Shown here piece by piece: positions 1-64,000 of a stretch of 64,000 nucleotides of DNA. The position numbers and the translations under genes were made by a program. Location: assembly GCF_000424305.1 (NCBI RefSeq), contig NZ_AUJQ01000003.1:124001-188000 (forward strand), read 5' to 3'. Below the pieces are notes generated by a model. The model was given only the letters and a program-made list of their open reading frames with translations, had not been told where the DNA came from and did not search any database. The stretch's first letter is position 1, and each line of letters opens with the position of its first letter. This stretch comes from Pseudobutyrivibrio ruminis AD2017 (GTDB lineage Bacteria > Bacillota > Clostridia > Lachnospirales > Lachnospiraceae).

Positions 1-1386
1 AAGGAATTGTTTGAGAAGTATAATATTGCAGCAACTTCAGATTTTACCACTTATTTAAATAAGTACAATGTTATATATTTGGATATAACCAGTTTTATTT
101 CTACTATCAATAGTTCAGGATTAAGCATTGATTCTGTAGTTAAGTATATACAGGATTCTGTTATAAAAGAACTACATGCTGTTGAGAAAAACATTGACTT
201 AACAGAGTCTTTTACGAATATTATTTTACAATTTGTTAATTTGACTGGTAAAAGGATTGTCTTTATCATAGACGAATGGGATGCTATAATTCGTGAAGCG
301 AAGGATAATGATGCTCTGCAGAATGCTTATTTGAATTTGCTAAGAAGCTTATTTAAGAATGGCAATTTCACATCTAAAGCAATTGCAGCAGCTTATATGA
401 CAGGAATACTTCCAATAAAAAAGGATGGAACAGAATCTGCAGTGTCAGATTTTGATGAGTACACAATTATTAGTCCTGGAAAATTTGCAGAATACACAGG
501 ATTTACCGAAAAGGATATTTCTAAAATATGTTCAATTAACAACAATATTAGTGCGGATGATTTAAAGGCTTGGTATGATGGCTATTCTTTGGATGAGAGG
601 AATACTATCTATAATCCATATTCTGTTATGCAAGCGGTTGAAAGGGGAAAACTAGAATCCTACTGGCGAAAAACCACCGCAGCAGAAACTTTGTTTACAT
701 ATATAAATCTAGATTTTAAAGGCTTACAGGAAGATATAGCCAGATTAATAGCAGGTGAACAAATAGAAGTAGATGTTAATACCTTTAACAATGATGTGGA
801 GTCTTTTAATAGTAAGGATGATGTATTAACTTTGCTTATTCATTTGGGATATTTAGCTTATGACAATGATGAACATATCGTGAGAATACCTAATAAAGAG
901 GTTAGAATAGAATTTGAGGCGCTTCTTAAAAGTGAAAATAAATCTAGGTTGACTGACTTAGTTGTGCAATCACAGAAATTGTTTAATAAAACCTTAGATA
1001 TGGATGGAGAAGCGGTTGCAGAAGCTATTGATAGGATTCGATGTTCTGAATATGCACCTACATTTTATAACAATGAACAGGCTTTACGTTATGTTATCAA
1101 ATTTGCGTATATTAGTTGTGTAGATACTTACAATAGGGTTGAAGAACTTCCATCTGGTAAAGGTGTTGCCGATGTAGTTTATATACCTAATAATAGTAGA
1201 GTATTGCCGGGATTAATTGTTGAATTGAAATGGAATAAATCTGATAAGGCAGCCATCTCTCAAATTAAGGAAAAGAGTTATCCAAATGTTCTCAAGGATT
1301 ATTGTGGAGATATTTTACTTGTTGGAATTAATTATGATGAAAAGACAAAAAAACATAGTTGTACAATAGAAAAATATAGTAAGTAA
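1..1386 (+). CDS. AAA-ATPase-like protein with C-terminal PD-(D/E)XK nuclease domain (5' partial)
   Basis: The frame is already open at base 1, so the N-terminus, including the expected Walker A loop, lies outside the window; the first possible internal start is a TTG at base 7. Visible are a Walker B-like strand (IVFIIDEWDAI, near base 258) and, near the C-terminus, a PD-(D/E)XK-like core: GVADVVYIP followed by GLIVELKW (bases about 1160-1235), whose ELK fits the catalytic E-x-K. This order matches the widespread DUF1703/AAA-ATPase-like family of gut Firmicutes and Bacteroidetes, whose members often occur in many copies and have no firm function. It ends at a terminator hairpin shared with the convergent polymerase gene. 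Family call is good; function is unknown. Confidence 0.8.
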   Translation, partial: KELFEKYNIAATSDFTTYLNKYNVIYLDITSFISTINSSGLSIDSVVKYIQDSVIKELHAVEKNIDLTESFTNIILQFVNLTGKRIVFIIDEWDAIIREAKDNDALQNAYLNLLRSLFKNGNFTSKAIAAAYMTGILPIKKDGTESAVSDFDEYTIISPGKFAEYTGFTEKDISKICSINNNISADDLKAWYDGYSLDERNTIYNPYSVMQAVERGKLESYWRKTTAAETLFTYINLDFKGLQEDIARLIAGEQIEVDVNTFNNDVESFNSKDDVLTLLIHLGYLAYDNDEHIVRIPNKEVRIEFEALLKSENKSRLTDLVVQSQKLFNKTLDMDGEAVAEAIDRIRCSEYAPTFYNNEQALRYVIKFAYISCVDTYNRVEELPSGKGVADVVYIPNNSRVLPGLIVELKWNKSDKAAISQIKEKSYPNVLKDYCGDILLVGINYDEKTKKHSCTIEKYSK

Positions 1387-1390
1387 GAAA

Positions 1391-1427
1391 GAACCTCGCT
1401 TAATTACTCCAGCGAGGTTCTTCTTTC
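1391..1427. terminator. Bidirectional terminator hairpin
   Basis: Perfect 10-bp inverted repeat GAACCTCGCT/AGCGAGGTTC (1391-1400 and 1411-1420) followed by TTCTTTC; on the other strand the stem runs into TTTCTTACTT. It lies between two convergent genes. The last codons and stop of the minus-strand gene sit inside the hairpin. Confidence 0.8.
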
Positions 1428-2792
1428 ATAATCATTCATAAACAATGCCATGAACAAGAATAGGAATGCATACATATTTACCGTGCTTAGTGTGGTAAGT
1501 AGATACACAATGCAAAGTATCAGGCGGTCCTTATTGCCACGGGCTAATAAAAACATGCTGACTATGGCTAGTGTAACACCGATTAATCCAAGTATGCCTT
1601 CGTATGTAACTGCTTCAACAATACCTACATCTATAGCAGGGTAAGGGCGCCATTCTCCTGCAATGTAGCATTTTAATTCCTTGCGATCTAGAGCTCCCGC
1701 ACCAAAACCAAATAAAGGAGATTGTTGAAGCGTGTAGCCAATACTTGTGAGCTGTACCTTTCTAGAACCAGTGCCTCCCTGGATAGAGCCTGCCGCTTTA
1801 TCGTTTGCACCATAGCCATCTATACCTTCTGGGGCACCCTCGTTCAGATCAAAATCAAATCCCACTTCGTTCAGAATAGATTTTCCTGTACCAATATAGA
1901 AATATCTAAAATAAGGATTTCCAGCACAGTTGGTTCCGATGAATAGGAAAAGGGTTACTACAATAATGGCTGTGTTTCTGATAAATAAAATCAGTTTTCC
2001 TTTTTCTTTCAACAAAAACAATACATACACACCAAATATTATAGGCAAATAAAAGTAGTCAGCACGGGATCCAGTGTGTATCAGAGCCAAGATACATAGC
2101 CAAATTGATGCCAGATATCTCTTCTTATGATACATATTGTAAACATAGATAATAATAGGAAGAACAAGTACGCACATGTTGGCATATAACCCTGGCATTC
2201 CAAAAGTAGTGGTGGCGCGAAGCAATCCTAATCTTACATAGTGTTCGTTAATAACTTCTTTACCCACTGTATATAGTGCATCAAATGGCCTTACGAATGT
2301 AACGCTTTCAAAAATACCTATTATAAAAAATACTGTTGCTACCCTTACGATTATAAGGAACAGTTTGTCTATCTCTTCCTTAGTAGGTGACAGCATATAA
2401 AAAGCAACTAAGAAAAGTAACTGTTCAAAAATGATTAGAAAGATTGTCTTCACAGCTGCGGCATAAGTGCCTACATAATATAAATTAGCAGCAATTCTAA
2501 ACAAAAAATATCCACCTATCAATAAGTACTCTTTTGGTATGGATTTTATATCTATTTTCTTAAATTGAATAGTTCGTTTCCTATTGATAAAAGCATAAAT
2601 GAAAAACACGATAAACATCATTCGTGTAACTGTAAAAATAGGAAAGCTATTGTTAAAATCTATACCATAATATTCTGGTAAAAACAGCATACAAGGGATG
2701 AATAGATATAGATATTTTTTCTTAATGAAACAGATGATATTAGCAGCCAAAAGCCCTAATGAAAAAGTGATAAATATAATAATCCCTAACAT
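1404..2792 (-). CDS. O-antigen ligase/polymerase-like membrane protein (Wzy-type)
   Basis: 462-aa protein with about ten hydrophobic helices. A large polar loop in the C-terminal half contains GSRADYFYLP and SPLFGFGAGALDRKE, the kind of loop seen in the Wzy/WaaL O-antigen ligase superfamily. Such proteins polymerise or transfer undecaprenol-linked glycan outside the membrane. It is transcribed away from the glycan operon at 3017 from a shared 224-bp intergenic region. An AGGAG lies 7 bp upstream of the ATG (2800-2804). It probably polymerises the repeat unit made by the downstream glycosyltransferases, but the locus also has an ABC exporter, so its exact step is unclear. Confidence 0.8.
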   Translation of the reverse strand: MLGIIIFITFSLGLLAANIICFIKKKYLYLFIPCMLFLPEYYGIDFNNSFPIFTVTRMMFIVFFIYAFINRKRTIQFKKIDIKSIPKEYLLIGGYFLFRIAANLYYVGTYAAAVKTIFLIIFEQLLFLVAFYMLSPTKEEIDKLFLIIVRVATVFFIIGIFESVTFVRPFDALYTVGKEVINEHYVRLGLLRATTTFGMPGLYANMCVLVLPIIIYVYNMYHKKRYLASIWLCILALIHTGSRADYFYLPIIFGVYVLFLLKEKGKLILFIRNTAIIVVTLFLFIGTNCAGNPYFRYFYIGTGKSILNEVGFDFDLNEGAPEGIDGYGANDKAAGSIQGGTGSRKVQLTSIGYTLQQSPLFGFGAGALDRKELKCYIAGEWRPYPAIDVGIVEAVTYEGILGLIGVTLAIVSMFLLARGNKDRLILCIVYLLTTLSTVNMYAFLFLFMALFMNDYERRTSLE

Positions 2793-2815
2793 AATAATTC
2801 TCCTAATTAAATTGA

Positions 2816-2844
2816 ATTATATCAGAATGAATATCTAAAACAAA
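2816..2844 (-). promoter_or_regulatory. Promoter of the polymerase gene
   Basis: On the minus strand: TTTGTT (2839-2844), 17-bp spacer, TATAAT (2816-2821) preceded by TGA as an extended -10, about 24 bp upstream of the start codon. Confidence 0.6.
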
Positions 2845-2939
2845 GAATTTTCACGGCAGATGAAAAACAAGCTTAAAATATATGTAAAAATAGACAAAAA
2901 ACTAAAATTTTTGATGAAAATTATTTTGTGTAATACCAA

Positions 2940-2968
2940 TGTACATATAGAGGCTCTGATGCTATAAT
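2940..2968 (+). promoter_or_regulatory. Promoter of the exopolysaccharide operon
   Basis: Extended -10 TGC-TATAAT (TATAAT at 2963-2968) with a weak TGTACA 17 bp upstream (2940-2945). It lies 48 bp before the first gene of the operon at 3017. The rest of the 224-bp region between the two divergent genes shows nothing else recognisable. Confidence 0.6.
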
Positions 2969-3016
2969 TTAGAAGATTGCGAATATTCGCTATATTTAAA
3001 CGGAGAGGATAAAAAT

Positions 3017-3730
3017 ATGTACAAAAATGAATTGGAAATCGATGTAGGAAGATGCCTTAGAGCATTACTAAAAAAGAAAAAGTTTATTGCTTTAATGACA
3101 GCACTATTTTTTATAGTTGGTATTGGCCTTACACTTGATATTGGACAGGATATGTACACTTCTAATGCTACTGTTTATGCACAGACTGACGGTACATTTA
3201 CTGACGCAGCAAATGCGGTTACAGCCATGAATGCTTATCTTGATGTTGCTAAATCTTACAGAGTATGCCAAAGAGCTGCCCTTATCGTTGGACGTAATGA
3301 TATTGCAGCTACAGATGTTCAGGATGCTGTTACAGTCTTTACATCAGGAACAAAGTCATCATCTAGTACAGTTACAAACTTCATGAACAGTTCAGCTACT
3401 ATTATTACATTTTCTGCAACTACTGCAGATGCTGCACTTTCAATGGAAATAGCAGATGCTATGGCAGAATCATATGCTACAGAAATGGAAAGTATCCTTA
3501 GTACAGACGCCGTTAAGACACTTGATTCAGCTGTTACATATACAAAGACAACAGATGCTCAGTTAGAGGCATGGAAGAACAGAATTTTTGTTGCATTAAT
3601 TGGTGCAGTTATTGCTTGTCTTGTAATTGTTGCTTGTGAGATTTTTGATAGAAAGGTACGTACAGTACGTGAAGCAACTATCAGGGAGAATATTCCTGTA
3701 CTTGGTATCATTCCAGATTACAAAGAATAG
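3017..3730 (+). CDS. Wzz-like polysaccharide chain-length/co-polymerase membrane protein
   Basis: 237 aa with the Wzz topology: a short cytoplasmic N-terminus, a transmembrane helix at about residues 24-44, a roughly 145-residue Thr/Ala-rich external segment, and a second helix at about 192-210 followed by a short basic tail. In Gram-positive capsule loci such CapA/YveK-type proteins pair with a separate BY-kinase, exactly as here: the ATPase gene follows after 8-11 bp. Together they control chain length and assembly of the exported glycan. The external part is short compared with proteobacterial Wzz. First gene of the operon; SD GAGAGGA upstream. Confidence 0.85.
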   Translation: MYKNELEIDVGRCLRALLKKKKFIALMTALFFIVGIGLTLDIGQDMYTSNATVYAQTDGTFTDAANAVTAMNAYLDVAKSYRVCQRAALIVGRNDIAATDVQDAVTVFTSGTKSSSSTVTNFMNSSATIITFSATTADAALSMEIADAMAESYATEMESILSTDAVKTLDSAVTYTKTTDAQLEAWKNRIFVALIGAVIACLVIVACEIFDRKVRTVREATIRENIPVLGIIPDYKE

Positions 3731-3741
3731 GAGAAGAAGTG

Positions 3742-4446
3742 GTGAAAAAACTAGATATTTACAGAAATGATAATTACATATTAAATGATGCATTCGATCA
3801 GGCTGTTATGAACATTCACATTCTTAAAAAGCAGCATGGATATAAGAGCTTTGTTATCACAGGCTGCGAAACAGGAGATGGAACAACAACAGTAGCTATT
3901 AACCTTGCAGCAGCATTTGCAAGTGCAGGCTACAAAACAGTTCTTATCGATGGAGATATGAGAAAAAAGAATCGTTATAAGAGACTTAACGAAAACACAT
4001 CAGAAGGTCTTTCTGATTACCTTATGGATAGAGTAACTCTTGATAAAGTGATCACTGAGACTACTACAGAGAATCTTTCATATATTCCATGTGGTGAGCT
4101 TATCGATAATCCTGTTAGATTACTTTGCTCTAGCAAAATGAACGTAGCTCGTACAGAGCTTGAAGATTCTTTTGATTTCATCATTTTTGATATGCCAGCA
4201 GTAAATGCAGCTATGGATGCAAAGGTTATGTCAGTTAATGTTGATGCTACTATTTTAGTTTCAGCTATTAACGAAACAAGCAAAAAGGGCTTATATTCAG
4301 CAGCTAACACTTTAGCTGAGGCTGACGCTAATGTTATTGGAACAATCGTTAACAAAATGGATATGGACCAGTACACTTCTTATCGTGAGGATTATGATTA
4401 TTTCCGCAAGGAAAAATATGTAAAAAAGAATAAGAAGGCAAAGTAG
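3742..4446 (+). CDS. CpsD/CapB-type BY-kinase-like ATPase with altered P-loop
   Basis: 234 aa. Two GTG codons compete (3739, 3742); AGGAGA at 3729-3734 gives 7-bp spacing to 3742, so that start is chosen. Fold markers of bacterial tyrosine kinases are present: a P-loop region (CETGDGTTT), Walker A' (VLIDGDMRKK), Walker B (FIIFDMPAV) and a C-terminal tyrosine cluster (YTSYREDYDYF plus a later Tyr). The invariant P-loop lysine is a threonine (codon ACA, 3883-3885), so ATP hydrolysis or autophosphorylation may be lost or changed. The partner is the Wzz-like protein just upstream. Confidence 0.85.
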   Translation: MKKLDIYRNDNYILNDAFDQAVMNIHILKKQHGYKSFVITGCETGDGTTTVAINLAAAFASAGYKTVLIDGDMRKKNRYKRLNENTSEGLSDYLMDRVTLDKVITETTTENLSYIPCGELIDNPVRLLCSSKMNVARTELEDSFDFIIFDMPAVNAAMDAKVMSVNVDATILVSAINETSKKGLYSAANTLAEADANVIGTIVNKMDMDQYTSYREDYDYFRKEKYVKKNKKAK

Positions 4447-4457
4447 AGGAGAGGATA

Positions 4458-5438
4458 ATGAAAAAGATTAATTCAATTTTAAAGACACTTTTTGTTTGCC
4501 TTTTCACAGTAGTTATTGTAGGGGCTAATACATCATTTGTTTCTTTTGCAACAGAAGTTGAAGCACCAGAGGCTCAGGCAGAACAGGTTGCTGAAGAGCC
4601 GGTAGCTGAAGTACAGGCTGCACCAGCACCAGCAGAAGGTTCAGCTATTGCTATCGTAGAAGTAGAAAGCTACACAATTGAAGGTGGAATGCTTGAGGCT
4701 GGTAAGGATGTCACAGTTAATTTCAACTTACATAACACTAGCAGCAGTTCTAGCGCAACAAGCATAATCATGACAATGAACAGCTCATCTGGAATGATTT
4801 ATCCAGTTTATGGTACAGATAACCAGATTTACGTAGGTTCAATCGGCGCTGGCAAGACTAAGACAGTTTCAGTACCTGTTACTGTAAGCTCTTTCTTCAG
4901 ATCTGATTCAGTAGATATTACATGTCAGTTTGATTACATAACATCAAACAACAAGATGGCTAATACTTCAACAATTGTTATTCCTGCTTCAGGTGGAACA
5001 ACACTTGGTGTTAAATCAATCGATTTATCATCACACGCTATTGTAAACGGTAAGTCATTACTTAGCTTTAGATACGCTAACAACAGTGAGGTAAACATCA
5101 CTGATGCTAAGCTTGTTATCGAAGGAAATGTATCTAAGAACAGTAAGGCAATTAAGCTTGATACAGTTTATGCTGGTAAGAGCTACAACAAAGATTTCTA
5201 TGTTACATTCGTAGAGGATGGCGACCAGGAGATAACAGTTACTCTTGAGTACACAGATATTGATGGTGAAGAAGTAAGCACAACACTTGGCACATACAGA
5301 ATCCTTGTTAGTAAGGAAACAGAAGAGGACATCATTCCAACATCAGACAGAGTACTTTCATTGGCTGGGAAAGTAGGCGCGTTGGTAGTTCTTGTTTGTG
5401 CTGCGTTTGTAGTATTTAAATACATTAAGAAACATTAA
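4458..5438 (+). CDS. Secreted, membrane-anchored protein with CARDB-like beta domains
   Basis: 326 aa. An N-terminal signal peptide (about residues 1-31), then an Ala/Glu/Pro-rich linker (about 34-60), two Ig-like beta-sandwich segments with the spacing of CARDB/COG1361 domains (for example VNFNLHNTSSSSSAT and LSFRYANNSEVNITDAKL), and a single C-terminal helix (VGALVVLVCAAFVVFKYI) with a short basic tail. It should be anchored in the membrane and face outward. It lies inside the glycan operon, 11 bp after the BY-kinase gene, so a role in glycan assembly or surface attachment is possible. No enzymatic motif was seen. Confidence 0.7.
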   Translation: MKKINSILKTLFVCLFTVVIVGANTSFVSFATEVEAPEAQAEQVAEEPVAEVQAAPAPAEGSAIAIVEVESYTIEGGMLEAGKDVTVNFNLHNTSSSSSATSIIMTMNSSSGMIYPVYGTDNQIYVGSIGAGKTKTVSVPVTVSSFFRSDSVDITCQFDYITSNNKMANTSTIVIPASGGTTLGVKSIDLSSHAIVNGKSLLSFRYANNSEVNITDAKLVIEGNVSKNSKAIKLDTVYAGKSYNKDFYVTFVEDGDQEITVTLEYTDIDGEEVSTTLGTYRILVSKETEEDIIPTSDRVLSLAGKVGALVVLVCAAFVVFKYIKKH

Positions 5439-5463
5439 TTGTTTTTAGTTGAGGGAGAAAGAA

Positions 5464-6594
5464 ATGAAAATAGCAATGATAGGTCATAAGCGTATACCTT
5501 CCCGTGAAGGTGGTGTTGAAATAGTAGTAGAAGAGCTTGCTACTAAGATGGTTGCGGAAGGCCACGACGTATATGCTTATAACAGGGCTGGTCATCATGT
5601 CTCGGGTGCTGAAAATGATGGTAAGAAGCTCAAAGAGTATAAAGGCATTCATATTATCACAGTGCCTACATCAGAAAAGAAGAGCTTGAATGCGGTGATA
5701 TATTCAATACTTGCAACAATCCATGCACTGTTTTGTCATTACGACGTAATTCACTATCATGCTTCTGGCCCATGCGCAATGCTGTGGCTTCCACATTTGT
5801 TTGGAATACATACAGTGGCTACTATTCATGGTATAGATAGTCAACGTGCTAAATGGGGCGGCTTCGCTACTATATATCTTGAGTTTGGTGAAAAATGTGC
5901 AGCTAAATACGCTGATGAGCTTATTGTTTTATCAGAGGGAAACAAACAGTACTTTAAGGAAAAATACGGAAGAGAAGCGACCCTCATTCCTAATGGTGTT
6001 TCCCAGCCAGATGTTCTAAATGCAAATATCATTACAGAAAAGTTTGGCTTGAAAAAAGATGATTACATCTTATTTCTTGCTCGTATAGTTCCAGAAAAAG
6101 GCCTGCATTATCTTATCAAGGCATACAAGCAGATTCGCACAGATAAAAAGCTTGTTATTGTTGGCGGTACCAGCCACAGTAATGATTATGTTGCCAAGAT
6201 AAAAAAGGCAGCCAGGGATGATGACAGAATAATGCTTCTAGGCTTTCAGCAAGGAGAAGTATTAGAGGAACTTTATTCTAACGCATATTTATATGTACTT
6301 CCTAGTGATGTAGAGGGCATGCCTATTTCATTACTTGAAGCAATGAGTTATGGTAATTGTTGTTTGGTTAGCGATATTAACGAAACAGCAGGAGTAGTTC
6401 AGGATAAAGGTATTACATTTAAGAAGGGCGATGTTGAGGATCTCAAAAATAAACTGATTGAATTGTTAGATGATGAAACTATGGTTAGAACATACAAAGG
6501 ACAGGCAGCTAGTTTTATTCTTAATAAATACAATTGGGATGATATTGTAAAACGTACCATTCAGCTTTATAAATGCGGGGTCAAAGCTATTTAG
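5464..6594 (+). CDS. Glycosyltransferase family 4
   Basis: 376 aa from the ATG at 5464, which follows GAGGGAGAAAG closely; an in-frame TTG at 5449 is less likely. The N-terminus (MIGHKRIPSREGGVEIVVEE) and the C-terminal domain are GT-B/GT4: LFLARIVPEKGLHYLIKAY for nucleotide-sugar binding and the EGMPISLLEAMSYG E-x7-E region. It probably adds one sugar to the lipid-linked repeat unit. The acceptor and donor cannot be told from sequence. Confidence 0.9.
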   Translation: MKIAMIGHKRIPSREGGVEIVVEELATKMVAEGHDVYAYNRAGHHVSGAENDGKKLKEYKGIHIITVPTSEKKSLNAVIYSILATIHALFCHYDVIHYHASGPCAMLWLPHLFGIHTVATIHGIDSQRAKWGGFATIYLEFGEKCAAKYADELIVLSEGNKQYFKEKYGREATLIPNGVSQPDVLNANIITEKFGLKKDDYILFLARIVPEKGLHYLIKAYKQIRTDKKLVIVGGTSHSNDYVAKIKKAARDDDRIMLLGFQQGEVLEELYSNAYLYVLPSDVEGMPISLLEAMSYGNCCLVSDINETAGVVQDKGITFKKGDVEDLKNKLIELLDDETMVRTYKGQAASFILNKYNWDDIVKRTIQLYKCGVKAI

Positions 6595-6600
6595 CGAGTT

Positions 6601-8691
6601 ATGAAAAGTATAGCAATTATTACACCATGTATTCTTCCAGTACCAGCAGTTAATGGTGGTGCAGTAGAGGAACTGGTTACACATTTAATTAATACAAATG
6701 AAACATCTAAGGAGATGGCGATTGATTTATATTCAATCGCCAATAACTCCTATTCAAATTTTTCATATACGAATACAAACATAATTCAAATATTCCCTAC
6801 TAATATCGATATTACAACAGATAGATTTATAGACATATTTAATCGCAGATTCTTTTCTAATAGCTTTAGAATAATTGATATGGAAATAGCTAGAGCTTTT
6901 AAGAATAGATTAGAAACACTTGAAAAAGAATATGACGCAGTGATAGTAGAAAACCAAATGTCTACTGCTCTTGAAATAATGCAGATTAGAAATGATGGTT
7001 ATAGTTTTCCTATCTATTTTCACATGCATAATGATATAGATGTATACCGTAGTCCACAGTACTGCAAACAGCTTGCAGCTGGTGGAGTTCAGTTTATAGC
7101 AGTAAGTAATTATATAAAATCTCAGATTTTAAAGCATGCACCAAGGGCAATGGTACATGTACTTTACAATGGTGTTGATTTTTCAAAATATACATTAGTT
7201 GAATTAAATGATAATAAGCCTATTCATTTCCTTTACGCTGGAAGAGTTATCTCTGAAAAGGGCGTGCTTGAGCTTGTTAAGGCATTTGATAAGGTAACAG
7301 CTGATGCAACATTAGATATTATAGGATTTTCAAATAGGCCTACCAGATATGAGAAAAAGATATTAAGCCTTGCAAAAAAATCATCTAAAAAAATCAAATG
7401 CAAAAAAAGAATAGCTACATCCCAAATGGCTGAAAAATACAGTGATTATGATGTTGTTGTTATGCCTACCATATCCGAAGAACCATTTGGATTGGTAGCC
7501 CTTGAAACAATAGCAAAAGGCATGCCACTTATTACAACTAATTCCGGAGCACTTCCAGAGGTTGTTGGTGATATGGCATTAGTCATAGATAAAAATAAAG
7601 ATTTCATACATAATCTTACCTGTGCCATGGATGATTTGGCATCGGATTTTGGCAAGAGAGAGCAGCTTGGCAAAAAATGTCAAAATCTGGCAAAAAAAAT
7701 GGTGGAGTTTAACATAGATTCATACTATGATAGTTTGGTGAGTTTCCTGGGAAACACTAATTTAGAGGATAAACTGGTCTCGATAATTGTTCCAGTTTAC
7801 AATATAGCGGAGTTTTTAAGCCGCTGTATTGATTCTATCCTGGCACAAACTCATAGCAGCATAGAACTAATCCTGGTGGATGACGGATCTACGGATGAAA
7901 GCTCACAGATATGTGATGCTTATGGAAGAAAAGACAAACGTATAAAAGTAATCCATCAGCCTAATCAAGGCTTATCTTCAGCGAGAAACGCAGGGCTTGA
8001 TATAGCATCTGGTGACTACGTATTTTTTGTAGATGGTGATGATTCCATTGAACCTACTACAATTGAAAATCTGTTATTAGTATCAGATAACACTAAAGCA
8101 GATGTGGTCGCATGTGGCTTTTCACATGTGGGTGATGGATATTTTAATGGTGATGAAGCAGAAAAAAGATTTACTAGTGATAAACCAGGTATTTGGGATG
8201 GCGTAGATGCTGTAGTTCAAATGATGACAACAAACAATGTTTGCACAGTGGCTTGGAATAAGCTATACAAAAGAAATCTTTTTGAAGGGGTTCGCTATCC
8301 AGTGGGTAAGCTTCATGAGGATGAATTTACAACACATAAACTACTATATAAATCAAAGATAGTTACTTACGTTCCACACATGTATTACAAATATTATCAG
8401 CGTTACAAAGGTATTATGTCTGAAGCGCTTATTAATAGATACAGTGACTATTTAGATGCCATTATGGATAGAATGGATTATTTCAAAGAAAATGGTGAGA
8501 ATAGTTTGGTGGAATACAGTCGTATTACACTTTTAGAATACATAAAATACGTTTACAGAAACACAAAAGATAAAGATTTAAGGAGACACCTAAACCGAGA
8601 ATACAAGTTTTTGCTAGATGATGGAGTCCCTAAGGTTGCGGGAAGCAAAAAGCGAATAGCTCTTTGGTTATGGAATTATATTAAGTATTAG
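6601..8691 (+). CDS. Bifunctional GT4-GT2 glycosyltransferase fusion
   Basis: 696 aa in two catalytic halves. Residues about 1-385 are a GT4 module (FLYAGRVISEKGVLELVKAF; SEEPFGLVALETIAKGMP). Residues about 393-696 are a GT2 module (SIIVPVYNIAEFLSRCI; LVDDGSTDES; FVDGDDSIEP with the DxD). A fusion suggests two consecutive sugar additions by one polypeptide. The frame is continuous and no internal start is needed. It follows the previous gene by 6 bp with a weak ribosome-binding site, so translation is probably coupled. Confidence 0.9.
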   Translation: MKSIAIITPCILPVPAVNGGAVEELVTHLINTNETSKEMAIDLYSIANNSYSNFSYTNTNIIQIFPTNIDITTDRFIDIFNRRFFSNSFRIIDMEIARAFKNRLETLEKEYDAVIVENQMSTALEIMQIRNDGYSFPIYFHMHNDIDVYRSPQYCKQLAAGGVQFIAVSNYIKSQILKHAPRAMVHVLYNGVDFSKYTLVELNDNKPIHFLYAGRVISEKGVLELVKAFDKVTADATLDIIGFSNRPTRYEKKILSLAKKSSKKIKCKKRIATSQMAEKYSDYDVVVMPTISEEPFGLVALETIAKGMPLITTNSGALPEVVGDMALVIDKNKDFIHNLTCAMDDLASDFGKREQLGKKCQNLAKKMVEFNIDSYYDSLVSFLGNTNLEDKLVSIIVPVYNIAEFLSRCIDSILAQTHSSIELILVDDGSTDESSQICDAYGRKDKRIKVIHQPNQGLSSARNAGLDIASGDYVFFVDGDDSIEPTTIENLLLVSDNTKADVVACGFSHVGDGYFNGDEAEKRFTSDKPGIWDGVDAVVQMMTTNNVCTVAWNKLYKRNLFEGVRYPVGKLHEDEFTTHKLLYKSKIVTYVPHMYYKYYQRYKGIMSEALINRYSDYLDAIMDRMDYFKENGENSLVEYSRITLLEYIKYVYRNTKDKDLRRHLNREYKFLLDDGVPKVAGSKKRIALWLWNYIKY

Positions 8692-8694
8692 CCT

Positions 8695-9747
8695 ATGAAT
8701 ATTAATCCAAAAATATCGGTAGTGATACCAACATTTAATTCAGAAAAATATATATTTGATTGTATAGAAGCCACTATTAATCAAACTTATAGAAATATTG
8801 AGATAATGATTATCGATGATGGCTCTACAGATGGAACTTTTTCTTTGCTACAGAAATATGCATTAAATGATTCCAGAATTAAGCTTTTTAAACAGGCTAA
8901 TAAAGGAGTTTCTACTGCTAGAAACAAAGGTATTCAAAACGCCACTGGAGATTATATCGTTTTCTTTGATGCAGATGATATTCCAGAATTGGATTTAGTG
9001 GAATCCTATGTAAAGGCTTTACAAGAATGGCAAGAAAAGCAGGTGGCTTTTATATGCACCGGGATGTTTTTTGATAATCAATACAACAAATATGTGGGAG
9101 ATAAGATATACATTTTAGAGGTTGCTCATGGATATATAGAAGGAGAGAATTACATTCTTTCACGAAGCTCCGCAGCAACATTGGCTTGGCTTAAGCTTTT
9201 TAATTTTGTAACCAACAAATGCTATGAATTGGAATTTATTAGAAAGAATAATATCCTTTTTGATGAGAGTATCCATATAGGAGAGGATCTTAAGTTTAAT
9301 CTTGATTATCTTGATGCTGATTTAGGAAATATCGGTATGATTAACAGGCCTCTATATCATTATGTGAAGCGCACTAACAATAGCCTTTCTATTTCATACC
9401 ACAACATGGATTTGGAAGATACTAAGGCTATCTACAAAAGGTTTATTAATTGGGAAGTAAATCAAAAAAATGTAACTGTAGACAATACTTTGGTTGTTAA
9501 AGCTATTTTCATAAATGATTGGATTAGCAGATTGACCGCCTTATATGAGGAACACAGACATGATAAAACATGCGATTTGGCTAAGATAACGCTTAGGCAT
9601 GATTTGCAAAGTGTAGAATTTCAGCGCATGTTAAAAGAGATTCATAAGGCAAAAAAAATAAGCACACTTAGATATATGTGTTTAAGGACTGGGGTCTTTG
9701 AAGTATTCTATTTCTTCAGGGGCATTTATCAGTTATTGAAGGGGTAG
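8695..9747 (+). CDS. Glycosyltransferase family 2
   Basis: 350 aa. N-terminal GT-A fold: SVVIPTFNSEKYIFDCIEA, IDDGSTDGTF and the metal-binding FFDADDIPEL. The C-terminal ~150 residues are variable and probably hold acceptor specificity. It starts 3 bp after the stop of the GT4-GT2 fusion, so it belongs to the same operon. Donor and acceptor unknown. Confidence 0.9.
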   Translation: MNINPKISVVIPTFNSEKYIFDCIEATINQTYRNIEIMIIDDGSTDGTFSLLQKYALNDSRIKLFKQANKGVSTARNKGIQNATGDYIVFFDADDIPELDLVESYVKALQEWQEKQVAFICTGMFFDNQYNKYVGDKIYILEVAHGYIEGENYILSRSSAATLAWLKLFNFVTNKCYELEFIRKNNILFDESIHIGEDLKFNLDYLDADLGNIGMINRPLYHYVKRTNNSLSISYHNMDLEDTKAIYKRFINWEVNQKNVTVDNTLVVKAIFINDWISRLTALYEEHRHDKTCDLAKITLRHDLQSVEFQRMLKEIHKAKKISTLRYMCLRTGVFEVFYFFRGIYQLLKG

Positions 9748-9758
9748 AGAATAGATAT

Positions 9759-10904
9759 ATGAAAAAAAAGATTCTTTTGATGAATGATTTAATCGTTGGT
9801 GGTGGAGTTGAAAAGCTTATGTACGACCTGGTTATGGCTTGGCACGAGAAATACGATATCACAGTAATGTCATACAGGTATGATGACAGGTTTTATGATA
9901 TTTACCCAAGCGATGTAAAATATCTATCAGAAAGTGTGCCAAGAGAATATAAAAGTAATCCTTTTGTACATGTATTAAGTTCAATAAATCGCAGAATTTA
10001 TGGGGCGACTATTGTTCGAAGAATAGAAAAAATGGGATTTGATGTGATGCTTTGTATGAAGGATGGCGGCACCATGTGGTCAGGGCTGAAATACAACATC
10101 CCAGTTAAATATGCATGGAATCACACTGATTACAACAGCCATTATTACACCTTATCTACCTTTGGCAGTGCGGAGGCTGAGGTAGAAGCCATGCAGCAAT
10201 ATAAGAATATTGTCTGTGTTTCCCAGGATATTAAAAAGGGTGTATGTGATGTGATTGGTGATCCTGGAAACCTGATTGTTAAATATAATCCAATCAATGT
10301 AGAAAATATTTTGGAAAAGGCTAAGGAGCCTGTTGTTGATATTGATTCTTTGGATTTGCCAAAGGATGCTCAGCCTGTCAGATTTGTATCGGTAGGCCGC
10401 TTAAATGAGCAAAAGGGCTATACATTTTTGATAGAGGCTTGCAAGGCTTTGGAGGATGAGGGATACAACTTCGAAGTGATTGTTGTTGGCGCCCAGGAGG
10501 AATGGGGCGAGGAAACAAGACGTATAGATGAAGCCATGAGAAGAACCGGTGCAAAAAAAATCAAATTTATCGGTGGTCGCAGCAATTCTTACAAATACAT
10601 GGCTATTGCAGACTGGTTTATTTCCACTTCCATATATGAAGGGTATTCGTTGGTTAGCCAGGAGGCAGCAGTGCTTGATGTGCCTCTGATGCTCACTGAT
10701 TGTTCAGGTGTGAGAGAGCTATTAGGTGATAGTGAGTACGGAATTGTGATGCCAATCAATGTAGTAGGCATTTACAAATCCATGAAGAGAGTTTTGGATA
10801 ATCCAGAGCTTAGAGAATATTACAAAAACAAAATAATGGAAAGAAAATCCATTATTACTTATCAAGAGCGAATTCGCGAAATTGAAAAGCTTATAGAGGG
10901 CTAA
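9759..10904 (+). CDS. Glycosyltransferase family 4
   Basis: 381 aa. A glycine-rich start (LLMNDLIVGGGVEKLMYDL), then FVSVGRLNEQKGYTFLIEAC and the E-x7-E site SIYEGYSLVSQEAAVLDVP, typical of retaining GT4 enzymes. It sits directly before the ABC exporter genes (1 bp to the permease), so it belongs to the repeat-unit or terminal-modification steps. Confidence 0.9.
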   Translation: MKKKILLMNDLIVGGGVEKLMYDLVMAWHEKYDITVMSYRYDDRFYDIYPSDVKYLSESVPREYKSNPFVHVLSSINRRIYGATIVRRIEKMGFDVMLCMKDGGTMWSGLKYNIPVKYAWNHTDYNSHYYTLSTFGSAEAEVEAMQQYKNIVCVSQDIKKGVCDVIGDPGNLIVKYNPINVENILEKAKEPVVDIDSLDLPKDAQPVRFVSVGRLNEQKGYTFLIEACKALEDEGYNFEVIVVGAQEEWGEETRRIDEAMRRTGAKKIKFIGGRSNSYKYMAIADWFISTSIYEGYSLVSQEAAVLDVPLMLTDCSGVRELLGDSEYGIVMPINVVGIYKSMKRVLDNPELREYYKNKIMERKSIITYQERIREIEKLIEG

Positions 10905-10905
10905 T

Positions 10906-11748
10906 ATGGAAAAACAATGGACTACGGTGATTGAGCCCAAGGCTCCACTGCTTAGCATTCCTGTTAGGGAGATAATTAAATATAGAGAGCTTATCTGGAC
11001 ACTTGTAAAACGTAATTACGAAGTGCAATACAAGCAGACTATTCTTGGTCCACTTTGGCTGATTTTTAATCTAATTATAAACTCAGGAATTTTTTCCTTT
11101 GTATTTGGCTACGTAGGTAATTTTGCTACAGATGGTACACCATATTTCCTGTTTTTTATGACAGGTAGTGTGGTGTGGGATTTCTTCGCAAATTGTTTTA
11201 CCAGCAATACGTCTGTGTTAATGGATAACAGCTATTTGTTTGGCAAGGTATATTTCCCAAGATTGATAATGCCTATTGCAAATATATTATTTAATGCAAT
11301 TAGAAATGGCATCAAATTCCTTGTAACTATTTTTGTTTGGCTTATTTTTTATTTAAATGGTGATGTGGCAATGATTTCAGTTAGGATTATTGGCATTATT
11401 CCACTGGCATTAATTGCAGGATTGCTTGGAGCAGCGATGGGAATGATAGTATCCTGTCTTACCATTAAGTATCGTGATTTTACACATGTGACTGGAATAG
11501 CAATTACGGTTCTTATGTATGCATCCCCTGTTATGTACACTACAAGTCAATTGCCAGAAGCTATTAGAAATTATGTATATATCAATCCTATGTCTGCGGT
11601 AGTGGAGGCTTTTAGGTATTGTGTGATAGCTTCAGGTCAGATTAACTATATGGCATTGATATACAGTATCGTATTTACGATAATCACCGGAGGGATTGCA
11701 ATAGTATTATTTAATCAAACTGAAAAGAATTATATAGATATTATTTAG
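10906..11748 (+). CDS. ABC-2 type polysaccharide export permease (Wzm/TagG-like)
   Basis: 280 aa with six predicted membrane helices and the ABC-2 polysaccharide signature region near the N-terminus (LVKRNYEVQYKQTILGPLW). In the family it moves lipid-linked O-antigen, teichoic acid or capsule across the membrane with an ATPase partner. The partner is encoded two genes downstream (12674), with one GT2 gene between them. Its start follows the preceding stop by 1 bp. Confidence 0.92.
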   Translation: MEKQWTTVIEPKAPLLSIPVREIIKYRELIWTLVKRNYEVQYKQTILGPLWLIFNLIINSGIFSFVFGYVGNFATDGTPYFLFFMTGSVVWDFFANCFTSNTSVLMDNSYLFGKVYFPRLIMPIANILFNAIRNGIKFLVTIFVWLIFYLNGDVAMISVRIIGIIPLALIAGLLGAAMGMIVSCLTIKYRDFTHVTGIAITVLMYASPVMYTTSQLPEAIRNYVYINPMSAVVEAFRYCVIASGQINYMALIYSIVFTIITGGIAIVLFNQTEKNYIDII

Positions 11749-11769
11749 AAAATACATAGGGAGAGATGT

Positions 11770-12684
11770 ATGAAATTCAGTATTATAGTTCCAATCTACA
11801 ATGTGCAGGATTATCTTGAAAAATGCTTGGACACTATAGTTAATCAGACATTTGATGATTATGAAATTATACTTGTAAATGATGGAAGCACAGATTCATC
11901 TGAAGCCATATGTAGAAATTACATGAAAACCTGTAACAGAGAATATCAGATTATAAATCAGGAAAATGCAGGTCTTTCCGCTGCAAGAAATACAGGACTT
12001 GCTGTTGCAAAGGGTGACTGGATTGTATTTGTAGATAGTGATGATTATGTTTCATTGGAATTACTAGAATGTCTAAATAAAGCAATGGCAAAGGCTGATG
12101 CAGATTTATACTCATATAACCATAGTAGAGTGGATCAATGTGGAAAAAGGATAAGCAAAAAACTATATGCCGTTGAAAACAATGTTATAAGCTTTGCATC
12201 GGATGAAGATAGAAATAATTACATATGTGAAGAATTTTTAAATTATAGCCTTGGCTGGGAGGCATGGGGCATGATTTATAAGAGAAGCATCATAGCGGAC
12301 AATAAATTAATGTTTCAAAATACAGCAGAGGTTTTTGCTGAAGATTTGTGCTTTTCACTTCAGTACATGATGCATGTACAAAAAATATATGTATTATGTG
12401 ACCTGCTTTATAATTACCGAATCAGATCAGGGTCCCTATTAGAAACTGCTGCTTCAGAGTCTATACTTCCACGCATCTACAGGCTGGCAGAATTTTTATA
12501 TAGCAAGGGAAATCTGAATAAAGCTTTGAAGAAAAACTTTTCTCAGGTTTATCAATTATTAGTAGATTTTCATATTAAGTATAATCTTGTAAATACATCT
12601 GCTGCTAGTATAGATGAGCAGCTTAAAGAATTAGAGAAAACTACTAAGTATCATAAAAGATGGTATAAGAACAATGACAGATAA
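11770..12684 (+). CDS. Glycosyltransferase family 2
   Basis: 304 aa. Canonical GT2 N-terminus: FSIIVPIYNVQDYLEKCLDT, LVNDGSTDSSEA, FVDSDDYVSLE. SD AGGGAGAG upstream. Inserted between the exporter permease and ATPase genes; its 3' end overlaps the ATPase gene by 11 bp, which implies translational coupling. Confidence 0.9.
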   Translation: MKFSIIVPIYNVQDYLEKCLDTIVNQTFDDYEIILVNDGSTDSSEAICRNYMKTCNREYQIINQENAGLSAARNTGLAVAKGDWIVFVDSDDYVSLELLECLNKAMAKADADLYSYNHSRVDQCGKRISKKLYAVENNVISFASDEDRNNYICEEFLNYSLGWEAWGMIYKRSIIADNKLMFQNTAEVFAEDLCFSLQYMMHVQKIYVLCDLLYNYRIRSGSLLETAASESILPRIYRLAEFLYSKGNLNKALKKNFSQVYQLLVDFHIKYNLVNTSAASIDEQLKELEKTTKYHKRWYKNNDR

Positions 12685-13912
12685 CAAAGACTTAGTTTTA
12701 AAAATTGAAAATGTAGGCAAAGATTACATGCTAGGCGCTGTTACCGGGGACACTCTTAAGGATGCCATAAAGCTACGCATGAACAAGGCAAAAAGAAATG
12801 AAGTGGACGCTTCGTCTTTACACAACAGGTATTTTAGTGCATTAGATGATATATCTTTCACAGTTTCGAAGGGAGAATGTGTAGGTCTTATAGGTTCAAA
12901 CGGAGCTGGTAAATCTACACTGCTTAAGCTTATATCTCGCATTACAGCTCCTACCAGAGGTCGTATTTGCATTGATGGAAAAGTGGCAAGTATGCTGGAG
13001 GTTGGAACGGGCTTTCATCCCGAGCTTACAGGACGCGAAAACATTTATCTTAATGGTTCTATCCTGGGAATGAAGCGTCAGGAAATAGATAAGAAGATTG
13101 ATTCTATTATAGAGTTTTCTGAATGTCAGGATTTTATAGATACACCGGTTAAGAGATATTCATCTGGGATGTATGTAAAGCTGGCTTTTTCCGTGGCCGC
13201 ACATCTGGATGCAGATATCATGATTATGGATGAGGTGCTGGCAGTTGGAGATGTTAAGTTCCAACACAAGTGCCTGAATAAAATGAAAGATATTGCCAAA
13301 AACGAGGGCAAAACGGTACTTTATGTCAGCCACAACATGGATACAGTCAGTACCTTGTGTGACAGATGTTTAGTTCTTAATCAGGGAAGATTAGTGTTTG
13401 ATGGGCCAGTAGATGAGGCGATTAAAATCTACAATGGCTCGGAGGTTAAGACAAACACCACGGCAGATTTTGCTAAATATATCAGACCAGGCTGGTTACA
13501 GCGAGATGATATCAGACTTACATGGGCGGAATATGTAAATGCTTCCGACGGCGAAGCTGTATCAGATAAGTTAGATATTAATTTCAAATATATATGCAAT
13601 AAAACAGTAGCAAATGTAGGTTGCAGGGTTGAGCTCATAGATGAAAAGGTGGGCCGTCCTTTTGCAACACAGGTATTTTATGATGTTGCCAGTGGAGAAG
13701 CTAAGGACACCGGTACATTTAACATTACAGTTGATTTATCAAAGATAATGAATGGAAATTACAAGACATTCTACACATTGTTTGTCTTGAGCCCATATGA
13801 TGATGGAATAGATTTGGATTGTGTTAGCGGATTAGAAATCAATGTAGTCCGCCCACATGAGGAAGGCAGCCTAAGATGGCGTCAAAACTCATGGGGCAAT
13901 GTGAAGCTGTAA
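12674..13912 (+). CDS. ABC polysaccharide export ATPase with Wzt-type C-terminal domain
   Basis: 412 aa. N-terminal ABC ATPase: Walker A GSNGAGKST, signature YSSGMYVKLAFSVA, Walker B DIMIMDEVLAVGD, and the H-loop in YVSHNMDTV. Residues about 265-412 form an added beta-rich domain as in Wzt, where it recognises the end group of the finished glycan. The permease partner is at 10906. Its last 31 bp overlap tail-to-tail with the convergent GT2 gene on the minus strand. Confidence 0.92.
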   Translation: MTDNKDLVLKIENVGKDYMLGAVTGDTLKDAIKLRMNKAKRNEVDASSLHNRYFSALDDISFTVSKGECVGLIGSNGAGKSTLLKLISRITAPTRGRICIDGKVASMLEVGTGFHPELTGRENIYLNGSILGMKRQEIDKKIDSIIEFSECQDFIDTPVKRYSSGMYVKLAFSVAAHLDADIMIMDEVLAVGDVKFQHKCLNKMKDIAKNEGKTVLYVSHNMDTVSTLCDRCLVLNQGRLVFDGPVDEAIKIYNGSEVKTNTTADFAKYIRPGWLQRDDIRLTWAEYVNASDGEAVSDKLDINFKYICNKTVANVGCRVELIDEKVGRPFATQVFYDVASGEAKDTGTFNITVDLSKIMNGNYKTFYTLFVLSPYDDGIDLDCVSGLEINVVRPHEEGSLRWRQNSWGNVKL

Positions 13913-14817
13913 AGCACTGGAAAGTAGCAGTACGCTATCCTGTGAAGGGATTTATTAGGATAAGGCGTTTTCTTCAATAGCTTTTGTATGATTCGTATAT
14001 GCGATAATACATTATTGCCGTTACGATAGCTTTTAAGTAGTGTGTACATGCTATATTCAAGTGTGCCATTGTAAGAGGCGATAATGGCTGGGATATATTC
14101 TTCAGTAGCCATGTTAAGCATCAAATCAAAAGCAGGCTTATAAATATAGGTGCCATCTTTTATCAGGTTTAGGCCAGCAGTGGCAGAAGCAGTGTTTTGC
14201 ACATAATGATAAAAAGGCTTGTTAACATATTTACATTTCAGGTCTTTGCTTGAGAATAATTGAAATTGAAACAATAAATCCTCGCAGACGTTTATTTCGG
14301 TATTGAAGAGGCTGTTTTTAATCAAATCAGCTTTGAATAATCGAGTGCACAAAAAACCTCTAACATCATCAGAAGTAAACATTGCAGTGATAAATTCACT
14401 AGAGCTTAAAGTGGATTTTTCATAGCCGCTGTAGGCAGTTACTACATCGTTTTTATGAGTGTAATATCCACATACTACGCAAGCGCATTTATCATCAGCT
14501 TCGCCTAACATTGTTTTGTACATGTCAGGCTCGATATAATCATCCGCGTCAAGAAAGCTAACAAAATCGCCAGTTGCTAAGGCCAGTCCTGTGTTTCTGG
14601 CGGCAGATACTCCGCCGTGAACCTTGTAAATATATTTAATCTGAGGATGCTTATCAGCGTAGCTTTGAACCACTTGCTTTGAATTATCAGTGGAACCATC
14701 ATCTACAAGAATGATTTCATCTGGTACTACAGAGCCAGCAAGTATGCTATCAAGCATTCTTGGCAGGGTGGATTCGTTATTAAAAAATGGAATTATTGTT
14801 GTAATTTTTTTATTCAT
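13882..14817 (-). CDS. Glycosyltransferase family 2 (opposite strand, probably leaderless mRNA)
   Basis: 311 aa from ATG 14815-14817, where the conserved sequence begins (MNKKITTIIPFFNNE). A GTG at 14865 would add 16 unconserved residues and has no Shine-Dalgarno. GT2 markers: LVDDGSTDNS and FLDADDYIEPD. It is the only minus-strand gene inside the plus-strand glycan cluster and overlaps the 3' end of the export ATPase gene by 31 bp. A promoter sits directly against the start codon (see 14824-14852). It may be an accessory transferase acquired separately. Confidence 0.85.
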   Translation of the reverse strand: MNKKITTIIPFFNNESTLPRMLDSILAGSVVPDEIILVDDGSTDNSKQVVQSYADKHPQIKYIYKVHGGVSAARNTGLALATGDFVSFLDADDYIEPDMYKTMLGEADDKCACVVCGYYTHKNDVVTAYSGYEKSTLSSSEFITAMFTSDDVRGFLCTRLFKADLIKNSLFNTEINVCEDLLFQFQLFSSKDLKCKYVNKPFYHYVQNTASATAGLNLIKDGTYIYKPAFDLMLNMATEEYIPAIIASYNGTLEYSMYTLLKSYRNGNNVLSHIRIIQKLLKKTPYPNKSLHRIAYCYFPVLYSFTLPHEF

Positions 14818-14825
14818 ACTATGAT
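14796..14825 (+). promoter_or_regulatory. Possible divergent promoter for the GT32 gene
   Basis: TTGTTG (14796-14801), 18 bp, TATGAT (14820-14825), upstream of the GT32 gene at 14870. It overlaps the opposite promoter and the 5' end of the minus-strand gene. Moderate match only. Confidence 0.35.
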
Positions 14826-14852
14826 TATATGTTAAATAAAGCACCACTTCAA
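14824..14852 (-). promoter_or_regulatory. Strong sigma-A-type promoter abutting the ATG
   Basis: On the minus strand: TTGAAG (14847-14852), exactly 17 bp, TATAAT (14824-14829), then only 6 nt before the ATG at 14817. The expected start of transcription therefore falls at or next to the A of the start codon, and no Shine-Dalgarno is visible. Confidence 0.6.
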
Positions 14853-14869
14853 TTAAGGAGATCACTTAA

Positions 14870-15637
14870 ATGAGCGAATTGCTGATACCGAAAACCATAC
14901 ATTATTGTTGGTTTGGCAATAATCCGAAACCTGAATCAGTTGTAAAGTGTATAGATAGCTGGAAGAAAAATTGCCCAGATTTTGAAATAAAAGAGTGGAA
15001 TGAAACTAACTACGATATCCACAAGCATCCATATATGGAAGATAATTATGCACAAGGAAAATGGGCTTTTGTTCCGGATTACGCAAGACTTGATATCATG
15101 TATGAGCATGGTGGGATTTATTTGGACACCGATGTTGAAGTGATAAAGGACCTATCCCCTTTGTGTGAGCTGAAGGCTTTTAAAGGCTTTGAAAGTGATA
15201 CGTTAGTTAATGATGGACAGGGCTTTGGCTGTATGCCACATCTGCCTATCCTAAAGGAAATGATTGCCTGCTACGACGGAGATGAGCCATACGAATTCAT
15301 AGATGGTAAGCTTCAAAATATAGAAAGCCCAAAGCTTTGTACAAAGGTGCTTTTAAGACATGGTCTAAAGCAAGACGGCAAAAGACAAAAGGTTGAGGAT
15401 ATAGATATCTTCCCTGCAGAATATTTCTGCCCTAAGAACTGGGCTACAGGCAAAATAAATATTACAGAAAATACGTATTCAATCCATCATTTTGATGCCA
15501 GCTGGCATGATAAAAAGAGTACTAAATACATCCTTCTCATGCGATGCCTAAACAGGGTATTTGGTGAGAAAAACGGTATGAAGCATTTTAAATCGCTGAT
15601 GGAATTTAAGGATAGTATCAAAAGGATTGTTAAATAG
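14870..15637 (+). CDS. GT32-type (Och1-like) glycosyltransferase
   Basis: 255 aa. The family pattern IPKTIHYCWFGNNPKPESV at the N-terminus, the acidic GGIYLDTDVEV carrying the DxD motif, and a C-terminal IHHFDASW histidine segment match the Gly_transf_sug/GT32 family of capsule loci. AAGGAG lies 9 bp before the ATG. It is divergent from the minus-strand GT2 gene by 52 bp and starts the second half of the plus-strand cluster. Confidence 0.85.
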   Translation: MSELLIPKTIHYCWFGNNPKPESVVKCIDSWKKNCPDFEIKEWNETNYDIHKHPYMEDNYAQGKWAFVPDYARLDIMYEHGGIYLDTDVEVIKDLSPLCELKAFKGFESDTLVNDGQGFGCMPHLPILKEMIACYDGDEPYEFIDGKLQNIESPKLCTKVLLRHGLKQDGKRQKVEDIDIFPAEYFCPKNWATGKINITENTYSIHHFDASWHDKKSTKYILLMRCLNRVFGEKNGMKHFKSLMEFKDSIKRIVK

Positions 15638-15642
15638 AGTTT

Positions 15643-16581
15643 ATGGAAAAGTTGACATCGGTTATAGTACCAGTTTTTAACGTGGAAAACTTTATAGATG
15701 CTTGTATATCATCGTTGATAAAACAAAGCTATTCTAACCTAGAGATAATACTTGTGGATGATGGTTCTACAGATAGCAGCGCCATTTTTTGCGATAAATG
15801 GGCAGAGGTTGATAATAGAATAAAAGTTGTCCATCAAGCTAACGGAGGCTTATCTGCCGCAAGAAACACTGGATTGAATCATGCATCAGGAGAATATATT
15901 TGTTTTGTTGATTCCGATGATTTCGTTAAAGAGGACTATGTTAAATGCATGGTAGATGCCATCGAAGAGACTGGCGCAGATGTTGCATTTTGTGATGTTG
16001 TCACATCAAGATTGCCAGCTCTTATCGCTCCTATTACATCCAATCTTGTGTTAGATGCAGCAGAATGTAGAGCGTGGCTAGATAATCTTATCTCAAGAGA
16101 ATATGTTTTAATGGTTGTATCATGGAACAAGCTATACAAAAAAGAGTTTTTTGAAAACAACAGATTTTATGAAGGCAAGCTTCATGAAGATGAGTTTATG
16201 ATTAATAAGCTAATATTCAGTATCGATAAAATGGTTTATGTTCCATGTGAAGAATATGTCTACAGAATGAATATTTCAGGCATTACAGGCAAAGAAAACG
16301 AATATAACATAGCTCATCTGGATGCGATAGATGCGTATACAGAAAGGATAGATGTTTCTCTTGAAAATAATGATATAGGCTTTGCCAAAATCACATTAAG
16401 AAATACTATGTATAAACTGTCTGATTACTATTTTAAGATGGAAGAACACCAGAATATAGTAAAGCAAAAAATGCGAACGGTGCTTGATACCTATGGGGAT
16501 ATCATTACTGCCAGGCAGAAATTCAAATATGAATTGTTTATGCTTTCACCAGCAATCTTTAAAGTTATTTTTGCTAGATAA
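15643..16581 (+). CDS. Glycosyltransferase family 2
   Basis: 312 aa. SVIVPVFNVENFIDACISS, LVDDGSTDSSA and FVDSDDFVKED mark the GT-A nucleotide-sugar and metal-binding sites. The C-terminal part (NKLYKKEFFENNRFYEGKL, then HEDEF) closely resembles the GT2 half of the fusion protein at 6601, suggesting related acceptors. It follows the GT32 gene by 5 bp. Confidence 0.9.
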   Translation: MEKLTSVIVPVFNVENFIDACISSLIKQSYSNLEIILVDDGSTDSSAIFCDKWAEVDNRIKVVHQANGGLSAARNTGLNHASGEYICFVDSDDFVKEDYVKCMVDAIEETGADVAFCDVVTSRLPALIAPITSNLVLDAAECRAWLDNLISREYVLMVVSWNKLYKKEFFENNRFYEGKLHEDEFMINKLIFSIDKMVYVPCEEYVYRMNISGITGKENEYNIAHLDAIDAYTERIDVSLENNDIGFAKITLRNTMYKLSDYYFKMEEHQNIVKQKMRTVLDTYGDIITARQKFKYELFMLSPAIFKVIFAR

Positions 16582-16595
16582 TCACGGAGATTAAT

Positions 16596-17732
16596 ATGAC
16601 AAGTAGTAAGTTTAAAATAAAAAATACAGCAGGTATGTTTGATCTTATAAAAGGTATTACCATGCTTATGGTTATTTATGTTCACACATACGCACTGTTT
16701 CCAAACTCTTTTATATTTAAGAATACATATCAGGCTGATTTGGATGCGATGATTGACATGAAGCTGTTACCACATTTGTGGTTGACCGTTTATAGTATTT
16801 TTGCTCATTCTTTAATGCCTGCATTCTTTATCGTTAGTGGTTATGGAATGCGAAAAATGGGGATAGGTAAATGCATTAAAAAGCAGGCCAACACATTGCT
16901 TATCCCATATGCCATTACAGCAGTATTAACATCAATGCTACATGTATGCACACACTACACTTTATATCGTTATTTGCCAGGTTCTATCAAGGAAACATGC
17001 AGAATTGCAGGTGGATTTTTGCTTGGACTTTCAAAGACAAGCTATTACTTTGATGTAAAGATTTTCTCATGCGGACCTATATGGTTTGTTCTTTCATTGT
17101 TTTGGGGACTTATTATTTTTAATATATTGTTAACCTATGTGCCAGACAAATATTTATGGTATGCATCACTTGGCATGGCTTTTGTGGGATGGCTACTTAG
17201 CTTGGGGAACACTGTTCCTTGGTGTATTTCACAGGGGGCTGTTTGTGCTTTTTACATCTGCCTTGGATATCATGCCAAAAAGAAAAAATGGTTTACAGAA
17301 GGCATAGGTTTCAAGGAAAAACTGGCCCTTATATTGCTGATTTTCGTTCCAAATGCTTGTATGAGATTTATTGGATACATGGATGGTATGGCAGATAATG
17401 TTTATCCATTTGGTATAATCACAATCCTTTTGAATGGATACATGGGACTTATTTTGATTTACGCATTTTTGTATCTAAACAGATTTTCAGGAGTAGTTAC
17501 ATCATTCCTTAGAAAAATAGGTAGATTATCAATCTATGTTTTATGTGTTCACACTATAGAGATGATGGGATTCCCTTATTATTATTTCGCTGACAAATGG
17601 ACAGGAAATGTTACTGTTGGATGTCTTTTACTATATTTAGTCAGGGCTACTACTGATTTGATAATCTGCTTTAGTTATGTTTCTATAAAAAATAAAGTGC
17701 TGGAATATATTAATTCTAAAACGGAGAAATAG
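16596..17732 (+). CDS. Acyltransferase family 3 membrane protein (first copy)
   Basis: 378 aa with about ten membrane helices. The N-terminal block IKNTAGMFDLIKGITMLMV followed by a conserved His (VHT) matches acyltransferase-3 proteins that O-acylate exported glycans. It is paralogous to the protein at 19346 (near-identical N-terminal block). The AMP-ligase gene starts immediately after its stop codon, so the two are probably coupled. It is likely to transfer an acyl group across the membrane to the glycan. Confidence 0.85.
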   Translation: MTSSKFKIKNTAGMFDLIKGITMLMVIYVHTYALFPNSFIFKNTYQADLDAMIDMKLLPHLWLTVYSIFAHSLMPAFFIVSGYGMRKMGIGKCIKKQANTLLIPYAITAVLTSMLHVCTHYTLYRYLPGSIKETCRIAGGFLLGLSKTSYYFDVKIFSCGPIWFVLSLFWGLIIFNILLTYVPDKYLWYASLGMAFVGWLLSLGNTVPWCISQGAVCAFYICLGYHAKKKKWFTEGIGFKEKLALILLIFVPNACMRFIGYMDGMADNVYPFGIITILLNGYMGLILIYAFLYLNRFSGVVTSFLRKIGRLSIYVLCVHTIEMMGFPYYYFADKWTGNVTVGCLLLYLVRATTDLIICFSYVSIKNKVLEYINSKTEK

Positions 17733-19103
17733 ATGTACGATTTTTTTGAGAATATAAAATCATATCAAAACAGAATTGCATACAGATATTTTAGAGAAGA
17801 TACAGTGCATGAGGTTACTTACACTCAGTACTATAACAATATATTAGAATGTCTTGCTAATTTGCAGGAGCGCTTTGGCGATATCGAAGGAAAACATGTA
17901 GCGATTAAGGGTAACAATTGCTACGAATATATTGTTATTTTGGCAGCGCTTATTCTTGGAAAAGCAGTAGTGGTTCCGGTGAATATCCGCGAATCAGATG
18001 AAGTAATCGAAGAAATATTAGCTGATGCGGATACTGATTATGTAATCAGCCAGAATTCCTTTAAGGACTATTGTAGCTTTAAGAATGATGAATCAGGTAA
18101 TCATAGCTTTGATTTAAGTGATGAAAATCGTCTTGTAATGATTATTTATACATCAGGCACTACTGGCAAGCCAAAGGGTGTTATGCTTACCCTAAAGAAT
18201 CTTTTTGGAAGAAAACGCAACATCCTTCCTAAGGAGTACGCAGAAGATGAGGCAAAGGATGATTTGCTAATCACCTATTTAGTGTTTCCACTATATCATG
18301 CAGCAGGCTTGTGTAGCTGGCTTAGCTGGTGCAATAGAGGCTGTATGACCTATATCAATGAAGATATTGGAAACATGCTTAATGAATTGCAGGAGATAAA
18401 AATAGATTTTGCTTTTGTATCTCCAGCTACAATGAAGCTGTGGAAGAAGCGCCTTAAAAGAGGTGGCGCCTTAAAGCTAGGATGTGTTAAATCAGTTGGA
18501 ACAACAGGCGCACCAATGGACAGAGAAATAATCGATTTCTTTGTGGAAAATGGGATAAACTACTGTCAGTTTTATGGAATGACAGAGACCTTCGGTGATG
18601 TCACTTACAACAGTAATGTGACGGATAAAGTGGCATCGGTAGGAAAACTAACTAACGATGCAGTTCTAAAAATAATCGATGATGAGATATGTGTTTCAAG
18701 CTGGAATTGCATGAAGGGCTATTATAACAATCCTTCTGAAACCGTAAATACGATAATTGATGGGATGATTCATACCGGAGATCTGGGGTATATTGATGAG
18801 GATGGATATGTTTATATCACTGGGCGCAAAAAGAATCTTATAATCCTATCAGGTGGAGAAAATGTTAGCCCAGAAGAGCTTGAAAATCTTTTGTACAAAA
18901 ATCAGGCAGTTAAAGAGTGCAAGGTTTTTGAGCGAGACGACAAAATAGTTGCAGCAGTGTTTGCTAAAGAAAGTGATGAGGAAGTTATTCGACAATATGT
19001 TTCGGATTTAAATAAGGGTTTGCCTATTTTTAAAAAGATTCATGTTGTGGAGTTTCAAAATAAAGAGTTTGAAAAAACAGCAAGTGGAAAAATAAGGAGG
19101 TAG
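17733..19103 (+). CDS. AMP-forming acyl/amino-acid ligase (ANL superfamily, DltA-like role)
   Basis: 456 aa. Adenylation motifs in order: MIIYTSGTTGKPKGVMLT (A3 P-loop), YGMTETFGD (A5), HTGDLGYIDEDGYVYITG (A7), GRKKNLIILSGGE (A8) and a terminal TASGKIRR holding the A10 lysine. It is short for the family by roughly 50-90 residues, mostly at the N-terminus. It lies between an acyltransferase and a carrier-protein gene, so it most likely activates an acyl or amino acid and loads the carrier at 19107. The substrate cannot be told from sequence. Confidence 0.85.
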   Translation: MYDFFENIKSYQNRIAYRYFREDTVHEVTYTQYYNNILECLANLQERFGDIEGKHVAIKGNNCYEYIVILAALILGKAVVVPVNIRESDEVIEEILADADTDYVISQNSFKDYCSFKNDESGNHSFDLSDENRLVMIIYTSGTTGKPKGVMLTLKNLFGRKRNILPKEYAEDEAKDDLLITYLVFPLYHAAGLCSWLSWCNRGCMTYINEDIGNMLNELQEIKIDFAFVSPATMKLWKKRLKRGGALKLGCVKSVGTTGAPMDREIIDFFVENGINYCQFYGMTETFGDVTYNSNVTDKVASVGKLTNDAVLKIIDDEICVSSWNCMKGYYNNPSETVNTIIDGMIHTGDLGYIDEDGYVYITGRKKNLIILSGGENVSPEELENLLYKNQAVKECKVFERDDKIVAAVFAKESDEEVIRQYVSDLNKGLPIFKKIHVVEFQNKEFEKTASGKIRR

Positions 19104-19106
19104 AAA

Positions 19107-19325
19107 ATGGATAAGTTTGAAGAAGTAGCAAAAATAATCGAAGAGGTAGCAGATATACCTGTAGATGAAATCGAAGAAGATAGTTCTTTAATTGATGATT
19201 TGGATTTATCTTCTCTTGAAATAATGACAATATTGAACAATGTTTCTAGAAAATTTGGTGTTAAGATTACAGAGAAGCAGACCCTGGAGATTGAGACCGT
19301 AGCAGACATAATTGCAGTTCTGTAA
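19107..19325 (+). CDS. Acyl carrier protein
   Basis: 72 aa, acidic, four-helix carrier fold. The 4'-phosphopantetheine site is Ser36 in DLDLSSLEIM. An AAGGAGG in the last codons of the ligase gene serves as ribosome-binding site. It is dedicated to the ligase/acyltransferase cassette rather than fatty-acid synthesis, judging from its place and the lack of fab genes nearby. Confidence 0.9.
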   Translation: MDKFEEVAKIIEEVADIPVDEIEEDSSLIDDLDLSSLEIMTILNNVSRKFGVKITEKQTLEIETVADIIAVL

Positions 19326-19345
19326 AAGGAAAATGTGGAATTAAA

Positions 19346-20386
19346 ATGAAAAAGATGCAGATTAAGAATACGGCAGGTATGTTTGATTTTCTAAAAGGAA
19401 TCACGATGCTTTTAGTTGTTATTGTTCATACCTTTCAGGAATTTACAGATTATGATTTCGGAAAAAATCTTAATTTTCTGGGTATATTAATGGTGGCATT
19501 ATTTGTAATCAGCGGATACGGCTACAGGAAGAAAAGTTTGAGTAAATCTATAGCTCAGCAGGCACGTTTGATTCTGATTCCGTACAGTATAACAGCGTTG
19601 TTTACCAGTGCTGTTCATCTGTTGTGCCATTACATAAATTATCGCTCTGTAAAAAATGCAGTAATACAGACATTAAAGGTGTTTGTGGGCTTTGTTTTAG
19701 GTATTAGCGAAACCACAACGATTCATGGTTTTGAAATCTTTTCCTGCGGTGCTTTATGGTATTTATTGGCGTTGTTTTGGGCATGGATACTTATGTATTT
19801 TTTAATAAGCTATGTGCCAGAAAAATGGCAATTTTTGGTAGCCTTTGTAGTAACATTTTTAGGACTATATTTGAGCTTTACAACCTGCGCTCCATTTGGC
19901 TTTTTTAGAGGAATGTTTGGGCTGTTTTTTGTTTATACAGGGTATTATTGCAAAAAGAATAAGTTATTTATTAATGAGTGGAAAACTAGTACCAGGTTAC
20001 TATTGCTAGGGTCACTGGGACTAATAATTATAGTTATGCTGTTAAAGGATATGCTTCCTTGGATTGCTATTTTAGTAATGCCATTATCGCTTATATATCC
20101 GCCAGTGTTAGTAAAGATTTTTTTGTATTTAAACAATATATTCAGAGGCTTTGTAGCTAACAAAATAAGGACTATTGGAAGATATTCCATGTATTTTTTG
20201 TGTGTTCATTCGGTAGAAGGAAAGGCGCTTCCATGGTATATGCTTGATGAAAGAATTAATACATCTTCAGAAACATGCGTCATGATTGTGATTAGAATAG
20301 CAATGGATTTATTTTTATGCGCCCTTGTAGTATATACAGTACCAAGGCTTAAAAACGTTATTGAGGATGATATAATCAAACATTGA
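19346..20386 (+). CDS. Acyltransferase family 3 membrane protein (second copy)
   Basis: 346 aa, multi-pass. Starts IKNTAGMFDFLKGITMLLVV with the conserved VHT histidine, like the protein at 16596 of which it is a duplicate. It closes the four-gene cassette acyltransferase-ligase-carrier-acyltransferase. Two acyltransferases could modify different positions or act as a pair. Confidence 0.85.
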   Translation: MKKMQIKNTAGMFDFLKGITMLLVVIVHTFQEFTDYDFGKNLNFLGILMVALFVISGYGYRKKSLSKSIAQQARLILIPYSITALFTSAVHLLCHYINYRSVKNAVIQTLKVFVGFVLGISETTTIHGFEIFSCGALWYLLALFWAWILMYFLISYVPEKWQFLVAFVVTFLGLYLSFTTCAPFGFFRGMFGLFFVYTGYYCKKNKLFINEWKTSTRLLLLGSLGLIIIVMLLKDMLPWIAILVMPLSLIYPPVLVKIFLYLNNIFRGFVANKIRTIGRYSMYFLCVHSVEGKALPWYMLDERINTSSETCVMIVIRIAMDLFLCALVVYTVPRLKNVIEDDIIKH

Positions 20387-20458
20387 TAGACAGTATTGAA
20401 AAATTGGTTACATAAAAATAAAAGCATATAAAAAATTGAGTTTTTTTATGCACATTTT

Positions 20459-20509
20459 TTGATTAAATAGGTGTATATTATATACACTGTGAAAAAATGC
20501 GTGTATACT
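20459..20509 (+). promoter_or_regulatory. Promoter region with palindrome upstream of the pyrophosphorylase gene
   Basis: TTGATT (20459-20464), 16 bp, TATACA (20481-20486). Across the -10 lies a 17-bp inverted repeat GTGTATAT-T-ATATACAC (20471-20487), and a related half-site GTGTATAC follows at 20501-20508. This would fit an operator that overlaps the promoter. No protein can be assigned. Confidence 0.45.
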
Positions 20510-20542
20510 CGCATTTAGTACGATTGAAAGGGAGAAAGTTAT

Positions 20543-21766
20543 ATGACAAAGGAACAGGCAATTGAACTTCTTGAGAGTCGCGGTCAAGGTCATGTCATGC
20601 GTGGTTTTGATAATCTCTCAGAAGCTCAGAAAGAAACATTTTTAGCTCAGATTGAAAACATTAATTGGTCTGATTTTGAACTCATTGGTAGTGATTCCGC
20701 TAATGCTAGAGGCGAATTTGCAGTACCACCTGCAATTGAGCTTTCTGAAATCGAAGCTAGAAAGGACGAATTCGAGGCAGCAGGTCTTGAGGCAATCAAA
20801 AAGGGTGAGGTTGGTGCCATCTTACTTGCTGGTGGAATGGGAACACGCCTTGGTTTCGATTTACCAAAGGGTTGCTACAATGTTGGTCAGACACATGATT
20901 TATATATCTTTGAGTGCCTCATCAACAATCTTCTTGATGTAGTTAAGAAAGCAGATGCTTTCATACCTCTTTACATCATGACAAGCGAAAAGAACGACAA
21001 GGCTACAAGAGATTTCTTCGCAGAGCATGATTATTTCGGATATAATTCTGATTTCGTAAAGTTCTTCATTCAGGATATGGCATGTGCTGTAGATTACGAT
21101 GGAAAGCTTCTTCTTGAAGAGGAAGGACGTCTTGCTACATCACCTAACGGAAACGGTGGCTGGTATGCATCTATGCTTAAGGCAGGCCTTAAGAGCGATA
21201 TTCAGGCTAGAGGGGTTAAGTGGCTTAATGTATTCGCTGTTGATAACGTACTTCAGCGTATCGCAGATCCACTATTCATCGGTGCAACAATCCTTGGTAA
21301 CTACGTATCAGGTTCTAAGGTAGTACGTAAGGTTGAACCAGCTGAAAAGATGGGACTTCTTTGTCTCGAAGATGGTAAGCCAGGCATCGTAGAATACTAC
21401 GAAATGTCTAAGGAGATGTCTGAAGCAAGAGCAGCTGATGGCAGCTTACTTTACAAATATGGTGTAATCCTTAACTATCTCTTCTCAGTTGAGAAGCTTG
21501 ATGAAATTGTTGATAACAACATGGTAGTTCACGTTGTAGAAAAGAAGATACCATTCATCGATGCAGATGGAAATAAGGTATCTCCTACAGAACCAAATGG
21601 TTACAAGTTTGAGTTACTTGTTCTCGATATGATCCACATGATGGATAACAATTTAGCATTCGAGGTAGACAGAAATTATGAGTTCGCGCCAATCAAGAAT
21701 CTTCACGGTGTAGATTCAGTTGATAGTGCAAGAGAGTTATTGGAAAAGAATGGTATAGTGCTTTAA
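20543..21766 (+). CDS. UDP-sugar pyrophosphorylase (UTP-glucose-1-phosphate uridylyltransferase family)
   Basis: 407 aa. The nucleotide-binding block LLAGGMGTRLGFDLPKGCYN and the central NGNGGWYASM segment are those of eukaryote-type UDPGP/UAP1 pyrophosphorylases, not of GalU/RmlA. It makes UDP-glucose, UDP-GlcNAc or a related UDP-sugar from UTP, supplying the glycosyltransferases of the locus. SD AAAGGGAGAAAG. It has its own promoter region after a 156-bp gap. Confidence 0.85.
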   Translation: MTKEQAIELLESRGQGHVMRGFDNLSEAQKETFLAQIENINWSDFELIGSDSANARGEFAVPPAIELSEIEARKDEFEAAGLEAIKKGEVGAILLAGGMGTRLGFDLPKGCYNVGQTHDLYIFECLINNLLDVVKKADAFIPLYIMTSEKNDKATRDFFAEHDYFGYNSDFVKFFIQDMACAVDYDGKLLLEEEGRLATSPNGNGGWYASMLKAGLKSDIQARGVKWLNVFAVDNVLQRIADPLFIGATILGNYVSGSKVVRKVEPAEKMGLLCLEDGKPGIVEYYEMSKEMSEARAADGSLLYKYGVILNYLFSVEKLDEIVDNNMVVHVVEKKIPFIDADGNKVSPTEPNGYKFELLVLDMIHMMDNNLAFEVDRNYEFAPIKNLHGVDSVDSARELLEKNGIVL

Positions 21767-21779
21767 GCTAGGGGGTCTA

Positions 21780-23204
21780 ATGTATAAACGAAAGAAGAAA
21801 TTTTGGGCAAAGCATTGGGACTTTATAACATTAGATACATTGGCGGCATTACTCGCTTTTGCAATTGCGATTTATATTAGATATGGCAGTGTAATAATAG
21901 AAGATGCTTATTTTTCACACAAAAATATCTATTGGAATTTATTTATGATGATTATTTTCGTCAGTATATTAAATGCAGCAATACGTGATCCATATACTGG
22001 TATAGTTCATCGTAATAAATATCAAGAATTAGGTGCCGTAGTTTTACATTCTTTCGTGAATCTCTGCGGCATACTGATATTCTTGTATGCATTCAGATAT
22101 TCAAGTTTCATTTCCCGTGCAGTGATTTTTACATGGGGAGCACTCATGGTTTTTATCATGTTTGCTTTTAGAATAGTGTTTAAGCGAATCATTCGCTATA
22201 GAAAGCTTGAAGATGTTAACAAATCTTCAATGCTTGTTATAGCAGATTCAAGCACAGTAAAGCATTGTTTGGGACAGCTTGCCAACAATCCTTATGTAGA
22301 ATACAAGGTGGTTGGTTGCGCTGTTATTGATAAGAATTGGGTAGGTAAAAAGATTCAGGGCGTGCCAGTAGTTGGTGATTGTGATTCGGTTTTCGAATAC
22401 ATTCGTACTCACGTTGTAGATGAAGTTTTTATCGATGGCAAAAACAGATACAGCGAAGAGCTTTTAGCTGAGCGCCTTGCTGATTTAGGTTGTACAGTAC
22501 ATATTTCACTTATCCATACTGATCACCTTCTTAAAAATCGCGCTATTGAATATTATGGTGATTACATCACTATGACAACTAGTATGCACATCGCTACTAA
22601 CCGCGAAAGCTTTGCAAAGCGTACAGTTGATATTCTTGGTAGTCTTGTGGGCTTGGTATTTTGTGCAATTGCATTTATAATCCTTGCACCAATCATCAAG
22701 ATTCAGGCGCCAGGACCAGTGTTCTTTTCACAGACACGTGTGGGCAAGAATGGCCGCAAGTTTAAATTTTATAAGTTCCGAAGCATGTATGTAGATGCGG
22801 AAGAGCGCAAGAAGGAATTGATGGCTCAAAACGAAATGAATGGTCTTATGTTTAAGATGGAAAACGATCCAAGAATTTTCCCAGCAGGCCACTTCATTCG
22901 TAAATATTCTATCGATGAATTGCCTCAATTCTGGAATGTTTTAATTGGAGATATGTCTCTTGTAGGTACCAGACCACCTACAGAGAATGAATATGAACAA
23001 TATGATTTACATCATAAGGCACGTCTTGCTGGACGCCCTGGTCTTACAGGCCTGTGGCAGGTTTCAGGACGTAGCAACATTACTGATTTTGAGGATGTTG
23101 TAGCCCTTGATACTCAGTACATTAGAAATTGGTCACTTGGTTTGGATATCAGTATTTTATTCAAAACAGTGGCAGTTGTATTTAAAGGTTCTGGCTCTAA
23201 ATAG
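21780..23204 (+). CDS. Initiating polyprenyl-phosphate sugar-1-phosphate transferase (WbaP/CpsE type)
   Basis: 474 aa. Four to five N-terminal helices, a cytosolic Rossmann-like CoA-binding-3 domain (about 145-265), a further helix (about 284-306) and the catalytic bacterial sugar transferase domain: PGPVFFSQTRVGKNGRKF, YKFRSMYVDA, LPQFWNVLIGDMSLVGTRPP, GRPGLTGLWQVSGR. It starts repeat-unit synthesis by moving a sugar-1-phosphate onto undecaprenyl phosphate. It directly follows the pyrophosphorylase gene (13 bp) and ends at a terminator. Confidence 0.92.
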   Translation: MYKRKKKFWAKHWDFITLDTLAALLAFAIAIYIRYGSVIIEDAYFSHKNIYWNLFMMIIFVSILNAAIRDPYTGIVHRNKYQELGAVVLHSFVNLCGILIFLYAFRYSSFISRAVIFTWGALMVFIMFAFRIVFKRIIRYRKLEDVNKSSMLVIADSSTVKHCLGQLANNPYVEYKVVGCAVIDKNWVGKKIQGVPVVGDCDSVFEYIRTHVVDEVFIDGKNRYSEELLAERLADLGCTVHISLIHTDHLLKNRAIEYYGDYITMTTSMHIATNRESFAKRTVDILGSLVGLVFCAIAFIILAPIIKIQAPGPVFFSQTRVGKNGRKFKFYKFRSMYVDAEERKKELMAQNEMNGLMFKMENDPRIFPAGHFIRKYSIDELPQFWNVLIGDMSLVGTRPPTENEYEQYDLHHKARLAGRPGLTGLWQVSGRSNITDFEDVVALDTQYIRNWSLGLDISILFKTVAVVFKGSGSK

Positions 23205-23213
23205 ACAAATCAC

Positions 23214-23251
23214 CCCCGTAAAGGTTATAATAAGCTTTACGGGGCTTTTTG
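23214..23251 (+). terminator. Rho-independent terminator
   Basis: 10-bp stem CCCCGTAAAG/CTTTACGGGG (23214-23223, 23235-23244) followed by CTTTTTG, just after the sugar transferase gene. Confidence 0.88.
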
Positions 23252-23278
23252 TTAATATAACCCCTTCAAGGAGAAAAG

Positions 23279-24163
23279 ATGAAAATTACAGTTATTACCC
23301 CATTTTATGAGGGGGATAAATACATGGACAGTTTTGTAGATAGCATGCTATCTAACGAAAAGGAACTTAGCCTGGCAGGTCACAGCCTGGAGGTTATTCT
23401 TGTAAATGACAGTCCATGGAAAAAGCTTGAGGTACCTTCTGAAGAGAACAGTTTCATGAAGGTTGTCACTAATGATGGTAACAAAGGCATACATTTTAGC
23501 CGCGTGGCAGGTCTTAAGGCAGCCACAGGTGATTATATTATGTTTTTGGACCAGGATGATGTGCTTGAAGGTAATGCCTTAGTTGAAATGCTTACAGCCG
23601 CAATCAATAAAAAATCAAGCGTGCTTGTTTGCAACGCTAACCTAGAGCAGGCTGATGGCACCAAGCTTTTATGGTACAGAAATGAATATCACAAATCATT
23701 GATTAGTGATTTAACTACATATCTTAGAATTGGCATCCAGATAATATCGCCAGGACAGTGCCTCATCAAAAAAGATGTTGTGCCTCAGTTTTGGCAGGAG
23801 CATCTGGTTCAGAAAAATGGAGCAGATGATTATTATCTATGGTTGCTCCTTCTTGCAGCAGGTGTCAGATTTGATTACCTGGACAAGGCGTTGTATACTC
23901 ACAGATACACTAAATCAAATCTATCCAAGGATACTAATATCACAGATGCATCGGTATATGATTTCTTGAATCTGCTTGATGAATGTGATTATTTCAAGCA
24001 GGAAGATATCTTCACATTGCATGAGATGATTACCTACAAGAATCAATTCCGAGCTAGCTCTACACTTGGAAAGATTACTTGCTCACTTGCAAATCTTAGT
24101 TTGTTTATAGACAATTTAAAGTTCAAAAAAAACACGGGGACGGGTTACGGTTTTAACAGATAA
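23279..24163 (+). CDS. Glycosyltransferase family 2
   Basis: 294 aa. ITVITPFYEGDKYMDSFVDS, ILVNDSPWKKLE and FLDQDDVLEG give a GT-A fold with the metal-binding acidic cluster, although the usual DDGSTD is replaced by NDSPW, so donor binding may differ. It starts a new transcription unit after the terminator and overlaps the next gene in TAATG. Confidence 0.85.
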   Translation: MKITVITPFYEGDKYMDSFVDSMLSNEKELSLAGHSLEVILVNDSPWKKLEVPSEENSFMKVVTNDGNKGIHFSRVAGLKAATGDYIMFLDQDDVLEGNALVEMLTAAINKKSSVLVCNANLEQADGTKLLWYRNEYHKSLISDLTTYLRIGIQIISPGQCLIKKDVVPQFWQEHLVQKNGADDYYLWLLLLAAGVRFDYLDKALYTHRYTKSNLSKDTNITDASVYDFLNLLDECDYFKQEDIFTLHEMITYKNQFRASSTLGKITCSLANLSLFIDNLKFKKNTGTGYGFNR

Positions 24164-25092
24164 TGAAAAATATTGCAGTTTTGCTTGCCACATATAATGG
24201 GCAGGAATACTTAAAACAGCAGCTTGATAGCTTGCTCAAACAGACATTTTCAGATTTTAGAATTGTAGTGCATGATGATGGCTCAACAGATGACACTTTG
24301 GCCATTTTGAATGAATATCGTGATGCATATCCTGAAAAGCTGGAATTGCTTTTTAAAGAATCTTGCGGTAGCGCTAAGGCTAATTTCCTTTGGATGCTTA
24401 GCAAGGTAGAAGCAGATGCATATTTCTTCTGCGACCAGGATGATGTTTGGGATTCTACCAAAATCGAAAAGTCACTTAAGGCCTTAGGCTCTGATGAAGA
24501 GCCTAAATGTGTATTCACAGATATGTGGGTTACAGATGACAAGCTAAATGTCATTTCTGATTCGTTTATACGATATATCGGAAGAGAGCCTAAAAACAAT
24601 GCTTACACTCAGGTGTTGATTGATAATCCAGCAGCAGGGTGTACTATGTGCTTTAACAAATCTCTTAGAGATTTAATTGTAAAAGCTGAAAGCATCGATT
24701 TAGATAATATTCCAATGCATGATGCACTGGTGCTTGCCATTGCGTCAATTATGGGTGAAGTCACAGTAATAGACGAACCACTTGTTTATTACAGGCAGAC
24801 GGGGCATAATACTATGGGCGCTACAACAGAATCAGATTCTGATAAAAGAAATCGCAACGTTTCTGATTTTAAAAATGGCAGCCTGTTTGAAAAGAAGAAG
24901 TCCTTCATAAATGAGTCCAGAGTATTTGCCGGAGAGCTTGCCAAATTGGATTTCATTCCAAAGGATAAGAAAAATATTCTTCTTAGATTTACAAAAATTG
25001 GAGAAAAATCCAAGCTTAAAAGAATGAGCTTTTACAAAAAATATAATTTTACCAGAGCCCACCACAATCTTTGGTTTAGGCTATGGGTATAA
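24163..25092 (+). CDS. Glycosyltransferase family 2 (rhamnosyltransferase-like)
   Basis: 309 aa. VLLATYNGQEYLKQQLDSLL, VVHDDGSTDDTL and FFCDQDDVWDSTKI are the pattern of RfbF/RgpB-type rhamnosyltransferases, so a rhamnosyl donor is possible but unproven. Its ATG overlaps the stop of the previous gene. Confidence 0.88.
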   Translation: MKNIAVLLATYNGQEYLKQQLDSLLKQTFSDFRIVVHDDGSTDDTLAILNEYRDAYPEKLELLFKESCGSAKANFLWMLSKVEADAYFFCDQDDVWDSTKIEKSLKALGSDEEPKCVFTDMWVTDDKLNVISDSFIRYIGREPKNNAYTQVLIDNPAAGCTMCFNKSLRDLIVKAESIDLDNIPMHDALVLAIASIMGEVTVIDEPLVYYRQTGHNTMGATTESDSDKRNRNVSDFKNGSLFEKKKSFINESRVFAGELAKLDFIPKDKKNILLRFTKIGEKSKLKRMSFYKKYNFTRAHHNLWFRLWV

Positions 25093-25111
25093 CCTGAAGG
25101 AGATAAGGTTG

Positions 25112-25975
25112 ATGAAAAAAACTTTACTATACATTAAAAAACATGCAGATTTTATTATATTAGATTTAGCTGCATTGATACTTGGATATTGGATGGTAAC
25201 TAGATTCCGTTACGAATTTAGTGCAGTCCACCACGGGGAATTGTTCTTTGATTATGGTGTAGTTCTTGTAGCAGTTTATCTTGTTATATTGCTTCTTAGT
25301 AAGAATCTTTCAGGTGTTATCAAAAGAAGCTTCTTTAAAGAATGCCAAAGCATTTTGGTGCAGGTGTTTGTAACCTGGGCATTCTTCACTGTAGTTCTTT
25401 ACACAATCAAGACAGCGCAAAACTTTTCACGAAGCGTTTATGCTGCAGCCTTTGCGGTATGCTATTTGTTTATTATTATCGAGCGTACCGCGTTAAAATG
25501 CTTTATTCGTTTTAGTCGTTTCCACTCACAGCTTTGTCCAAAGCTTATCATCGTGTGCGACGGCAATCACACTCAAAAGACTATCAAGCGTGTACTTAAA
25601 GGCTCCTTTGAAAACGATTATGAAATCGTAGGTGTTGCAATGACAAAGGAAGAGGACAACGATTATATCGATCATTTCGATTCTGTAGTTGGTCTTGATA
25701 AGATAGAAGAATTTATTAAAGATAAAAAGGTTGATGAAGCTTACTTAGAGCTCAGCGATGCGACAGTTGAAACAGAGGCTATTAACACACTTTTAAAGAA
25801 CAACATTCTTGTTCACCGCAGTCTTCAGGACAGCACAATCAATTACGTTGAGCAGGAAATCGATGAAATCAGTGGACATTCAGTAATCACAATACGTGAT
25901 ACACAGGTTTCATTCGTTACAAGAGCAGAAAGAGTGGAGACAGCCCTCTTTAGAAAGATTACAAAAAAGGATTAG
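25112..25975 (+). CDS. Stand-alone membrane/CoA-binding-3 half of a sugar-phosphate transferase
   Basis: 287 aa from ATG 25112, with AAGGAG 9 bp upstream; a TTG at 25109 is the alternative. Four N-terminal helices and a Rossmann-like domain (LCPKLIIVCDGNHTQ) match the N-terminal two-thirds of the transferase at 21780. The protein stops where the catalytic domain would begin (FVTRAERVETALFRKITKKD against the corresponding part of the full-length protein). No catalytic remnant follows. It is either a regulator of initiation or an old truncated duplicate kept in frame. Confidence 0.75.
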   Translation: MKKTLLYIKKHADFIILDLAALILGYWMVTRFRYEFSAVHHGELFFDYGVVLVAVYLVILLLSKNLSGVIKRSFFKECQSILVQVFVTWAFFTVVLYTIKTAQNFSRSVYAAAFAVCYLFIIIERTALKCFIRFSRFHSQLCPKLIIVCDGNHTQKTIKRVLKGSFENDYEIVGVAMTKEEDNDYIDHFDSVVGLDKIEEFIKDKKVDEAYLELSDATVETEAINTLLKNNILVHRSLQDSTINYVEQEIDEISGHSVITIRDTQVSFVTRAERVETALFRKITKKD

Positions 25976-25984
25976 TTAGGTTTT

Positions 25985-26779
25985 ATGAAGTCAGCAGTAT
26001 TTTTTGACATTGATGGTACACTTTGGGATTACGAAAAATATATTCCAGACAGTTGTAGAGAGGGTATTAAAAAGCTTAGAGAAAATGGTCATCTTGCTTT
26101 TATTTGCAGTGGTAGAGCCAGAGCTTTTATTCAGGATAAGGATTTACTTAGTCTTGGCTTTGATGGAATTGTTTGCTCCTGCGGTTGTCATGTGGAAATC
26201 AATGGAGATGTTTTATACGAAAAGGTCATCGATAAGGATTTTGCAAAAAAGACTGTTGAAATGATTAGAGAATACGGTTTCAGACCTATCCTTGAAGGAC
26301 CTAAGAAAATCTACATGGACGATGATGAATTCGATCATAACGATTATTTTGGTAATGTACTTCGCCGTGATCTTGGTTCTGATTTAGTTACAATTGGTGG
26401 AGATTATTATGGCAACTGGTTGATTAACAAAATGTCATGCGCCACTGATGTAGCTGCTGATAAGAGAATAGAATGTTTTGAAAGACTTTCAAAGCATTAT
26501 GAAATTATAGCCCACAATGATGAAGTGTGCGAGTTGGTTCCAGCAGGACACAACAAAGCAACAGGTATGATGAAGGCCTGTGAATTGGTGGGCATCGATC
26601 CTGCTAACACATATGCATTTGGTGATAGCGAAAATGATCTTGATATGCTACAGGCTGCTCATGTAGGTATTGCCATGGGCAATGGTACCGACAGAGCAAA
26701 GGCTGCAGCTGATTATGTAACCACAGCCTTTGATGAAGACGGTATTTATAACGGTCTTAAGCATTTTGGCTTAATATAA
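25985..26779 (+). CDS. HAD-superfamily (Cof-type) phosphatase
   Basis: 264 aa. Motif I FFDIDGTLWDYEKY with the nucleophile Asp, motif II ICSGRA and motif IV GDSENDLDMLQAA are typical of Cof-type HAD IIB phosphatases acting on sugar phosphates or cofactors. It is the last plus-strand gene of the cluster, 9 bp after the CoA-binding-3 gene, and converges with the minus-strand operon 2 bp away. Confidence 0.9.
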   Translation: MKSAVFFDIDGTLWDYEKYIPDSCREGIKKLRENGHLAFICSGRARAFIQDKDLLSLGFDGIVCSCGCHVEINGDVLYEKVIDKDFAKKTVEMIREYGFRPILEGPKKIYMDDDEFDHNDYFGNVLRRDLGSDLVTIGGDYYGNWLINKMSCATDVAADKRIECFERLSKHYEIIAHNDEVCELVPAGHNKATGMMKACELVGIDPANTYAFGDSENDLDMLQAAHVGIAMGNGTDRAKAAADYVTTAFDEDGIYNGLKHFGLI

Positions 26780-26781
26780 AA

Positions 26782-29256
26782 TTACTTATAAGAGATAATT
26801 ATATTTTTAGCAGATAAGGTGGATATGGCATCTGAAGGCTGTATCCCCCTTTTCCAATCATAGTTATATGTCCAATTTTGTGTATGGGCTGATGCTGATA
26901 CAGAAGCGTAGCAGCCAATCAATTCAGCATCGGTTAGTCCATTCAGATAACACGTCCGTGCATCTACACAAGGGTTATTGAATGCCAACACTTCCCCAGA
27001 AGCAGAATAAATTGTTATAGAAAGATTCGTAAGTTCTCGGTTTGCAGCCAAATCTATGGTGACACTCTTTGCACCAGGTTTTATTACCCCCTTATTGATT
27101 CCAAACTGTATAGAAGTAAATGCTTGCTTATAGGTCTCCTTTGACAGAGAGCCATATGGCATCCATGTGCTGGTACAAATCGAATAGTCGGATATTTTTC
27201 CGTTTGTATTTGCAGCTGTGATAGGTATTGTTTCTTTTGCTTCCCCAGTTTTCTTGGATACTCTTGTAGAGTAAGTATTGTTTTTAACATCCAGTGATTT
27301 TGTAAGAGGTGATTTTATCGTATATACGAAGTAATCGTCCTCCTCCCTGCAAGACACATCTGAAGTGATTTCTTTGATATGTTTAACATCGTTTTGGCAG
27401 GAATATTTTATCGTTGCTGTCTTATAATCATCGGCCCATTCTACATTACCTCTCCAGTCATGTCCGTTGATTGCGCAATCTTCGCGTTTTACCGAAAGGG
27501 TTACAGTGGAAGAACAATTGGTGCTGGCCTCGGCGTAGCAGCTTCCTATATGGTAATAACAGACTCCGTTATAGCATTCTTGACCGTTGTAGGTTCCATA
27601 TCCAGTAGAATAAAGGTTGACGGTTATTACTGCAGCTTTTCTTTCCTCCCAGGTTAAATTCGAAATATTAAAAGTATGACCAATCAATGGAACTCTGGTT
27701 TTGGACTCAACACCATTAATATTAACAGAATATCCGTATATACCACCACCAACAGAGGAATGCCAACCATTACCAGTTTGATAGGTTGAAGGGTGAATTG
27801 TTATGGCGGTTGTTCTGGATAATGGGTCAATGCCATTGCTGTTTTTGTCTATATTTATAAGAGGCAATGTTACCGTACCGTAAGATGATGTTAAAACTTC
27901 ATAATGGCTGGTTCCGGTTTCACTGTTTCTTCTGGAATAAGAAGAACCGCCACTTGCTGCGTTGACATTAAGTGAATAAAAGAGAGCCTGGCCGGATTTA
28001 TCGTGGTGAATATTGAATCGTTCAAGCCATCCGCCCATAGTGGTCTGATTGGAATATGCATCCATAACAGTTGGATTCTTTTTTATCAGCTCAACTACCT
28101 TTGGCTGCTTATTTAAAAGATATGCTATTTCATCTACATGTGTAGCCTTGCCCTGTTGCTCAGTGCTAAGACAATCCTGCTTTGTAACGCAAAGCGCACT
28201 CTCATGTCCAAAGCAATAGCCATCAGAAAAAGCAAATATATCTTCTAAGGTATCAAATTCGTTTAAGCCTTCTATATGTACACCTTTTATAAGATTAACC
28301 CATGCCCCCGCCCCTGATTTGCTGGCAACTACATAGTCGAAAAATTCCTGAGCGCCATGAACAGGATGGGTGCTGTCTGCCGCGTAAGTGGAGCGGGCAA
28401 TCAAATCGTATAAAGAAGGGTAGGTCCCAGCTAAGGATAGTTTGTCATTATAGGTTTTGCTTTTTGAAATGTAATCTTTGAAAAGATATTCCTTGTATGA
28501 TTCAAGCCATTCTAGCTGCTTATTAGAAAGATAAGTTTCATCACCATCTCCTTCATAGTAGTAGGCGATGGCATTAAGAACGTATAGGTCGAAGCTTTTG
28601 TTGTTGTAAGATTGGTTCTTTAGAATATTATTATCACTGCTCTTTTTATCACCGATATAAAGTCCTTCTTTTGTTAAATCCACAATTGCCTTTGCAACAT
28701 ATGGATATTTTTCAGGGCTTAGAAGATATTGGCACATGATATTTGTCATAAGCTGGTTTGCTTCAGAATTATCTTCAGATGGTTTTTGATAATTATCAAG
28801 TCCTAACAGCTCACCTAAAAATTCAGGATTTCTTTTTAAGCTGTTACCGAAAAAGGCATCAAAATCTCCCTCAGATAAGGTAATTTGCATTGACTTAGAA
28901 CTATGCACCGCGCCGCCTAAGCCGATGTAGTCGCTATAATATTTTTCAGCCCAGCTGCTGTAATTACTATCATAAAAATCGCCGTGCTTAGCATCCCAAT
29001 TCATCTCTTCGTAAAAAAGCTTTTCCCATACCTTCTTAACATTGGCGCTGTTGGCACTGGAATAGGTCGCAAGAAAGGAGCTGTAATAGGGTCTGAAGGG
29101 AATATAGTTTTCATCTAAAAAGGTTTCCTTTGTGTTAGCGGTATTTTCATTTGCCTTAGCATCGGCGTGGGCCGTGAGAGGAAACAGGGAGCTTGCTAAA
29201 CAGCTAGCAACCAGGCAACTGGAAATTCCTCTTTTAATCTGCTTCAATATTTTCAT
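26782..29256 (-). CDS. Large secreted protein of unknown function
   Basis: 824 aa. Clear signal peptide (about residues 1-32, ending SLFPLTAHADA). The mature part has an alpha-rich N-terminal half, rich in Tyr/Asn/Ser, and a beta-rich C-terminal half with many cysteines in pairs (for example CYNGVCYYHIGSCY), suggesting disulfides after export. No sortase motif, C-terminal helix or catalytic motif was recognised. Its start overlaps the 3' end of the upstream gene by 23 bp, with GAGGAAG in that gene as ribosome-binding site, so the two are coupled. Last gene of a four-gene minus-strand operon. Confidence 0.75.
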   Translation of the reverse strand: MKILKQIKRGISSCLVASCLASSLFPLTAHADAKANENTANTKETFLDENYIPFRPYYSSFLATYSSANSANVKKVWEKLFYEEMNWDAKHGDFYDSNYSSWAEKYYSDYIGLGGAVHSSKSMQITLSEGDFDAFFGNSLKRNPEFLGELLGLDNYQKPSEDNSEANQLMTNIMCQYLLSPEKYPYVAKAIVDLTKEGLYIGDKKSSDNNILKNQSYNNKSFDLYVLNAIAYYYEGDGDETYLSNKQLEWLESYKEYLFKDYISKSKTYNDKLSLAGTYPSLYDLIARSTYAADSTHPVHGAQEFFDYVVASKSGAGAWVNLIKGVHIEGLNEFDTLEDIFAFSDGYCFGHESALCVTKQDCLSTEQQGKATHVDEIAYLLNKQPKVVELIKKNPTVMDAYSNQTTMGGWLERFNIHHDKSGQALFYSLNVNAASGGSSYSRRNSETGTSHYEVLTSSYGTVTLPLINIDKNSNGIDPLSRTTAITIHPSTYQTGNGWHSSVGGGIYGYSVNINGVESKTRVPLIGHTFNISNLTWEERKAAVITVNLYSTGYGTYNGQECYNGVCYYHIGSCYAEASTNCSSTVTLSVKREDCAINGHDWRGNVEWADDYKTATIKYSCQNDVKHIKEITSDVSCREEDDYFVYTIKSPLTKSLDVKNNTYSTRVSKKTGEAKETIPITAANTNGKISDYSICTSTWMPYGSLSKETYKQAFTSIQFGINKGVIKPGAKSVTIDLAANRELTNLSITIYSASGEVLAFNNPCVDARTCYLNGLTDAELIGCYASVSASAHTQNWTYNYDWKRGIQPSDAISTLSAKNIIISYK

Positions 29257-29929
29257 TTATTTCTTCCTCTATGTTATCTGCTGTATCCTCACAGGCAGGT
29301 GTGTTTTCAGTATCGTCTATGATTTCTTCGATGGCTTCAGTTTCTTCAGTTTCTTCGGTTTCTTCAGTTTCTTCAGTTTCGTCGTAAGCTTCTGTGTCTT
29401 CGATTTCCTCTTCTGGTTCCTCTTCTGAAATGTCTTGCGAATCCTCTTTTGAATAGTCGTCGTTCATGGAAATGGAATAATCCTGCACCTCACCATCCTT
29501 TTCATAGATAATAATCGTTGTGCTTGTTGGAATATCTCCATAGCCTCTTAGTTCATTGTAAACAGCATCAATTCCGTTAAGGTTTTTGAACATGTCAAAG
29601 TTGATGTTATTAAACAAAATCTCAAGGCTTTCATCCTGCTCACCAGAACTTGCCGCGATAAAATCTTCAAAGGTTAATCTACTTGAAGTGCAAAGAGATG
29701 TGGATTCGCTGTTATAATAGTCACCCATATCTGGAATCACAAAATGAAATGAATCGATATCGGCGTAGGACTCGGTCCAGTGTTTAACTTCTATTGTGAT
29801 AGCGCTTGCTACAGAATCAGCTTCACTGCTTTGCTCATGGGCAACGGATGCCACAGCATTTGCGCTAGGCATGAAAGCTGCAGTAATGGAAATAGTTATT
29901 AATGCAGGTAATACTTTCTTTAGGTTCAT
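29234..29929 (-). CDS. Secreted protein with acidic Glu/Thr repeat tail
   Basis: 231 aa. Signal peptide (about 1-25, ending SANAVASVA), a globular part of about 130 residues with one Cys, and a very acidic C-terminal tail (from about 160) built of repeated ETE units, coded by a 9-bp repeat. The tail is not a membrane anchor. Located between the coiled-coil protein and the 824-aa secreted protein and coupled to the latter. Function unknown. Confidence 0.7.
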   Translation of the reverse strand: MNLKKVLPALITISITAAFMPSANAVASVAHEQSSEADSVASAITIEVKHWTESYADIDSFHFVIPDMGDYYNSESTSLCTSSRLTFEDFIAASSGEQDESLEILFNNINFDMFKNLNGIDAVYNELRGYGDIPTSTTIIIYEKDGEVQDYSISMNDDYSKEDSQDISEEEPEEEIEDTEAYDETEETEETEETEETEAIEEIIDDTENTPACEDTADNIEEEINENIEAD

Positions 29930-29946
29930 AGTGTTTCTCCAATCTA

Positions 29947-31434
29947 TTAAAATGGTTTAAATTCGTTTTGATATGTATAGAATCCGTAAGTGCCACGCTC
30001 GTAGCCAAATCTAAATTCAATGGAATTAGCAGATTCGTCTGTGGAAGTTGTTCTGTCTTCTAAGTTAGAGATTCGCTGTTCGAAATCATCCATATGAGCG
30101 GCAGTGTTCCCCTTGAGGGCGCCAAACTGTTCTATCAATTTTTCTCTTTCGTTTGTATTGGAAGATTCGTTCTGATTGATAATCGCCATCAGATCTTTAT
30201 ACAGATTATCCAAAGAATCTTTAGAAGAATCGGAATTGGAATTAATGAGATTTATCATAGCTTTCTGCTGTTCATCAGTCAAAGATTTATTGTTTTTAAT
30301 GAGGTCAATTAAGCTCTTATTTACAGCTGCCAAATCTGTCGAATTTTTAAGCTCAAGCGCCTGCAAATCTTTCGAAATTTCATCCATGCAATCAGTGATG
30401 GAAAAAATCTCCCAGTCATTAGATGAACCTGGGGTGCCATTGCTTCCGGATACATTTTTATATATTCGATTATCGTATATCACATAATCGCCAGCCTGAT
30501 AACGTCCCAAAGGATTGTAATTGCCTGCGCCAACTGTATTGATAAAGGCCTGATAATTATTATTAATCACAGAAGTGATGGATGCCTCTTCCCAATTATC
30601 TTTATCTGCAGAAGGATTTTTATCTGTATTAACGCCAGTGATATTTCTATATAAAACATTGTTGTACATAACGTATGTGTTTGGAGTGTAGGAGTTATCT
30701 TTTGACCACTCATCAATTCCGTCGTACAGCTTGTAAATGAAAGAGTTGTAATTGTTAGTGATGTTTTGGCTTAACTCATCATGCACTTCATTTAACTGAC
30801 TGTTCACCTGATTAATATCGCTTGCCTCCAGCTTTTTGATTTTGTTATAAAGCTCGTTTAACTTTGTAAGCTCGTCGTCAGTCAAATTCTTATTGTTTTC
30901 AATTTCATCTTTTAACGTACTTTTTACCAGCTCGATAGTTCTTTCATTTTCTTTTATGGATTTTTCAAAGGATGATTTCATTTGCTGGATAGTGTTGGTG
31001 CTTTCAGTCATATATTCATCCAAACTAATAGTCTTTAAATATTCTTCAATCTCAGTTTGAATTGCAGTCTTTTGCTCATTTGTAAAGGAGTCCGAAGAAT
31101 TAGCATAGGCAGCCAGCTGCTTTAGGATTCTTCTTTTAGCGGTATCATGATCAATCTTTCCACCTGTATAATCATCAATGGCATCCAGATAAGTTCCTGT
31201 AATGTACTGTTCAATTGCATTTAAATCAAGCTCCGAAGCTGACACTTTATTTAGCCCAGCTACATGCTTTATCCCGTTTATTGTGAAATGCCCAAATATC
31301 AAAAGTAGCACAAGAGCAAGTGTGGAAATAAATACAGCTATACCATTTAAAGTTCCGTCAGGATATCTATAAGCCCTTACAATATCCTGCAAAAGGGTAG
31401 ACTCCTCCTGTGTATAATTTTTTTTGTTCCTCAT
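29947..31434 (-). CDS. Membrane-anchored coiled-coil protein with two CBM5/12-like modules
   Basis: 495 aa. One membrane helix near the N-terminus (about residues 30-52: LNGIAVFISTLALVLLLIFG), then long Lys/Glu-rich coiled coils. Two short modules with the aromatic pattern of ChiA-type carbohydrate-binding modules follow: W-x6-Y-x4-YVMYNNVLYRN and Y-x5-YVIYDNRIYKN, each ending with a Trp (DNWEEA, NDWEIF). More coiled coil follows and the C-terminus is aromatic. Topology suggests a stalk facing outward that binds glycan, possibly the polysaccharide made next door. GAGGAG precedes the ATG. Confidence 0.75.
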   Translation of the reverse strand: MRNKKNYTQEESTLLQDIVRAYRYPDGTLNGIAVFISTLALVLLLIFGHFTINGIKHVAGLNKVSASELDLNAIEQYITGTYLDAIDDYTGGKIDHDTAKRRILKQLAAYANSSDSFTNEQKTAIQTEIEEYLKTISLDEYMTESTNTIQQMKSSFEKSIKENERTIELVKSTLKDEIENNKNLTDDELTKLNELYNKIKKLEASDINQVNSQLNEVHDELSQNITNNYNSFIYKLYDGIDEWSKDNSYTPNTYVMYNNVLYRNITGVNTDKNPSADKDNWEEASITSVINNNYQAFINTVGAGNYNPLGRYQAGDYVIYDNRIYKNVSGSNGTPGSSNDWEIFSITDCMDEISKDLQALELKNSTDLAAVNKSLIDLIKNNKSLTDEQQKAMINLINSNSDSSKDSLDNLYKDLMAIINQNESSNTNEREKLIEQFGALKGNTAAHMDDFEQRISNLEDRTTSTDESANSIEFRFGYERGTYGFYTYQNEFKPF

Positions 31435-31449
31435 ATTGATAGTTCTCCT

Positions 31450-32004
31450 CTAATTTAAATATTGGTTAATAATATTGTTAATGGTATTAAAACTAAGGGG
31501 ATTATCTGATGTCTCAAATGTGACAATCAAATTATCTCCCAAGATAATATTCGCCTTTGCATAAGTCTTTATTTTGACAGCAAAGTTTTCATAATAATTT
31601 TCATTATCAATCAGTCCAAAATGTTCCCAGTAATATGTTTTATTTGTCATGGGGTGAAGTAATGTGAAATCCGGAGCTATAGAGATATTGTTTATTGAAA
31701 TGAGCTCCTCATATCGAAATGGAATCCTGCTTTCAGCTAAAGCCACTGCAATCATAGACTCTGACTTAGACCTAACCATAATGCCGTTCACTGTAGGGTG
31801 AATCAAATTCTCAGGATGGCTGCTGCTTCTATTATAATCAGCATTCATCCAGTAATCCGCCTCCACATCGCTAGTAGAAAAATAATCCTCCAGCAACTCT
31901 ATATACGCCGAGTCTGAGAGTAGGGTGTTTAGCTTGTCTCTGGCGGGTTCAATTAGATTATAAGATTTGGACAAATCTTTAATTTGAGCATTGATTAAAT
32001 TCAT
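31450..32004 (-). CDS. PD-(D/E)XK-like protein (YWEHFG family), N-terminus unclear
   Basis: 184 aa from the first ATG. The core has the order of a small nuclease-like fold: VRSKSESMIAVALAE, FRYEELI, PDFTLLHP, YYWEHFGLID and a Lys in FAVKIKTYAKA. Related Firmicutes proteins carry an additional ~70-residue N-terminal segment. Here that segment is present upstream in the same frame (to 32214) but without ATG, GTG or TTG, so the true start is uncertain. First gene of the four-gene minus-strand operon (15 bp to the next). Function unknown; a nuclease role is inference. Confidence 0.65.
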   Translation of the reverse strand: MNLINAQIKDLSKSYNLIEPARDKLNTLLSDSAYIELLEDYFSTSDVEADYWMNADYNRSSSHPENLIHPTVNGIMVRSKSESMIAVALAESRIPFRYEELISINNISIAPDFTLLHPMTNKTYYWEHFGLIDNENYYENFAVKIKTYAKANIILGDNLIVTFETSDNPLSFNTINNIINQYLN

Positions 32005-32231
32005 TTTTAGCTCAAGATACTTTTTGATAGCTAATTTAGAAGCTAGTTTCTTGTCAGCCTTTTTGATGTAATGAATTTTCCCATCTAAGACATGAAACCA
32101 TTTACATGTATCACCAGTATGACCAATTGATATATGACCTTTTGGTAATGATGCATATTCTTTATTCAGTTTTTTGAGCGTTAATAATAATCGTTTGATT
32201 TTTTTGTCTGTTATTTACTATCTACTCCTTT
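32005..32231 (-). other. In-frame N-terminal extension without a standard start codon, with SD
   Basis: The frame of the downstream gene stays open to a TAA at 32215-32217 and reads family-like protein sequence (for example LPKGHISIGHTGDTCKW, then HYIKKADKKLASKLAIKKY). A good AAAGGAG lies at 32225-32231. The first codon after the stop is ATA (32212-32214), 10 nt from the SD; a CTG occurs at 32167-32169. Either a rare start is used or the start was lost by mutation. Confidence 0.55.
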
Positions 32232-32817
32232 CCTTAAAAGGATATTTCCTTGAAATATTCGTTTCCCCTACGAATACTTGCACTTACCGTATTGGAATAA
32301 TTTGACGATATGTCAAAATAGATAAAAATGATTCTGTGGTAATATAGCACAGTTCAAAAATAATTACAATATCAAAATATTATTTATTTTAGCTATAATA
32401 TATAACTTTTTATTGCGGCGTCCCGATACTCACAAGTCCAAAGTGTAGCTATAACAAGGCAAAAGTATAAGAATAACCCCAAATTGCAAGTCTTATACTT
32501 TATAAGTAGGATAACCGCCGAATTTGCGTAGAGAAAGTATATGATATAAACATTTTTGCAAAATTATACTTTTTTTAGAGTTAACAAGCCAGATATGGCT
32601 CCCAAAAAGTATAGAATCAATGATTGACCATTATTTTATACTTTTTTAGCCAGTGAATAGAAAAATGGCATAGATATTCGTATAAAAAACTCAATATTCC
32701 CCTATTATATACGAGTAACACAAATAGCCTGCATTTTGCTTAATTAATAGATACTTTGTTACAGAGGAGGCAGAAAATGATAATATTAGTGCAGTGATTT
32801 TATCTCACCCACAGACC
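32218..32817. other. 600-bp intergenic region with small inverted repeats
   Basis: No gene seen. From left: an inverted repeat TATTCGT/ACGAATA (32256-32262, 32270-32276); a palindrome TTTGAC-GATAT-GTCAAA (32301-32317) that could be an operator for the minus-strand operon; CTGTG/CACAG around 32340; a direct repeat TAGCTATAA (32390-32398, 32446-32454); then the 72-bp-period array listed separately. Very AT-rich. Confidence 0.55.
32462..32714. repeat. Four-unit inverted-repeat array with 72-bp period
   Basis: Arms: AAAGTATAAG/CTTATACTTT (32462-32471, 32492-32501); AAAGTATA/TATACTTT (32534-32541, 32565-32572); AAAAAGTATA/TATACTTTTT (32604-32613, 32637-32646); TCGTATA/TATACGA (32678-32684, 32708-32714). 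Aligned left arms lie exactly 72 bp apart. Loops (20-23 nt) differ. In the fourth unit both arms changed together. Between units lie smaller GCC/GGC-type inverted repeats. Function unknown. Confidence 0.7.
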
Positions 32818-32846
32818 TTGACAATCCATGGGATTTTTTCTATGAT
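32818..32846 (+). promoter_or_regulatory. valS promoter
   Basis: TTGACA (32818-32823), 17-bp spacer, TATGAT (32841-32846): a near-consensus sigma-A promoter immediately upstream of the T-box leader. Confidence 0.85.
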
Positions 32847-32852
32847 AAGAAA

Positions 32853-33119
32853 AGTTAAATGCAATGATGAAGAGGAGTAATCAGTGCCGTCCTGTAGAGA
32901 GGGTCGCTCACCGGCTGAAAGGTGACCTAGGAGCTGAGCTGACGAAGGTAGCTTCGGAGCAGATGGCGAACAAAGCATCCTGGTGATAGCCAGACAGATG
33001 TACAAACCATCCGAGTCGTTCCCGTAAGGAATAAGATGAGATATAAATGCAGGTGGTAACGCGACCGTATAGAATATGGCGCCCTGTGTACAGCAATTTG
33101 CCGTACACAGGGCTTTTTT
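32853..33119 (+). promoter_or_regulatory. T-box riboswitch (valine) with terminator
   Basis: Stem I features: GATGAAGAGGAGTA near 32868, the AGAGAG region near 32895, and a candidate specifier codon GTA (valine) at 32948-32950 within GAAGGTAGCTTC. The conserved T-box AGGTGGTAACGCG is at 33051-33063. The terminator stem is CCCTGTGTAC/GTACACAGGG (33082-33091, 33103-33112) with CTTTTTT. Uncharged tRNA-Val should stabilise the antiterminator and let transcription run into valS. The T-box class is certain; the specifier position is less so. Confidence 0.9.
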
Positions 33120-33199
33120 AATTCGTATAAAGTTGAATTGCAAACCTGTTTAAGGCTAATTCAGAGATTTAGTAATAGTTAAGCGGCAACATAGTTTTG

Positions 33200-33315
33200 G
33201 CAAGCGCGAGCAGGGAGGCACCGTGCCGAGCGAGGGAGGACCTACGCCGGCGGAAGGACCCTCGCGAAAGTACGGAGGGTGCCCTGCGGGAGCATGTGTA
33301 ATTTGGAGGCCGCGT
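33200..33315 (+). other. GC-rich structured element in the valS leader
   Basis: About 115 bp with far higher GC than the surroundings. Nested inverted repeats: GCAGGG/CCCTGC (33210-33215, 33282-33287), GCGAGGG/CCCTCGC (33230-33236, 33259-33265), the palindrome CGCCGGCG (33245-33252), and GGCAC-C-GTGCC (33217-33227). It lies between the T-box terminator and valS. The valS frame is open through it, but the product (Pro/Gly/Arg-rich) is not part of any valyl-tRNA synthetase. Confidence 0.6.
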
Positions 33316-33336
33316 GATTTTAGAAAGGAAATGAGG

Positions 33337-35985
33337 ATGAAAGAATTAGCAAAGACTTATGATCCTAAGGGTCTTGAAGACAGACTCTACAAAAAGTGGG
33401 AGGAAAATGGCTATTTCCACGCTGAGGTAGACCGCAGCAAGAAGCCATTTACTATTGTAATGCCACCTCCAAATATTACAGGCCAGCTTCACATGGGACA
33501 TGCACTTGATAACACAATGCAAGATATCCTTATCAGATATAAGAGAATGCAGGGATATTCAGCTCTTTGGCAGCCAGGTACAGACCATGCAGCTATCGCT
33601 ACAGAGGTTAAGGTTATCGAGCATCTTAAGAAGCAGGGCATCGAAAAGGATAGCCTTGGACGTGAAGGCTTCCTTGAGAAGTGCTGGGAGTGGAAGGATG
33701 AGTACGGAACACGTATCATCAACCAGCTTAAGAAGATGGGTTCATCTGCTGACTGGGAGCGCGAAAGATTCACAATGGATGAAGGCTGCTCAAAGGCAGT
33801 TGAAGAGGTATTCGTTAAGCTTTACAACGAAGGCTACATTTACAAGGGAAACCGTATCATTAACTGGTGTCCAGTTTGCCAGACATCTATTTCAGATGCT
33901 GAGGTAGAGCATGAGGAGCAGGCAGGCCATTTCTGGCACATGAAGTACGAGATCGTTGGCGAGCCAGGTCGCTTCGTTACATTTGCAACCACTCGTCCAG
34001 AGACAATGCTTGGTGATACAGCTGTTGCTGTTAACCCTAAGGATGAAAGATACCAGGATATCATTGGTAAGACTGTAATGCTTCCATTTGTTAACCGTGA
34101 GATTCCAGTTGTTGCTGATGAATATGTTGATATGGAATTCGGTACTGGTGTTGTTAAGATTACTCCAGCACACGACCCTAACGATTTCGAGGTAGGTAAG
34201 AGACATAACCTTCCTGTAATCAATATCCTTAACGATGATGCTACTATCAACGCAAACGGTGGCGAGTTCGAGGGTATGGATAGATATGAGGCTCGTAAGC
34301 TCATTGTTCAGAAGATGGATGAGATGGGTCTTCTTGTTAAGATTGAAGAGCATACACATAATGTAGGAACACATGATAGATGTAAGACTACTGTAGAGCC
34401 TATGGTTAAGCCACAGTGGTTCGTTGCAATGGAAGAGCTTGCAAAGCCTGCTATTGAGGCTATCAAGACAGGCGAGCTTCAGTTTGTTCCTAAGAATTAT
34501 GATAAGACATATTTACACTGGCTTGAGAACATCCGCGACTGGTGTATTTCACGTCAGTTATGGTGGGGACACAGAATCCCAGCATACTACTGCGAAAAGT
34601 GTGGTGAGACAGTTGTTGCTAAATCAGAAGACGCTCCAACAGTTTGCCCTAAGTGCGGACACACACACATGAAGCAGGATGAGGATACACTTGATACATG
34701 GTTCTCATCAGCACTTTGGCCATTCTCAACACTTGGTTGGCCAAACAAAACAGAGGAGCTTGATTACTTCTATCCAACAGACGTACTTGTTACTGGATAC
34801 GACATCATCTTCTTCTGGGTAATCAGAATGGTATTCTCAGGATACGCTCACACAGGAAAGAGTCCATTCCATACAGTACTCATCCACGGCCTTGTACGTG
34901 ATTCACAGGGACGCAAGATGTCTAAGTCGTTAGGAAATGGTATCGATCCACTTGAGATTATTGATAAATACGGTGCTGATGCACTTCGTCTTACACTTAT
35001 CACAGGTAATGCACCTGGTAACGATATGCGTTTCTACAACGAGCGTGTTGAGAACAGCCGTAACTTTGCAAACAAGGTATGGAACGCTTCACGTTTCATT
35101 ATGATGAACCTTGCTGATAACGAGGTTACAAAGCCAGCTGATTCAGAGCTTGCAACAGAAGATAAGTGGATTATTTCTAAGGTAAACAGCCTTGCAAAGG
35201 ATGTTACTGAGAACATGGATAAATACGAGCTTGGTATTGCAGTTCAGAAGGTTTATGATTTCATTTGGGATGAGTTCTGTGACTGGTACATCGAAATTGT
35301 AAAGCCAAGAATGTATTCAGAAGAATATACAGCTAGCAAGAATGCAGCACTTTGGACAGCTAAGTTTGCACTTACAAATGCCCTTAAGATGCTTCACCCA
35401 TTCATGCCATTCATCACAGAAGAAATCTTCTGCACACTTCAGAGCGAAGAGGAAACAATCATGCTTTCAGCTTGGCCTGAATTCGATGAGGCAATGAACT
35501 TCCCGGTAGAGGAAGCTAAGGTAGAGCGTGCTAAGGACGTAGTTCGTGGCATGAGACAGCTTCGTACAGATATGGATGTTCCACCTTCAAAGAAGGCAGC
35601 TATCCACATCGTAGCTGATGCTGCAGATGTAAGAGCAACATTTGATGAGATTACACCAATCTTCAAGACTCTTGCTGGCGCAACAGAAGTATTCATCCAG
35701 GCAGATAAGGCAGGCATCTCAGATGACGCTGTTTCTGCAGTTATACCAGACGCAACACTTTTTGTTCCACTTGAAGACCTTGTAGACTTTGAGAAGGAAA
35801 AGGAACGTCTTACAAAAGAAAAAGAAAAGCTTGAAAAAGAGCTTGCAAGATCACGCGGTATGCTTTCAAATGAAAAGTTCATGAGCAAGGCACCAGAAGC
35901 AAAGGTTGCTGAGGAGCGTGAGAAATTAGCTAAATACGAAGCAATGATGGCTCAGGTTGAGGCACGTCTTGCTTCTATGAAATAA
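33337..35985 (+). CDS. valS: Valyl-tRNA synthetase
   Basis: 882 aa, class I synthetase that charges tRNA-Val. Start ATG 33337 (MKELAKTYDPKGLEDRLY), which follows AAGGAA by 6 bp; the frame is open further upstream through a GC-rich leader but that part is unlike the family. Motifs: PPPNITGQLHMGHAL (HIGH-type), the editing domain (about 185-340), a zinc-knuckle pair CEKCG/CPKCG (near 415-430), GRKMSKSLGNG (KMSKS) and the C-terminal coiled-coil arm. Regulated by the T-box upstream. Confidence 0.97.
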   Translation: MKELAKTYDPKGLEDRLYKKWEENGYFHAEVDRSKKPFTIVMPPPNITGQLHMGHALDNTMQDILIRYKRMQGYSALWQPGTDHAAIATEVKVIEHLKKQGIEKDSLGREGFLEKCWEWKDEYGTRIINQLKKMGSSADWERERFTMDEGCSKAVEEVFVKLYNEGYIYKGNRIINWCPVCQTSISDAEVEHEEQAGHFWHMKYEIVGEPGRFVTFATTRPETMLGDTAVAVNPKDERYQDIIGKTVMLPFVNREIPVVADEYVDMEFGTGVVKITPAHDPNDFEVGKRHNLPVINILNDDATINANGGEFEGMDRYEARKLIVQKMDEMGLLVKIEEHTHNVGTHDRCKTTVEPMVKPQWFVAMEELAKPAIEAIKTGELQFVPKNYDKTYLHWLENIRDWCISRQLWWGHRIPAYYCEKCGETVVAKSEDAPTVCPKCGHTHMKQDEDTLDTWFSSALWPFSTLGWPNKTEELDYFYPTDVLVTGYDIIFFWVIRMVFSGYAHTGKSPFHTVLIHGLVRDSQGRKMSKSLGNGIDPLEIIDKYGADALRLTLITGNAPGNDMRFYNERVENSRNFANKVWNASRFIMMNLADNEVTKPADSELATEDKWIISKVNSLAKDVTENMDKYELGIAVQKVYDFIWDEFCDWYIEIVKPRMYSEEYTASKNAALWTAKFALTNALKMLHPFMPFITEEIFCTLQSEEETIMLSAWPEFDEAMNFPVEEAKVERAKDVVRGMRQLRTDMDVPPSKKAAIHIVADAADVRATFDEITPIFKTLAGATEVFIQADKAGISDDAVSAVIPDATLFVPLEDLVDFEKEKERLTKEKEKLEKELARSRGMLSNEKFMSKAPEAKVAEEREKLAKYEAMMAQVEARLASMK

Positions 35986-36000
35986 TATAATAATTAAAGA

Positions 36001-36090
36001 TAGCCTGTAGCTAACAAGCTATGATATTTCTTGAGCGAAGCATTTTAGCTGAGCGGAGAAATCATCATGCTTGTGAGCGTAACAGGCGAG
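36001..36090 (+). repeat. Dispersed ~90-nt hairpin element, copy A (deoC leader)
   Basis: Long imperfect hairpin: CCTGT/ACAGG (36004-36008, 36082-36086), ACAAGC/GCTTGT (36014-36019, 36069-36074), ATTTCT/AGAAAT (36026-36031, 36057-36062), with the apical segment AGCGAAGCATTTTAGCTGAG. Copy B at 51642-51730 has the same layout with changed but still paired arms. It ends directly at the deoC ribosome-binding site. Confidence 0.75.
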
Positions 36091-36100
36091 GAGGTACATT

Positions 36101-36778
36101 ATGGATATTAAGAACATTTTAAGCAAGTGCGATCACACATTACTTGGTGTTGACGCAACATGGAATGACATTAAGGGGATTGTAGATGACGGAATGAAGT
36201 ACGAAACTGCTTCAGTTTGTATCCCAGCAAGCTTTGTAAAGCAGGCTGCTGAGTACGTTAAGGAGCAGGGCGGACATCTTCCAATCTGTACAGTAATTGG
36301 CTTCCCTAACGGTTATGCTACAACAGCTTCTAAGTGCTTCATGGCAAGCGATGCTGTAGATAACGGTGCTGATGAAGTTGATATGGTTATCAATGTAGGT
36401 TGGGTTAAGGAAGGACGTTACGATGATGTTCTTTCTGAAATCAACGCTATTAAGGCTGCTTGCAATGGTAAGCTTCTTAAGGTAATCATCGAGTGCTGCT
36501 TACTTACAGATGAAGAGAAGATTAAGATGTGCGAAGTTGTTTCTAAGTCAGATGCAGATTACATCAAGACTTCAACAGGCTTCTCAACAGGCGGAGCTAC
36601 ATTTGATGATATCAAGCTTATGGCTGCTCACATGACAAATGGCAAGCTTATCAAGGCTGCAGGCGGAATTGCTTCACTTGAAGATGCACAGAAGTTTATC
36701 GACCTTGGAGCAAGCCGTCTTGGAACAAGCCGTGTTGTTAAGGCTGTAAAGGGATTACCAAACGACGGTAAGTACTAA
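36101..36778 (+). CDS. deoC: Deoxyribose-phosphate aldolase
   Basis: 225 aa. Class I aldolase splitting 2-deoxyribose 5-phosphate into glyceraldehyde 3-phosphate and acetaldehyde, in deoxynucleoside breakdown. Schiff-base lysine in [15 protein letters not shown], second active-site lysine in [10 protein letters not shown], and [13 protein letters not shown]-like substrate loop ([13 protein letters not shown]). GAGGAGG precedes the ATG. Follows valS and a hairpin element; cdd and a nucleoside importer lie 3-5 kb downstream, consistent with nucleoside salvage. Confidence 0.95.
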
Positions 36779-36824
36779 TTCACGAAATTACACTATTGTG
36801 AAAATTTAATGAAAATTAAAGCAA

Positions 36825-36881
36825 ATTGGTAAATTTTCATGACAAATTACCAATAAAAATCTATAATTAATTTGATATAGT
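36825..36881 (+). promoter_or_regulatory. Promoter and possible operator of the fapA-like gene
   Basis: Extended -10 TGA-TATAGT (36873-36881). Directly upstream, where a -35 would lie, is an 8-bp inverted repeat ATTGGTAA/TTACCAAT (36825-36832, 36847-36854). This suggests a regulated start about 40 bp before the gene. Confidence 0.5.
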
Positions 36882-36920
36882 TTATTAATTTTTTAAACAA
36901 GATTTTTATTTGGGGGACTT

Positions 36921-38321
36921 ATGGCTACGCCAATAAATGCACTTGCACCAAAAGTTCAAGTCTCATCAAACGGCTTAGAAGCAACTATGACTTTTAAGAT
37001 TCCTGATGGGAGCAGCGATGTGCCCAAGTTTACTGCTGCGCAGTTGCTTGGGTTCTTGAACAATGCAAATGTTACCTTTGGTATTGACCAGGACATGCTG
37101 GTAAGGCTGGCTAACAGCCCAATTTATGGACGTCCAGTCAAGGTAGCTGAAGGCACTGCACAGCAGCAGGGAACCCCAGGATATTTTGAATATCATTTTG
37201 ATACAACTGTTAATCGTAAGCCAACCATTCGTCCAGATGGAACAGCTGATTACATGAGTATTAAGACTATCGAGACTATACAGGAAGGCGATGTTATTGC
37301 AACATATCATCCAGCTGTACAGGGAAGTCGAGGTATGTCTGTACGTGGACAAATATTAGAGCCAAAGCCAGTGCGTGATCTTCCACCATTAATAGGCAGA
37401 GGTTTTGACAGATCCAGCGATAATCTTACATACACAGCTAAGATTACTGGTAAAATCGAAGTTAATCAGGGAAAGATTAATATATCTCCAGTTCATGAGG
37501 TAAAGGGAGATGTAGGAATCGAAACAGGCAACATCAAATTCAACGGTGATGTTATAGTTCATGGCGGCGTTCATGATGGCGCTGTTATTGATGCTGCGGG
37601 AAATGTTATCATCCACGGCCTTATCGAAGATTGCGATATCCGCGCAGGCAAGGATTTATTCTTACTGTCGGGCGTCAAAGGAAACGAGAAGACTATCATA
37701 GATTGTAGAGGCTCTGTAACTGCACAGTTTATAGAGTATGCAATCATTACCTGTGGTGGAGATATTTCGGCTGATTATTTCTTTAAAAGCAAGGTATCTT
37801 GCGATGGACGAATTGAACTGAATGGCAACAACGCTTCCATAATAGGAGGCTACGTTTCGGCTGTTCGGGGAATAGAAGTTAATGATATAGGCAATTCCTT
37901 TGGAACAAACACAAATGTTGCAGTAGGTATTGATGTTGAACGAGCAGCGGAGTTTGAAATATTAGCCAAGAAGATACAGGCCATTACATCCAATGTTCAA
38001 AAGATTAAAAAAGGCATAGAAGAATTTGATAAATTAGGCGAGGAGCGTGGTATTAACTACAAGGAAGATCCTCGCAGAATGCAGCTTTTGAGAGTTCGCA
38101 TTAGAGATGAAGCGGTTGTTCTTGAGGAGACCAAAAAGCTCAACAGATTACGTGAGATTATTAAGTCTGGTGAAGGGGCAACTATTAGAGTACTTAGAAG
38201 ATTATACGCAGGAAGTAGCATTTCAATTGACGATCATCATGTGACCATTCAGGATACTCATGAAAGAGTTGAAATTGAAAAGAGCGAAGAGGGCGTTAAA
38301 TTAGTTAAAATTGGTGGTTAA
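36921..38321 (+). CDS. FapA (DUF342) family protein
   Basis: 466 aa. The N-terminal domain is followed by a long right-handed beta-helix-like region with repeated GDV and GNI turns (GDVGIETGNIKFNGDVIVHG; VIIHGLIEDCDIRAGKDL), and a C-terminal coiled coil (about 345-420). This is the FapA/DUF342 polymerase-associated or flagellar-assembly family; its biochemical role is not settled. A 47-aa protein gene follows after 3 bp. Confidence 0.85.
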   Translation: MATPINALAPKVQVSSNGLEATMTFKIPDGSSDVPKFTAAQLLGFLNNANVTFGIDQDMLVRLANSPIYGRPVKVAEGTAQQQGTPGYFEYHFDTTVNRKPTIRPDGTADYMSIKTIETIQEGDVIATYHPAVQGSRGMSVRGQILEPKPVRDLPPLIGRGFDRSSDNLTYTAKITGKIEVNQGKINISPVHEVKGDVGIETGNIKFNGDVIVHGGVHDGAVIDAAGNVIIHGLIEDCDIRAGKDLFLLSGVKGNEKTIIDCRGSVTAQFIEYAIITCGGDISADYFFKSKVSCDGRIELNGNNASIIGGYVSAVRGIEVNDIGNSFGTNTNVAVGIDVERAAEFEILAKKIQAITSNVQKIKKGIEEFDKLGEERGINYKEDPRRMQLLRVRIRDEAVVLEETKKLNRLREIIKSGEGATIRVLRRLYAGSSISIDDHHVTIQDTHERVEIEKSEEGVKLVKIGG

Positions 38322-38324
38322 ACT

Positions 38325-38468
38325 ATGATAGATTTTGAAGAAGAACTTAAGAAGTACGAGCCTGCCATTGAAGTGGAACAGGCCGAGGCTGATATTAAAG
38401 CAAGAGATCTTACAGATCTTACAGACTTGCTTTTTAACATGACAGCTCAAAATAACGGGACAAAATAG
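38325..38468 (+). CDS. Small acidic protein of 47 residues
   Basis: Begins 3 bp after the fapA-like stop and ends 32 bp before the next gene: MIDFEEELKKYEPAIEVE at the N-terminus, then an acidic helix and DLTDLLFNM near the end. Predicted mostly alpha-helical and acidic, with no membrane segment. Its place suggests co-translation with fapA. Function unknown. Confidence 0.6.
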   Translation: MIDFEEELKKYEPAIEVEQAEADIKARDLTDLTDLLFNMTAQNNGTK

Positions 38469-38500
38469 TTTTGGATTTTAGATATACTGGAGAATAATAG

Positions 38501-39895
38501 ATGCAGTGTTTTATGTGTGGTGCCGATGTTGGTGACAAAAATGTTTGTTACAATTGCGGCGCCGATATTTTACTATACAAACAAATCGTATACACGTCAT
38601 ACGTGTTCTATAATCAAGGCCTGGAAAAAGCCAAGGTCAGTGATTTATCTGGTGCAATAGAATCTTTAAAATCTTCGCTCCAATATTATAAATATAATAC
38701 AAGGGCAAGAAATTTATTGGGACTATGCTACTATCAGGTTGGCGAGCTTGTTCTTGCCATTAACGAGTGGGTTATTTCAAAGAACCTACAGGAAGATAAT
38801 CCTGATGCAGATAGATACCTGGCAGAAATTGAAAGTGCTCCAGGCTATTTACCAAAAATCAATTCCACTATCAAAAAATATAATCAGGCTATTGATTATT
38901 GCAAATCTGGTAGTAGAGACCTTGCAATCATACAATTGAAAAAGGTTATCAGTCAAAACGCTAATTTTGTTAAAGCACACCAGTTATTGGCTCTTCTTTA
39001 TATTGAAGAGTCTAAGTTTGCTGACGCAAGAAAGCTTTTAAATCAGGCGGCTAAAATCGATAGCAACAATACTACAACAATCAAATATATCCACGAGGTA
39101 AAATCCAGATTAAAGGAACAAAATACTGGTAGAAGGAAAAAGAAGAATGACACAGTATCTTTCATGGATGGAAACGATACAGTTGTTATGTCAGAAAAGT
39201 CCTTCAGAAGTATGCTGGATAATTCAAGATCAAGTCTTATGAACATATTACTTGGACTTGTTGTAGGCCTTTTGATTTGCTTCTTCTTAATTGTGCCAAC
39301 AGTCAGGGATAATGTTAAAGATGGCAATTCTAAAACTATACTTGCACTTAACGAGCAGTTGGCAGATGCAAATTCAAAGAACGATGCTCTTCAGCAGGAG
39401 ATAGATGGATTAAAGAATGATTTGAGCGCATACGATGACAAGCAAGATGTTGCTACATCTTATGATAATCTGTTTGCAGCTCAAAACTATTACAATTCAG
39501 GTGATAGTGCTACTGCCAGCCAGTACATTCAGCTTGTTACAAAGGAGGTTCTCGGGGAGCAGGGAAAGCAGGCTTACGATAACCTTTACACATCGTTGGC
39601 ACCAGCTATCATCCAGGGATATTATGATGATGGAAATAACTTCTATTCAGAAGAAAACTATGAAAGTGCAATTACAAATTTCAAAACAGTAGTAGATATT
39701 GATGAAAACTACGATAACGGGGCTGCATTGTTCCTTCTTGGTGATTGCTATAGACTTACCGACCAAAATGATTTGGCTCTTGAATGTTTTGAAAAGGTAG
39801 TTGAACTTTACCCTTCAAATAAGTGGGGAAAACAGGCTAAGGTATACATCGCTGTAGATGATACTAAGCTTGATGCTAAAGAGGTAGGTGAATAA
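38501..39895 (+). CDS. Zinc-ribbon, TPR and single-helix membrane protein
   Basis: 464 aa. An N-terminal zinc ribbon (CFMCGADVGDKNVCYNCG), TPR repeats (about 25-200), a membrane helix (about 248-270: ILLGLVVGLLICFFLIVP), a coiled coil (about 280-320) and a second TPR set outside the membrane (about 325-460). The layout fits a scaffold linking cytoplasmic and outer-face partners. It follows the fapA-like gene and the small protein, and cdd follows 1 bp after its stop. Confidence 0.8.
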   Translation: MQCFMCGADVGDKNVCYNCGADILLYKQIVYTSYVFYNQGLEKAKVSDLSGAIESLKSSLQYYKYNTRARNLLGLCYYQVGELVLAINEWVISKNLQEDNPDADRYLAEIESAPGYLPKINSTIKKYNQAIDYCKSGSRDLAIIQLKKVISQNANFVKAHQLLALLYIEESKFADARKLLNQAAKIDSNNTTTIKYIHEVKSRLKEQNTGRRKKKNDTVSFMDGNDTVVMSEKSFRSMLDNSRSSLMNILLGLVVGLLICFFLIVPTVRDNVKDGNSKTILALNEQLADANSKNDALQQEIDGLKNDLSAYDDKQDVATSYDNLFAAQNYYNSGDSATASQYIQLVTKEVLGEQGKQAYDNLYTSLAPAIIQGYYDDGNNFYSEENYESAITNFKTVVDIDENYDNGAALFLLGDCYRLTDQNDLALECFEKVVELYPSNKWGKQAKVYIAVDDTKLDAKEVGE

Positions 39896-39896
39896 A

Positions 39897-40352
39897 ATGA
39901 CAAACTTTGAGTTAGTAAAAATGGCCTTAGAGGCTAGAGAAATGGCGTACACACCATACTCACACCATAAGGTTGGTGCTGCTCTTTTATGTAAAGATGG
40001 AACAGTTTTCAAGGGATGTAATATAGAAAATGCAGGTTACACTCCAACAAACTGTGCTGAAAGAACGGCGGTATTTAAAGCAGTTAGTGAGGGTTATTAC
40101 GATTTTGATGCAATTGCAGTTGTAGGTGGCATGGATAGCCTTAAAGATTTGCCACTATGTGCTCCTTGTGGGGTATGTCGTCAGGTGTTAAACGAGTTTG
40201 GAGACCCAGATACATTTAAAATTATTTTGGCTGAAGTTAAGAATGTGGACAATTTAAACAAAATTCAGCCTGAGGATGTAACAATTATAGAACAAACGCT
40301 GAAAGAAATGCTTCCATATGGTTTTGGTCCAAAAAATTTGGACATAAAGTAG
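39897..40352 (+). CDS. cdd: Cytidine deaminase
   Basis: 151 aa from ATG 39897; a GTG at 39888 overlaps the previous gene. Zinc site: NCAERTAVF (Cys and catalytic Glu) and PCGVCRQVL (two Cys), with the substrate loop YTPYSHHKVGAALL. Converts (deoxy)cytidine to (deoxy)uridine. It stands directly before the nucleoside importer genes, and deoC is upstream. Confidence 0.95.
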   Translation: MTNFELVKMALEAREMAYTPYSHHKVGAALLCKDGTVFKGCNIENAGYTPTNCAERTAVFKAVSEGYYDFDAIAVVGGMDSLKDLPLCAPCGVCRQVLNEFGDPDTFKIILAEVKNVDNLNKIQPEDVTIIEQTLKEMLPYGFGPKNLDIK

Positions 40353-40372
40353 TCACAAAATCATCATAGTTC

Positions 40373-40400
40373 TTGAAAAAATAATGAAAATCTTTATAAT
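40373..40400 (+). promoter_or_regulatory. Promoter of the nucleoside-binding lipoprotein gene
   Basis: TTGAAA (40373-40378), 16 bp, TATAAT (40395-40400). A small hairpin GTTTCTA/TAGAAAC follows in the leader. No purine riboswitch core was seen. Confidence 0.75.
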
Positions 40401-40455
40401 CTATATTGTGAGTTTCTAAATTAAATAGAAACCAAAATATAGGAGGAATAGAAGA

Positions 40456-41619
40456 ATGAAAAAGAAGTTATTAAGCGTACTTCTTGTAGCTTCAATGGTA
40501 GCTACTATGTTCGTTGGATGCGGCTCAAGCAGCGATAGCGCAAGCAAAGAGTCAGCTTCAACAGAAGAGGGGGCTGCAGATGCAGCAACTAGCGATTACA
40601 GAATCGCTATGATTACAGACTCTGGTGACATCACAGATATGTCTTTCAACCAGACAACTTACGAGGCTGCAAAGGCATTTGCAGATAAGAATGGTGCTGA
40701 ATTCCAGTACTATAAGCCAACAGAAGATTCAGATGATGCACGTATCGCTTCATTTGAAAACGCTGTAACAGATGGTTACAACGTTATTGTAGTTCCAGGT
40801 TATTTATTTGCAAACATGATTAAGGAAGTTGCTGAGGATTATCCTAACGTAACAATCATCGCACTTGACTGTGGTGAGGGTGACTTCGGTGATTACAAGC
40901 TTCCTGAGAACGTTTGCTCTTTCACATATCAGGAAGAACTTGCTGGTTACATGGCAGGTTATGCAGCTGTTAAGGAAGGCTACACAAAGCTTGGTTTCCT
41001 TGGCGGTATGGCAGTTCCAGCTGTTATTCGTTACGGTTACGGTTTCGTACAGGGATGTAACGATGCTGCTGTAGAGCTTGGTAATGCTTCAGATGTTCAG
41101 GTTAACTATGTATATGGTGGCCAGTTCTTCGGTGATGAAGCTGTTACAGCTCAGATGGATACATGGTATTCAAACGGTACAGAAATTGTATTCGCTTGTG
41201 GTGGTGGTATCTACACATCAGCTTGCGAGGCAGCTCAGAAGGTTGACGGTAAGGTAATCGGTGTTGACTCTGATCAGTCAGGCACAATTGCTCAGCAGTA
41301 TGGTGATGACAAGCTTTGTGTAACATCAGCAATGAAGGGTCTTGCTCCTACAGTTGATAGCACACTTACAGATTTATTCGCAGGCAACTGGTCTAACTAT
41401 GCTGGTAAGATCGAGAACCTTGGTATCGTATCAGGTGATGATCCTTCACTTAACTATGTACAGCTTCCTACAGATACATGGTCAATGGAGAACTTCACAG
41501 TTGATGATTACAAGGAACTTGTAGCTAAGATGTTCGCAGGTGATATCACAGTTGATAACTCAACAGATAAGATGCCAGCAACAGAAATCACTGTAAAGGA
41601 ATATGATAATATTCACTAA
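40456..41619 (+). CDS. BMP-family nucleoside-binding lipoprotein of an ABC importer
   Basis: 387 aa. Lipoprotein signal peptide with lipobox MFVGC (Cys22) and a Ser/Ala-rich linker, then a BMP/PnrA fold: IAMITDSGDITDMSFNQ, IVVPGYLFANMI and GKVIGVDSDQSG. PnrA-type proteins bind purine or other nucleosides at the membrane surface. Its ATPase and two permeases follow after a terminator. AGGAGG precedes the ATG. Confidence 0.92.
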   Translation: MKKKLLSVLLVASMVATMFVGCGSSSDSASKESASTEEGAADAATSDYRIAMITDSGDITDMSFNQTTYEAAKAFADKNGAEFQYYKPTEDSDDARIASFENAVTDGYNVIVVPGYLFANMIKEVAEDYPNVTIIALDCGEGDFGDYKLPENVCSFTYQEELAGYMAGYAAVKEGYTKLGFLGGMAVPAVIRYGYGFVQGCNDAAVELGNASDVQVNYVYGGQFFGDEAVTAQMDTWYSNGTEIVFACGGGIYTSACEAAQKVDGKVIGVDSDQSGTIAQQYGDDKLCVTSAMKGLAPTVDSTLTDLFAGNWSNYAGKIENLGIVSGDDPSLNYVQLPTDTWSMENFTVDDYKELVAKMFAGDITVDNSTDKMPATEITVKEYDNIH

Positions 41620-41642
41620 TATTCCCGAAAGGCTTTTTACAA

Positions 41643-41674
41643 AAGGGAGGGATTTAATTCCTTCCCTTTTTTTT
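41643..41674 (+). terminator. Terminator between binding-protein and transporter genes
   Basis: Hairpin AAGGGAGGGA/TTCCTTCCCTT (41643-41668, one G-U pair) followed by eight T. A second weak hairpin AATACG/CGTGTT with a T-run lies at 41699-41722. Partial read-through would give more binding protein than transporter. The rest of the gap (to 41815) shows only an inverted repeat GATAGT/ACTATC (41766-41795). Confidence 0.85.
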
Positions 41675-41815
41675 GAAATAATCAAAGCTTTAAAATCTAA
41701 TACGTATAGCGTGTTATTTTTTATGGTTTTGCTGTTCATATAGGGGAGAGCAATATCAGCAAATAGATAGTTAATAAGCGCCATAGTTTACTATCAAAGA
41801 AAGGGTTTAAATGCG

Positions 41816-43354
41816 ATGGAAGATTATGTAATTGAGATGTTGCATATCACAAAGGAATTCCCAGGTATCATTGCAAATGACGATATTACTTTGCAGTTGA
41901 AGCGTGGTGAAATTCATGCACTTCTCGGGGAGAATGGTGCCGGTAAGTCTACTCTTATGAGTGTACTTTTTGGTCTATATACTCCAGAAAAAGGTGTCAT
42001 CAAAAAGGATGGCAAAGAAGTAAAAATTAACAATCCAAATGATGCTACTGATTTAGGTATTGGAATGGTTCACCAGCACTTCATGTTGGTTGATATTTTC
42101 AGTGTACTTGATAACATCATCCTTGGTTCAGAGCCTAGCAAGTTTGGCTTCCTTACTAAGGCAGAGGCTAGAAAAAAGGTTATGGATTTGTCTAACAGGT
42201 ACAATCTTAAGGTTGATCCAGATGCTCTTATTGAAGATATCACTGTTGGTATGCAGCAGCGTGTAGAGATTCTTAAGATGCTTTACAGAGATAACGATAT
42301 CCTTATTTTTGATGAGCCTACTGCAGTTCTTACTCCACAGGAAATCGATGAACTCATGAAAATCATGAAGGAATTGGCAGCAGAAGGAAAGTCAATCTTA
42401 TTTATTACTCATAAGTTAAACGAAATCATGGAAGTAGCTGATAGATGTTCTATCCTTAGAAAGGGTAAATATATCGGCACTGTAGATGTTGCTAACACTA
42501 CAAAGGAAGAGCTTTCTTCAATGATGGTTGGACGTAATGTTAAGTTCGCTGTTGATAAGGAAGAAGCTAAGCCTACTGATGAAGTTCTTAAGGTTGAGAA
42601 CGTTTGCGTTAAGAGTAAGATTCATTCTAATGATTCAGTACACAATGTTTCATTCAACGTTCGCGCTGGTGAAATCGTTTGTATAGCAGGTATCGATGGA
42701 AATGGTCAGACAGAGTTCGTTGGGGCGCTCACAGGACTTGATGATATTTCTAGCGGAAAGATTACTTTGTGCGGCGAAGATATTACTAAAAAATCAATCC
42801 GTTTTAAGAATACTCATGGAATGAGCCATATTCCAGAAGATAGACACAAGCATGGTCTTGTTCTTGATTATACTCTTGAGGAAAACATGATTCTTCAAAG
42901 ATACTTCGAGCCAGCATTCCAGAAGGGCGGCATCATCAAGAAGAAGGAGATGCGTGCTTACTCAGATAGATTAACAAAAGCATTCGACGTTCGTTCAGGA
43001 CAGGGAGCTTTATCAAAGGTTCGTTCAATGTCAGGTGGTAACCAGCAGAAAGCTATTGTTGCCCGTGAGATGGATAGAGACCACGAGCTTTTAATTGCTG
43101 TTCAGCCTACACGTGGACTTGATGTTGGTGCTATCGAATATATTCATAAGGAAATCGTTAAGGAAAGAGATGCTGGTAAGGCAATCCTCTTAGTTTCCCT
43201 TGAATTAGACGAGGTTATGAATCTTTCAGACAGAATTCTTGTTATGTATGAAGGAGAAATCGTCGGAGAGGTTGATCCAAAGAAGACTACTCTTCAGGAA
43301 TTAGGATTATACATGTCAGGTGCAAAACGTGACGATAGAAGGGAGGCTAAGTAA
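41816..43354 (+). CDS. Nucleoside ABC importer ATPase, two ABC domains (NupO/YufO-like)
   Basis: 512 aa, tandem ABC modules as in sugar/nucleoside importers. First half: GENGAGKSTLMSVLFG, VGMQQRVEILKML, DILIFDEPTAVLTP. Second half: GIDGNGQTEFVGALTG (no Lys-Ser/Thr), SGGNQQKAIVAREM and ELLIAVQPTRGLDVGA, so the second site is degenerate as usual in this family. Energises nucleoside uptake with the permeases at 43354 and 44494. Stop overlaps the next ATG (TAATG). Confidence 0.93.
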   Translation: MEDYVIEMLHITKEFPGIIANDDITLQLKRGEIHALLGENGAGKSTLMSVLFGLYTPEKGVIKKDGKEVKINNPNDATDLGIGMVHQHFMLVDIFSVLDNIILGSEPSKFGFLTKAEARKKVMDLSNRYNLKVDPDALIEDITVGMQQRVEILKMLYRDNDILIFDEPTAVLTPQEIDELMKIMKELAAEGKSILFITHKLNEIMEVADRCSILRKGKYIGTVDVANTTKEELSSMMVGRNVKFAVDKEEAKPTDEVLKVENVCVKSKIHSNDSVHNVSFNVRAGEIVCIAGIDGNGQTEFVGALTGLDDISSGKITLCGEDITKKSIRFKNTHGMSHIPEDRHKHGLVLDYTLEENMILQRYFEPAFQKGGIIKKKEMRAYSDRLTKAFDVRSGQGALSKVRSMSGGNQQKAIVAREMDRDHELLIAVQPTRGLDVGAIEYIHKEIVKERDAGKAILLVSLELDEVMNLSDRILVMYEGEIVGEVDPKKTTLQELGLYMSGAKRDDRREAK

Positions 43355-44490
43355 TGGAAGAAAAAGTTAGCTTTATTAAAAGACCAGGCGTTCAAACATT
43401 ACTAGCTTCAGTATTATGTGCAATACTTGGTATTATTATCGGATTTATCATCCTTTGGTTTATGAATTCAGAGCATGCTGCAGAAGGTATGGGAGCAATC
43501 CTTACAAACTTCTTCAAATACAGAATTGCAAGCTCTAAAACATTAATGAAGTACATGGGTTCATTCCTTGTAAACTCAGTACCAGTTATCCTTTGTGCGG
43601 AAGCAATCTTATTTGCTTACAAGGCAGGTCTTTTCAACATTGGAGCTGCAGGACAGTATACAGTTGGTATTATTGCCAGCCTTTATACTTCACTTGCACT
43701 TGGTTGGAATTGGTTCTTCTGCTTACTTGCAGCTATCGTTGCAGGTGGTCTCTGGGGACTTATCGCAGGTATCTTCAAGGCTTACTTCAACGTAAACGAA
43801 GTAATCGCAGGTATCATGCTTAACTGGATTGGTCTTTACATTTGTAACATCATCCTTGGTGGTGAAGCTTGTATGAACCAGTCTAAATCAGAAACATACG
43901 AGATTTCAGAGGTTAACCCTTCTGGTATCTTACCAGGATTTATGCAGGATTTCTTTGGCGAGAATCAGTACATGACAATTGCCATTCCTCTTACAATCAT
44001 CGTTGCTATCGTAATTCTTGTTGTTCTTAATAAGACAACATTTGGTTATGAGCTTAAGGCTACAGGTCATAACAAAGAAGCTGCAAAATATGCAGGTATG
44101 AATGCAAAGAGAAATATCATGCTTACACTCCTTATTTCAGGAGCAATCGCTGGTATGGCAGCAGGTCTTCTTTACTTAACTGGTATTCAGCATTATAAGA
44201 TCGCTTCATCTGTTCCAGGCATGGGCTTCACTGGTATTGCTGTTGCATTCCTTGGTGGTCTTAACCCTATCGGAACAATTTTTGCAGGATTATTTGTTGA
44301 GTACATCACACTTGGTGGTCAGTACCTTAACACAAACTACTACAATCCACAGGTTGCAGACCTTATGATCGCAATCATCATTTACTTATGCGGATTCGTA
44401 TTGTTCTTCAAGACAATACTTAACAGACCAGGTAAGGTAAAGGTTAACGCTAATGCCGAGCCTGATAAAACTACAAAGAAGGAGGTGTAA
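43354..44490 (+). CDS. Nucleoside ABC importer permease (NupP/YufP-like)
   Basis: 378 aa with about nine helices and the BPD_transp_2 region (FGYELKATGHNKEAAKYAGM, the coupling-helix EAA-like segment). Membrane partner of the two-domain ATPase. Overlaps the ATPase stop by 1 bp and precedes the second permease by 3 bp. Confidence 0.93.
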   Translation: MEEKVSFIKRPGVQTLLASVLCAILGIIIGFIILWFMNSEHAAEGMGAILTNFFKYRIASSKTLMKYMGSFLVNSVPVILCAEAILFAYKAGLFNIGAAGQYTVGIIASLYTSLALGWNWFFCLLAAIVAGGLWGLIAGIFKAYFNVNEVIAGIMLNWIGLYICNIILGGEACMNQSKSETYEISEVNPSGILPGFMQDFFGENQYMTIAIPLTIIVAIVILVVLNKTTFGYELKATGHNKEAAKYAGMNAKRNIMLTLLISGAIAGMAAGLLYLTGIQHYKIASSVPGMGFTGIAVAFLGGLNPIGTIFAGLFVEYITLGGQYLNTNYYNPQVADLMIAIIIYLCGFVLFFKTILNRPGKVKVNANAEPDKTTKKEV

Positions 44491-44493
44491 GGA

Positions 44494-45447
44494 ATGTCAG
44501 GATTATTATTACTTATTCAATACACACTTATCTTCTCTGCAGTACTTATTCTCGTAGCTTTGGGCGGTATGTTCTCAGAGCGAAGCGGTATCATCAACCT
44601 TGGTCTTGAAGGTATCATGGTATTCGGCGCTATGGCTGGTGCTATGGTAATGGTTCTTCTTCCAGGTGATGCACCAAAGGCAACTGTTATCATTCTTACA
44701 CTTTTAGCATCTGCTTTAGCAGGAATGATTTCATCACTTCTTATTGCAGTTGCATGTATTAACTTTAAGGCAGACCAAACACTTATTGGTACAGCTGTTA
44801 ACATGCTTGCAACAGCAGCTGCTACAGTTATCATCAAGGCATTCAACACAGCACGTTCAAACGGTGCAGATTTCTCTGCAAAGCTTGATTACGTAAAAGG
44901 TCATGATGCATTTGTATTCTACATTGGCAAGCTTCAGATTAGCTGGTTCATTGTAGTTGCAGCCATTTTACTTGTTTGTGCAATCGTATTCTTCTATAAG
45001 ACAAAGCTTGCACTTCGTATCCGTGCTTGCGGTGAGCATCCACAGGCTGCAGATTCAGTTGGTATCAACGTATATGCTATGCGTTACATCGGTGTGCTTA
45101 TGTCAGGTTTCCTAGGTGGTATCGGTGGTATTATTTACATCTGTGCTGCTAACTCAACATGGCACTTTGATTACGGTGTAGCTGGTGCAGGTTTCCTTGC
45201 TCTTGCCGTTATGATTTTTGGTCAGTGGAAGCCAGAGCGTATTGCTTGGTCAGCAGTGCTTTTCGCATTGTTCCGCTCACTTTCAAACGTATACATGGGT
45301 ATTGGATTCTTACATGCGCTTCCAATCTCAGGAACTGTTTACAACATGTTCCCATACATCGTTTCACTTATCGTACTTGCATTCACATCACAGAATTCTC
45401 GTGCACCTAAGGCCGAGGGTATCCCATACGATAAGGGACAGAGATAA
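44494..45447 (+). CDS. Nucleoside ABC importer permease (NupQ/YufQ-like)
   Basis: 317 aa, about nine helices, same BPD_transp_2 family: FSERSGIINLGLEGIMVFGA near the N-terminus and LRIRACGEHPQAADSVGI as coupling segment. Second half of the heterodimeric pore. AAGGAGGTG before the ATG. Ends at a terminator. Confidence 0.93.
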   Translation: MSGLLLLIQYTLIFSAVLILVALGGMFSERSGIINLGLEGIMVFGAMAGAMVMVLLPGDAPKATVIILTLLASALAGMISSLLIAVACINFKADQTLIGTAVNMLATAAATVIIKAFNTARSNGADFSAKLDYVKGHDAFVFYIGKLQISWFIVVAAILLVCAIVFFYKTKLALRIRACGEHPQAADSVGINVYAMRYIGVLMSGFLGGIGGIIYICAANSTWHFDYGVAGAGFLALAVMIFGQWKPERIAWSAVLFALFRSLSNVYMGIGFLHALPISGTVYNMFPYIVSLIVLAFTSQNSRAPKAEGIPYDKGQR

Positions 45448-45463
45448 TATAAGACATTTATTA

Positions 45464-45497
45464 AGGCTTGAAGTTGAAAAACTTCAGGCCTTTTTTT
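45464..45497 (+). terminator. Terminator of the nucleoside importer operon
   Basis: Hairpin AGGCTTGAAGTT/AACTTCAGGCCT (45464-45491, one mismatch) followed by seven T. Confidence 0.88.
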
Positions 45498-45569
45498 CAC
45501 AAAAAATTAACTATTAGGCTGTAAAATAAAACCTGCAAGATTATGGATTTGTATGAGGTTTAAGATTAT

Positions 45570-46667
45570 ATGAAACGGCTTGAGATTGAAGAAATTAAAC
45601 CGGGGATGATTTTGGCAGAAGATATAATAAGTCCTCGCGGCCAATTATTAGCTGAAGCTGGTACACCTGTTACTGCTCAGCAGCTTTTGCATGTAGGCTA
45701 TTACGGTATAAGATTCCTTTCAATCAGGGATGTAGAAGATGTAGTAGAGATTTATAATTTAGATGCTCCGGATGAGTTTATTGGTGAAACGCAATCCTGG
45801 AGGATCATTAATAGTAAAGAGTTTGCGGAATTCAAACGAGCATATATAAAATGTGCAGATCAGTTAGAAGAAATCGTAAATGATTTTGTTCATAATCAGG
45901 GCAGTTTGAATGACGAAGCGCTTCTAGAGGATATACACACTGTTTTTGAAGAACATTCAACAGGCCTTGGAATCATGGCGATGATGTTAAATGTCCAGGA
46001 AATTGATGCCAGCACATATAGACATTGTGTAAATGTTGCTATTATATCCAGAGTATGTGGTGGTTGGCTTGGAATTACAGATAAAAAGGAATTGGATGTA
46101 CTTACTATGTGTGGCTTATATCACGATATAGGAAAGTCACTTATCCCACAGCATATTTTAACCAAGGAAGGCCCTTTAACACCGGATGAATTTGGCAGGA
46201 TGTCGGAGCATCCACTTCTAGGATATCATCTACTGACAGATGCAGAAATCGACAGGCGAATAAAGCTTGCAGCCCTTCAGCATCATGAACGAAATGATGG
46301 AAGTGGATATCCATATGGACTTACCAAGGAATTTATTAATTATTATTCCAAGATAGTATCTATCACGGATGTGTACGATGCCATGACAGCGGACAGATGT
46401 TATCGAGCTGGTATTTGCCCGTTTGAAGTAATAGCCCAGTTTCAGAGACAAAATCCTAGCAAATATGATCAAAATGTATTGCAGGTGTTCCTGAAAAATA
46501 TAGCCCAATCATACATTGGTACAGGCGTGCTGTTATCGGATAACAGCAGGGGCATAATAACAATGATTAACGATAAAGCTTTATCTAGTCCTCTGGTCAA
46601 ATTAGATGATGGAACCTTCGTAGATTTACGTGAAAGAACGGATTTATTCATCCGAGCATGTATATAA
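45570..46667 (+). CDS. HD-GYP c-di-GMP phosphodiesterase
   Basis: 365 aa. N-terminal DUF3391-like part (ILAEDIISPRGQLLAEAGT) and an intact HD-GYP domain: metal-binding HDIGK, EHPLLGYHLL, and HHERNDGSGYP with the GYP signature. Such enzymes hydrolyse cyclic di-GMP to pGpG or GMP. No membrane segment. It is a single-gene unit between two terminators. Two more c-di-GMP proteins are encoded at 52738 and 55898. Confidence 0.93.
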   Translation: MKRLEIEEIKPGMILAEDIISPRGQLLAEAGTPVTAQQLLHVGYYGIRFLSIRDVEDVVEIYNLDAPDEFIGETQSWRIINSKEFAEFKRAYIKCADQLEEIVNDFVHNQGSLNDEALLEDIHTVFEEHSTGLGIMAMMLNVQEIDASTYRHCVNVAIISRVCGGWLGITDKKELDVLTMCGLYHDIGKSLIPQHILTKEGPLTPDEFGRMSEHPLLGYHLLTDAEIDRRIKLAALQHHERNDGSGYPYGLTKEFINYYSKIVSITDVYDAMTADRCYRAGICPFEVIAQFQRQNPSKYDQNVLQVFLKNIAQSYIGTGVLLSDNSRGIITMINDKALSSPLVKLDDGTFVDLRERTDLFIRACI

Positions 46668-46674
46668 AATGTTC

Positions 46675-46705
46675 AGGGGATTGCCTAGTGCAATCCTCTT
46701 TTTTT
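46675..46705 (+). terminator. Terminator of the HD-GYP gene
   Basis: 10-bp stem (46675-46684 with 46690-46699, one G-U pair) containing GGATTGC/GCAATCC, followed by a seven-T run. Confidence 0.85.
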
Positions 46706-46761
46706 GTGCCGAAAAAAAATTTGAAAAAAGCGTCAAAAGATAATCAATCATGCCTGTTTTG

Positions 46762-46853
46762 TGGTATAGTATAATTTGTGAAATAATAAACAAAAAAGGC
46801 TCTAATTTCCCATTTAGGGAATTTATATATAGGGAGCTAAAGTAAAAAGGAGG
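46762..46853 (+). promoter_or_regulatory. Promoter and leader of the ech operon
   Basis: Extended -10 TGG-TATAGT (46762-46770), no good -35. The leader holds nested inverted repeats: AATTTCCC/GGGAATT inside GGCTC/GAGCT, about 46798-46838, then AAGGAGG (46847-46853). Confidence 0.55.
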
Positions 46854-46861
46854 AAATGACA

Positions 46862-48811
46862 ATGGAAATGTTAGTAACAGCTTTAATCTGTTTACCATTT
46901 CTCTGGGCGATTTTGCCTGCAGTTATTCACAATTCTAAGTGCAGAGCATTTTTCGTCTATCTAGGTTGTGGAATCGTTATTGCACTTTCGGTTTTTACAG
47001 CTGTTAAGTGGTACTTGGCAGGCGGCCAGGCCACAGATTTTGATTTGCCATACAGAGAGGCATTTGATCATGTTATCTTAGTTGGCGATATCTTCTTGAT
47101 GTGTCTCATCACATATCTTTCATTCAAGTATAAGAAGGGAGTTATTTCACTGCTCGCAATTGTACAGACAGTACTTGTTGCAGCACTCGAGCTCTTTGGA
47201 CCAAAGGTTCAGGAGGCCCCAGCCCTTCACTTTGACTGGCTTACATTCGTTATGATTCTTATCATCGGTGTAGTAGGTTCATTAATCGGTATCTATGCTG
47301 TAGGTTACATGCATGGTTATCACATTCATCATCACAAGGAGCTTACAGACAGACGTAGCTTTTTCCTTGCAATGATCTTCGTATTCTTCGGAGCAATGTT
47401 CGGCCTTGTATTTTCACAGAGCCTTATCTGGTTATATTTCTTCTGGGAAATTACATCAGTTACATCATTCTTGCTCATTGGTTACACACGTACAGAAGAA
47501 GCTATCAACAATTCTTTCAAGGCATTGTGGATGAACCTTCTTGGTGGTTGCGGTATCGCAGCAGCTATCGCAGTTGGTGTTCTTCTTTACCAGAACGTTA
47601 ACCTTTACGACATGATTAAGATTGCAATTCTTAGCAAGTACATGGGTGTTCCAAATACACTTTGCTTACTTCCAATCGCTTGCCTTGCATTTGCAGCTCT
47701 TACAAAGTCAGCTCAGTTCCCATTCTCAGGATGGTTACTTGGAGCCATGGTAGCACCAACACCTTCATCTGCACTTCTTCATAGTGCAACAATGGTTAAG
47801 GCTGGTGTATATCTTCTTATCCGTATTTCAGTAGCAATGGCTGACAATTACGTAGGAAACATGGTTGCCCTTGTTGGCGGCTTCACATTCCTTGCAGCAT
47901 CTTGCCTTGCTATTTCAGTATCTGATGGAAAGAAGGTACTTGCTTACTCAACAATCTCTAACCTTGGTCTTATCGTTGCATGTACAGGCTGTGGTTATGA
48001 GGAAACAATCTGGGCAGCAGTATTCCTTGTAATTTTCCATGCTGTATCAAAGTCAATGCTCTTCCAGTGCGTTGGTGCTATTGAGAACACAACAGGTAGC
48101 CGTGACGTAGAAGACATGCAGGGATTGATTTCACTCTTCCCTAAGCTTGCAGTTGTACTTATGATTGGTATCGCAGGTATGTTCCTTGCTCCATTTGGTA
48201 TGCTTATTTCTAAGTGGGCAGCGCTTAAGGCATTCATCGATACATCTTCAGTATATGTATCAACACTTATGGTACTTTTCATCTGCTTCGGTTCAGCTAC
48301 AACAATGTTCTACTGGACAAAGTGGATGTCAAAGATTCTTGGCGCTTCTGGAAAGGAAAAGTCAAGAGACCTTACAAAGAAGAACGAGTACATCTCAATG
48401 TTCTTCCACGCATTTATGATGGTTGCACTTATCCTTGGATTCCCATGGCTTTCATCACACGTGCTTAAGCCAATGTCTAACGAGATGTTTGGTACAGATG
48501 TACAGGTTATTTCATACCAGAACATTATTATCATGATTGTATTACTTGTTGGCGTTTTTGTTATTCCAGCTATTAACTATGTATTAACAAAGAACACAAA
48601 GGCTAAGCAGGTTATCACATACATGGGTGGTGCTAACTGCGGAGACAACTTCAACTTTGTTTCTTCAACAGGTGACCCTAAGGAGATGCACATCTCTAAC
48701 TTCTACATGGAAGACATCATGGGTGAGAAGAAGTTATTCACACCAGCAATCATGGTATCAACAGTTATTATTATTGTTTACATGATTATCGTGATAGGAG
48801 GTGCATTCTAA
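46862..48811 (+). CDS. echA: Ech hydrogenase subunit A (proton-pumping, NuoL-like)
   Basis: 649 aa from ATG 46862, 8 bp from AAGGAGG; an ATG at 46856 is only 2 bp from it. About 16 helices; the NuoL/MrpA-type core is visible in LIWLYFFWEITSVTSFLLIG, a conserved Glu/Lys channel area, and SAQFPFSGWLLGAMVAPTP with its following HS. The subunit couples electron transfer from ferredoxin to protons with ion translocation. First gene of echABCDEF. Confidence 0.93.
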   Translation: MEMLVTALICLPFLWAILPAVIHNSKCRAFFVYLGCGIVIALSVFTAVKWYLAGGQATDFDLPYREAFDHVILVGDIFLMCLITYLSFKYKKGVISLLAIVQTVLVAALELFGPKVQEAPALHFDWLTFVMILIIGVVGSLIGIYAVGYMHGYHIHHHKELTDRRSFFLAMIFVFFGAMFGLVFSQSLIWLYFFWEITSVTSFLLIGYTRTEEAINNSFKALWMNLLGGCGIAAAIAVGVLLYQNVNLYDMIKIAILSKYMGVPNTLCLLPIACLAFAALTKSAQFPFSGWLLGAMVAPTPSSALLHSATMVKAGVYLLIRISVAMADNYVGNMVALVGGFTFLAASCLAISVSDGKKVLAYSTISNLGLIVACTGCGYEETIWAAVFLVIFHAVSKSMLFQCVGAIENTTGSRDVEDMQGLISLFPKLAVVLMIGIAGMFLAPFGMLISKWAALKAFIDTSSVYVSTLMVLFICFGSATTMFYWTKWMSKILGASGKEKSRDLTKKNEYISMFFHAFMMVALILGFPWLSSHVLKPMSNEMFGTDVQVISYQNIIIMIVLLVGVFVIPAINYVLTKNTKAKQVITYMGGANCGDNFNFVSSTGDPKEMHISNFYMEDIMGEKKLFTPAIMVSTVIIIVYMIIVIGGAF

Positions 48812-49680
48812 TGACAGAACGTATTATTATTGCAGTACTTTATGTACTCCTTGCACCTTTCGTAATTGGTTTATTAGATGGTTTCGACAGAAAGATTTCT
48901 GCTCGTATGCAGGGCAGACGTGGTCCTTCAGTATTGCAGCCATTCTTCGATTTAAAGAAGTTATTCGAAAAGGAATTTTTAACAGCTAACAAGGCACAGC
49001 TTTTTATGATTCGTTCATACTTAGTATTTATCGTATTATCAGGCGTGCTTTTCTTCGGTGGATTTGATATTTTGCTTGTTGTATTTTCACTTTCTACAGC
49101 AGCAATGTTCTTAATCCTTGCTTCAACATCAACTCATTCACCATACTCTGCACAGGGTACTCACAGAGAGCTTGTTCAGATTATGTCATGTGAGCCAATG
49201 GAGCTTTTAGTTGCAGTTGGATTTTATCTTGCAATCGGTACATTTAATGTAAACGAAATCATCAAGACATCGATTTCACCAATCGCATACCTTCCTGGAT
49301 TCTTTGTAGGATTCGTATTTATCCTTACAATCAAATTCAGAAAGTCACCATTCGATATTGCTACATCTCACCACGCACACCAGGAAGTTATCAAGGGTGT
49401 TACATCTGAGATGGTAGGTAAGGAATACGGTATGGTAACACTTGCTGAGTGGTACGAGAATGCAATTCTTCTTGGTATAGTTGGATTGTTCTTCCTTAAC
49501 AGCAACCCAGTTTCAATCGTAGCTGCAATTATCGCAATCCTTGTTGTATGGTTCCTTGAAATCCTCATCGACAATACATCAGCAAGAGTTAAATGGCAGC
49601 TTATGCTCAAGCTTGCTTGGGGCGTAACAATTGTAGCAGCCGGAATGAACCTCTTATTATTAGAGATTATTCGTGGTTAA
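48811..49680 (+). CDS. echB: Ech hydrogenase subunit B (NuoH-like)
   Basis: 289 aa, about eight helices. LLDGFDRKISARMQGRRGPS and LVQIMSCEPMELLVAVG match the NuoH/EchB quinone-pocket region, which in Ech links the peripheral hydrogenase to the ion pump. Start overlaps the echA stop by 1 bp. Confidence 0.93.
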   Translation: MTERIIIAVLYVLLAPFVIGLLDGFDRKISARMQGRRGPSVLQPFFDLKKLFEKEFLTANKAQLFMIRSYLVFIVLSGVLFFGGFDILLVVFSLSTAAMFLILASTSTHSPYSAQGTHRELVQIMSCEPMELLVAVGFYLAIGTFNVNEIIKTSISPIAYLPGFFVGFVFILTIKFRKSPFDIATSHHAHQEVIKGVTSEMVGKEYGMVTLAEWYENAILLGIVGLFFLNSNPVSIVAAIIAILVVWFLEILIDNTSARVKWQLMLKLAWGVTIVAAGMNLLLLEIIRG

Positions 49681-49710
49681 TGGGTGAGTATATAATTAGG
49701 AGGAATTAAA

Positions 49711-50154
49711 ATGAGTACAATACATAAATCACCATGGTTACTCCACTATGATGGAAGTAGCTGTAATGGATGTGATATAGAAGTTCTAGCATGTACAACA
49801 CCTGTTTATGATGTAGAGCGTTTCGGCGTAATCAACACAGGTAACCCAATGCATGCAGATATTTTCCTTATTACTGGTGGTATCAACTCTCAGAACGAAG
49901 CTGTTGTTAAGCAGATTTATGAGCAGATGCCACAGCCAAAGGTAGTTATCGCCGTAGGTACATGCGCATGTACTGGTGGTATTTTCAAGGAATGCTACAA
50001 CATCAAGGGCGGAGCAGATACAGTTATCCCTGTAGATATTTATGTTCCAGGATGTGCAGCTCGTCCAGAGTCAATCATCGATGGTGTTGTTAAGGGTGTA
50101 GCACTTTTCAAGGAAAAGGCAGCAGCTCTTAAGGCTTCTGAGAATGCAAATTAG
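49711..50154 (+). CDS. echC: Ech hydrogenase small subunit C (NuoB-like)
   Basis: 147 aa. Four cysteine ligands for the proximal [4Fe-4S] cluster: SSCNGCDIE, GTCACTGG and PGCAARPE. It passes electrons between the NiFe site (EchE) and EchF. AGGAGG before the ATG. Confidence 0.94.
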   Translation: MSTIHKSPWLLHYDGSSCNGCDIEVLACTTPVYDVERFGVINTGNPMHADIFLITGGINSQNEAVVKQIYEQMPQPKVVIAVGTCACTGGIFKECYNIKGGADTVIPVDIYVPGCAARPESIIDGVVKGVALFKEKAAALKASENAN

Positions 50155-50166
50155 TAGGAGGATATT

Positions 50167-50529
50167 ATGCAGGAAATTAAAAAGGATATGTATTTAATTG
50201 ATAAGGCAGAGCTCCTCCAGGTCATCATGGAGAAGAAGAATGCTCTTTGGAGACTTTGCCAGATTTGCTGCTCTTTCCCAAAGGCAGAAAATCATTACGA
50301 GGTAACATATTCATTCGCTAATGGATATGACTTCGCTAACTATCGTCTTATCGTTGAGAAGGACGAGGATGTTCCATCAATCTCTCGTGTATACAAGTCA
50401 GCTATCTACTATGAGAACGAGATGCACGAGCTTTGGGGACTTAACGTAGAAAACATTAAGGTTGATCTTCACGATAAGCTTTATCGTATCGATGTAGAGA
50501 CACCATTTATCGAAAAGGAGGACAAGTAG
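50167..50529 (+). CDS. echD: Ech hydrogenase subunit D (NuoC-like)
   Basis: 120 aa, short homologue of the 30-kDa complex I subunit: DVPSISRVYKSAIYYENEMHE and the ELWGL block are the family signature. Hydrophilic, no cofactor residues. AGGAGG precedes the ATG and echE starts 1 bp after the stop. Confidence 0.9.
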   Translation: MQEIKKDMYLIDKAELLQVIMEKKNALWRLCQICCSFPKAENHYEVTYSFANGYDFANYRLIVEKDEDVPSISRVYKSAIYYENEMHELWGLNVENIKVDLHDKLYRIDVETPFIEKEDK

Positions 50530-50530
50530 C

Positions 50531-51610
50531 ATGGGAAAAAGAAGTATAGTACCTTATGGCCCACAGCATCCTGTTCTTCCAGAGCCTATTCATCTTGACT
50601 TAGTTTTGGAGGACGAGAAGGTTTTAGCTGCTATTCCTTCTATTGGATTTATTCACAGAGGTCTTGAGAGCCTTACAAGCAAGAAAGATTTTAACGAAAT
50701 GGTATACGTTGCAGAGCGTATCTGCGGTATCTGTTCATTCATGCACGGTATGGGTTACTGTATGGCAGTAGAGGACATTATGAACGTTGAAGTTCCTCGT
50801 CGTGCAGATTACCTCCGTACAATCTGGGCAGAGATGAGCCGTCTCCACAGCCACTTATTATGGCTTGGACTTCTTGCTGATGGATTCGGATTTGAATCAC
50901 TCTTCATGCATTCATGGAGACTTCGTGAGAACATTCTTGATATGTTCGAAGCATCAACAGGTGGACGTGTTATCTTCTCAGTAAACACAATCGGTGGTGT
51001 TCTTAAGGATATGCCTAACGATATGCTTAAGGAATTCGTTAAGAAGCTTGATGACATGGAGAAAGAAATCCGTGAGACAACAAGCATCTTCCTTAACGAT
51101 TACACAGTTAAGAGCCGTCTTGTAGGCGTTGGTATCCTTACAGGTGAGGATGCGATTCGTCGTGGAGCAGTAGGTCCTATGATGAGAGCATCTGGTATCA
51201 ACGTAGATATGAGAAAGAACGGTTATGCAGCATACAACGATATCGACTTCGATGTAATTACATCTAACAACTGCGATTCATACGCTCGTTGTGAAGTACG
51301 TATTGGAGAAATCTTCCAGTCAATCGATATCATCAGACAGTGTGTAGCAAAGATTCCTGATACAGAAATCAATACAAAGGTTACTGGTATGCCAAACGGT
51401 GAGTCAATCATCCGTGTTGAGCAGCCAAGAGGTGAGGCTTTCTATCATGTACGTGCTAACGGCACTAAGTTCTTAGACCGCTTCAGAGTCCGCACACCTA
51501 CATTCGCTAACATCCCTGCTCTTACACAGACACTTCAGGGATGCCAGTACGGTGACGTGCCACTCTTGGTATTAACTATCGACCCTTGTATCAGTTGTAC
51601 TGAACGATAA
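50531..51610 (+). CDS. echE: Ech hydrogenase large subunit E (NiFe catalytic)
   Basis: 359 aa. Both NiFe ligand pairs are present: N-terminal ERICGICS and C-terminal DPCISCTER, so the site should be catalytically complete. The protein ends at the second motif, so little or no C-terminal peptide remains for a maturation protease, as in other group 4 enzymes. HypB for nickel loading is encoded 9 kb downstream. Followed by a 161-bp structured gap before echF. Confidence 0.95.
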   Translation: MGKRSIVPYGPQHPVLPEPIHLDLVLEDEKVLAAIPSIGFIHRGLESLTSKKDFNEMVYVAERICGICSFMHGMGYCMAVEDIMNVEVPRRADYLRTIWAEMSRLHSHLLWLGLLADGFGFESLFMHSWRLRENILDMFEASTGGRVIFSVNTIGGVLKDMPNDMLKEFVKKLDDMEKEIRETTSIFLNDYTVKSRLVGVGILTGEDAIRRGAVGPMMRASGINVDMRKNGYAAYNDIDFDVITSNNCDSYARCEVRIGEIFQSIDIIRQCVAKIPDTEINTKVTGMPNGESIIRVEQPRGEAFYHVRANGTKFLDRFRVRTPTFANIPALTQTLQGCQYGDVPLLVLTIDPCISCTER

Positions 51611-51618
51611 TTAAATGA

Positions 51619-51754
51619 GCTTAGTATACAGAAATTATAAATAGCTGATAGTCTGCAAGCTCTGATAATTCTCAGCGAAGCATTCTTAGCTGAGCAGAGA
51701 ATTATTCAGGCTTGTAGGCGTAATCAGCGGGAGAAAGATTAGGCTATACTAAGC
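51619..51754 (+). repeat. Dispersed hairpin element, copy B (echE-echF gap), with outer stem
   Basis: Core 51642-51730: GCTGAT/ATCAGC (51644-51649, 51723-51728), GCAAGC/GCTTGT (51655-51660, 51710-51715), CTGATAATTCTC with GAGAATTATTCAG (51662-51673, 51697-51709), apical AGCGAAGCATTCTTAGCTGAG. Same layout as copy A at 36001. An extra 10-bp outer stem GCTTAGTATA/TATACTAAGC (51619-51628, 51745-51754) encloses this copy. It lies inside the ech operon. Confidence 0.75.
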
Positions 51755-51771
51755 GGATTGGAGGATATAGA

Positions 51772-52149
51772 ATGGGACAATTTTTACCATTTACTAAACA
51801 AGTTTTAAAGAACCTCTTTTCTGAGCCAGCTACAACTCAGTATCCTTTCGTACCAAAGGAGTACCCAGAGCGTACAAGAGGTCATGTAGATATTAATAAA
51901 GACCAGTGCATTCTTTGCGGAATGTGCATGCGTAGCTGCCCTCCAGGGGCAATCAAAGTTGATAGAGCAGGTAAGACTTGGACTATCAATCGTTTTGATT
52001 GTATCCAGTGTGGCTACTGTGTAGAAAAGTGCCCAAAGAAGTGCTTATCTATCACAGCAGGTTATCAGGAGCCAGGTCCTGAGAAGTTTACATACTCAGT
52101 AGAAGTTCCTTATGAACCACCAAAGCCAGCTGCAAAACCACAGGCATAA
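51772..52149 (+). CDS. echF: Ech hydrogenase ferredoxin-like subunit F
   Basis: 125 aa with two [4Fe-4S] motifs: CILCGMCMRSCPPGAI and CIQCGYCVEKCPKKC. It receives electrons from reduced ferredoxin and passes them to EchC. Pro/Lys/Ala-rich tail. GGAGG before the ATG. Last gene of the operon, separated from echE by the hairpin element. Confidence 0.94.
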   Translation: MGQFLPFTKQVLKNLFSEPATTQYPFVPKEYPERTRGHVDINKDQCILCGMCMRSCPPGAIKVDRAGKTWTINRFDCIQCGYCVEKCPKKCLSITAGYQEPGPEKFTYSVEVPYEPPKPAAKPQA

Positions 52150-52153
52150 AATT

Positions 52154-52185
52154 AAGGCTAACCCAAACGGGTTAGCCTTCTTTAT
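52154..52185. terminator. Bidirectional terminator after echF
   Basis: 11-bp perfect stem AAGGCTAACCC/GGGTTAGCCTT (52154-52164, 52169-52179), followed by CTTTATTT; the other strand runs into AATTTTAT. Lies between convergent genes. Confidence 0.88.
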
Positions 52186-52192
52186 TTAAAGC

Positions 52193-52717
52193 TTATCTTG
52201 CCCTAATATCTAAAATTTCTCCAATATACATCGTATGGAAATCATCCAAATGCTTGGCAGTGTAGTTTTCATTCAGAATCTTCTCATCCAATATAGTGTT
52301 TTCAGTCATAGGAACAGCAGCAATTTTTCTGCAAAGGATAATGAAATTAGCCTCATCAATATAAGGTGCATTAAGTGCATGCTCAATGTTAACATGACAA
52401 AGGTGAAGCTTGTCTTCGTTACGTCCGCTAAGCTGGTCTAGAACCTTCATAAGCTGAACATTGTTTTTCTCACTCATATCAAAAAAGCATGCTGAGAAGT
52501 ACTCGCTTTTGTCTAAAAGCTCTTTGGTGTAGCGTGTATTTCTAAGAAATGCATAGACTACATTTTTTCCCCACATATGCCCGACACCGCCATTGTGTGA
52601 TGACATGGCATTAACGGTGCCATCTGCTTCTGCAACGATGGCAATTCCTTCGTCTGCCACCTTTTGAATTGGGTTCCATTCTAGCATGTCGATTGGATAA
52701 GGCTGAAAGGTATGCAT
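52193..52717 (-). CDS. Flavin reductase-like domain protein
   Basis: 174 aa. The FMN-binding split-barrel pattern WNPIQKVADEGIAIVAEADG, then NAMSSHNGGVGHMWGKNVV and ACFFDMSEKN, fits the flavin reductase-like family, which binds FMN and passes electrons to various partners. It converges with echF across a terminator. The EAL-protein gene lies 20 bp upstream on the same strand. Confidence 0.8.
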   Translation of the reverse strand: MHTFQPYPIDMLEWNPIQKVADEGIAIVAEADGTVNAMSSHNGGVGHMWGKNVVYAFLRNTRYTKELLDKSEYFSACFFDMSEKNNVQLMKVLDQLSGRNEDKLHLCHVNIEHALNAPYIDEANFIILCRKIAAVPMTENTILDEKILNENYTAKHLDDFHTMYIGEILDIRAR

Positions 52718-52737
52718 ATTATTCCTCGCTTTCTATA

Positions 52738-54645
52738 TTATAGATTGAATTGTTGTATAAATCTTAAAAATTCATGTTCAGGCAATGGATATGAAAAATA
52801 ATATCCCTGGAGGTAATCGATACCAAGATCTTCCATAGCAATCTTTTGTTCCTCGGTTTCAATACCTTCAGATATAATTCTAAGCCCCATGGAATGTGCC
52901 ATTTGAACAACTGTTTTTACAATGGCCTGAGCCTTAGGGTTGTTAAAATATTCTTCGGTCAAATGCTTGTCCAATTTAACGATTTCAACAGGCATATCAA
53001 CAATATAATTCAAATTAGAAGAGCCAGCACCAAAGTCATCTAAAGAGAATGAGATGCCGTGTTCCATAAGCTTTTCCATATTTGCTAAAACGGATTCCTT
53101 ACTTTGAATAGAATTTGTCTCTGTAATTTCAAAGTTCAAAAGCTTAGGGTCGATAGTATTATTGTTAATCAGTTCTAATATTCTTGAAACAAAAACAGGA
53201 TTCTCGCTTTGCTTTACTGAAAGGTTCAGCTCTATCTTCTGGATACCAAGCTTTTCAATACGGTAAGATTTCATAAAGGTAAAAACATTCTTGTAAATGC
53301 TATCAGATAAAGGAACGATTCTACCTGTTTCTTCAACGATAGGAATGAAGTCGTTAGGATATACGAGAGTGCCATCTAAAAGCTTAATACGAACAAGTGC
53401 CTCAGCACCGGTATAGGTTTTAGTTTGTACGTTATATATAGGCTGATAGTGAATCTCTAATCGGTTATCCTCCATAGCCGCTACAACCATCTTTTCAATC
53501 TGCTTACGCTTCTGAAGGTCAGCCATGGTGCTCTTATCAATGATTATTTCGTTTTTAGCGATGGTCTCATGATTGTTAGGAAGAAAATTCGTCAGCAACA
53601 TCATAAGCTCATCGGCATCGAAAGCAATACTGCTGTCAGGAACTATGGTGTAGAAAGGATGAAGCAGTGTGACAGCATCCGCAATATCTGGGTTATCTTC
53701 AATGGATTGGAAGTAAGTGGCAATCTTAAATTTGGTGCTTTCCATGAAGTCATTACTTTCAAATACAAGAAGGAAATAACCTTCGGCTGTATCAAATACC
53801 TTTGCTGATTCAATATTAAATAGAAAATCAGATAGCATATTTATGGTTTTTCTAAGCATTTTATTTTCTGTAGCGGCATCACCTAATGTTTTGAAGGAAA
53901 TCATCATTACAGAAAATCGCTGTTTACTTTGATATAGATAATTAAAGTAATCGTGAATAACGGCCGAACTAAAATGGCCTGTCTTTCTTGAAATGGTACT
54001 TTGAGGATTTTCCATTTCAAAATACATTATTAACGCGCCAATACAAGCGGCGAAGCTGACAATCAGAAACTGAGGCTTGATGAACTGGATAATAGCGCAC
54101 ATGCTCCATATAGCCATCCAAACCAGTATTGCATTAATCTTTCGTTGTTTTAGATGAGCCTTGAAAAATATAGTGGAACCAATGATTGCTAATATATGTA
54201 AGGCAACCAAAAAATAGGTGGCGTATGTAGCTGGACCGTAAGAATAAAGAGATACGCCATCGTAATAATAACTAATTGGAAGAGAGATGGTGATAAACAT
54301 TCCTAATATATAGAAGAACTGTAGGAATCGTCCAATCATCTTCTCGTGGTACGTGCCGTAGAATGTAAATAAATCTGCAATAGTATAGCCTAAAGTTGCA
54401 AAAGAAACAGATTGCAAGCTCAGCAAATAAAGCTTACAAAATATCAGCACAACTGTTTCCTTATACCTTCCGGAATTTACTATAAAATAGCAGGACGCAA
54501 TATCTAAAATGACACATCCTATAATCATATATAAAGTTATTATAAAACGGCGTTCGGAACTAAGTCCCATGGTAGGCTCTTTTTTATAGAAGAAAAGGAG
54601 CACTGCAATGATGGCTAGACCACAAAGTTGAGTGTAAATATTCAT
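52738..54645 (-). CDS. Membrane EAL protein (c-di-GMP phosphodiesterase) with degenerate GGDEF
   Basis: 635 aa from ATG 54645 (6 bp from AAGGAA; an ATG at 54651 abuts it). Seven or eight N-terminal helices (about 1-215) form a sensory membrane part. The GGDEF-like domain (about 220-345) has lost the motif, with AEGYF in its place. The EAL domain (about 380-630) keeps the active-site set: EALVRI, NLSVKQS, EITETNS, DDFGAGSSNLNYI, VKLDKH, EGIETEEQ. So it should degrade but not make c-di-GMP. Confidence 0.9.
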   Translation of the reverse strand: MNIYTQLCGLAIIAVLLFFYKKEPTMGLSSERRFIITLYMIIGCVILDIASCYFIVNSGRYKETVVLIFCKLYLLSLQSVSFATLGYTIADLFTFYGTYHEKMIGRFLQFFYILGMFITISLPISYYYDGVSLYSYGPATYATYFLVALHILAIIGSTIFFKAHLKQRKINAILVWMAIWSMCAIIQFIKPQFLIVSFAACIGALIMYFEMENPQSTISRKTGHFSSAVIHDYFNYLYQSKQRFSVMMISFKTLGDAATENKMLRKTINMLSDFLFNIESAKVFDTAEGYFLLVFESNDFMESTKFKIATYFQSIEDNPDIADAVTLLHPFYTIVPDSSIAFDADELMMLLTNFLPNNHETIAKNEIIIDKSTMADLQKRKQIEKMVVAAMEDNRLEIHYQPIYNVQTKTYTGAEALVRIKLLDGTLVYPNDFIPIVEETGRIVPLSDSIYKNVFTFMKSYRIEKLGIQKIELNLSVKQSENPVFVSRILELINNNTIDPKLLNFEITETNSIQSKESVLANMEKLMEHGISFSLDDFGAGSSNLNYIVDMPVEIVKLDKHLTEEYFNNPKAQAIVKTVVQMAHSMGLRIISEGIETEEQKIAMEDLGIDYLQGYYFSYPLPEHEFLRFIQQFNL

Positions 54646-54788
54646 AATCATTTCCTTATTTCAGATATTTACTTGATTATAACATTGATTATCACACCAT
54701 GACTCTAAAACTCAGAAAATTCAAAGAATGTTCAAAAATGAACCAAAAAAGTGGATTTAAAAATTTAACGATTTAGTGTATTGAAGTG

Positions 54789-54817
54789 TTGACTCAGGTA
54801 TACAAAAGTTAGATAAT
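54789..54817 (+). promoter_or_regulatory. ilvE promoter
   Basis: TTGACT (54789-54794), 17 bp, GATAAT (54812-54817), 37 bp before the ilvE start. The remaining ~200-bp divergent gap shows nothing else; no T-box was seen. Confidence 0.75.
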
Positions 54818-54854
54818 ATAGGGAAAATAAGTGATTTTAGGCGGAGGCAGATAA

Positions 54855-55919
54855 ATGGATATCAGATTTGAAAAAAGGGAGCAATTAAAAGAAAAGCCAG
54901 ATTGGAAAAATCTTGGTTTCGGAAAGTACATGACAGATTACATGTTTGTATGTGATTGGGATAGAGAAATAGGATGGCACGATGCACGAATCGTCCCAGA
55001 AGGACCAATTGAGCTTGATCCAGCATGCATGACACTTCACTATGCGCAGGAAACATTCGAAGGAATGAAGGCTTATCGTAGAGAAGACGGAAAGATTCAG
55101 CTTTTCAGACCAGAAATGAATGCAAAGCGTATGATTAATTCTAATGAGAGACTTTGCATGCCAGCATTTCCTGTAGAGGATTTTGTTGCAGCAGTAAAGG
55201 CATTAGTTAAAACAGAAGAGGCTTGGGTTCCTTCTGAAAAGGATACATCTCTTTATATCAGACCATTTATGTTTGCTACAGAGGCAGCACTTGGGGTTCA
55301 TATGGCAAAATCATACAAATTTATGATTTTATGCTGTCCAGTTGGAGCATATTACGCAACAGGTCTTGACCCAGTTAAGATTTTAGTAGAAAATGAATTG
55401 GTAAGAGCAGTTGCAGGCGGTACAGGCTTTACAAAATGCGGTGGTAACTACGCTGGTTCTATCGCAGGTCAGGTAAAGGCTGAGAAGCTTGGTTATTCTC
55501 AGGTTCTTTGGCTTGATGGTAATGAGAGAAAGTACGTTGAAGAAGTAGGAACAATGAACATCATGTTCAAAATAGACGGAGAAATCTGGACAGCACCAAC
55601 AGTAGGTACTGTACTTCCAGGTGTAACCAGAGATTCTATGATCCATCTTCTTAGAGACTGGGGATACAACGTAAGAGAAGAGCGCCTTGCAATTGATGAC
55701 CTTATGAAGGCTGGCCACGATGGAAAGCTTGAAGAGGTATTCGGAACAGGAACAGCAGCAGTCATCTCACCTGTTGGAGAGCTTCGCTTCAAGGATGATG
55801 TTGTTGTAATAAATGGAGGTAAAACCGGCGAGCTTACTCAGAAGCTTTACGATACACTTACAGGTATCCAGTGGGGTAGACTCGAGGATAAATATGGATG
55901 GACACAAGTAGTAGACTAA
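54855..55919 (+). CDS. ilvE: Branched-chain amino acid aminotransferase
   Basis: 354 aa, fold-type IV PLP aminotransferase that transfers the amino group between Leu/Ile/Val and glutamate. Family blocks: HYAQETFEGMKAYR, LYIRPFMFATEAALGVH, GGTGFTKCGGNYAGS (with the PLP-binding Lys region) and YVEEVGTMNIMF. GGAGG before the ATG. Its last 22 bp overlap the start of the GGDEF/EAL gene. Confidence 0.95.
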   Translation: MDIRFEKREQLKEKPDWKNLGFGKYMTDYMFVCDWDREIGWHDARIVPEGPIELDPACMTLHYAQETFEGMKAYRREDGKIQLFRPEMNAKRMINSNERLCMPAFPVEDFVAAVKALVKTEEAWVPSEKDTSLYIRPFMFATEAALGVHMAKSYKFMILCCPVGAYYATGLDPVKILVENELVRAVAGGTGFTKCGGNYAGSIAGQVKAEKLGYSQVLWLDGNERKYVEEVGTMNIMFKIDGEIWTAPTVGTVLPGVTRDSMIHLLRDWGYNVREERLAIDDLMKAGHDGKLEEVFGTGTAAVISPVGELRFKDDVVVINGGKTGELTQKLYDTLTGIQWGRLEDKYGWTQVVD

Positions 55920-58534
55920 ATTTAGAATTAGACATCAATACTGAAGATATGCAGTCGTTACAGGATGTGTTCTGTAAATCTAACGACTTGTATTTAATGT
56001 GTATTGGGAAAAAACATGGTCAAATCACATCCTTCTCAGGCTCTCAGTCTGAGGAGGATTTTGTTGAAAGAGAATTTCCATCATCACTCAGACAAGAAAT
56101 CATGGATTCATTTGTTGATGGAATGGCTGAAAACATCGTTGAAAGATTTGGCAAAGAAGAACACTTCATGTATCGAGGCGTGGCAATTCGCGGTACAAAT
56201 GGCGAATTATTAGGGGCATGGCTATGCTTTGGTATCAATCAAGATAAGCTTCCAGAGACAATGCAGCTGCCAACTGAGATGAAAGTCACAACAAGTAGCG
56301 CATTTGACAAATCAATTCTTCTAATTGAAACTCTGACAAAATACTATTTCGCAGAAAAATTAAAAACACTTGCCCTTCAGGCTCAGCTTATCCACGAAAA
56401 GGATACAGGCCAGGACATAAAATATAAGCTTAAGAAAAATGAAATCATGACAGATATCCTGAGGTTTATGGAGTCTGAGAATTCATTTTCAAAGATTGCA
56501 AAGGACATCTTGAAGGATGCAGGCAAATATTTAGACTGCACAAACACAGCACTTTTGCAGATATTTGAAAACAACAATAGTGTTGATATGATTGCAGAGT
56601 GGAGCAAGACTGAGGAAGACGCTCTTATGGAGCAGTTCGTTCATATCCCAAGAATGGAGCTTCCTTTTACTAATGGCAAACCATATACCATTTCATCTGA
56701 TGCAACACTCCCAGAGGCATTTGAAATCTTTTTCCTTAAATATGGAATAAAGGCTGCAATCTTTTTACCTATCAATGTTAACGAATCTCCTGCAATGTAC
56801 ATGTGCTTTTTCGTATTAGATCAGGAGAGAAAATGGAGCGTAGAGGATTTACGCTTTGCCAACGATATTAAGCGCATGGTTCAGACTGTGCTTGTGAAGA
56901 AGATTACAACCAATTCACTTGCCAGCTCCTATAGCGCCCTTGAGGCAATTCTTAAAAATGCAGGATACGGCCTTATCGTTGCTGATATGGAAACAAAACA
57001 GGTGCTTTATCGAAACGACACCTTTAACAAGATGTTTGCCAACGAGGCGGACCGCGCAGCCGTCAGGGAAATCATCTATGATGATAAGTACGTGCAGCCT
57101 GATTTAAATGGATTTTCCGTACCAGGCTCAGGAAGATGGTTCGACATTTCTGTAAGTACTATCAAGTGGGTAGATGAAAGAGATGTTAGGATGATTACCT
57201 TCTATGACACTACTGACTTAAGACTATATCAGAAGAAGGTTGAAAAGCGTGCATCACAGGATGCTCTTACAGGCTTGTTTAACAGAGGTATCTGCGAAAG
57301 AGATATTGCACTTGAACAGCATGTGGCTAAAAAGCTTAATAAGGAATTTGCAGTCCTTATGCTTGATATTGACGATTTTGCAAATGTTAATGAAGGCATG
57401 GGATTTAAGGTGGGAGACGAATTACTTGAATATGTTGCCCACAGTATCAACGATATATCTCAGGTTAAGGATAGATGCTACCGTGTAGGTGGCGATGAGT
57501 TCGTAATCATTGTAAATTGCGAAAACTACGGACATTTAGATTACATAGTTAAGCGAATAACCAACCTATTTAAGAACCCTTGGACTTTAGAAGGTGTGGA
57601 TTACTTCTGCTCTATGAGCATGGGTTGTGTAAAGCTTAAGGATAATGAGGACAGTGTATCAGACATATTCACTTATCTTAATATCGCCGTACACAGCGCT
57701 AAAAACAAGGGCAAAAACAAATTAGAATATTACAACGAAAAGTCAAAGGCAATTATCGCTGAACGCAAAAAGCTAGAGCAGAATCTTAAGGAAGCTGCAA
57801 GTGATGATTGTAATGAATTTGATATTTACTATCAGCCAATCATGGAATTTGTAAATGGTATTCCAATCTGCCAGGGTGCAGAAGCTTTAGTTAGATGGAA
57901 TTCCAAGGAATACGGTATCGTCAGACCAGACAAATTTATCCCAGAGGCTGAAAAGCTTAGGGTTATGGATGCAATCGGAAACCATGTTATTGAAAGCGCC
58001 ATCAAGGCCTGCAAGCACTGGAACGATTTCGGATGCCCAGAATACAGAATCAACATCAATCTATCTGTTTACCAGTTATCTCAGAAGGATATTTTGGAAA
58101 AGATAAAGGCTGTTATCAAAAAGACATCCATCAATCCTGCTAACATCATCTTTGAGGTGACCGAGGCGTTAACATTAGAGGATATGGAATGGGTTACAAG
58201 AATCCTATCTTCTATCAAGGAGCTTGGTTGTAAGGTCGCCCTAGACGGATTCGGCAAGGCAAATTCTTCTCTTATGAGTATTAGAGACCTGCCAATCAAC
58301 CTGTTGAAGATTGATAAGAGCTTAGCCGCTGATATGAACACTGATAAGTTCGCGGCAGCCTTCATAAAGACTATTACTGAACTTGCAACTTCAATCGATG
58401 TAGATGTTTGCGTTGAGGGAATAGAAGAGGATAGTCAGTTAGAAAAGTTAGGCCTCTACGGGGCTAAAATGGCACAGGGCTACTACTTCGATGAACCACT
58501 TACAAAGGGAGATTTCGAAGAAAAATATTTATAA
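55898..58534 (+). CDS. GAF/PAS-GGDEF-EAL protein with intact GGDEF and altered EAL
   Basis: 878 aa, no membrane helix. N-terminal sensor (about 10-150, PocR-like in appearance), a GAF-like domain (about 185-335), a PAS-like domain (about 350-445), GGDEF (about 450-615, intact VGGDEF at 530-535) and EAL (about 630-875). EAL keeps EALVRW, NLSVYQL, EVTEAL, KIDKS and EGIEED, but the DDFG motif reads D783-G784-F-G, so one metal-site aspartate is lost. Likely a diguanylate cyclase. Starts inside the ilvE end. Confidence 0.88.
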
Positions 58535-58553
58535 CAGAAAGGTAAGGGGAATA

Positions 58554-59807
58554 ATGTACACACTTGAAGACATCAGAAACACAGATGCAGAAGTAGCAGA
58601 GGCTATAGTAAAAGAGTTTAACCGTCAGTCACAGCACATCGAGCTTATAGCATCAGAAAACTGGGTATCACCAGCAGTTATGTCAGCCATGGGTTCAGTA
58701 CTTACTAACAAGTACGCTGAAGGCTATCCAGGCAAAAGATACTACGGTGGATGCCAAGAGGTAGATGTTATTGAAGAGCTTGCTATCAAGCGTGCTAAGG
58801 AGTTGTTTGGCGCTGAATACGTTAACGTGCAGCCACATTCAGGAGCACAGGCTAACATGGCTGTTCAGTTTGCAGTTTTAAAGCCAGGCGATACTGTAAT
58901 GGGCATGAACTTAGACCACGGCGGACATCTTACACATGGCTCAAAGGCTAACTTCTCCGGAACCTATTTCAACATTGTTCCTTATGGCGTAAATGATAAC
59001 GGCTTTATCGATTATGATGAGGTTGAAAGAATTGCACTTGAGTGCAAGCCAAAGATGATTATCGCAGGAGCATCTGCATACTGCCGCAAGATAGATTTCA
59101 AGAGATTCAGAGAAATCTGTGACAAGGTTGATGCAGTACTTTTTGTAGATATGGCTCACATTGCTGGTCTTGTTGCAGCAGGTGTGCATGAAAGCCCAGT
59201 TCCTTATGCTGATATTGTTACCACTACTACACACAAGACATTACGTGGACCTAGAGGTGGTATGATTATGGCAACTGCTGAGGCCAATGAAAAATACAAC
59301 TTCAACAAGGCTGTCTTCCCAGGTATCCAGGGAGGCCCACTTATGCACGTAATTGCCGGCAAGGCTGTTTGCTTCAAGGAAGCCCTTGATCCAAGCTTCA
59401 AGGAATATGGCAAGCAGATTGTAAAGAACGCACAGGCTCTTTGCAAGGGATTGCAGGATAGAGGAATCAAAATCGTTTCAGATGGTACAGATAATCACCT
59501 TATGCTTATCGATTTAACACCATTTGAACTTACAGGAAAGGTAGTAGAAAAGCTTTTAGATGAGGCTCATATCACTGCCAACAAGAACACAATTCCTAAT
59601 GATCCTAAGTCTCCATTTGTTACATCTGGTATCCGTCTTGGAACACCAGCTGCCACAACAAGAGGCTTAAAGGAAGAAGATTTTGATAAGGTAGCCGAAG
59701 CTATTTCCATTGTCATCAAAGAACAGGAAGCTGGCATCGAAAAGGCTCGCGCTATTATCAAAACATTAACAGACAAATATCCACTTTTAGGTGGTCAGGA
59801 ATTCTAA
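58554..59807 (+). CDS. glyA: Serine hydroxymethyltransferase
   Basis: 417 aa from ATG 58554; the frame is open into the preceding gene, but family similarity starts at [20 protein letters not shown] lysine in [14 protein letters not shown]. Other blocks: [16 protein letters not shown] and [16 protein letters not shown]. Interconverts serine and glycine with tetrahydrofolate and supplies one-carbon units. SD AGGGGA. Ends at a large hairpin terminator. Confidence 0.97.
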
Positions 59808-59814
59808 AAAATAC

Positions 59815-59908
59815 ATGCAGCCATTCAGTAGACCTTCAATTGCAAGCTGGCAATAACACTGCAAAATCAGAGCGAGTGTGGTCTGCTGCGAAGGCTGCAT
59901 CATTTTTA
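59815..59908. terminator. Large bidirectional hairpin between convergent genes
   Basis: Two-part stem: ATGCAGCC/GGCTGCAT (59815-59822, 59893-59900) and CAGTAGACC/GGTCTGCTG (59826-59834, 59880-59888, one G-U type mismatch), followed by CATTTTTATT on the plus strand and TGTATTTTTTAG on the minus strand. The stop codon of the minus-strand gene lies in the loop. Confidence 0.7.
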
Positions 59909-60660
59909 TTAAAATAAATGTAGGATGGCTTTGAAAAATTATCTGCGATTACGTCATCCCAGGTTAAATCTACGTTGTAGTACATACCATCTATATAGAC
60001 GATGTTCCAGGCATGATTTATGCCTTTTGAAGTCCCTGTCACATAATAGCAAGGAATGCCCACTTTGTTGCAGGCCAGCTGGAAAGCTCTTGCATAGCCG
60101 GCGCATACAGAGTAAGAAGATGTAAGGGCAGAATATGCGCTTTGATTTAAAGGCGAATCTACGTTATATGCTGTGTTAGAACAGATATAATCATGTATAT
60201 ATTTTTCTTTTTCAATATCAGTAGACAAAAGCGATGCATTATATACCAGATGATTAAGCTTGGTCTCAAATAAAGTATTTGCATTTGGAAAATCTGAAGG
60301 ACTAATTCCGAATTTCAATTGAAGCTTAATAACGGTCTGGCTGCTGTTTAATGCATATCTATAAGATGTATTAAGCCAAAATAGCTCTGGATGATCAAAG
60401 AAGAAGCAGTTCATTGTGTAATCCAGCTCTGAAGCAGAAAGAGGTACCTGTAAAGAGAACATAGAATCATCAAAGGACATAGCTTTATCATAAATCTGGC
60501 TATATACGGTCAGTTCGTTTTGGGAGAGACTATTTCTGTATACTGCATAGTCAAGGGGGTACTCCTTAGCGCGCGCAGTTGTAGAGACGGATAGTGCTAA
60601 CATCATAAGAATCGTGTATAATGTTTTAAAGAGCATCAAAGAATTTCTCTTTTTTTTCAT
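59836..60660 (-). CDS. Secreted transglutaminase-like cysteine protease-fold protein
   Basis: 274 aa. Signal peptide (about 1-30, ending STTARA). The transglutaminase-like triad is visible: Cys in YSVCAGYARAFQLACNKVGI, His in GINHAWNIVYIDGMYYNVD, and Asp in DLTWDD. In bacteria such exported proteins cleave or cross-link cell-wall or surface peptides; the substrate is unknown. A TATAAT lies upstream on its strand (60707-60712). No anchor motif. Confidence 0.85.
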   Translation of the reverse strand: MKKKRNSLMLFKTLYTILMMLALSVSTTARAKEYPLDYAVYRNSLSQNELTVYSQIYDKAMSFDDSMFSLQVPLSASELDYTMNCFFFDHPELFWLNTSYRYALNSSQTVIKLQLKFGISPSDFPNANTLFETKLNHLVYNASLLSTDIEKEKYIHDYICSNTAYNVDSPLNQSAYSALTSSYSVCAGYARAFQLACNKVGIPCYYVTGTSKGINHAWNIVYIDGMYYNVDLTWDDVIADNFSKPSYIYFNKNDAAFAADHTRSDFAVLLPACN

Positions 60661-60935
60661 ACCTGCAATCCCCTAATTGATGTTTTAACAATTTGAAGTA
60701 TTATTCATTATAGAAAATAAATATGAACAATTTTCAAACAATAAAGAGATTCACAAAGAATTCACAGAGATAATACACACGTGTGTATTAAAGTGCCATT
60801 GTACTAGAATTTATGCCGCTTTGAAGAATATCTGGTAATTGACAAAAAATTATCATTTAGAGTATATTATATATACAGGAAACTCTTTTTTTGAGTTAGA
60901 GTTTACTAACACACTTTATAAATGTAGGAGCAAAT
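60661..60935. other. 275-bp divergent intergenic region with perfect palindrome
   Basis: Holds a perfect 20-bp palindrome TAATACACACGTGTGTATTA (60771-60790), a minus-strand TATAAT (60707-60712), and the hypB promoter. The hypB leader can form two exclusive hairpins: AACTC/GAGTT or AAACTCT/AGAGTTT (about 60879-60905). Confidence 0.6.
60839..60868 (+). promoter_or_regulatory. hypB promoter
   Basis: TTGACA (60839-60844), 18 bp, TATATT (60863-60868). The palindrome at 60771-60790 ends 48 bp upstream of the -35. Confidence 0.75.
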
Positions 60936-61607
60936 ATGCTAGATTACAAGGTAATTGAAGTTAAGCAAAGCATCTTTGAAGACAACGATGCTGACGCCGA
61001 AAAGCTTCGAGCAGAAATCAAGGCTCAGAAGACATTCTTAGTCAATTTGATGTCGGCTCCAGGCTCAGGCAAAACTACCACATTATGCCAGACAATTGCT
61101 CGTCTTAAGGACGAAATGCAAATCGGTGTAATGGAGGCTGATATTGATTCTGATGTAGACGCTGCTACTATCATAGCGGCAGGCGCTCGTGCAATTCAGA
61201 TACATACAGGAGGCATGTGCCATCTTGACGCAGATATGACTCGTCAAGGCTTACACGAATTTGGCACAGAGGATTTAGATCTGGTCTTCCTGGAAAATGT
61301 TGGTAACTTAGTTTGTCCAGCGGAATTTGATACCGGTTCATCAAAGAACGTTATGATTCTCTCAGTTCCTGAGGGAGACGACAAACCTGCTAAATACCCA
61401 CTGATGTTTTCAGTGTGTGACGTAGTTCTTATCAACAAATGCGACACACTTGAAGTGTTTAGCGAATTTTCAAAAGAGACAGTTGTTGAACGCATCCACA
61501 AGCTTAACCCTAACGCAAAGGTTATTTTTGTTTCGGCAAAGACTGGCGAGGGCTTCGACGAATGGGTCGACTGGTTGAGGGGCCAGGTAGCTGAGTGGAA
61601 TGCATAG
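60936..61607 (+). CDS. hypB: Hydrogenase nickel incorporation GTPase HypB
   Basis: 223 aa. SIMIBI GTPase: P-loop SAPGSGKTTTL, the metal-site EADIDSDVDAATI, IHTGGMCHLDADM with the conserved Cys-His, LVFLENVGNLVCPAEFD, and NKCD. The N-terminus has no histidine-rich nickel store. It loads nickel into NiFe hydrogenase large subunits together with HypA; Ech (50531) is the likely client. No other hyp gene lies in the window. GTAGGAG before the ATG. Confidence 0.95.
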   Translation: MLDYKVIEVKQSIFEDNDADAEKLRAEIKAQKTFLVNLMSAPGSGKTTTLCQTIARLKDEMQIGVMEADIDSDVDAATIIAAGARAIQIHTGGMCHLDADMTRQGLHEFGTEDLDLVFLENVGNLVCPAEFDTGSSKNVMILSVPEGDDKPAKYPLMFSVCDVVLINKCDTLEVFSEFSKETVVERIHKLNPNAKVIFVSAKTGEGFDEWVDWLRGQVAEWNA

Positions 61608-61660
61608 TGTCTTTTTGACTGGAGTTAATAATTAAGGGTTGTAAAAGGAGGAAAGAAATT

Positions 61661-64000
61661 ATGGGAATTGGACCAGATAATTTGGGCGATTTCTACCCTG
61701 ATTGGGTAAACGAGTTAAAGGATGAGGATATCCGTCCTGAGATTCTTGAACTTGGAAAACTTATTACAGACCGTGCTAAGATTAAGCTTGGTCTTCAGAA
61801 GATTACAAAGTATGATCCAGAATACTGGGCAGTTGCTAATCTTGCACCAACAAAGGAAATTGCAGAGCTTGCACTTTCTATGGGTGGCATCAGAAAGCCA
61901 AAGACATTCAAGCAGCTTCTTGAAATCACAGGTCTTGATGAGAAGACATTAACAGAGCGTCTTGAGAAGGCTAGCTGGACAGGTCTTTTAGAGTGGAACT
62001 ATGAGAACGATGCTCACGAGAAGCAGTGGGTACTTCCAATGTTCGTACCAGGTTCTGCAGAGTTCTCTAACATGAACCAGGATTTCCTTGCAGAGCATCC
62101 TGAAATGGGACGTTTCTTCGAGAGAATGAGCCGTCTTCCACTTGAGGGACTTACACACATGGTACCACCAGGAGGTGCTGGTATCGGTATGCATGTTATC
62201 CCTGTAGAGGATGCTATTTCTATGGAGCAGGAAGCAATCGGACTTGAGAAGATTTCTTACTGGCTCGATAAGTACGAAGGAAAGTATGCTAAGTCACCAT
62301 GTTCTTGCCGTCTTTCTAGAAAGACATATGACGAAGGCTGCGCTGACGATCCAGAAGGATGGTGTATCGCAGTTGGTGATATGGCAGACTACGTTGTTGA
62401 GACAAACAAGGGTGGTGTTTACATCACTAAGGAAGAGGCTCTTGATATCTTCAAGCAGGCTGAGGACAACGGCTTCGTTCACCAGATTACAAATATCGAT
62501 GGCGAGAACAAAATCTTCGCTATCTGTAACTGTAATGTAAATGTATGTTATGCGCTCAGAACATCACAGTTATTCAATACACCTAACATGTCACGTTCAG
62601 CATATGTAGCTCACGTTACAGCTGAGGACTGTGTCGCTTGTGGTAAGTGTGTTGAGAACTGTCCAGCAGGTGCTGTTAAGCTTGGTCAGAAGCTTTGCAC
62701 AGCTGATGGAAAGCAGGTTACATATCCTAAGCAGGTACTTCCTACAGAGCGCAAGTGGTCTACAGACGAGTGGAATGATAACTACCGTGACACTAACAGA
62801 ATCAACTGCTATGACACAGGTACAGCTCCATGTAAGACAGCTTGTCCAGCACACATCGCTATCCAGGGTTACCTTCGTATGGCAGCTCAGGGGCGTTACA
62901 AGGAAGCTCTTGCTCTTATTAAGCAGGATAATCCACTTCCAGCTATCTGCGGTCGTGTATGTAACAGACGTTGTGAGGCTGCTTGTACAAGAGGTACAGT
63001 TGATGAGGCTATCGCAATTGATGAAGTTAAGCGTTTCTTAGCAGAGATGGATCTCAAGGCTGAGACACGTTACATCCCTAAGAAGATTGTTCCTTCACAG
63101 AAGGGTGAATTTACAGAGAAGGTTGCTATCGTTGGTGCAGGTCCTGCAGGTCTTTCATGTGCTTACTACTTAGCACTTAAGGGTTACAAGCCTACAATCT
63201 TCGAAAAGAGCAATCATCCAGGTGGAATGCTTCGTTATGGTATTCCTTCATTCGTACTTGAGAACAACGTTATCGACGCTGAAATCGAAATCATCAAGGA
63301 ACTTGGTGTTGAGATTAAGTGTGGCGTTGAGGTTGGTAAGGACATCACTCTTGATGAATTACGTAGCCAGGGCTACAAGGCATTCTACGTAGCTATCGGT
63401 TGCCAGGGTGGTAACCTTCCAAACGTACCAGGTGATAAGGCTATCGGTACAGCAACAGCTGTTGATTTCCTTCACGAGTGCTCAGAGAACGAAGCATACG
63501 ATATCAAGGGTGACCTTGTTGTTATCGGTGGTGGTAACGTTGCTATCGACGTTGCTCGTTCTGCAAGACGTGTTGGTAATGAAAAGGTTTCTATGTTCTG
63601 TCTTGAGAGCAGAGACATCATGCCAGCTTCACCAGAGGAAATCGAAATCGTAGAGGCTGAAGGCGTTGAGCTTAACTGCGGTTGGGGTCCTAAGGAAGTT
63701 CTTGTTGATGAGGCAGGAGCTGTTAAGGGAATCGTTCTTAAGAAGTGTACACGTGTAAAGGATGAGACAGGACGTTTCAACCCACAGTACGATGAGAACG
63801 ACACAATCACAGTAGAGTGTAAGCACGTTATCTTCTCAGTAGGACAGCGTAGCGTATACGGAGACCTCTTCAAGGGTTCTAAGGTTGTTATCGAGAGAGG
63901 CCCTAAGGCTGACGCTCTTACATACCAGACAGACGAGCCAGACATCTTCGTTGGTGGTGATATGTACACAGGTCCACGTTTTGCTATCGATGCTATCGCA
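61661..64000 (+). CDS. Multidomain Fe-S/FAD NAD(P)-linked oxidoreductase (3' partial)
   Basis: 780 codons are visible with no stop, so the gene runs past the window end. Start ATG 61661 with AGGAGG 8 bp upstream. Order: an N-terminal domain of about 310 residues with cysteine groups (KSPCSCRLSRK, AICNCNVNVC); a ferredoxin motif CVACGKCVENCPAG; a GltD-type Fe-S segment (PCKTACPAH, CGRVCNRRCEAACTRG); an FAD Rossmann motif VGAGPAGLSCAYYLALKGY; and an NAD(P) motif VVIGGGNVAIDVARSARR. The second half matches glutamate synthase beta-chain-like flavoproteins. It follows hypB by 53 bp, so a link to hydrogenase or ferredoxin electron flow is plausible but not shown. Confidence 0.85.
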   Translation, partial: MGIGPDNLGDFYPDWVNELKDEDIRPEILELGKLITDRAKIKLGLQKITKYDPEYWAVANLAPTKEIAELALSMGGIRKPKTFKQLLEITGLDEKTLTERLEKASWTGLLEWNYENDAHEKQWVLPMFVPGSAEFSNMNQDFLAEHPEMGRFFERMSRLPLEGLTHMVPPGGAGIGMHVIPVEDAISMEQEAIGLEKISYWLDKYEGKYAKSPCSCRLSRKTYDEGCADDPEGWCIAVGDMADYVVETNKGGVYITKEEALDIFKQAEDNGFVHQITNIDGENKIFAICNCNVNVCYALRTSQLFNTPNMSRSAYVAHVTAEDCVACGKCVENCPAGAVKLGQKLCTADGKQVTYPKQVLPTERKWSTDEWNDNYRDTNRINCYDTGTAPCKTACPAHIAIQGYLRMAAQGRYKEALALIKQDNPLPAICGRVCNRRCEAACTRGTVDEAIAIDEVKRFLAEMDLKAETRYIPKKIVPSQKGEFTEKVAIVGAGPAGLSCAYYLALKGYKPTIFEKSNHPGGMLRYGIPSFVLENNVIDAEIEIIKELGVEIKCGVEVGKDITLDELRSQGYKAFYVAIGCQGGNLPNVPGDKAIGTATAVDFLHECSENEAYDIKGDLVVIGGGNVAIDVARSARRVGNEKVSMFCLESRDIMPASPEEIEIVEAEGVELNCGWGPKEVLVDEAGAVKGIVLKKCTRVKDETGRFNPQYDENDTITVECKHVIFSVGQRSVYGDLFKGSKVVIERGPKADALTYQTDEPDIFVGGDMYTGPRFAIDAIA

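Follow-up and report, generated by a model that had tools for sequence, protein, structure and literature searches.

In the 64-kb stretch of Pseudobutyrivibrio ruminis AD2017 DNA analysed here (64,000 nucleotides, "the window"), two intercistronic hairpins proved to be members of one dispersed, genus-specific, high-copy family with a single fold, about 95 nt long and intergenic in location. The sense strand of these hairpins stays paired even where its letters have been replaced; because the sequence drifts and the shape is kept, the family looks like mobile DNA turned into working mRNA structure. The reading that we favour, with modest confidence, takes the family for a REP-like mobile element and explains the retention of its fold by a role of the hairpin as an intercistronic mRNA structure; the RNA function is what we infer from comparing sequences.

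A hairpin family of the genus Pseudobutyrivibrio

Both hairpins picked out by the sequence-only reading are confirmed by the sequence and by matches to a covariance model, R1 (Table 1). Their folds are far from random (copy 1, z -5.28; copy 2, z -5.85; in each case 0 of 200 shuffles was as good), and a chance hairpin is ruled out by these z-scores together with the covariation described below. The earlier reading had placed one copy inside an operon; copy 1 is likewise intercistronic, between valS and deoC. Copy 2 is a nested compound in which a pair of outer arms encloses the hairpin, and in genomes G018 and G012 these arms have an altered sequence with complementarity, judged by eye, largely kept. 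The Ech gene names are those of the earlier reading, assigned from sequence alone, and the corresponding NCBIfam matches fall under cut-off. A weak pattern match at 22452 sits in apparent coding sequence and was taken as chance.

Table 1. The two hairpin copies and their neighbouring genes, in window coordinates.
Feature	Position	Strand	Evidence or remark
Copy 1, whole covariance-model match	35995..36092	+	between valS and deoC; R1 102.7 bits, E 6.1e-24
Copy 1 outer stem, 5' arm	36003..36008	+	partner 36082-36087; sequence, fold, covarying helix 1
Copy 1 TAG motif, foot of inner hairpin	36008..36010	+	GTAG = 36007-36010
Copy 1 apical domain with tandem G-A (36037-36038 / 36051-36052)	36035..36054	+	sequence; surrounding pairs covary
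Copy 1 CGTAA motif, facing TAG	36078..36082	+	CGUAA in 56/64 own and 47/59 G014 rows
Copy 1 outer stem, 3' arm	36082..36087	+	fold
deoC Shine-Dalgarno AGGAGG, directly 3' of copy 1 hairpin	36089..36094	+	sequence
valS, cistron upstream of copy 1	33337..35985	+	NF004349 valine--tRNA ligase, 1267 bits vs cut-off 704
deoC, cistron downstream of copy 1	36101..36778	+	TIGR00126 deoC, 226.6 bits vs cut-off 117.3
Copy 2, covariance-model match (inner hairpin 51644-51728)	51636..51733	+	R1 85 bits, E 3.1e-19
Copy 2 outer compound arm, 5' (GCTTAGTATA)	51619..51628	+	fold of 51607-51775, z -6.61
Copy 2 outer compound arm, 3' (TATACTAAGC)	51745..51754	+	same fold, 51607-51775
Shine-Dalgarno GGAGG of gene 3' of copy 2	51760..51764	+	sequence
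echE-like (NuoD / hydrogenase large-subunit family), cistron upstream of copy 2	50531..51610	+	best NCBIfam PRK06075, 321.4 bits, below cut-off 360
echF-like 4Fe-4S protein, cistron downstream of copy 2	51772..52149	+	Fer4_7; NuoI-type models below cut-off

The number of copies in the AD2017 genome is 63; R1 applied to the fetched genome regions at E <= 1e-5 returned 65 matches, from which the L065/L092 overlap duplicates were dropped. The R1 genome search gave 83 matches at E <= 1, 64 of these at E <= 1e-4, and the remaining 19 (E > 1e-4) were discarded as weak or as the reverse strand of a copy already counted; blastn with copy 1 found 40 genome matches, 24 of them near full length. The possibility raised earlier that the two hairpins stand alone and do not covary is thus contradicted by many genomic copies and massive covariation. 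Across the genus we found 1,665 copies in 28 of 29 genomes (0 to 141 per genome), and the searches run in 297 other Lachnospiraceae genera returned no copy; these scored at most 68 or at most 13 candidates per genome, so that weak relatives could be missed. Rfam gave no match in the window; when 8 loci were searched at E <= 1, the single hit scored 19.9 bits, well short of the gathering score of 60, and a known Rfam family was rejected on these results. A phage, plasmid or viral origin was rejected on 0 matches among plasmids, phages and viral contigs, searched with copy 1 as query and with one exact pattern. A description of the family was not found in the titles and abstract openings of the open-licence PMC literature. 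The family is ready to serve as an RNA family for annotating rumen Lachnospiraceae.

Covariation and motif spacing

In the 63 AD2017 ("own") copies 95.6% of 2,000 cells are paired, 28 of 32 base pairs show both-sided changes, and double-changed cells number 498, as against 132 when shuffled and 72-105 when slid. The selected RNA or DNA structure proposed in the sequence-only reading is well supported, the sense strand being the structured one. Its examples fared unequally: CCTGT/ACAGG against CTGAT/ATCAG and ATTTCT/AGAAAT against AATTCTC/GAGAATT are true double changes, whereas ACAAGC against GCAAGC, with GCTTGT opposite in each copy, changes on one side only, from A-U to G-U, and does not count as covariation.

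Two motifs mark the fold, an internal loop in which TAG faces CGTAA and a tandem-GA loop at the apex, and almost every copy keeps them 23-25 nt apart. Taking own copies and those of the comparison genome G014 together, the spacing is 24-25 nt on the 5' arm in 114 of 123 and 23-24 nt on the 3' arm in 116 of 123; arm lengths are 23-26 nt (5') and mostly 23-25 nt (3'), and the model match is 92-101 nt long in 122 of 123. This rigid spacing of two motifs, roughly two helical turns, suggests a putative dedicated double-strand- or hairpin-binding protein. Of 123 rows, 99 have GUAG at the foot of the hairpin (53/64 own and 46/59 G014); its G and U pair within outer helix 1, where 98.4% of cells are paired.

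Sense-strand G-U pairs exceed A-C mismatches by 58 to 6 in own copies and by 120 to 16 with G014 included, both at GC-majority pairs (57 vs 12) and at AU-majority pairs (63 vs 4); a MAFFT alignment gives 23 to 1. An excess of G-U is also expected if one DNA strand, not RNA, were recognised.

The orthologue test set comprises 26 of 33 same-orientation pairs, those with element identity >80%, and contains 21 compensated doubles, 12 wobble singles, 18 breaks and 1 broken double; among single transitions at orthologous copies, 12 keep pairing and 3 break it. This own-versus-G014 comparison left out 15 of 64 own copies, for which there is no G014 region, and the pair L086 9015, misregistered in alignment A4 and below 80% identity, is outside the counts used. 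An apparent inverted pair, L070 3046, is an artefact, having been matched to the G014 orthologue of L070 3197.

Placement, orientation and site turnover

The 63 own copies lie 46 between co-directional genes (+,+), 13 in convergent gaps, 4 antisense and 0 in divergent gaps; the 59 G014 copies are distributed 41, 10, 7 and 1, and 49 of 563 background gaps in the G014 comparison are divergent. Between co-directional genes the copies are mostly in sense orientation and often immediately before a Shine-Dalgarno sequence, the next start codon being at most 40 nt away in 35 of the 46 own copies with both neighbours co-directional. T-run tails, found by regular expression, follow only 18 of 123 own and G014 copies; some copies thus form terminator stems, but terminators do not describe the family at large. 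Of the 63 downstream genes, 30 were scanned and 27 of these have a Pfam match; their functions are mixed housekeeping, none is a transposase, and one shared regulon was rejected since they have no common theme.

Sense orientation and the direction of replication mostly coincide, so that the two are largely confounded. Co-directional copies whose genes oppose the local majority strand number 1 of 47 in G014 and 4 of 51 in AD2017, where 3 of the 4 are in windows whose genes divide almost evenly between the strands. This leaves three clear cases, a single one in each of AD2017, G014 and G003; in every one the copy follows its genes, but three are too few to decide between transcription and replication. 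In convergent gaps orientation relative to the majority strand has no steady bias (7 with and 3 against in G014, 5/7 in AD2017, 4/7 in G003). Antisense copies make up 4 of 63 in AD2017, 7 of 59 in G014 and 13 of 51 in 20 G003 windows (1 of 52 matches dropped at a window edge), the last being counts and not frequencies because these windows were picked for minority-strand copies.

Sites are polymorphic at deoC, at echE-echF and in the L086 region (the first two tallies were read by eye, with partial L118 and L135 dropped for deoC and L308 for echE-echF), and there are nested copies, i.e. a hairpin within a hairpin. Several of the sites that seem to lack a copy retain the remains of a deleted one and so do not show the state before insertion. 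A 6-nt direct repeat, GCCAAT, is clear at one site only, with no consistent duplication by eye. In flanks of types I and II, reading by eye also shows a recurrent CT immediately 3' of the hairpin. The Y1 transposase domain PF01797 was not found in the AD2017 genome, and an IS200/RAYT partner within that genome was rejected on this basis. PF01797 occurs in 10 of 29 genus genomes and was not found in 19, many of them drafts, including one with 97 copies; three weak RAYT-like stretches fall under cut-off in a scan that covered matched stretches only, and model R2 at E <= 0.01 found no hairpin copy in 18 Y1 loci. Hence the mobile miniature element offered as one option by the sequence-only reading gains from high copy number, presence or absence at orthologous sites and nesting, and loses from the lack of any transposase found in the genome.

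Competing explanations and known elements

In the favoured explanation the hairpin belongs, or once belonged, to the non-autonomous mobile elements; after insertion it would be co-transcribed and serve as a hairpin between the cistrons of the mRNA. There it would protect the 3' end of the preceding cistron, or provide a processing point from which the following cistron would emerge with structure at its 5' end, or both; where an operon ends, the outer stem would double as a terminator stem. A putative role in mRNA processing or stability, one of the options of the sequence-only reading, is compatible with what was observed and is the function we prefer.

A purely selfish REP/IS200-type single-strand DNA element, with the fold kept only for a strand-specific nuclease and the placement reflecting tolerated insertions, is unlikely in our estimation. 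It accounts for GTAG at the foot, the CT 3' of the hairpin, the strand-specific structure, the nested copies and the fact that most of the small number of sites compared show no clear target duplication, and it has a precedent in TnpA-REP, which is described as strand-specific on REP hairpins with GTAG and as cutting at CT (PMC8266576). However, compensatory change at fixed orthologous sites is unexpected if mobility alone were selected, and the negative PF01797 searches in 19 of 29 genomes, many of them drafts, and the absence of R2 matches from the 18 Y1 loci also argue against it. Distinctly unlikely is covariation of mutational origin, in which quasi-palindrome template switching or inter-copy conversion rewrites the arms without function. 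Such events are suggested by region L070 3197, where the entire inner stems differ from G014 between nearly identical flanks, by one copy inverted in place within the same terminator, and by 11 of the 21 compensated doubles, which are transversion-transversion changes without a wobble intermediate; yet this process predicts no excess of G-U over A-C, contrary to the 120 against 16 seen in GC- and AU-majority pairs alike, and leaves the fixed motifs, fixed arm length and placement unexplained.

The fixed motifs and spacing and the position before the Shine-Dalgarno sequence would also suit a cis-regulatory RNA, i.e. a switch or a single-regulator binding site whose downstream genes form a regulon. 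We regard this as very improbable given the lack of a common theme in the 30 genes scanned, the 13 of 63 copies in convergent gaps and the turnover of sites between species; for the translational switch suggested earlier, nothing speaks apart from its closeness to the Shine-Dalgarno sequence, and the scanned genes again show no common theme. Ordinary intrinsic terminators or chance hairpins are scarcely credible: some copies do lie in terminator stems with T runs (the 18 tails), but common internal motifs, one sequence family, the genome-wide R1 matches and the covariation counts already contradict this, as do, for terminators, the 46 copies with both neighbours co-directional and the start codons close behind 35 of them.

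A bolder form of the favoured mobile-element explanation, which we advance as a speculation and think rather doubtful, is a mobile intercistronic RNA part with two fixed-spacing motifs, spread genus-wide by a non-Y1 route, arriving beside a Shine-Dalgarno sequence, or bringing one along, and thereafter retained site by site through host selection. If it were true, transposition would keep re-tuning operon cistron ratios and terminators. With >1,000 homologous hairpins and both filled and empty orthologous sites, the family is a natural experiment that makes two questions testable: whether dispersed palindromes are mRNA parts or only parasites, and how REP-like spread proceeds where no RAYT is found.

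GTAG REPs are described as high-copy intergenic palindromes of 20-40 bp, with stems of 5-13 bp and GTAG unpaired, mainly between unidirectional or convergent genes (PMC3733652; PMC8266576); they are reported from Proteobacteria, Cyanobacteria, Chloroflexi and PVC, and the word Firmicutes is absent from the main text of one account (PMC3733652). The Pseudobutyrivibrio hairpin shares this placement, GTAG at the hairpin foot, inverted dimers, strand specificity and G-T pairs as a hint of RNA function, but it is ~95 nt long, has a ~24-nt ruler and a GTAG half-paired in a longer stem, and has no RAYT linked to it. In Neisseria, the Correia elements (CREE) frequently have TA as their insertion site, are able to create promoters, in some cases carry IHF sites, and are reported to bind RNase III with cleavage or protection (PMC2649163). 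They too are dispersed hairpin elements in mRNA, as the Pseudobutyrivibrio hairpins presumably are, with strain-specific insertions; in contrast, our hairpins avoid divergent gaps. Set against the terminal inverted repeats with TA target duplication that serve to define CREE / NEMIS, reading by eye gave no consistent duplication, apart from the GCCAAT direct repeat at one site. In another member of the Clostridia, Clostridium cellulolyticum, intercistronic stem-loops acting in selective RNA processing and stabilisation are reported to set cistron ratios (PMC4423207). These are likewise hairpins between operon cistrons; the abstract of that report makes no mention of one repeat family, whereas the Pseudobutyrivibrio hairpins are a single homologous family across unrelated operons.

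Size and range of the family

Both copies of the dispersed hairpin that the sequence-only reading had described lie where it placed them, with fold z-scores of -5.28 (copy 1) and -5.85 (copy 2) and none of 200 shuffles folding equally well. The Ech gene names at copy 2 are taken from that reading. Of the three arm changes it claimed as covarying, two are true double changes; ACAAGC/GCAAGC is a wobble change only.

Features of the main element and of hairpin repeats B and C (L numbers are fetched genome regions, followed by the position in the region; G numbers are other Pseudobutyrivibrio genomes)
Feature	Location	Strand	Context
Main element, copy 1	window 35995-36092	+	valS and deoC
Main element, copy 2	window 51636-51733	+	NuoD/hydrogenase-type gene and 4Fe-4S-type gene; best profile models under their cut-offs
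Element C, one copy	window 33183-33313	+	upstream of valS
Element B copy	L086 6361-6412		
Hairpin inverted in place	L093 10395-10492 and L222 8849-8946		one convergent terminator in two species
Incomplete copies in tandem array, then one complete copy	L253 5095-5189 and upstream		G014, orthologue of L069
Copy between CTGTAG and GTAACC	L067 3030-3170		within terminator stem
Deletion remnants	L082 3843, L063 3014, L093 3069		some of the G014 "absences"

The prediction of further copies was borne out in this genome and in its relatives. A blastn search of the AD2017 genome with copy 1 as query returns 40 matches, 24 of them near full length, and a covariance model built from 25 copies (R1) reaches E <= 1e-4 in 64 of the 83 matches that it makes at E <= 1; on the fetched regions R1 makes 65 matches, or 63 once two overlaps are dropped. 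A second model (R2), built from that 63-copy set, counts 63 copies in AD2017 and between 0 and 141 in each of the genus's 28 further genomes, for a total of 1,665 copies in 28 of 29 Pseudobutyrivibrio genomes; up to 143 candidates were scored in each. When a genome collection covering 84,980 species was scanned for an exact pattern, every one of the 29 hits was Pseudobutyrivibrio by title. With few candidates scored per genome, the element was found in none of 32 genomes searched beyond the genus and in none of 297 other genera of the family. No match came from viral contigs searched with one exact pattern or from plasmids and phages searched with copy 1, and no Rfam family matches the element.

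Anatomy and selection of the fold

The outer stem varies among copies (GCCTGT/ACAGGC in copy 1) and ends at an internal loop whose 5' side bears TAG and whose 3' side bears CGTAA; above it stands a long stem with CAA/TTG invariant in all 63 AD2017 copies, and then an apical domain with tandem G-A between covarying pairs (AGC/GCT, GAC/GTC and others). The arm between motifs is free in sequence and nearly constant in length: of 123 copies, 114 have a 5' arm of 24-25 nt and 116 a 3' arm of 23-24 nt, counts from which the covariance model might have missed copies of very different length. The 3' flanks, judged by eye, are of few types, many running into CTAGGAG or a similar Shine-Dalgarno. At the echE-echF site of four regions (L287, L288, L299, L303) the arms of the main element end in an apical hairpin of another kind, TTTTTTGAGAGTATAGCGAAAGCGATGAAAAAA or nearly so, which suggests modular build-up.

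The fold is under selection, on the sense strand. The claim of covariation holds with more copies aligned: in the 63 AD2017 copies, fitted to the covariance model, 95.6% of 2,000 cells are paired and 28 of 32 pairs show double changes, with 498 doubly changed cells vs 132 after shuffling and 72-105 with slid partners; the same holds in a MAFFT alignment of 25 copies, with 115 such cells vs 28 shuffled and 14-19 slid. G-U cells outnumber A-C cells by 58 to 6 in AD2017, by 23 to 1 in the MAFFT alignment, and by 120 to 16 with genome G014 added (57 vs 12 at GC-majority and 63 vs 4 at AU-majority pairs). Under a double-strand (cruciform) constraint the two classes would be equal; their inequality could also come from recognition of one DNA strand. 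There are 33 orthologous same-orientation pairs with G014, one a nested remnant. In the 26 of these whose elements exceed 80% identity there are 21 compensated doubles against 1 broken double, plus 12 wobble singles and 18 breaks; single transitions in them keep pairing in 12 cases and break it in 3 (19 and 7 over all pairs minus the remnant). Because 11 of the 21 compensated doubles are transversion-transversion, and at some orthologous sites the entire inner stem differs with flanks scarcely changed, copying between arms or between copies may contribute to the covariation.

Placement, gain and loss

By our own simple ORF caller, 46 of the 63 AD2017 copies lie sense between co-directional genes, 13 are convergent, 4 antisense (three of them head to head beside a sense copy) and none divergent. 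The 59 copies of G014 divide into 41, 10, 7 and 1, where the gaps in the same windows, centred on the copies, number 468 co-directional, 46 convergent and 49 divergent; G003, with windows picked for minority-strand copies, gives 27, 11, 13 and 0 (n=51). Of the 46 sense cases in AD2017, 35 have the next start codon no more than 40 nt beyond the match; of the 59 AD2017 copies with a co-oriented upstream gene, 40 have its stop codon at most 40 nt away. Since very few genes run against the local majority, orientation and replication direction are hardly separable; the only three clear exceptions (L076 in AD2017, L256 10188 in G014, L262 3269 in G003) all follow the genes, and three more in AD2017 sit in windows where the genes are split almost evenly. 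The downstream genes scanned (30 of 63, one protein in part) gave Pfam matches in 27, all of mixed housekeeping types: era-, cysK-, leuA-, smpB-, htpG-, purH-, der-, prfB-, pyrF-, polA-, smc-, gpsA- and ptsH-like and others, names inferred from the Pfam families.

Occupancy differs between species. Read by eye over 230 nt per genome, the valS-deoC site of 29 genomes holds the main element in 6, hairpin B in 6, hairpin C (including pieces of an antisense main element) in 3 and none in 12, with 2 unreadable; in tight empty sites such as ATGAAATAGGAGG the stop codon falls within the Shine-Dalgarno. Copies number 0, 1 and 8, with none at valS-deoC, in the three species whose DeoC is most divergent (87-93% identity), though their assemblies are 82-86% complete. 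By eye, the echE-echF site of 28 genomes shows the element in 8, its arms with another apical hairpin in 4, B in 1, none in 12, and other or unreadable in 3. Three of the four copies of region L086 are missing from the close relative G023, where the fourth site is unreadable, and other species have B or C at two of the sites; 14 of 64 AD2017 copies are missing where an orthologous G014 region was retrieved, though some of these cases are deletion remnants. Copies are also nested, three levels deep in L085 and two in L068, and copy 2 is an inner hairpin within outer arms that, by eye, differ in G018 and G012 yet keep most of their complementarity. The copy in L067 looks like a replacement for the inner part of an older one.

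Element B is a short hairpin repeat, GGCTTCCCC...GGGGAAGCTGTCACC..GGTGACTGATGAGGG, with near-identical copies in L086, L111, L112, L116 and L304, and shares its intercistronic sites with the main element. Element C, a separate dispersed element, contains GGCAAGCGCGAGCAGGGAGG and GGTGCCCTGCGGGAGCATG within outer arms GCGGC/GCCGC; in relatives it lies at other intercistronic sites with different but complementary outer arms.

Mechanism and comparison with known systems

We take the main element to be a REP-like mobile hairpin turned mRNA structure. The sequence comparisons show one family with one fold, its constraint on the sense strand, its motif spacing, its placement and its differences between species. 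Beyond that, such a hairpin would be mobile and co-transcribed with the neighbouring cistrons, where it may protect the mRNA or mark it for processing, possibly bound by a dedicated protein. As precedents, RNase III reportedly binds Correia elements and cuts or protects them (PMC2649163), and intercistronic stem-loops in a Clostridium are reported to set cistron ratios (PMC4423207).

The strongest rival is a strand-specific single-stranded DNA element of REP type: 99 of 123 copies have GTAG at the foot of the hairpin, and TnpA-REP requires GTAG and one strand (PMC8266576). However, the Y1 transposase domain (PF01797) was not found in the AD2017 genome, the main element is at none of 18 Y1 loci examined, and one genome without a Y1 match has 97 copies. 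L143, L144 and L148 (genomes G009, G002 and G028) have weak RAYT-like Y1 genes that score 44-47 bits, under the cut-off of 80, in scans of the matched stretches alone; no main-element copy lies in these loci.

We found no description of the main element in the open-licence literature. It works like a REP, a likeness that we stop short of calling identity, but differs in size, in GTAG being partly paired and in having no linked RAYT; we file it as a new variant among dispersed intergenic palindromes.
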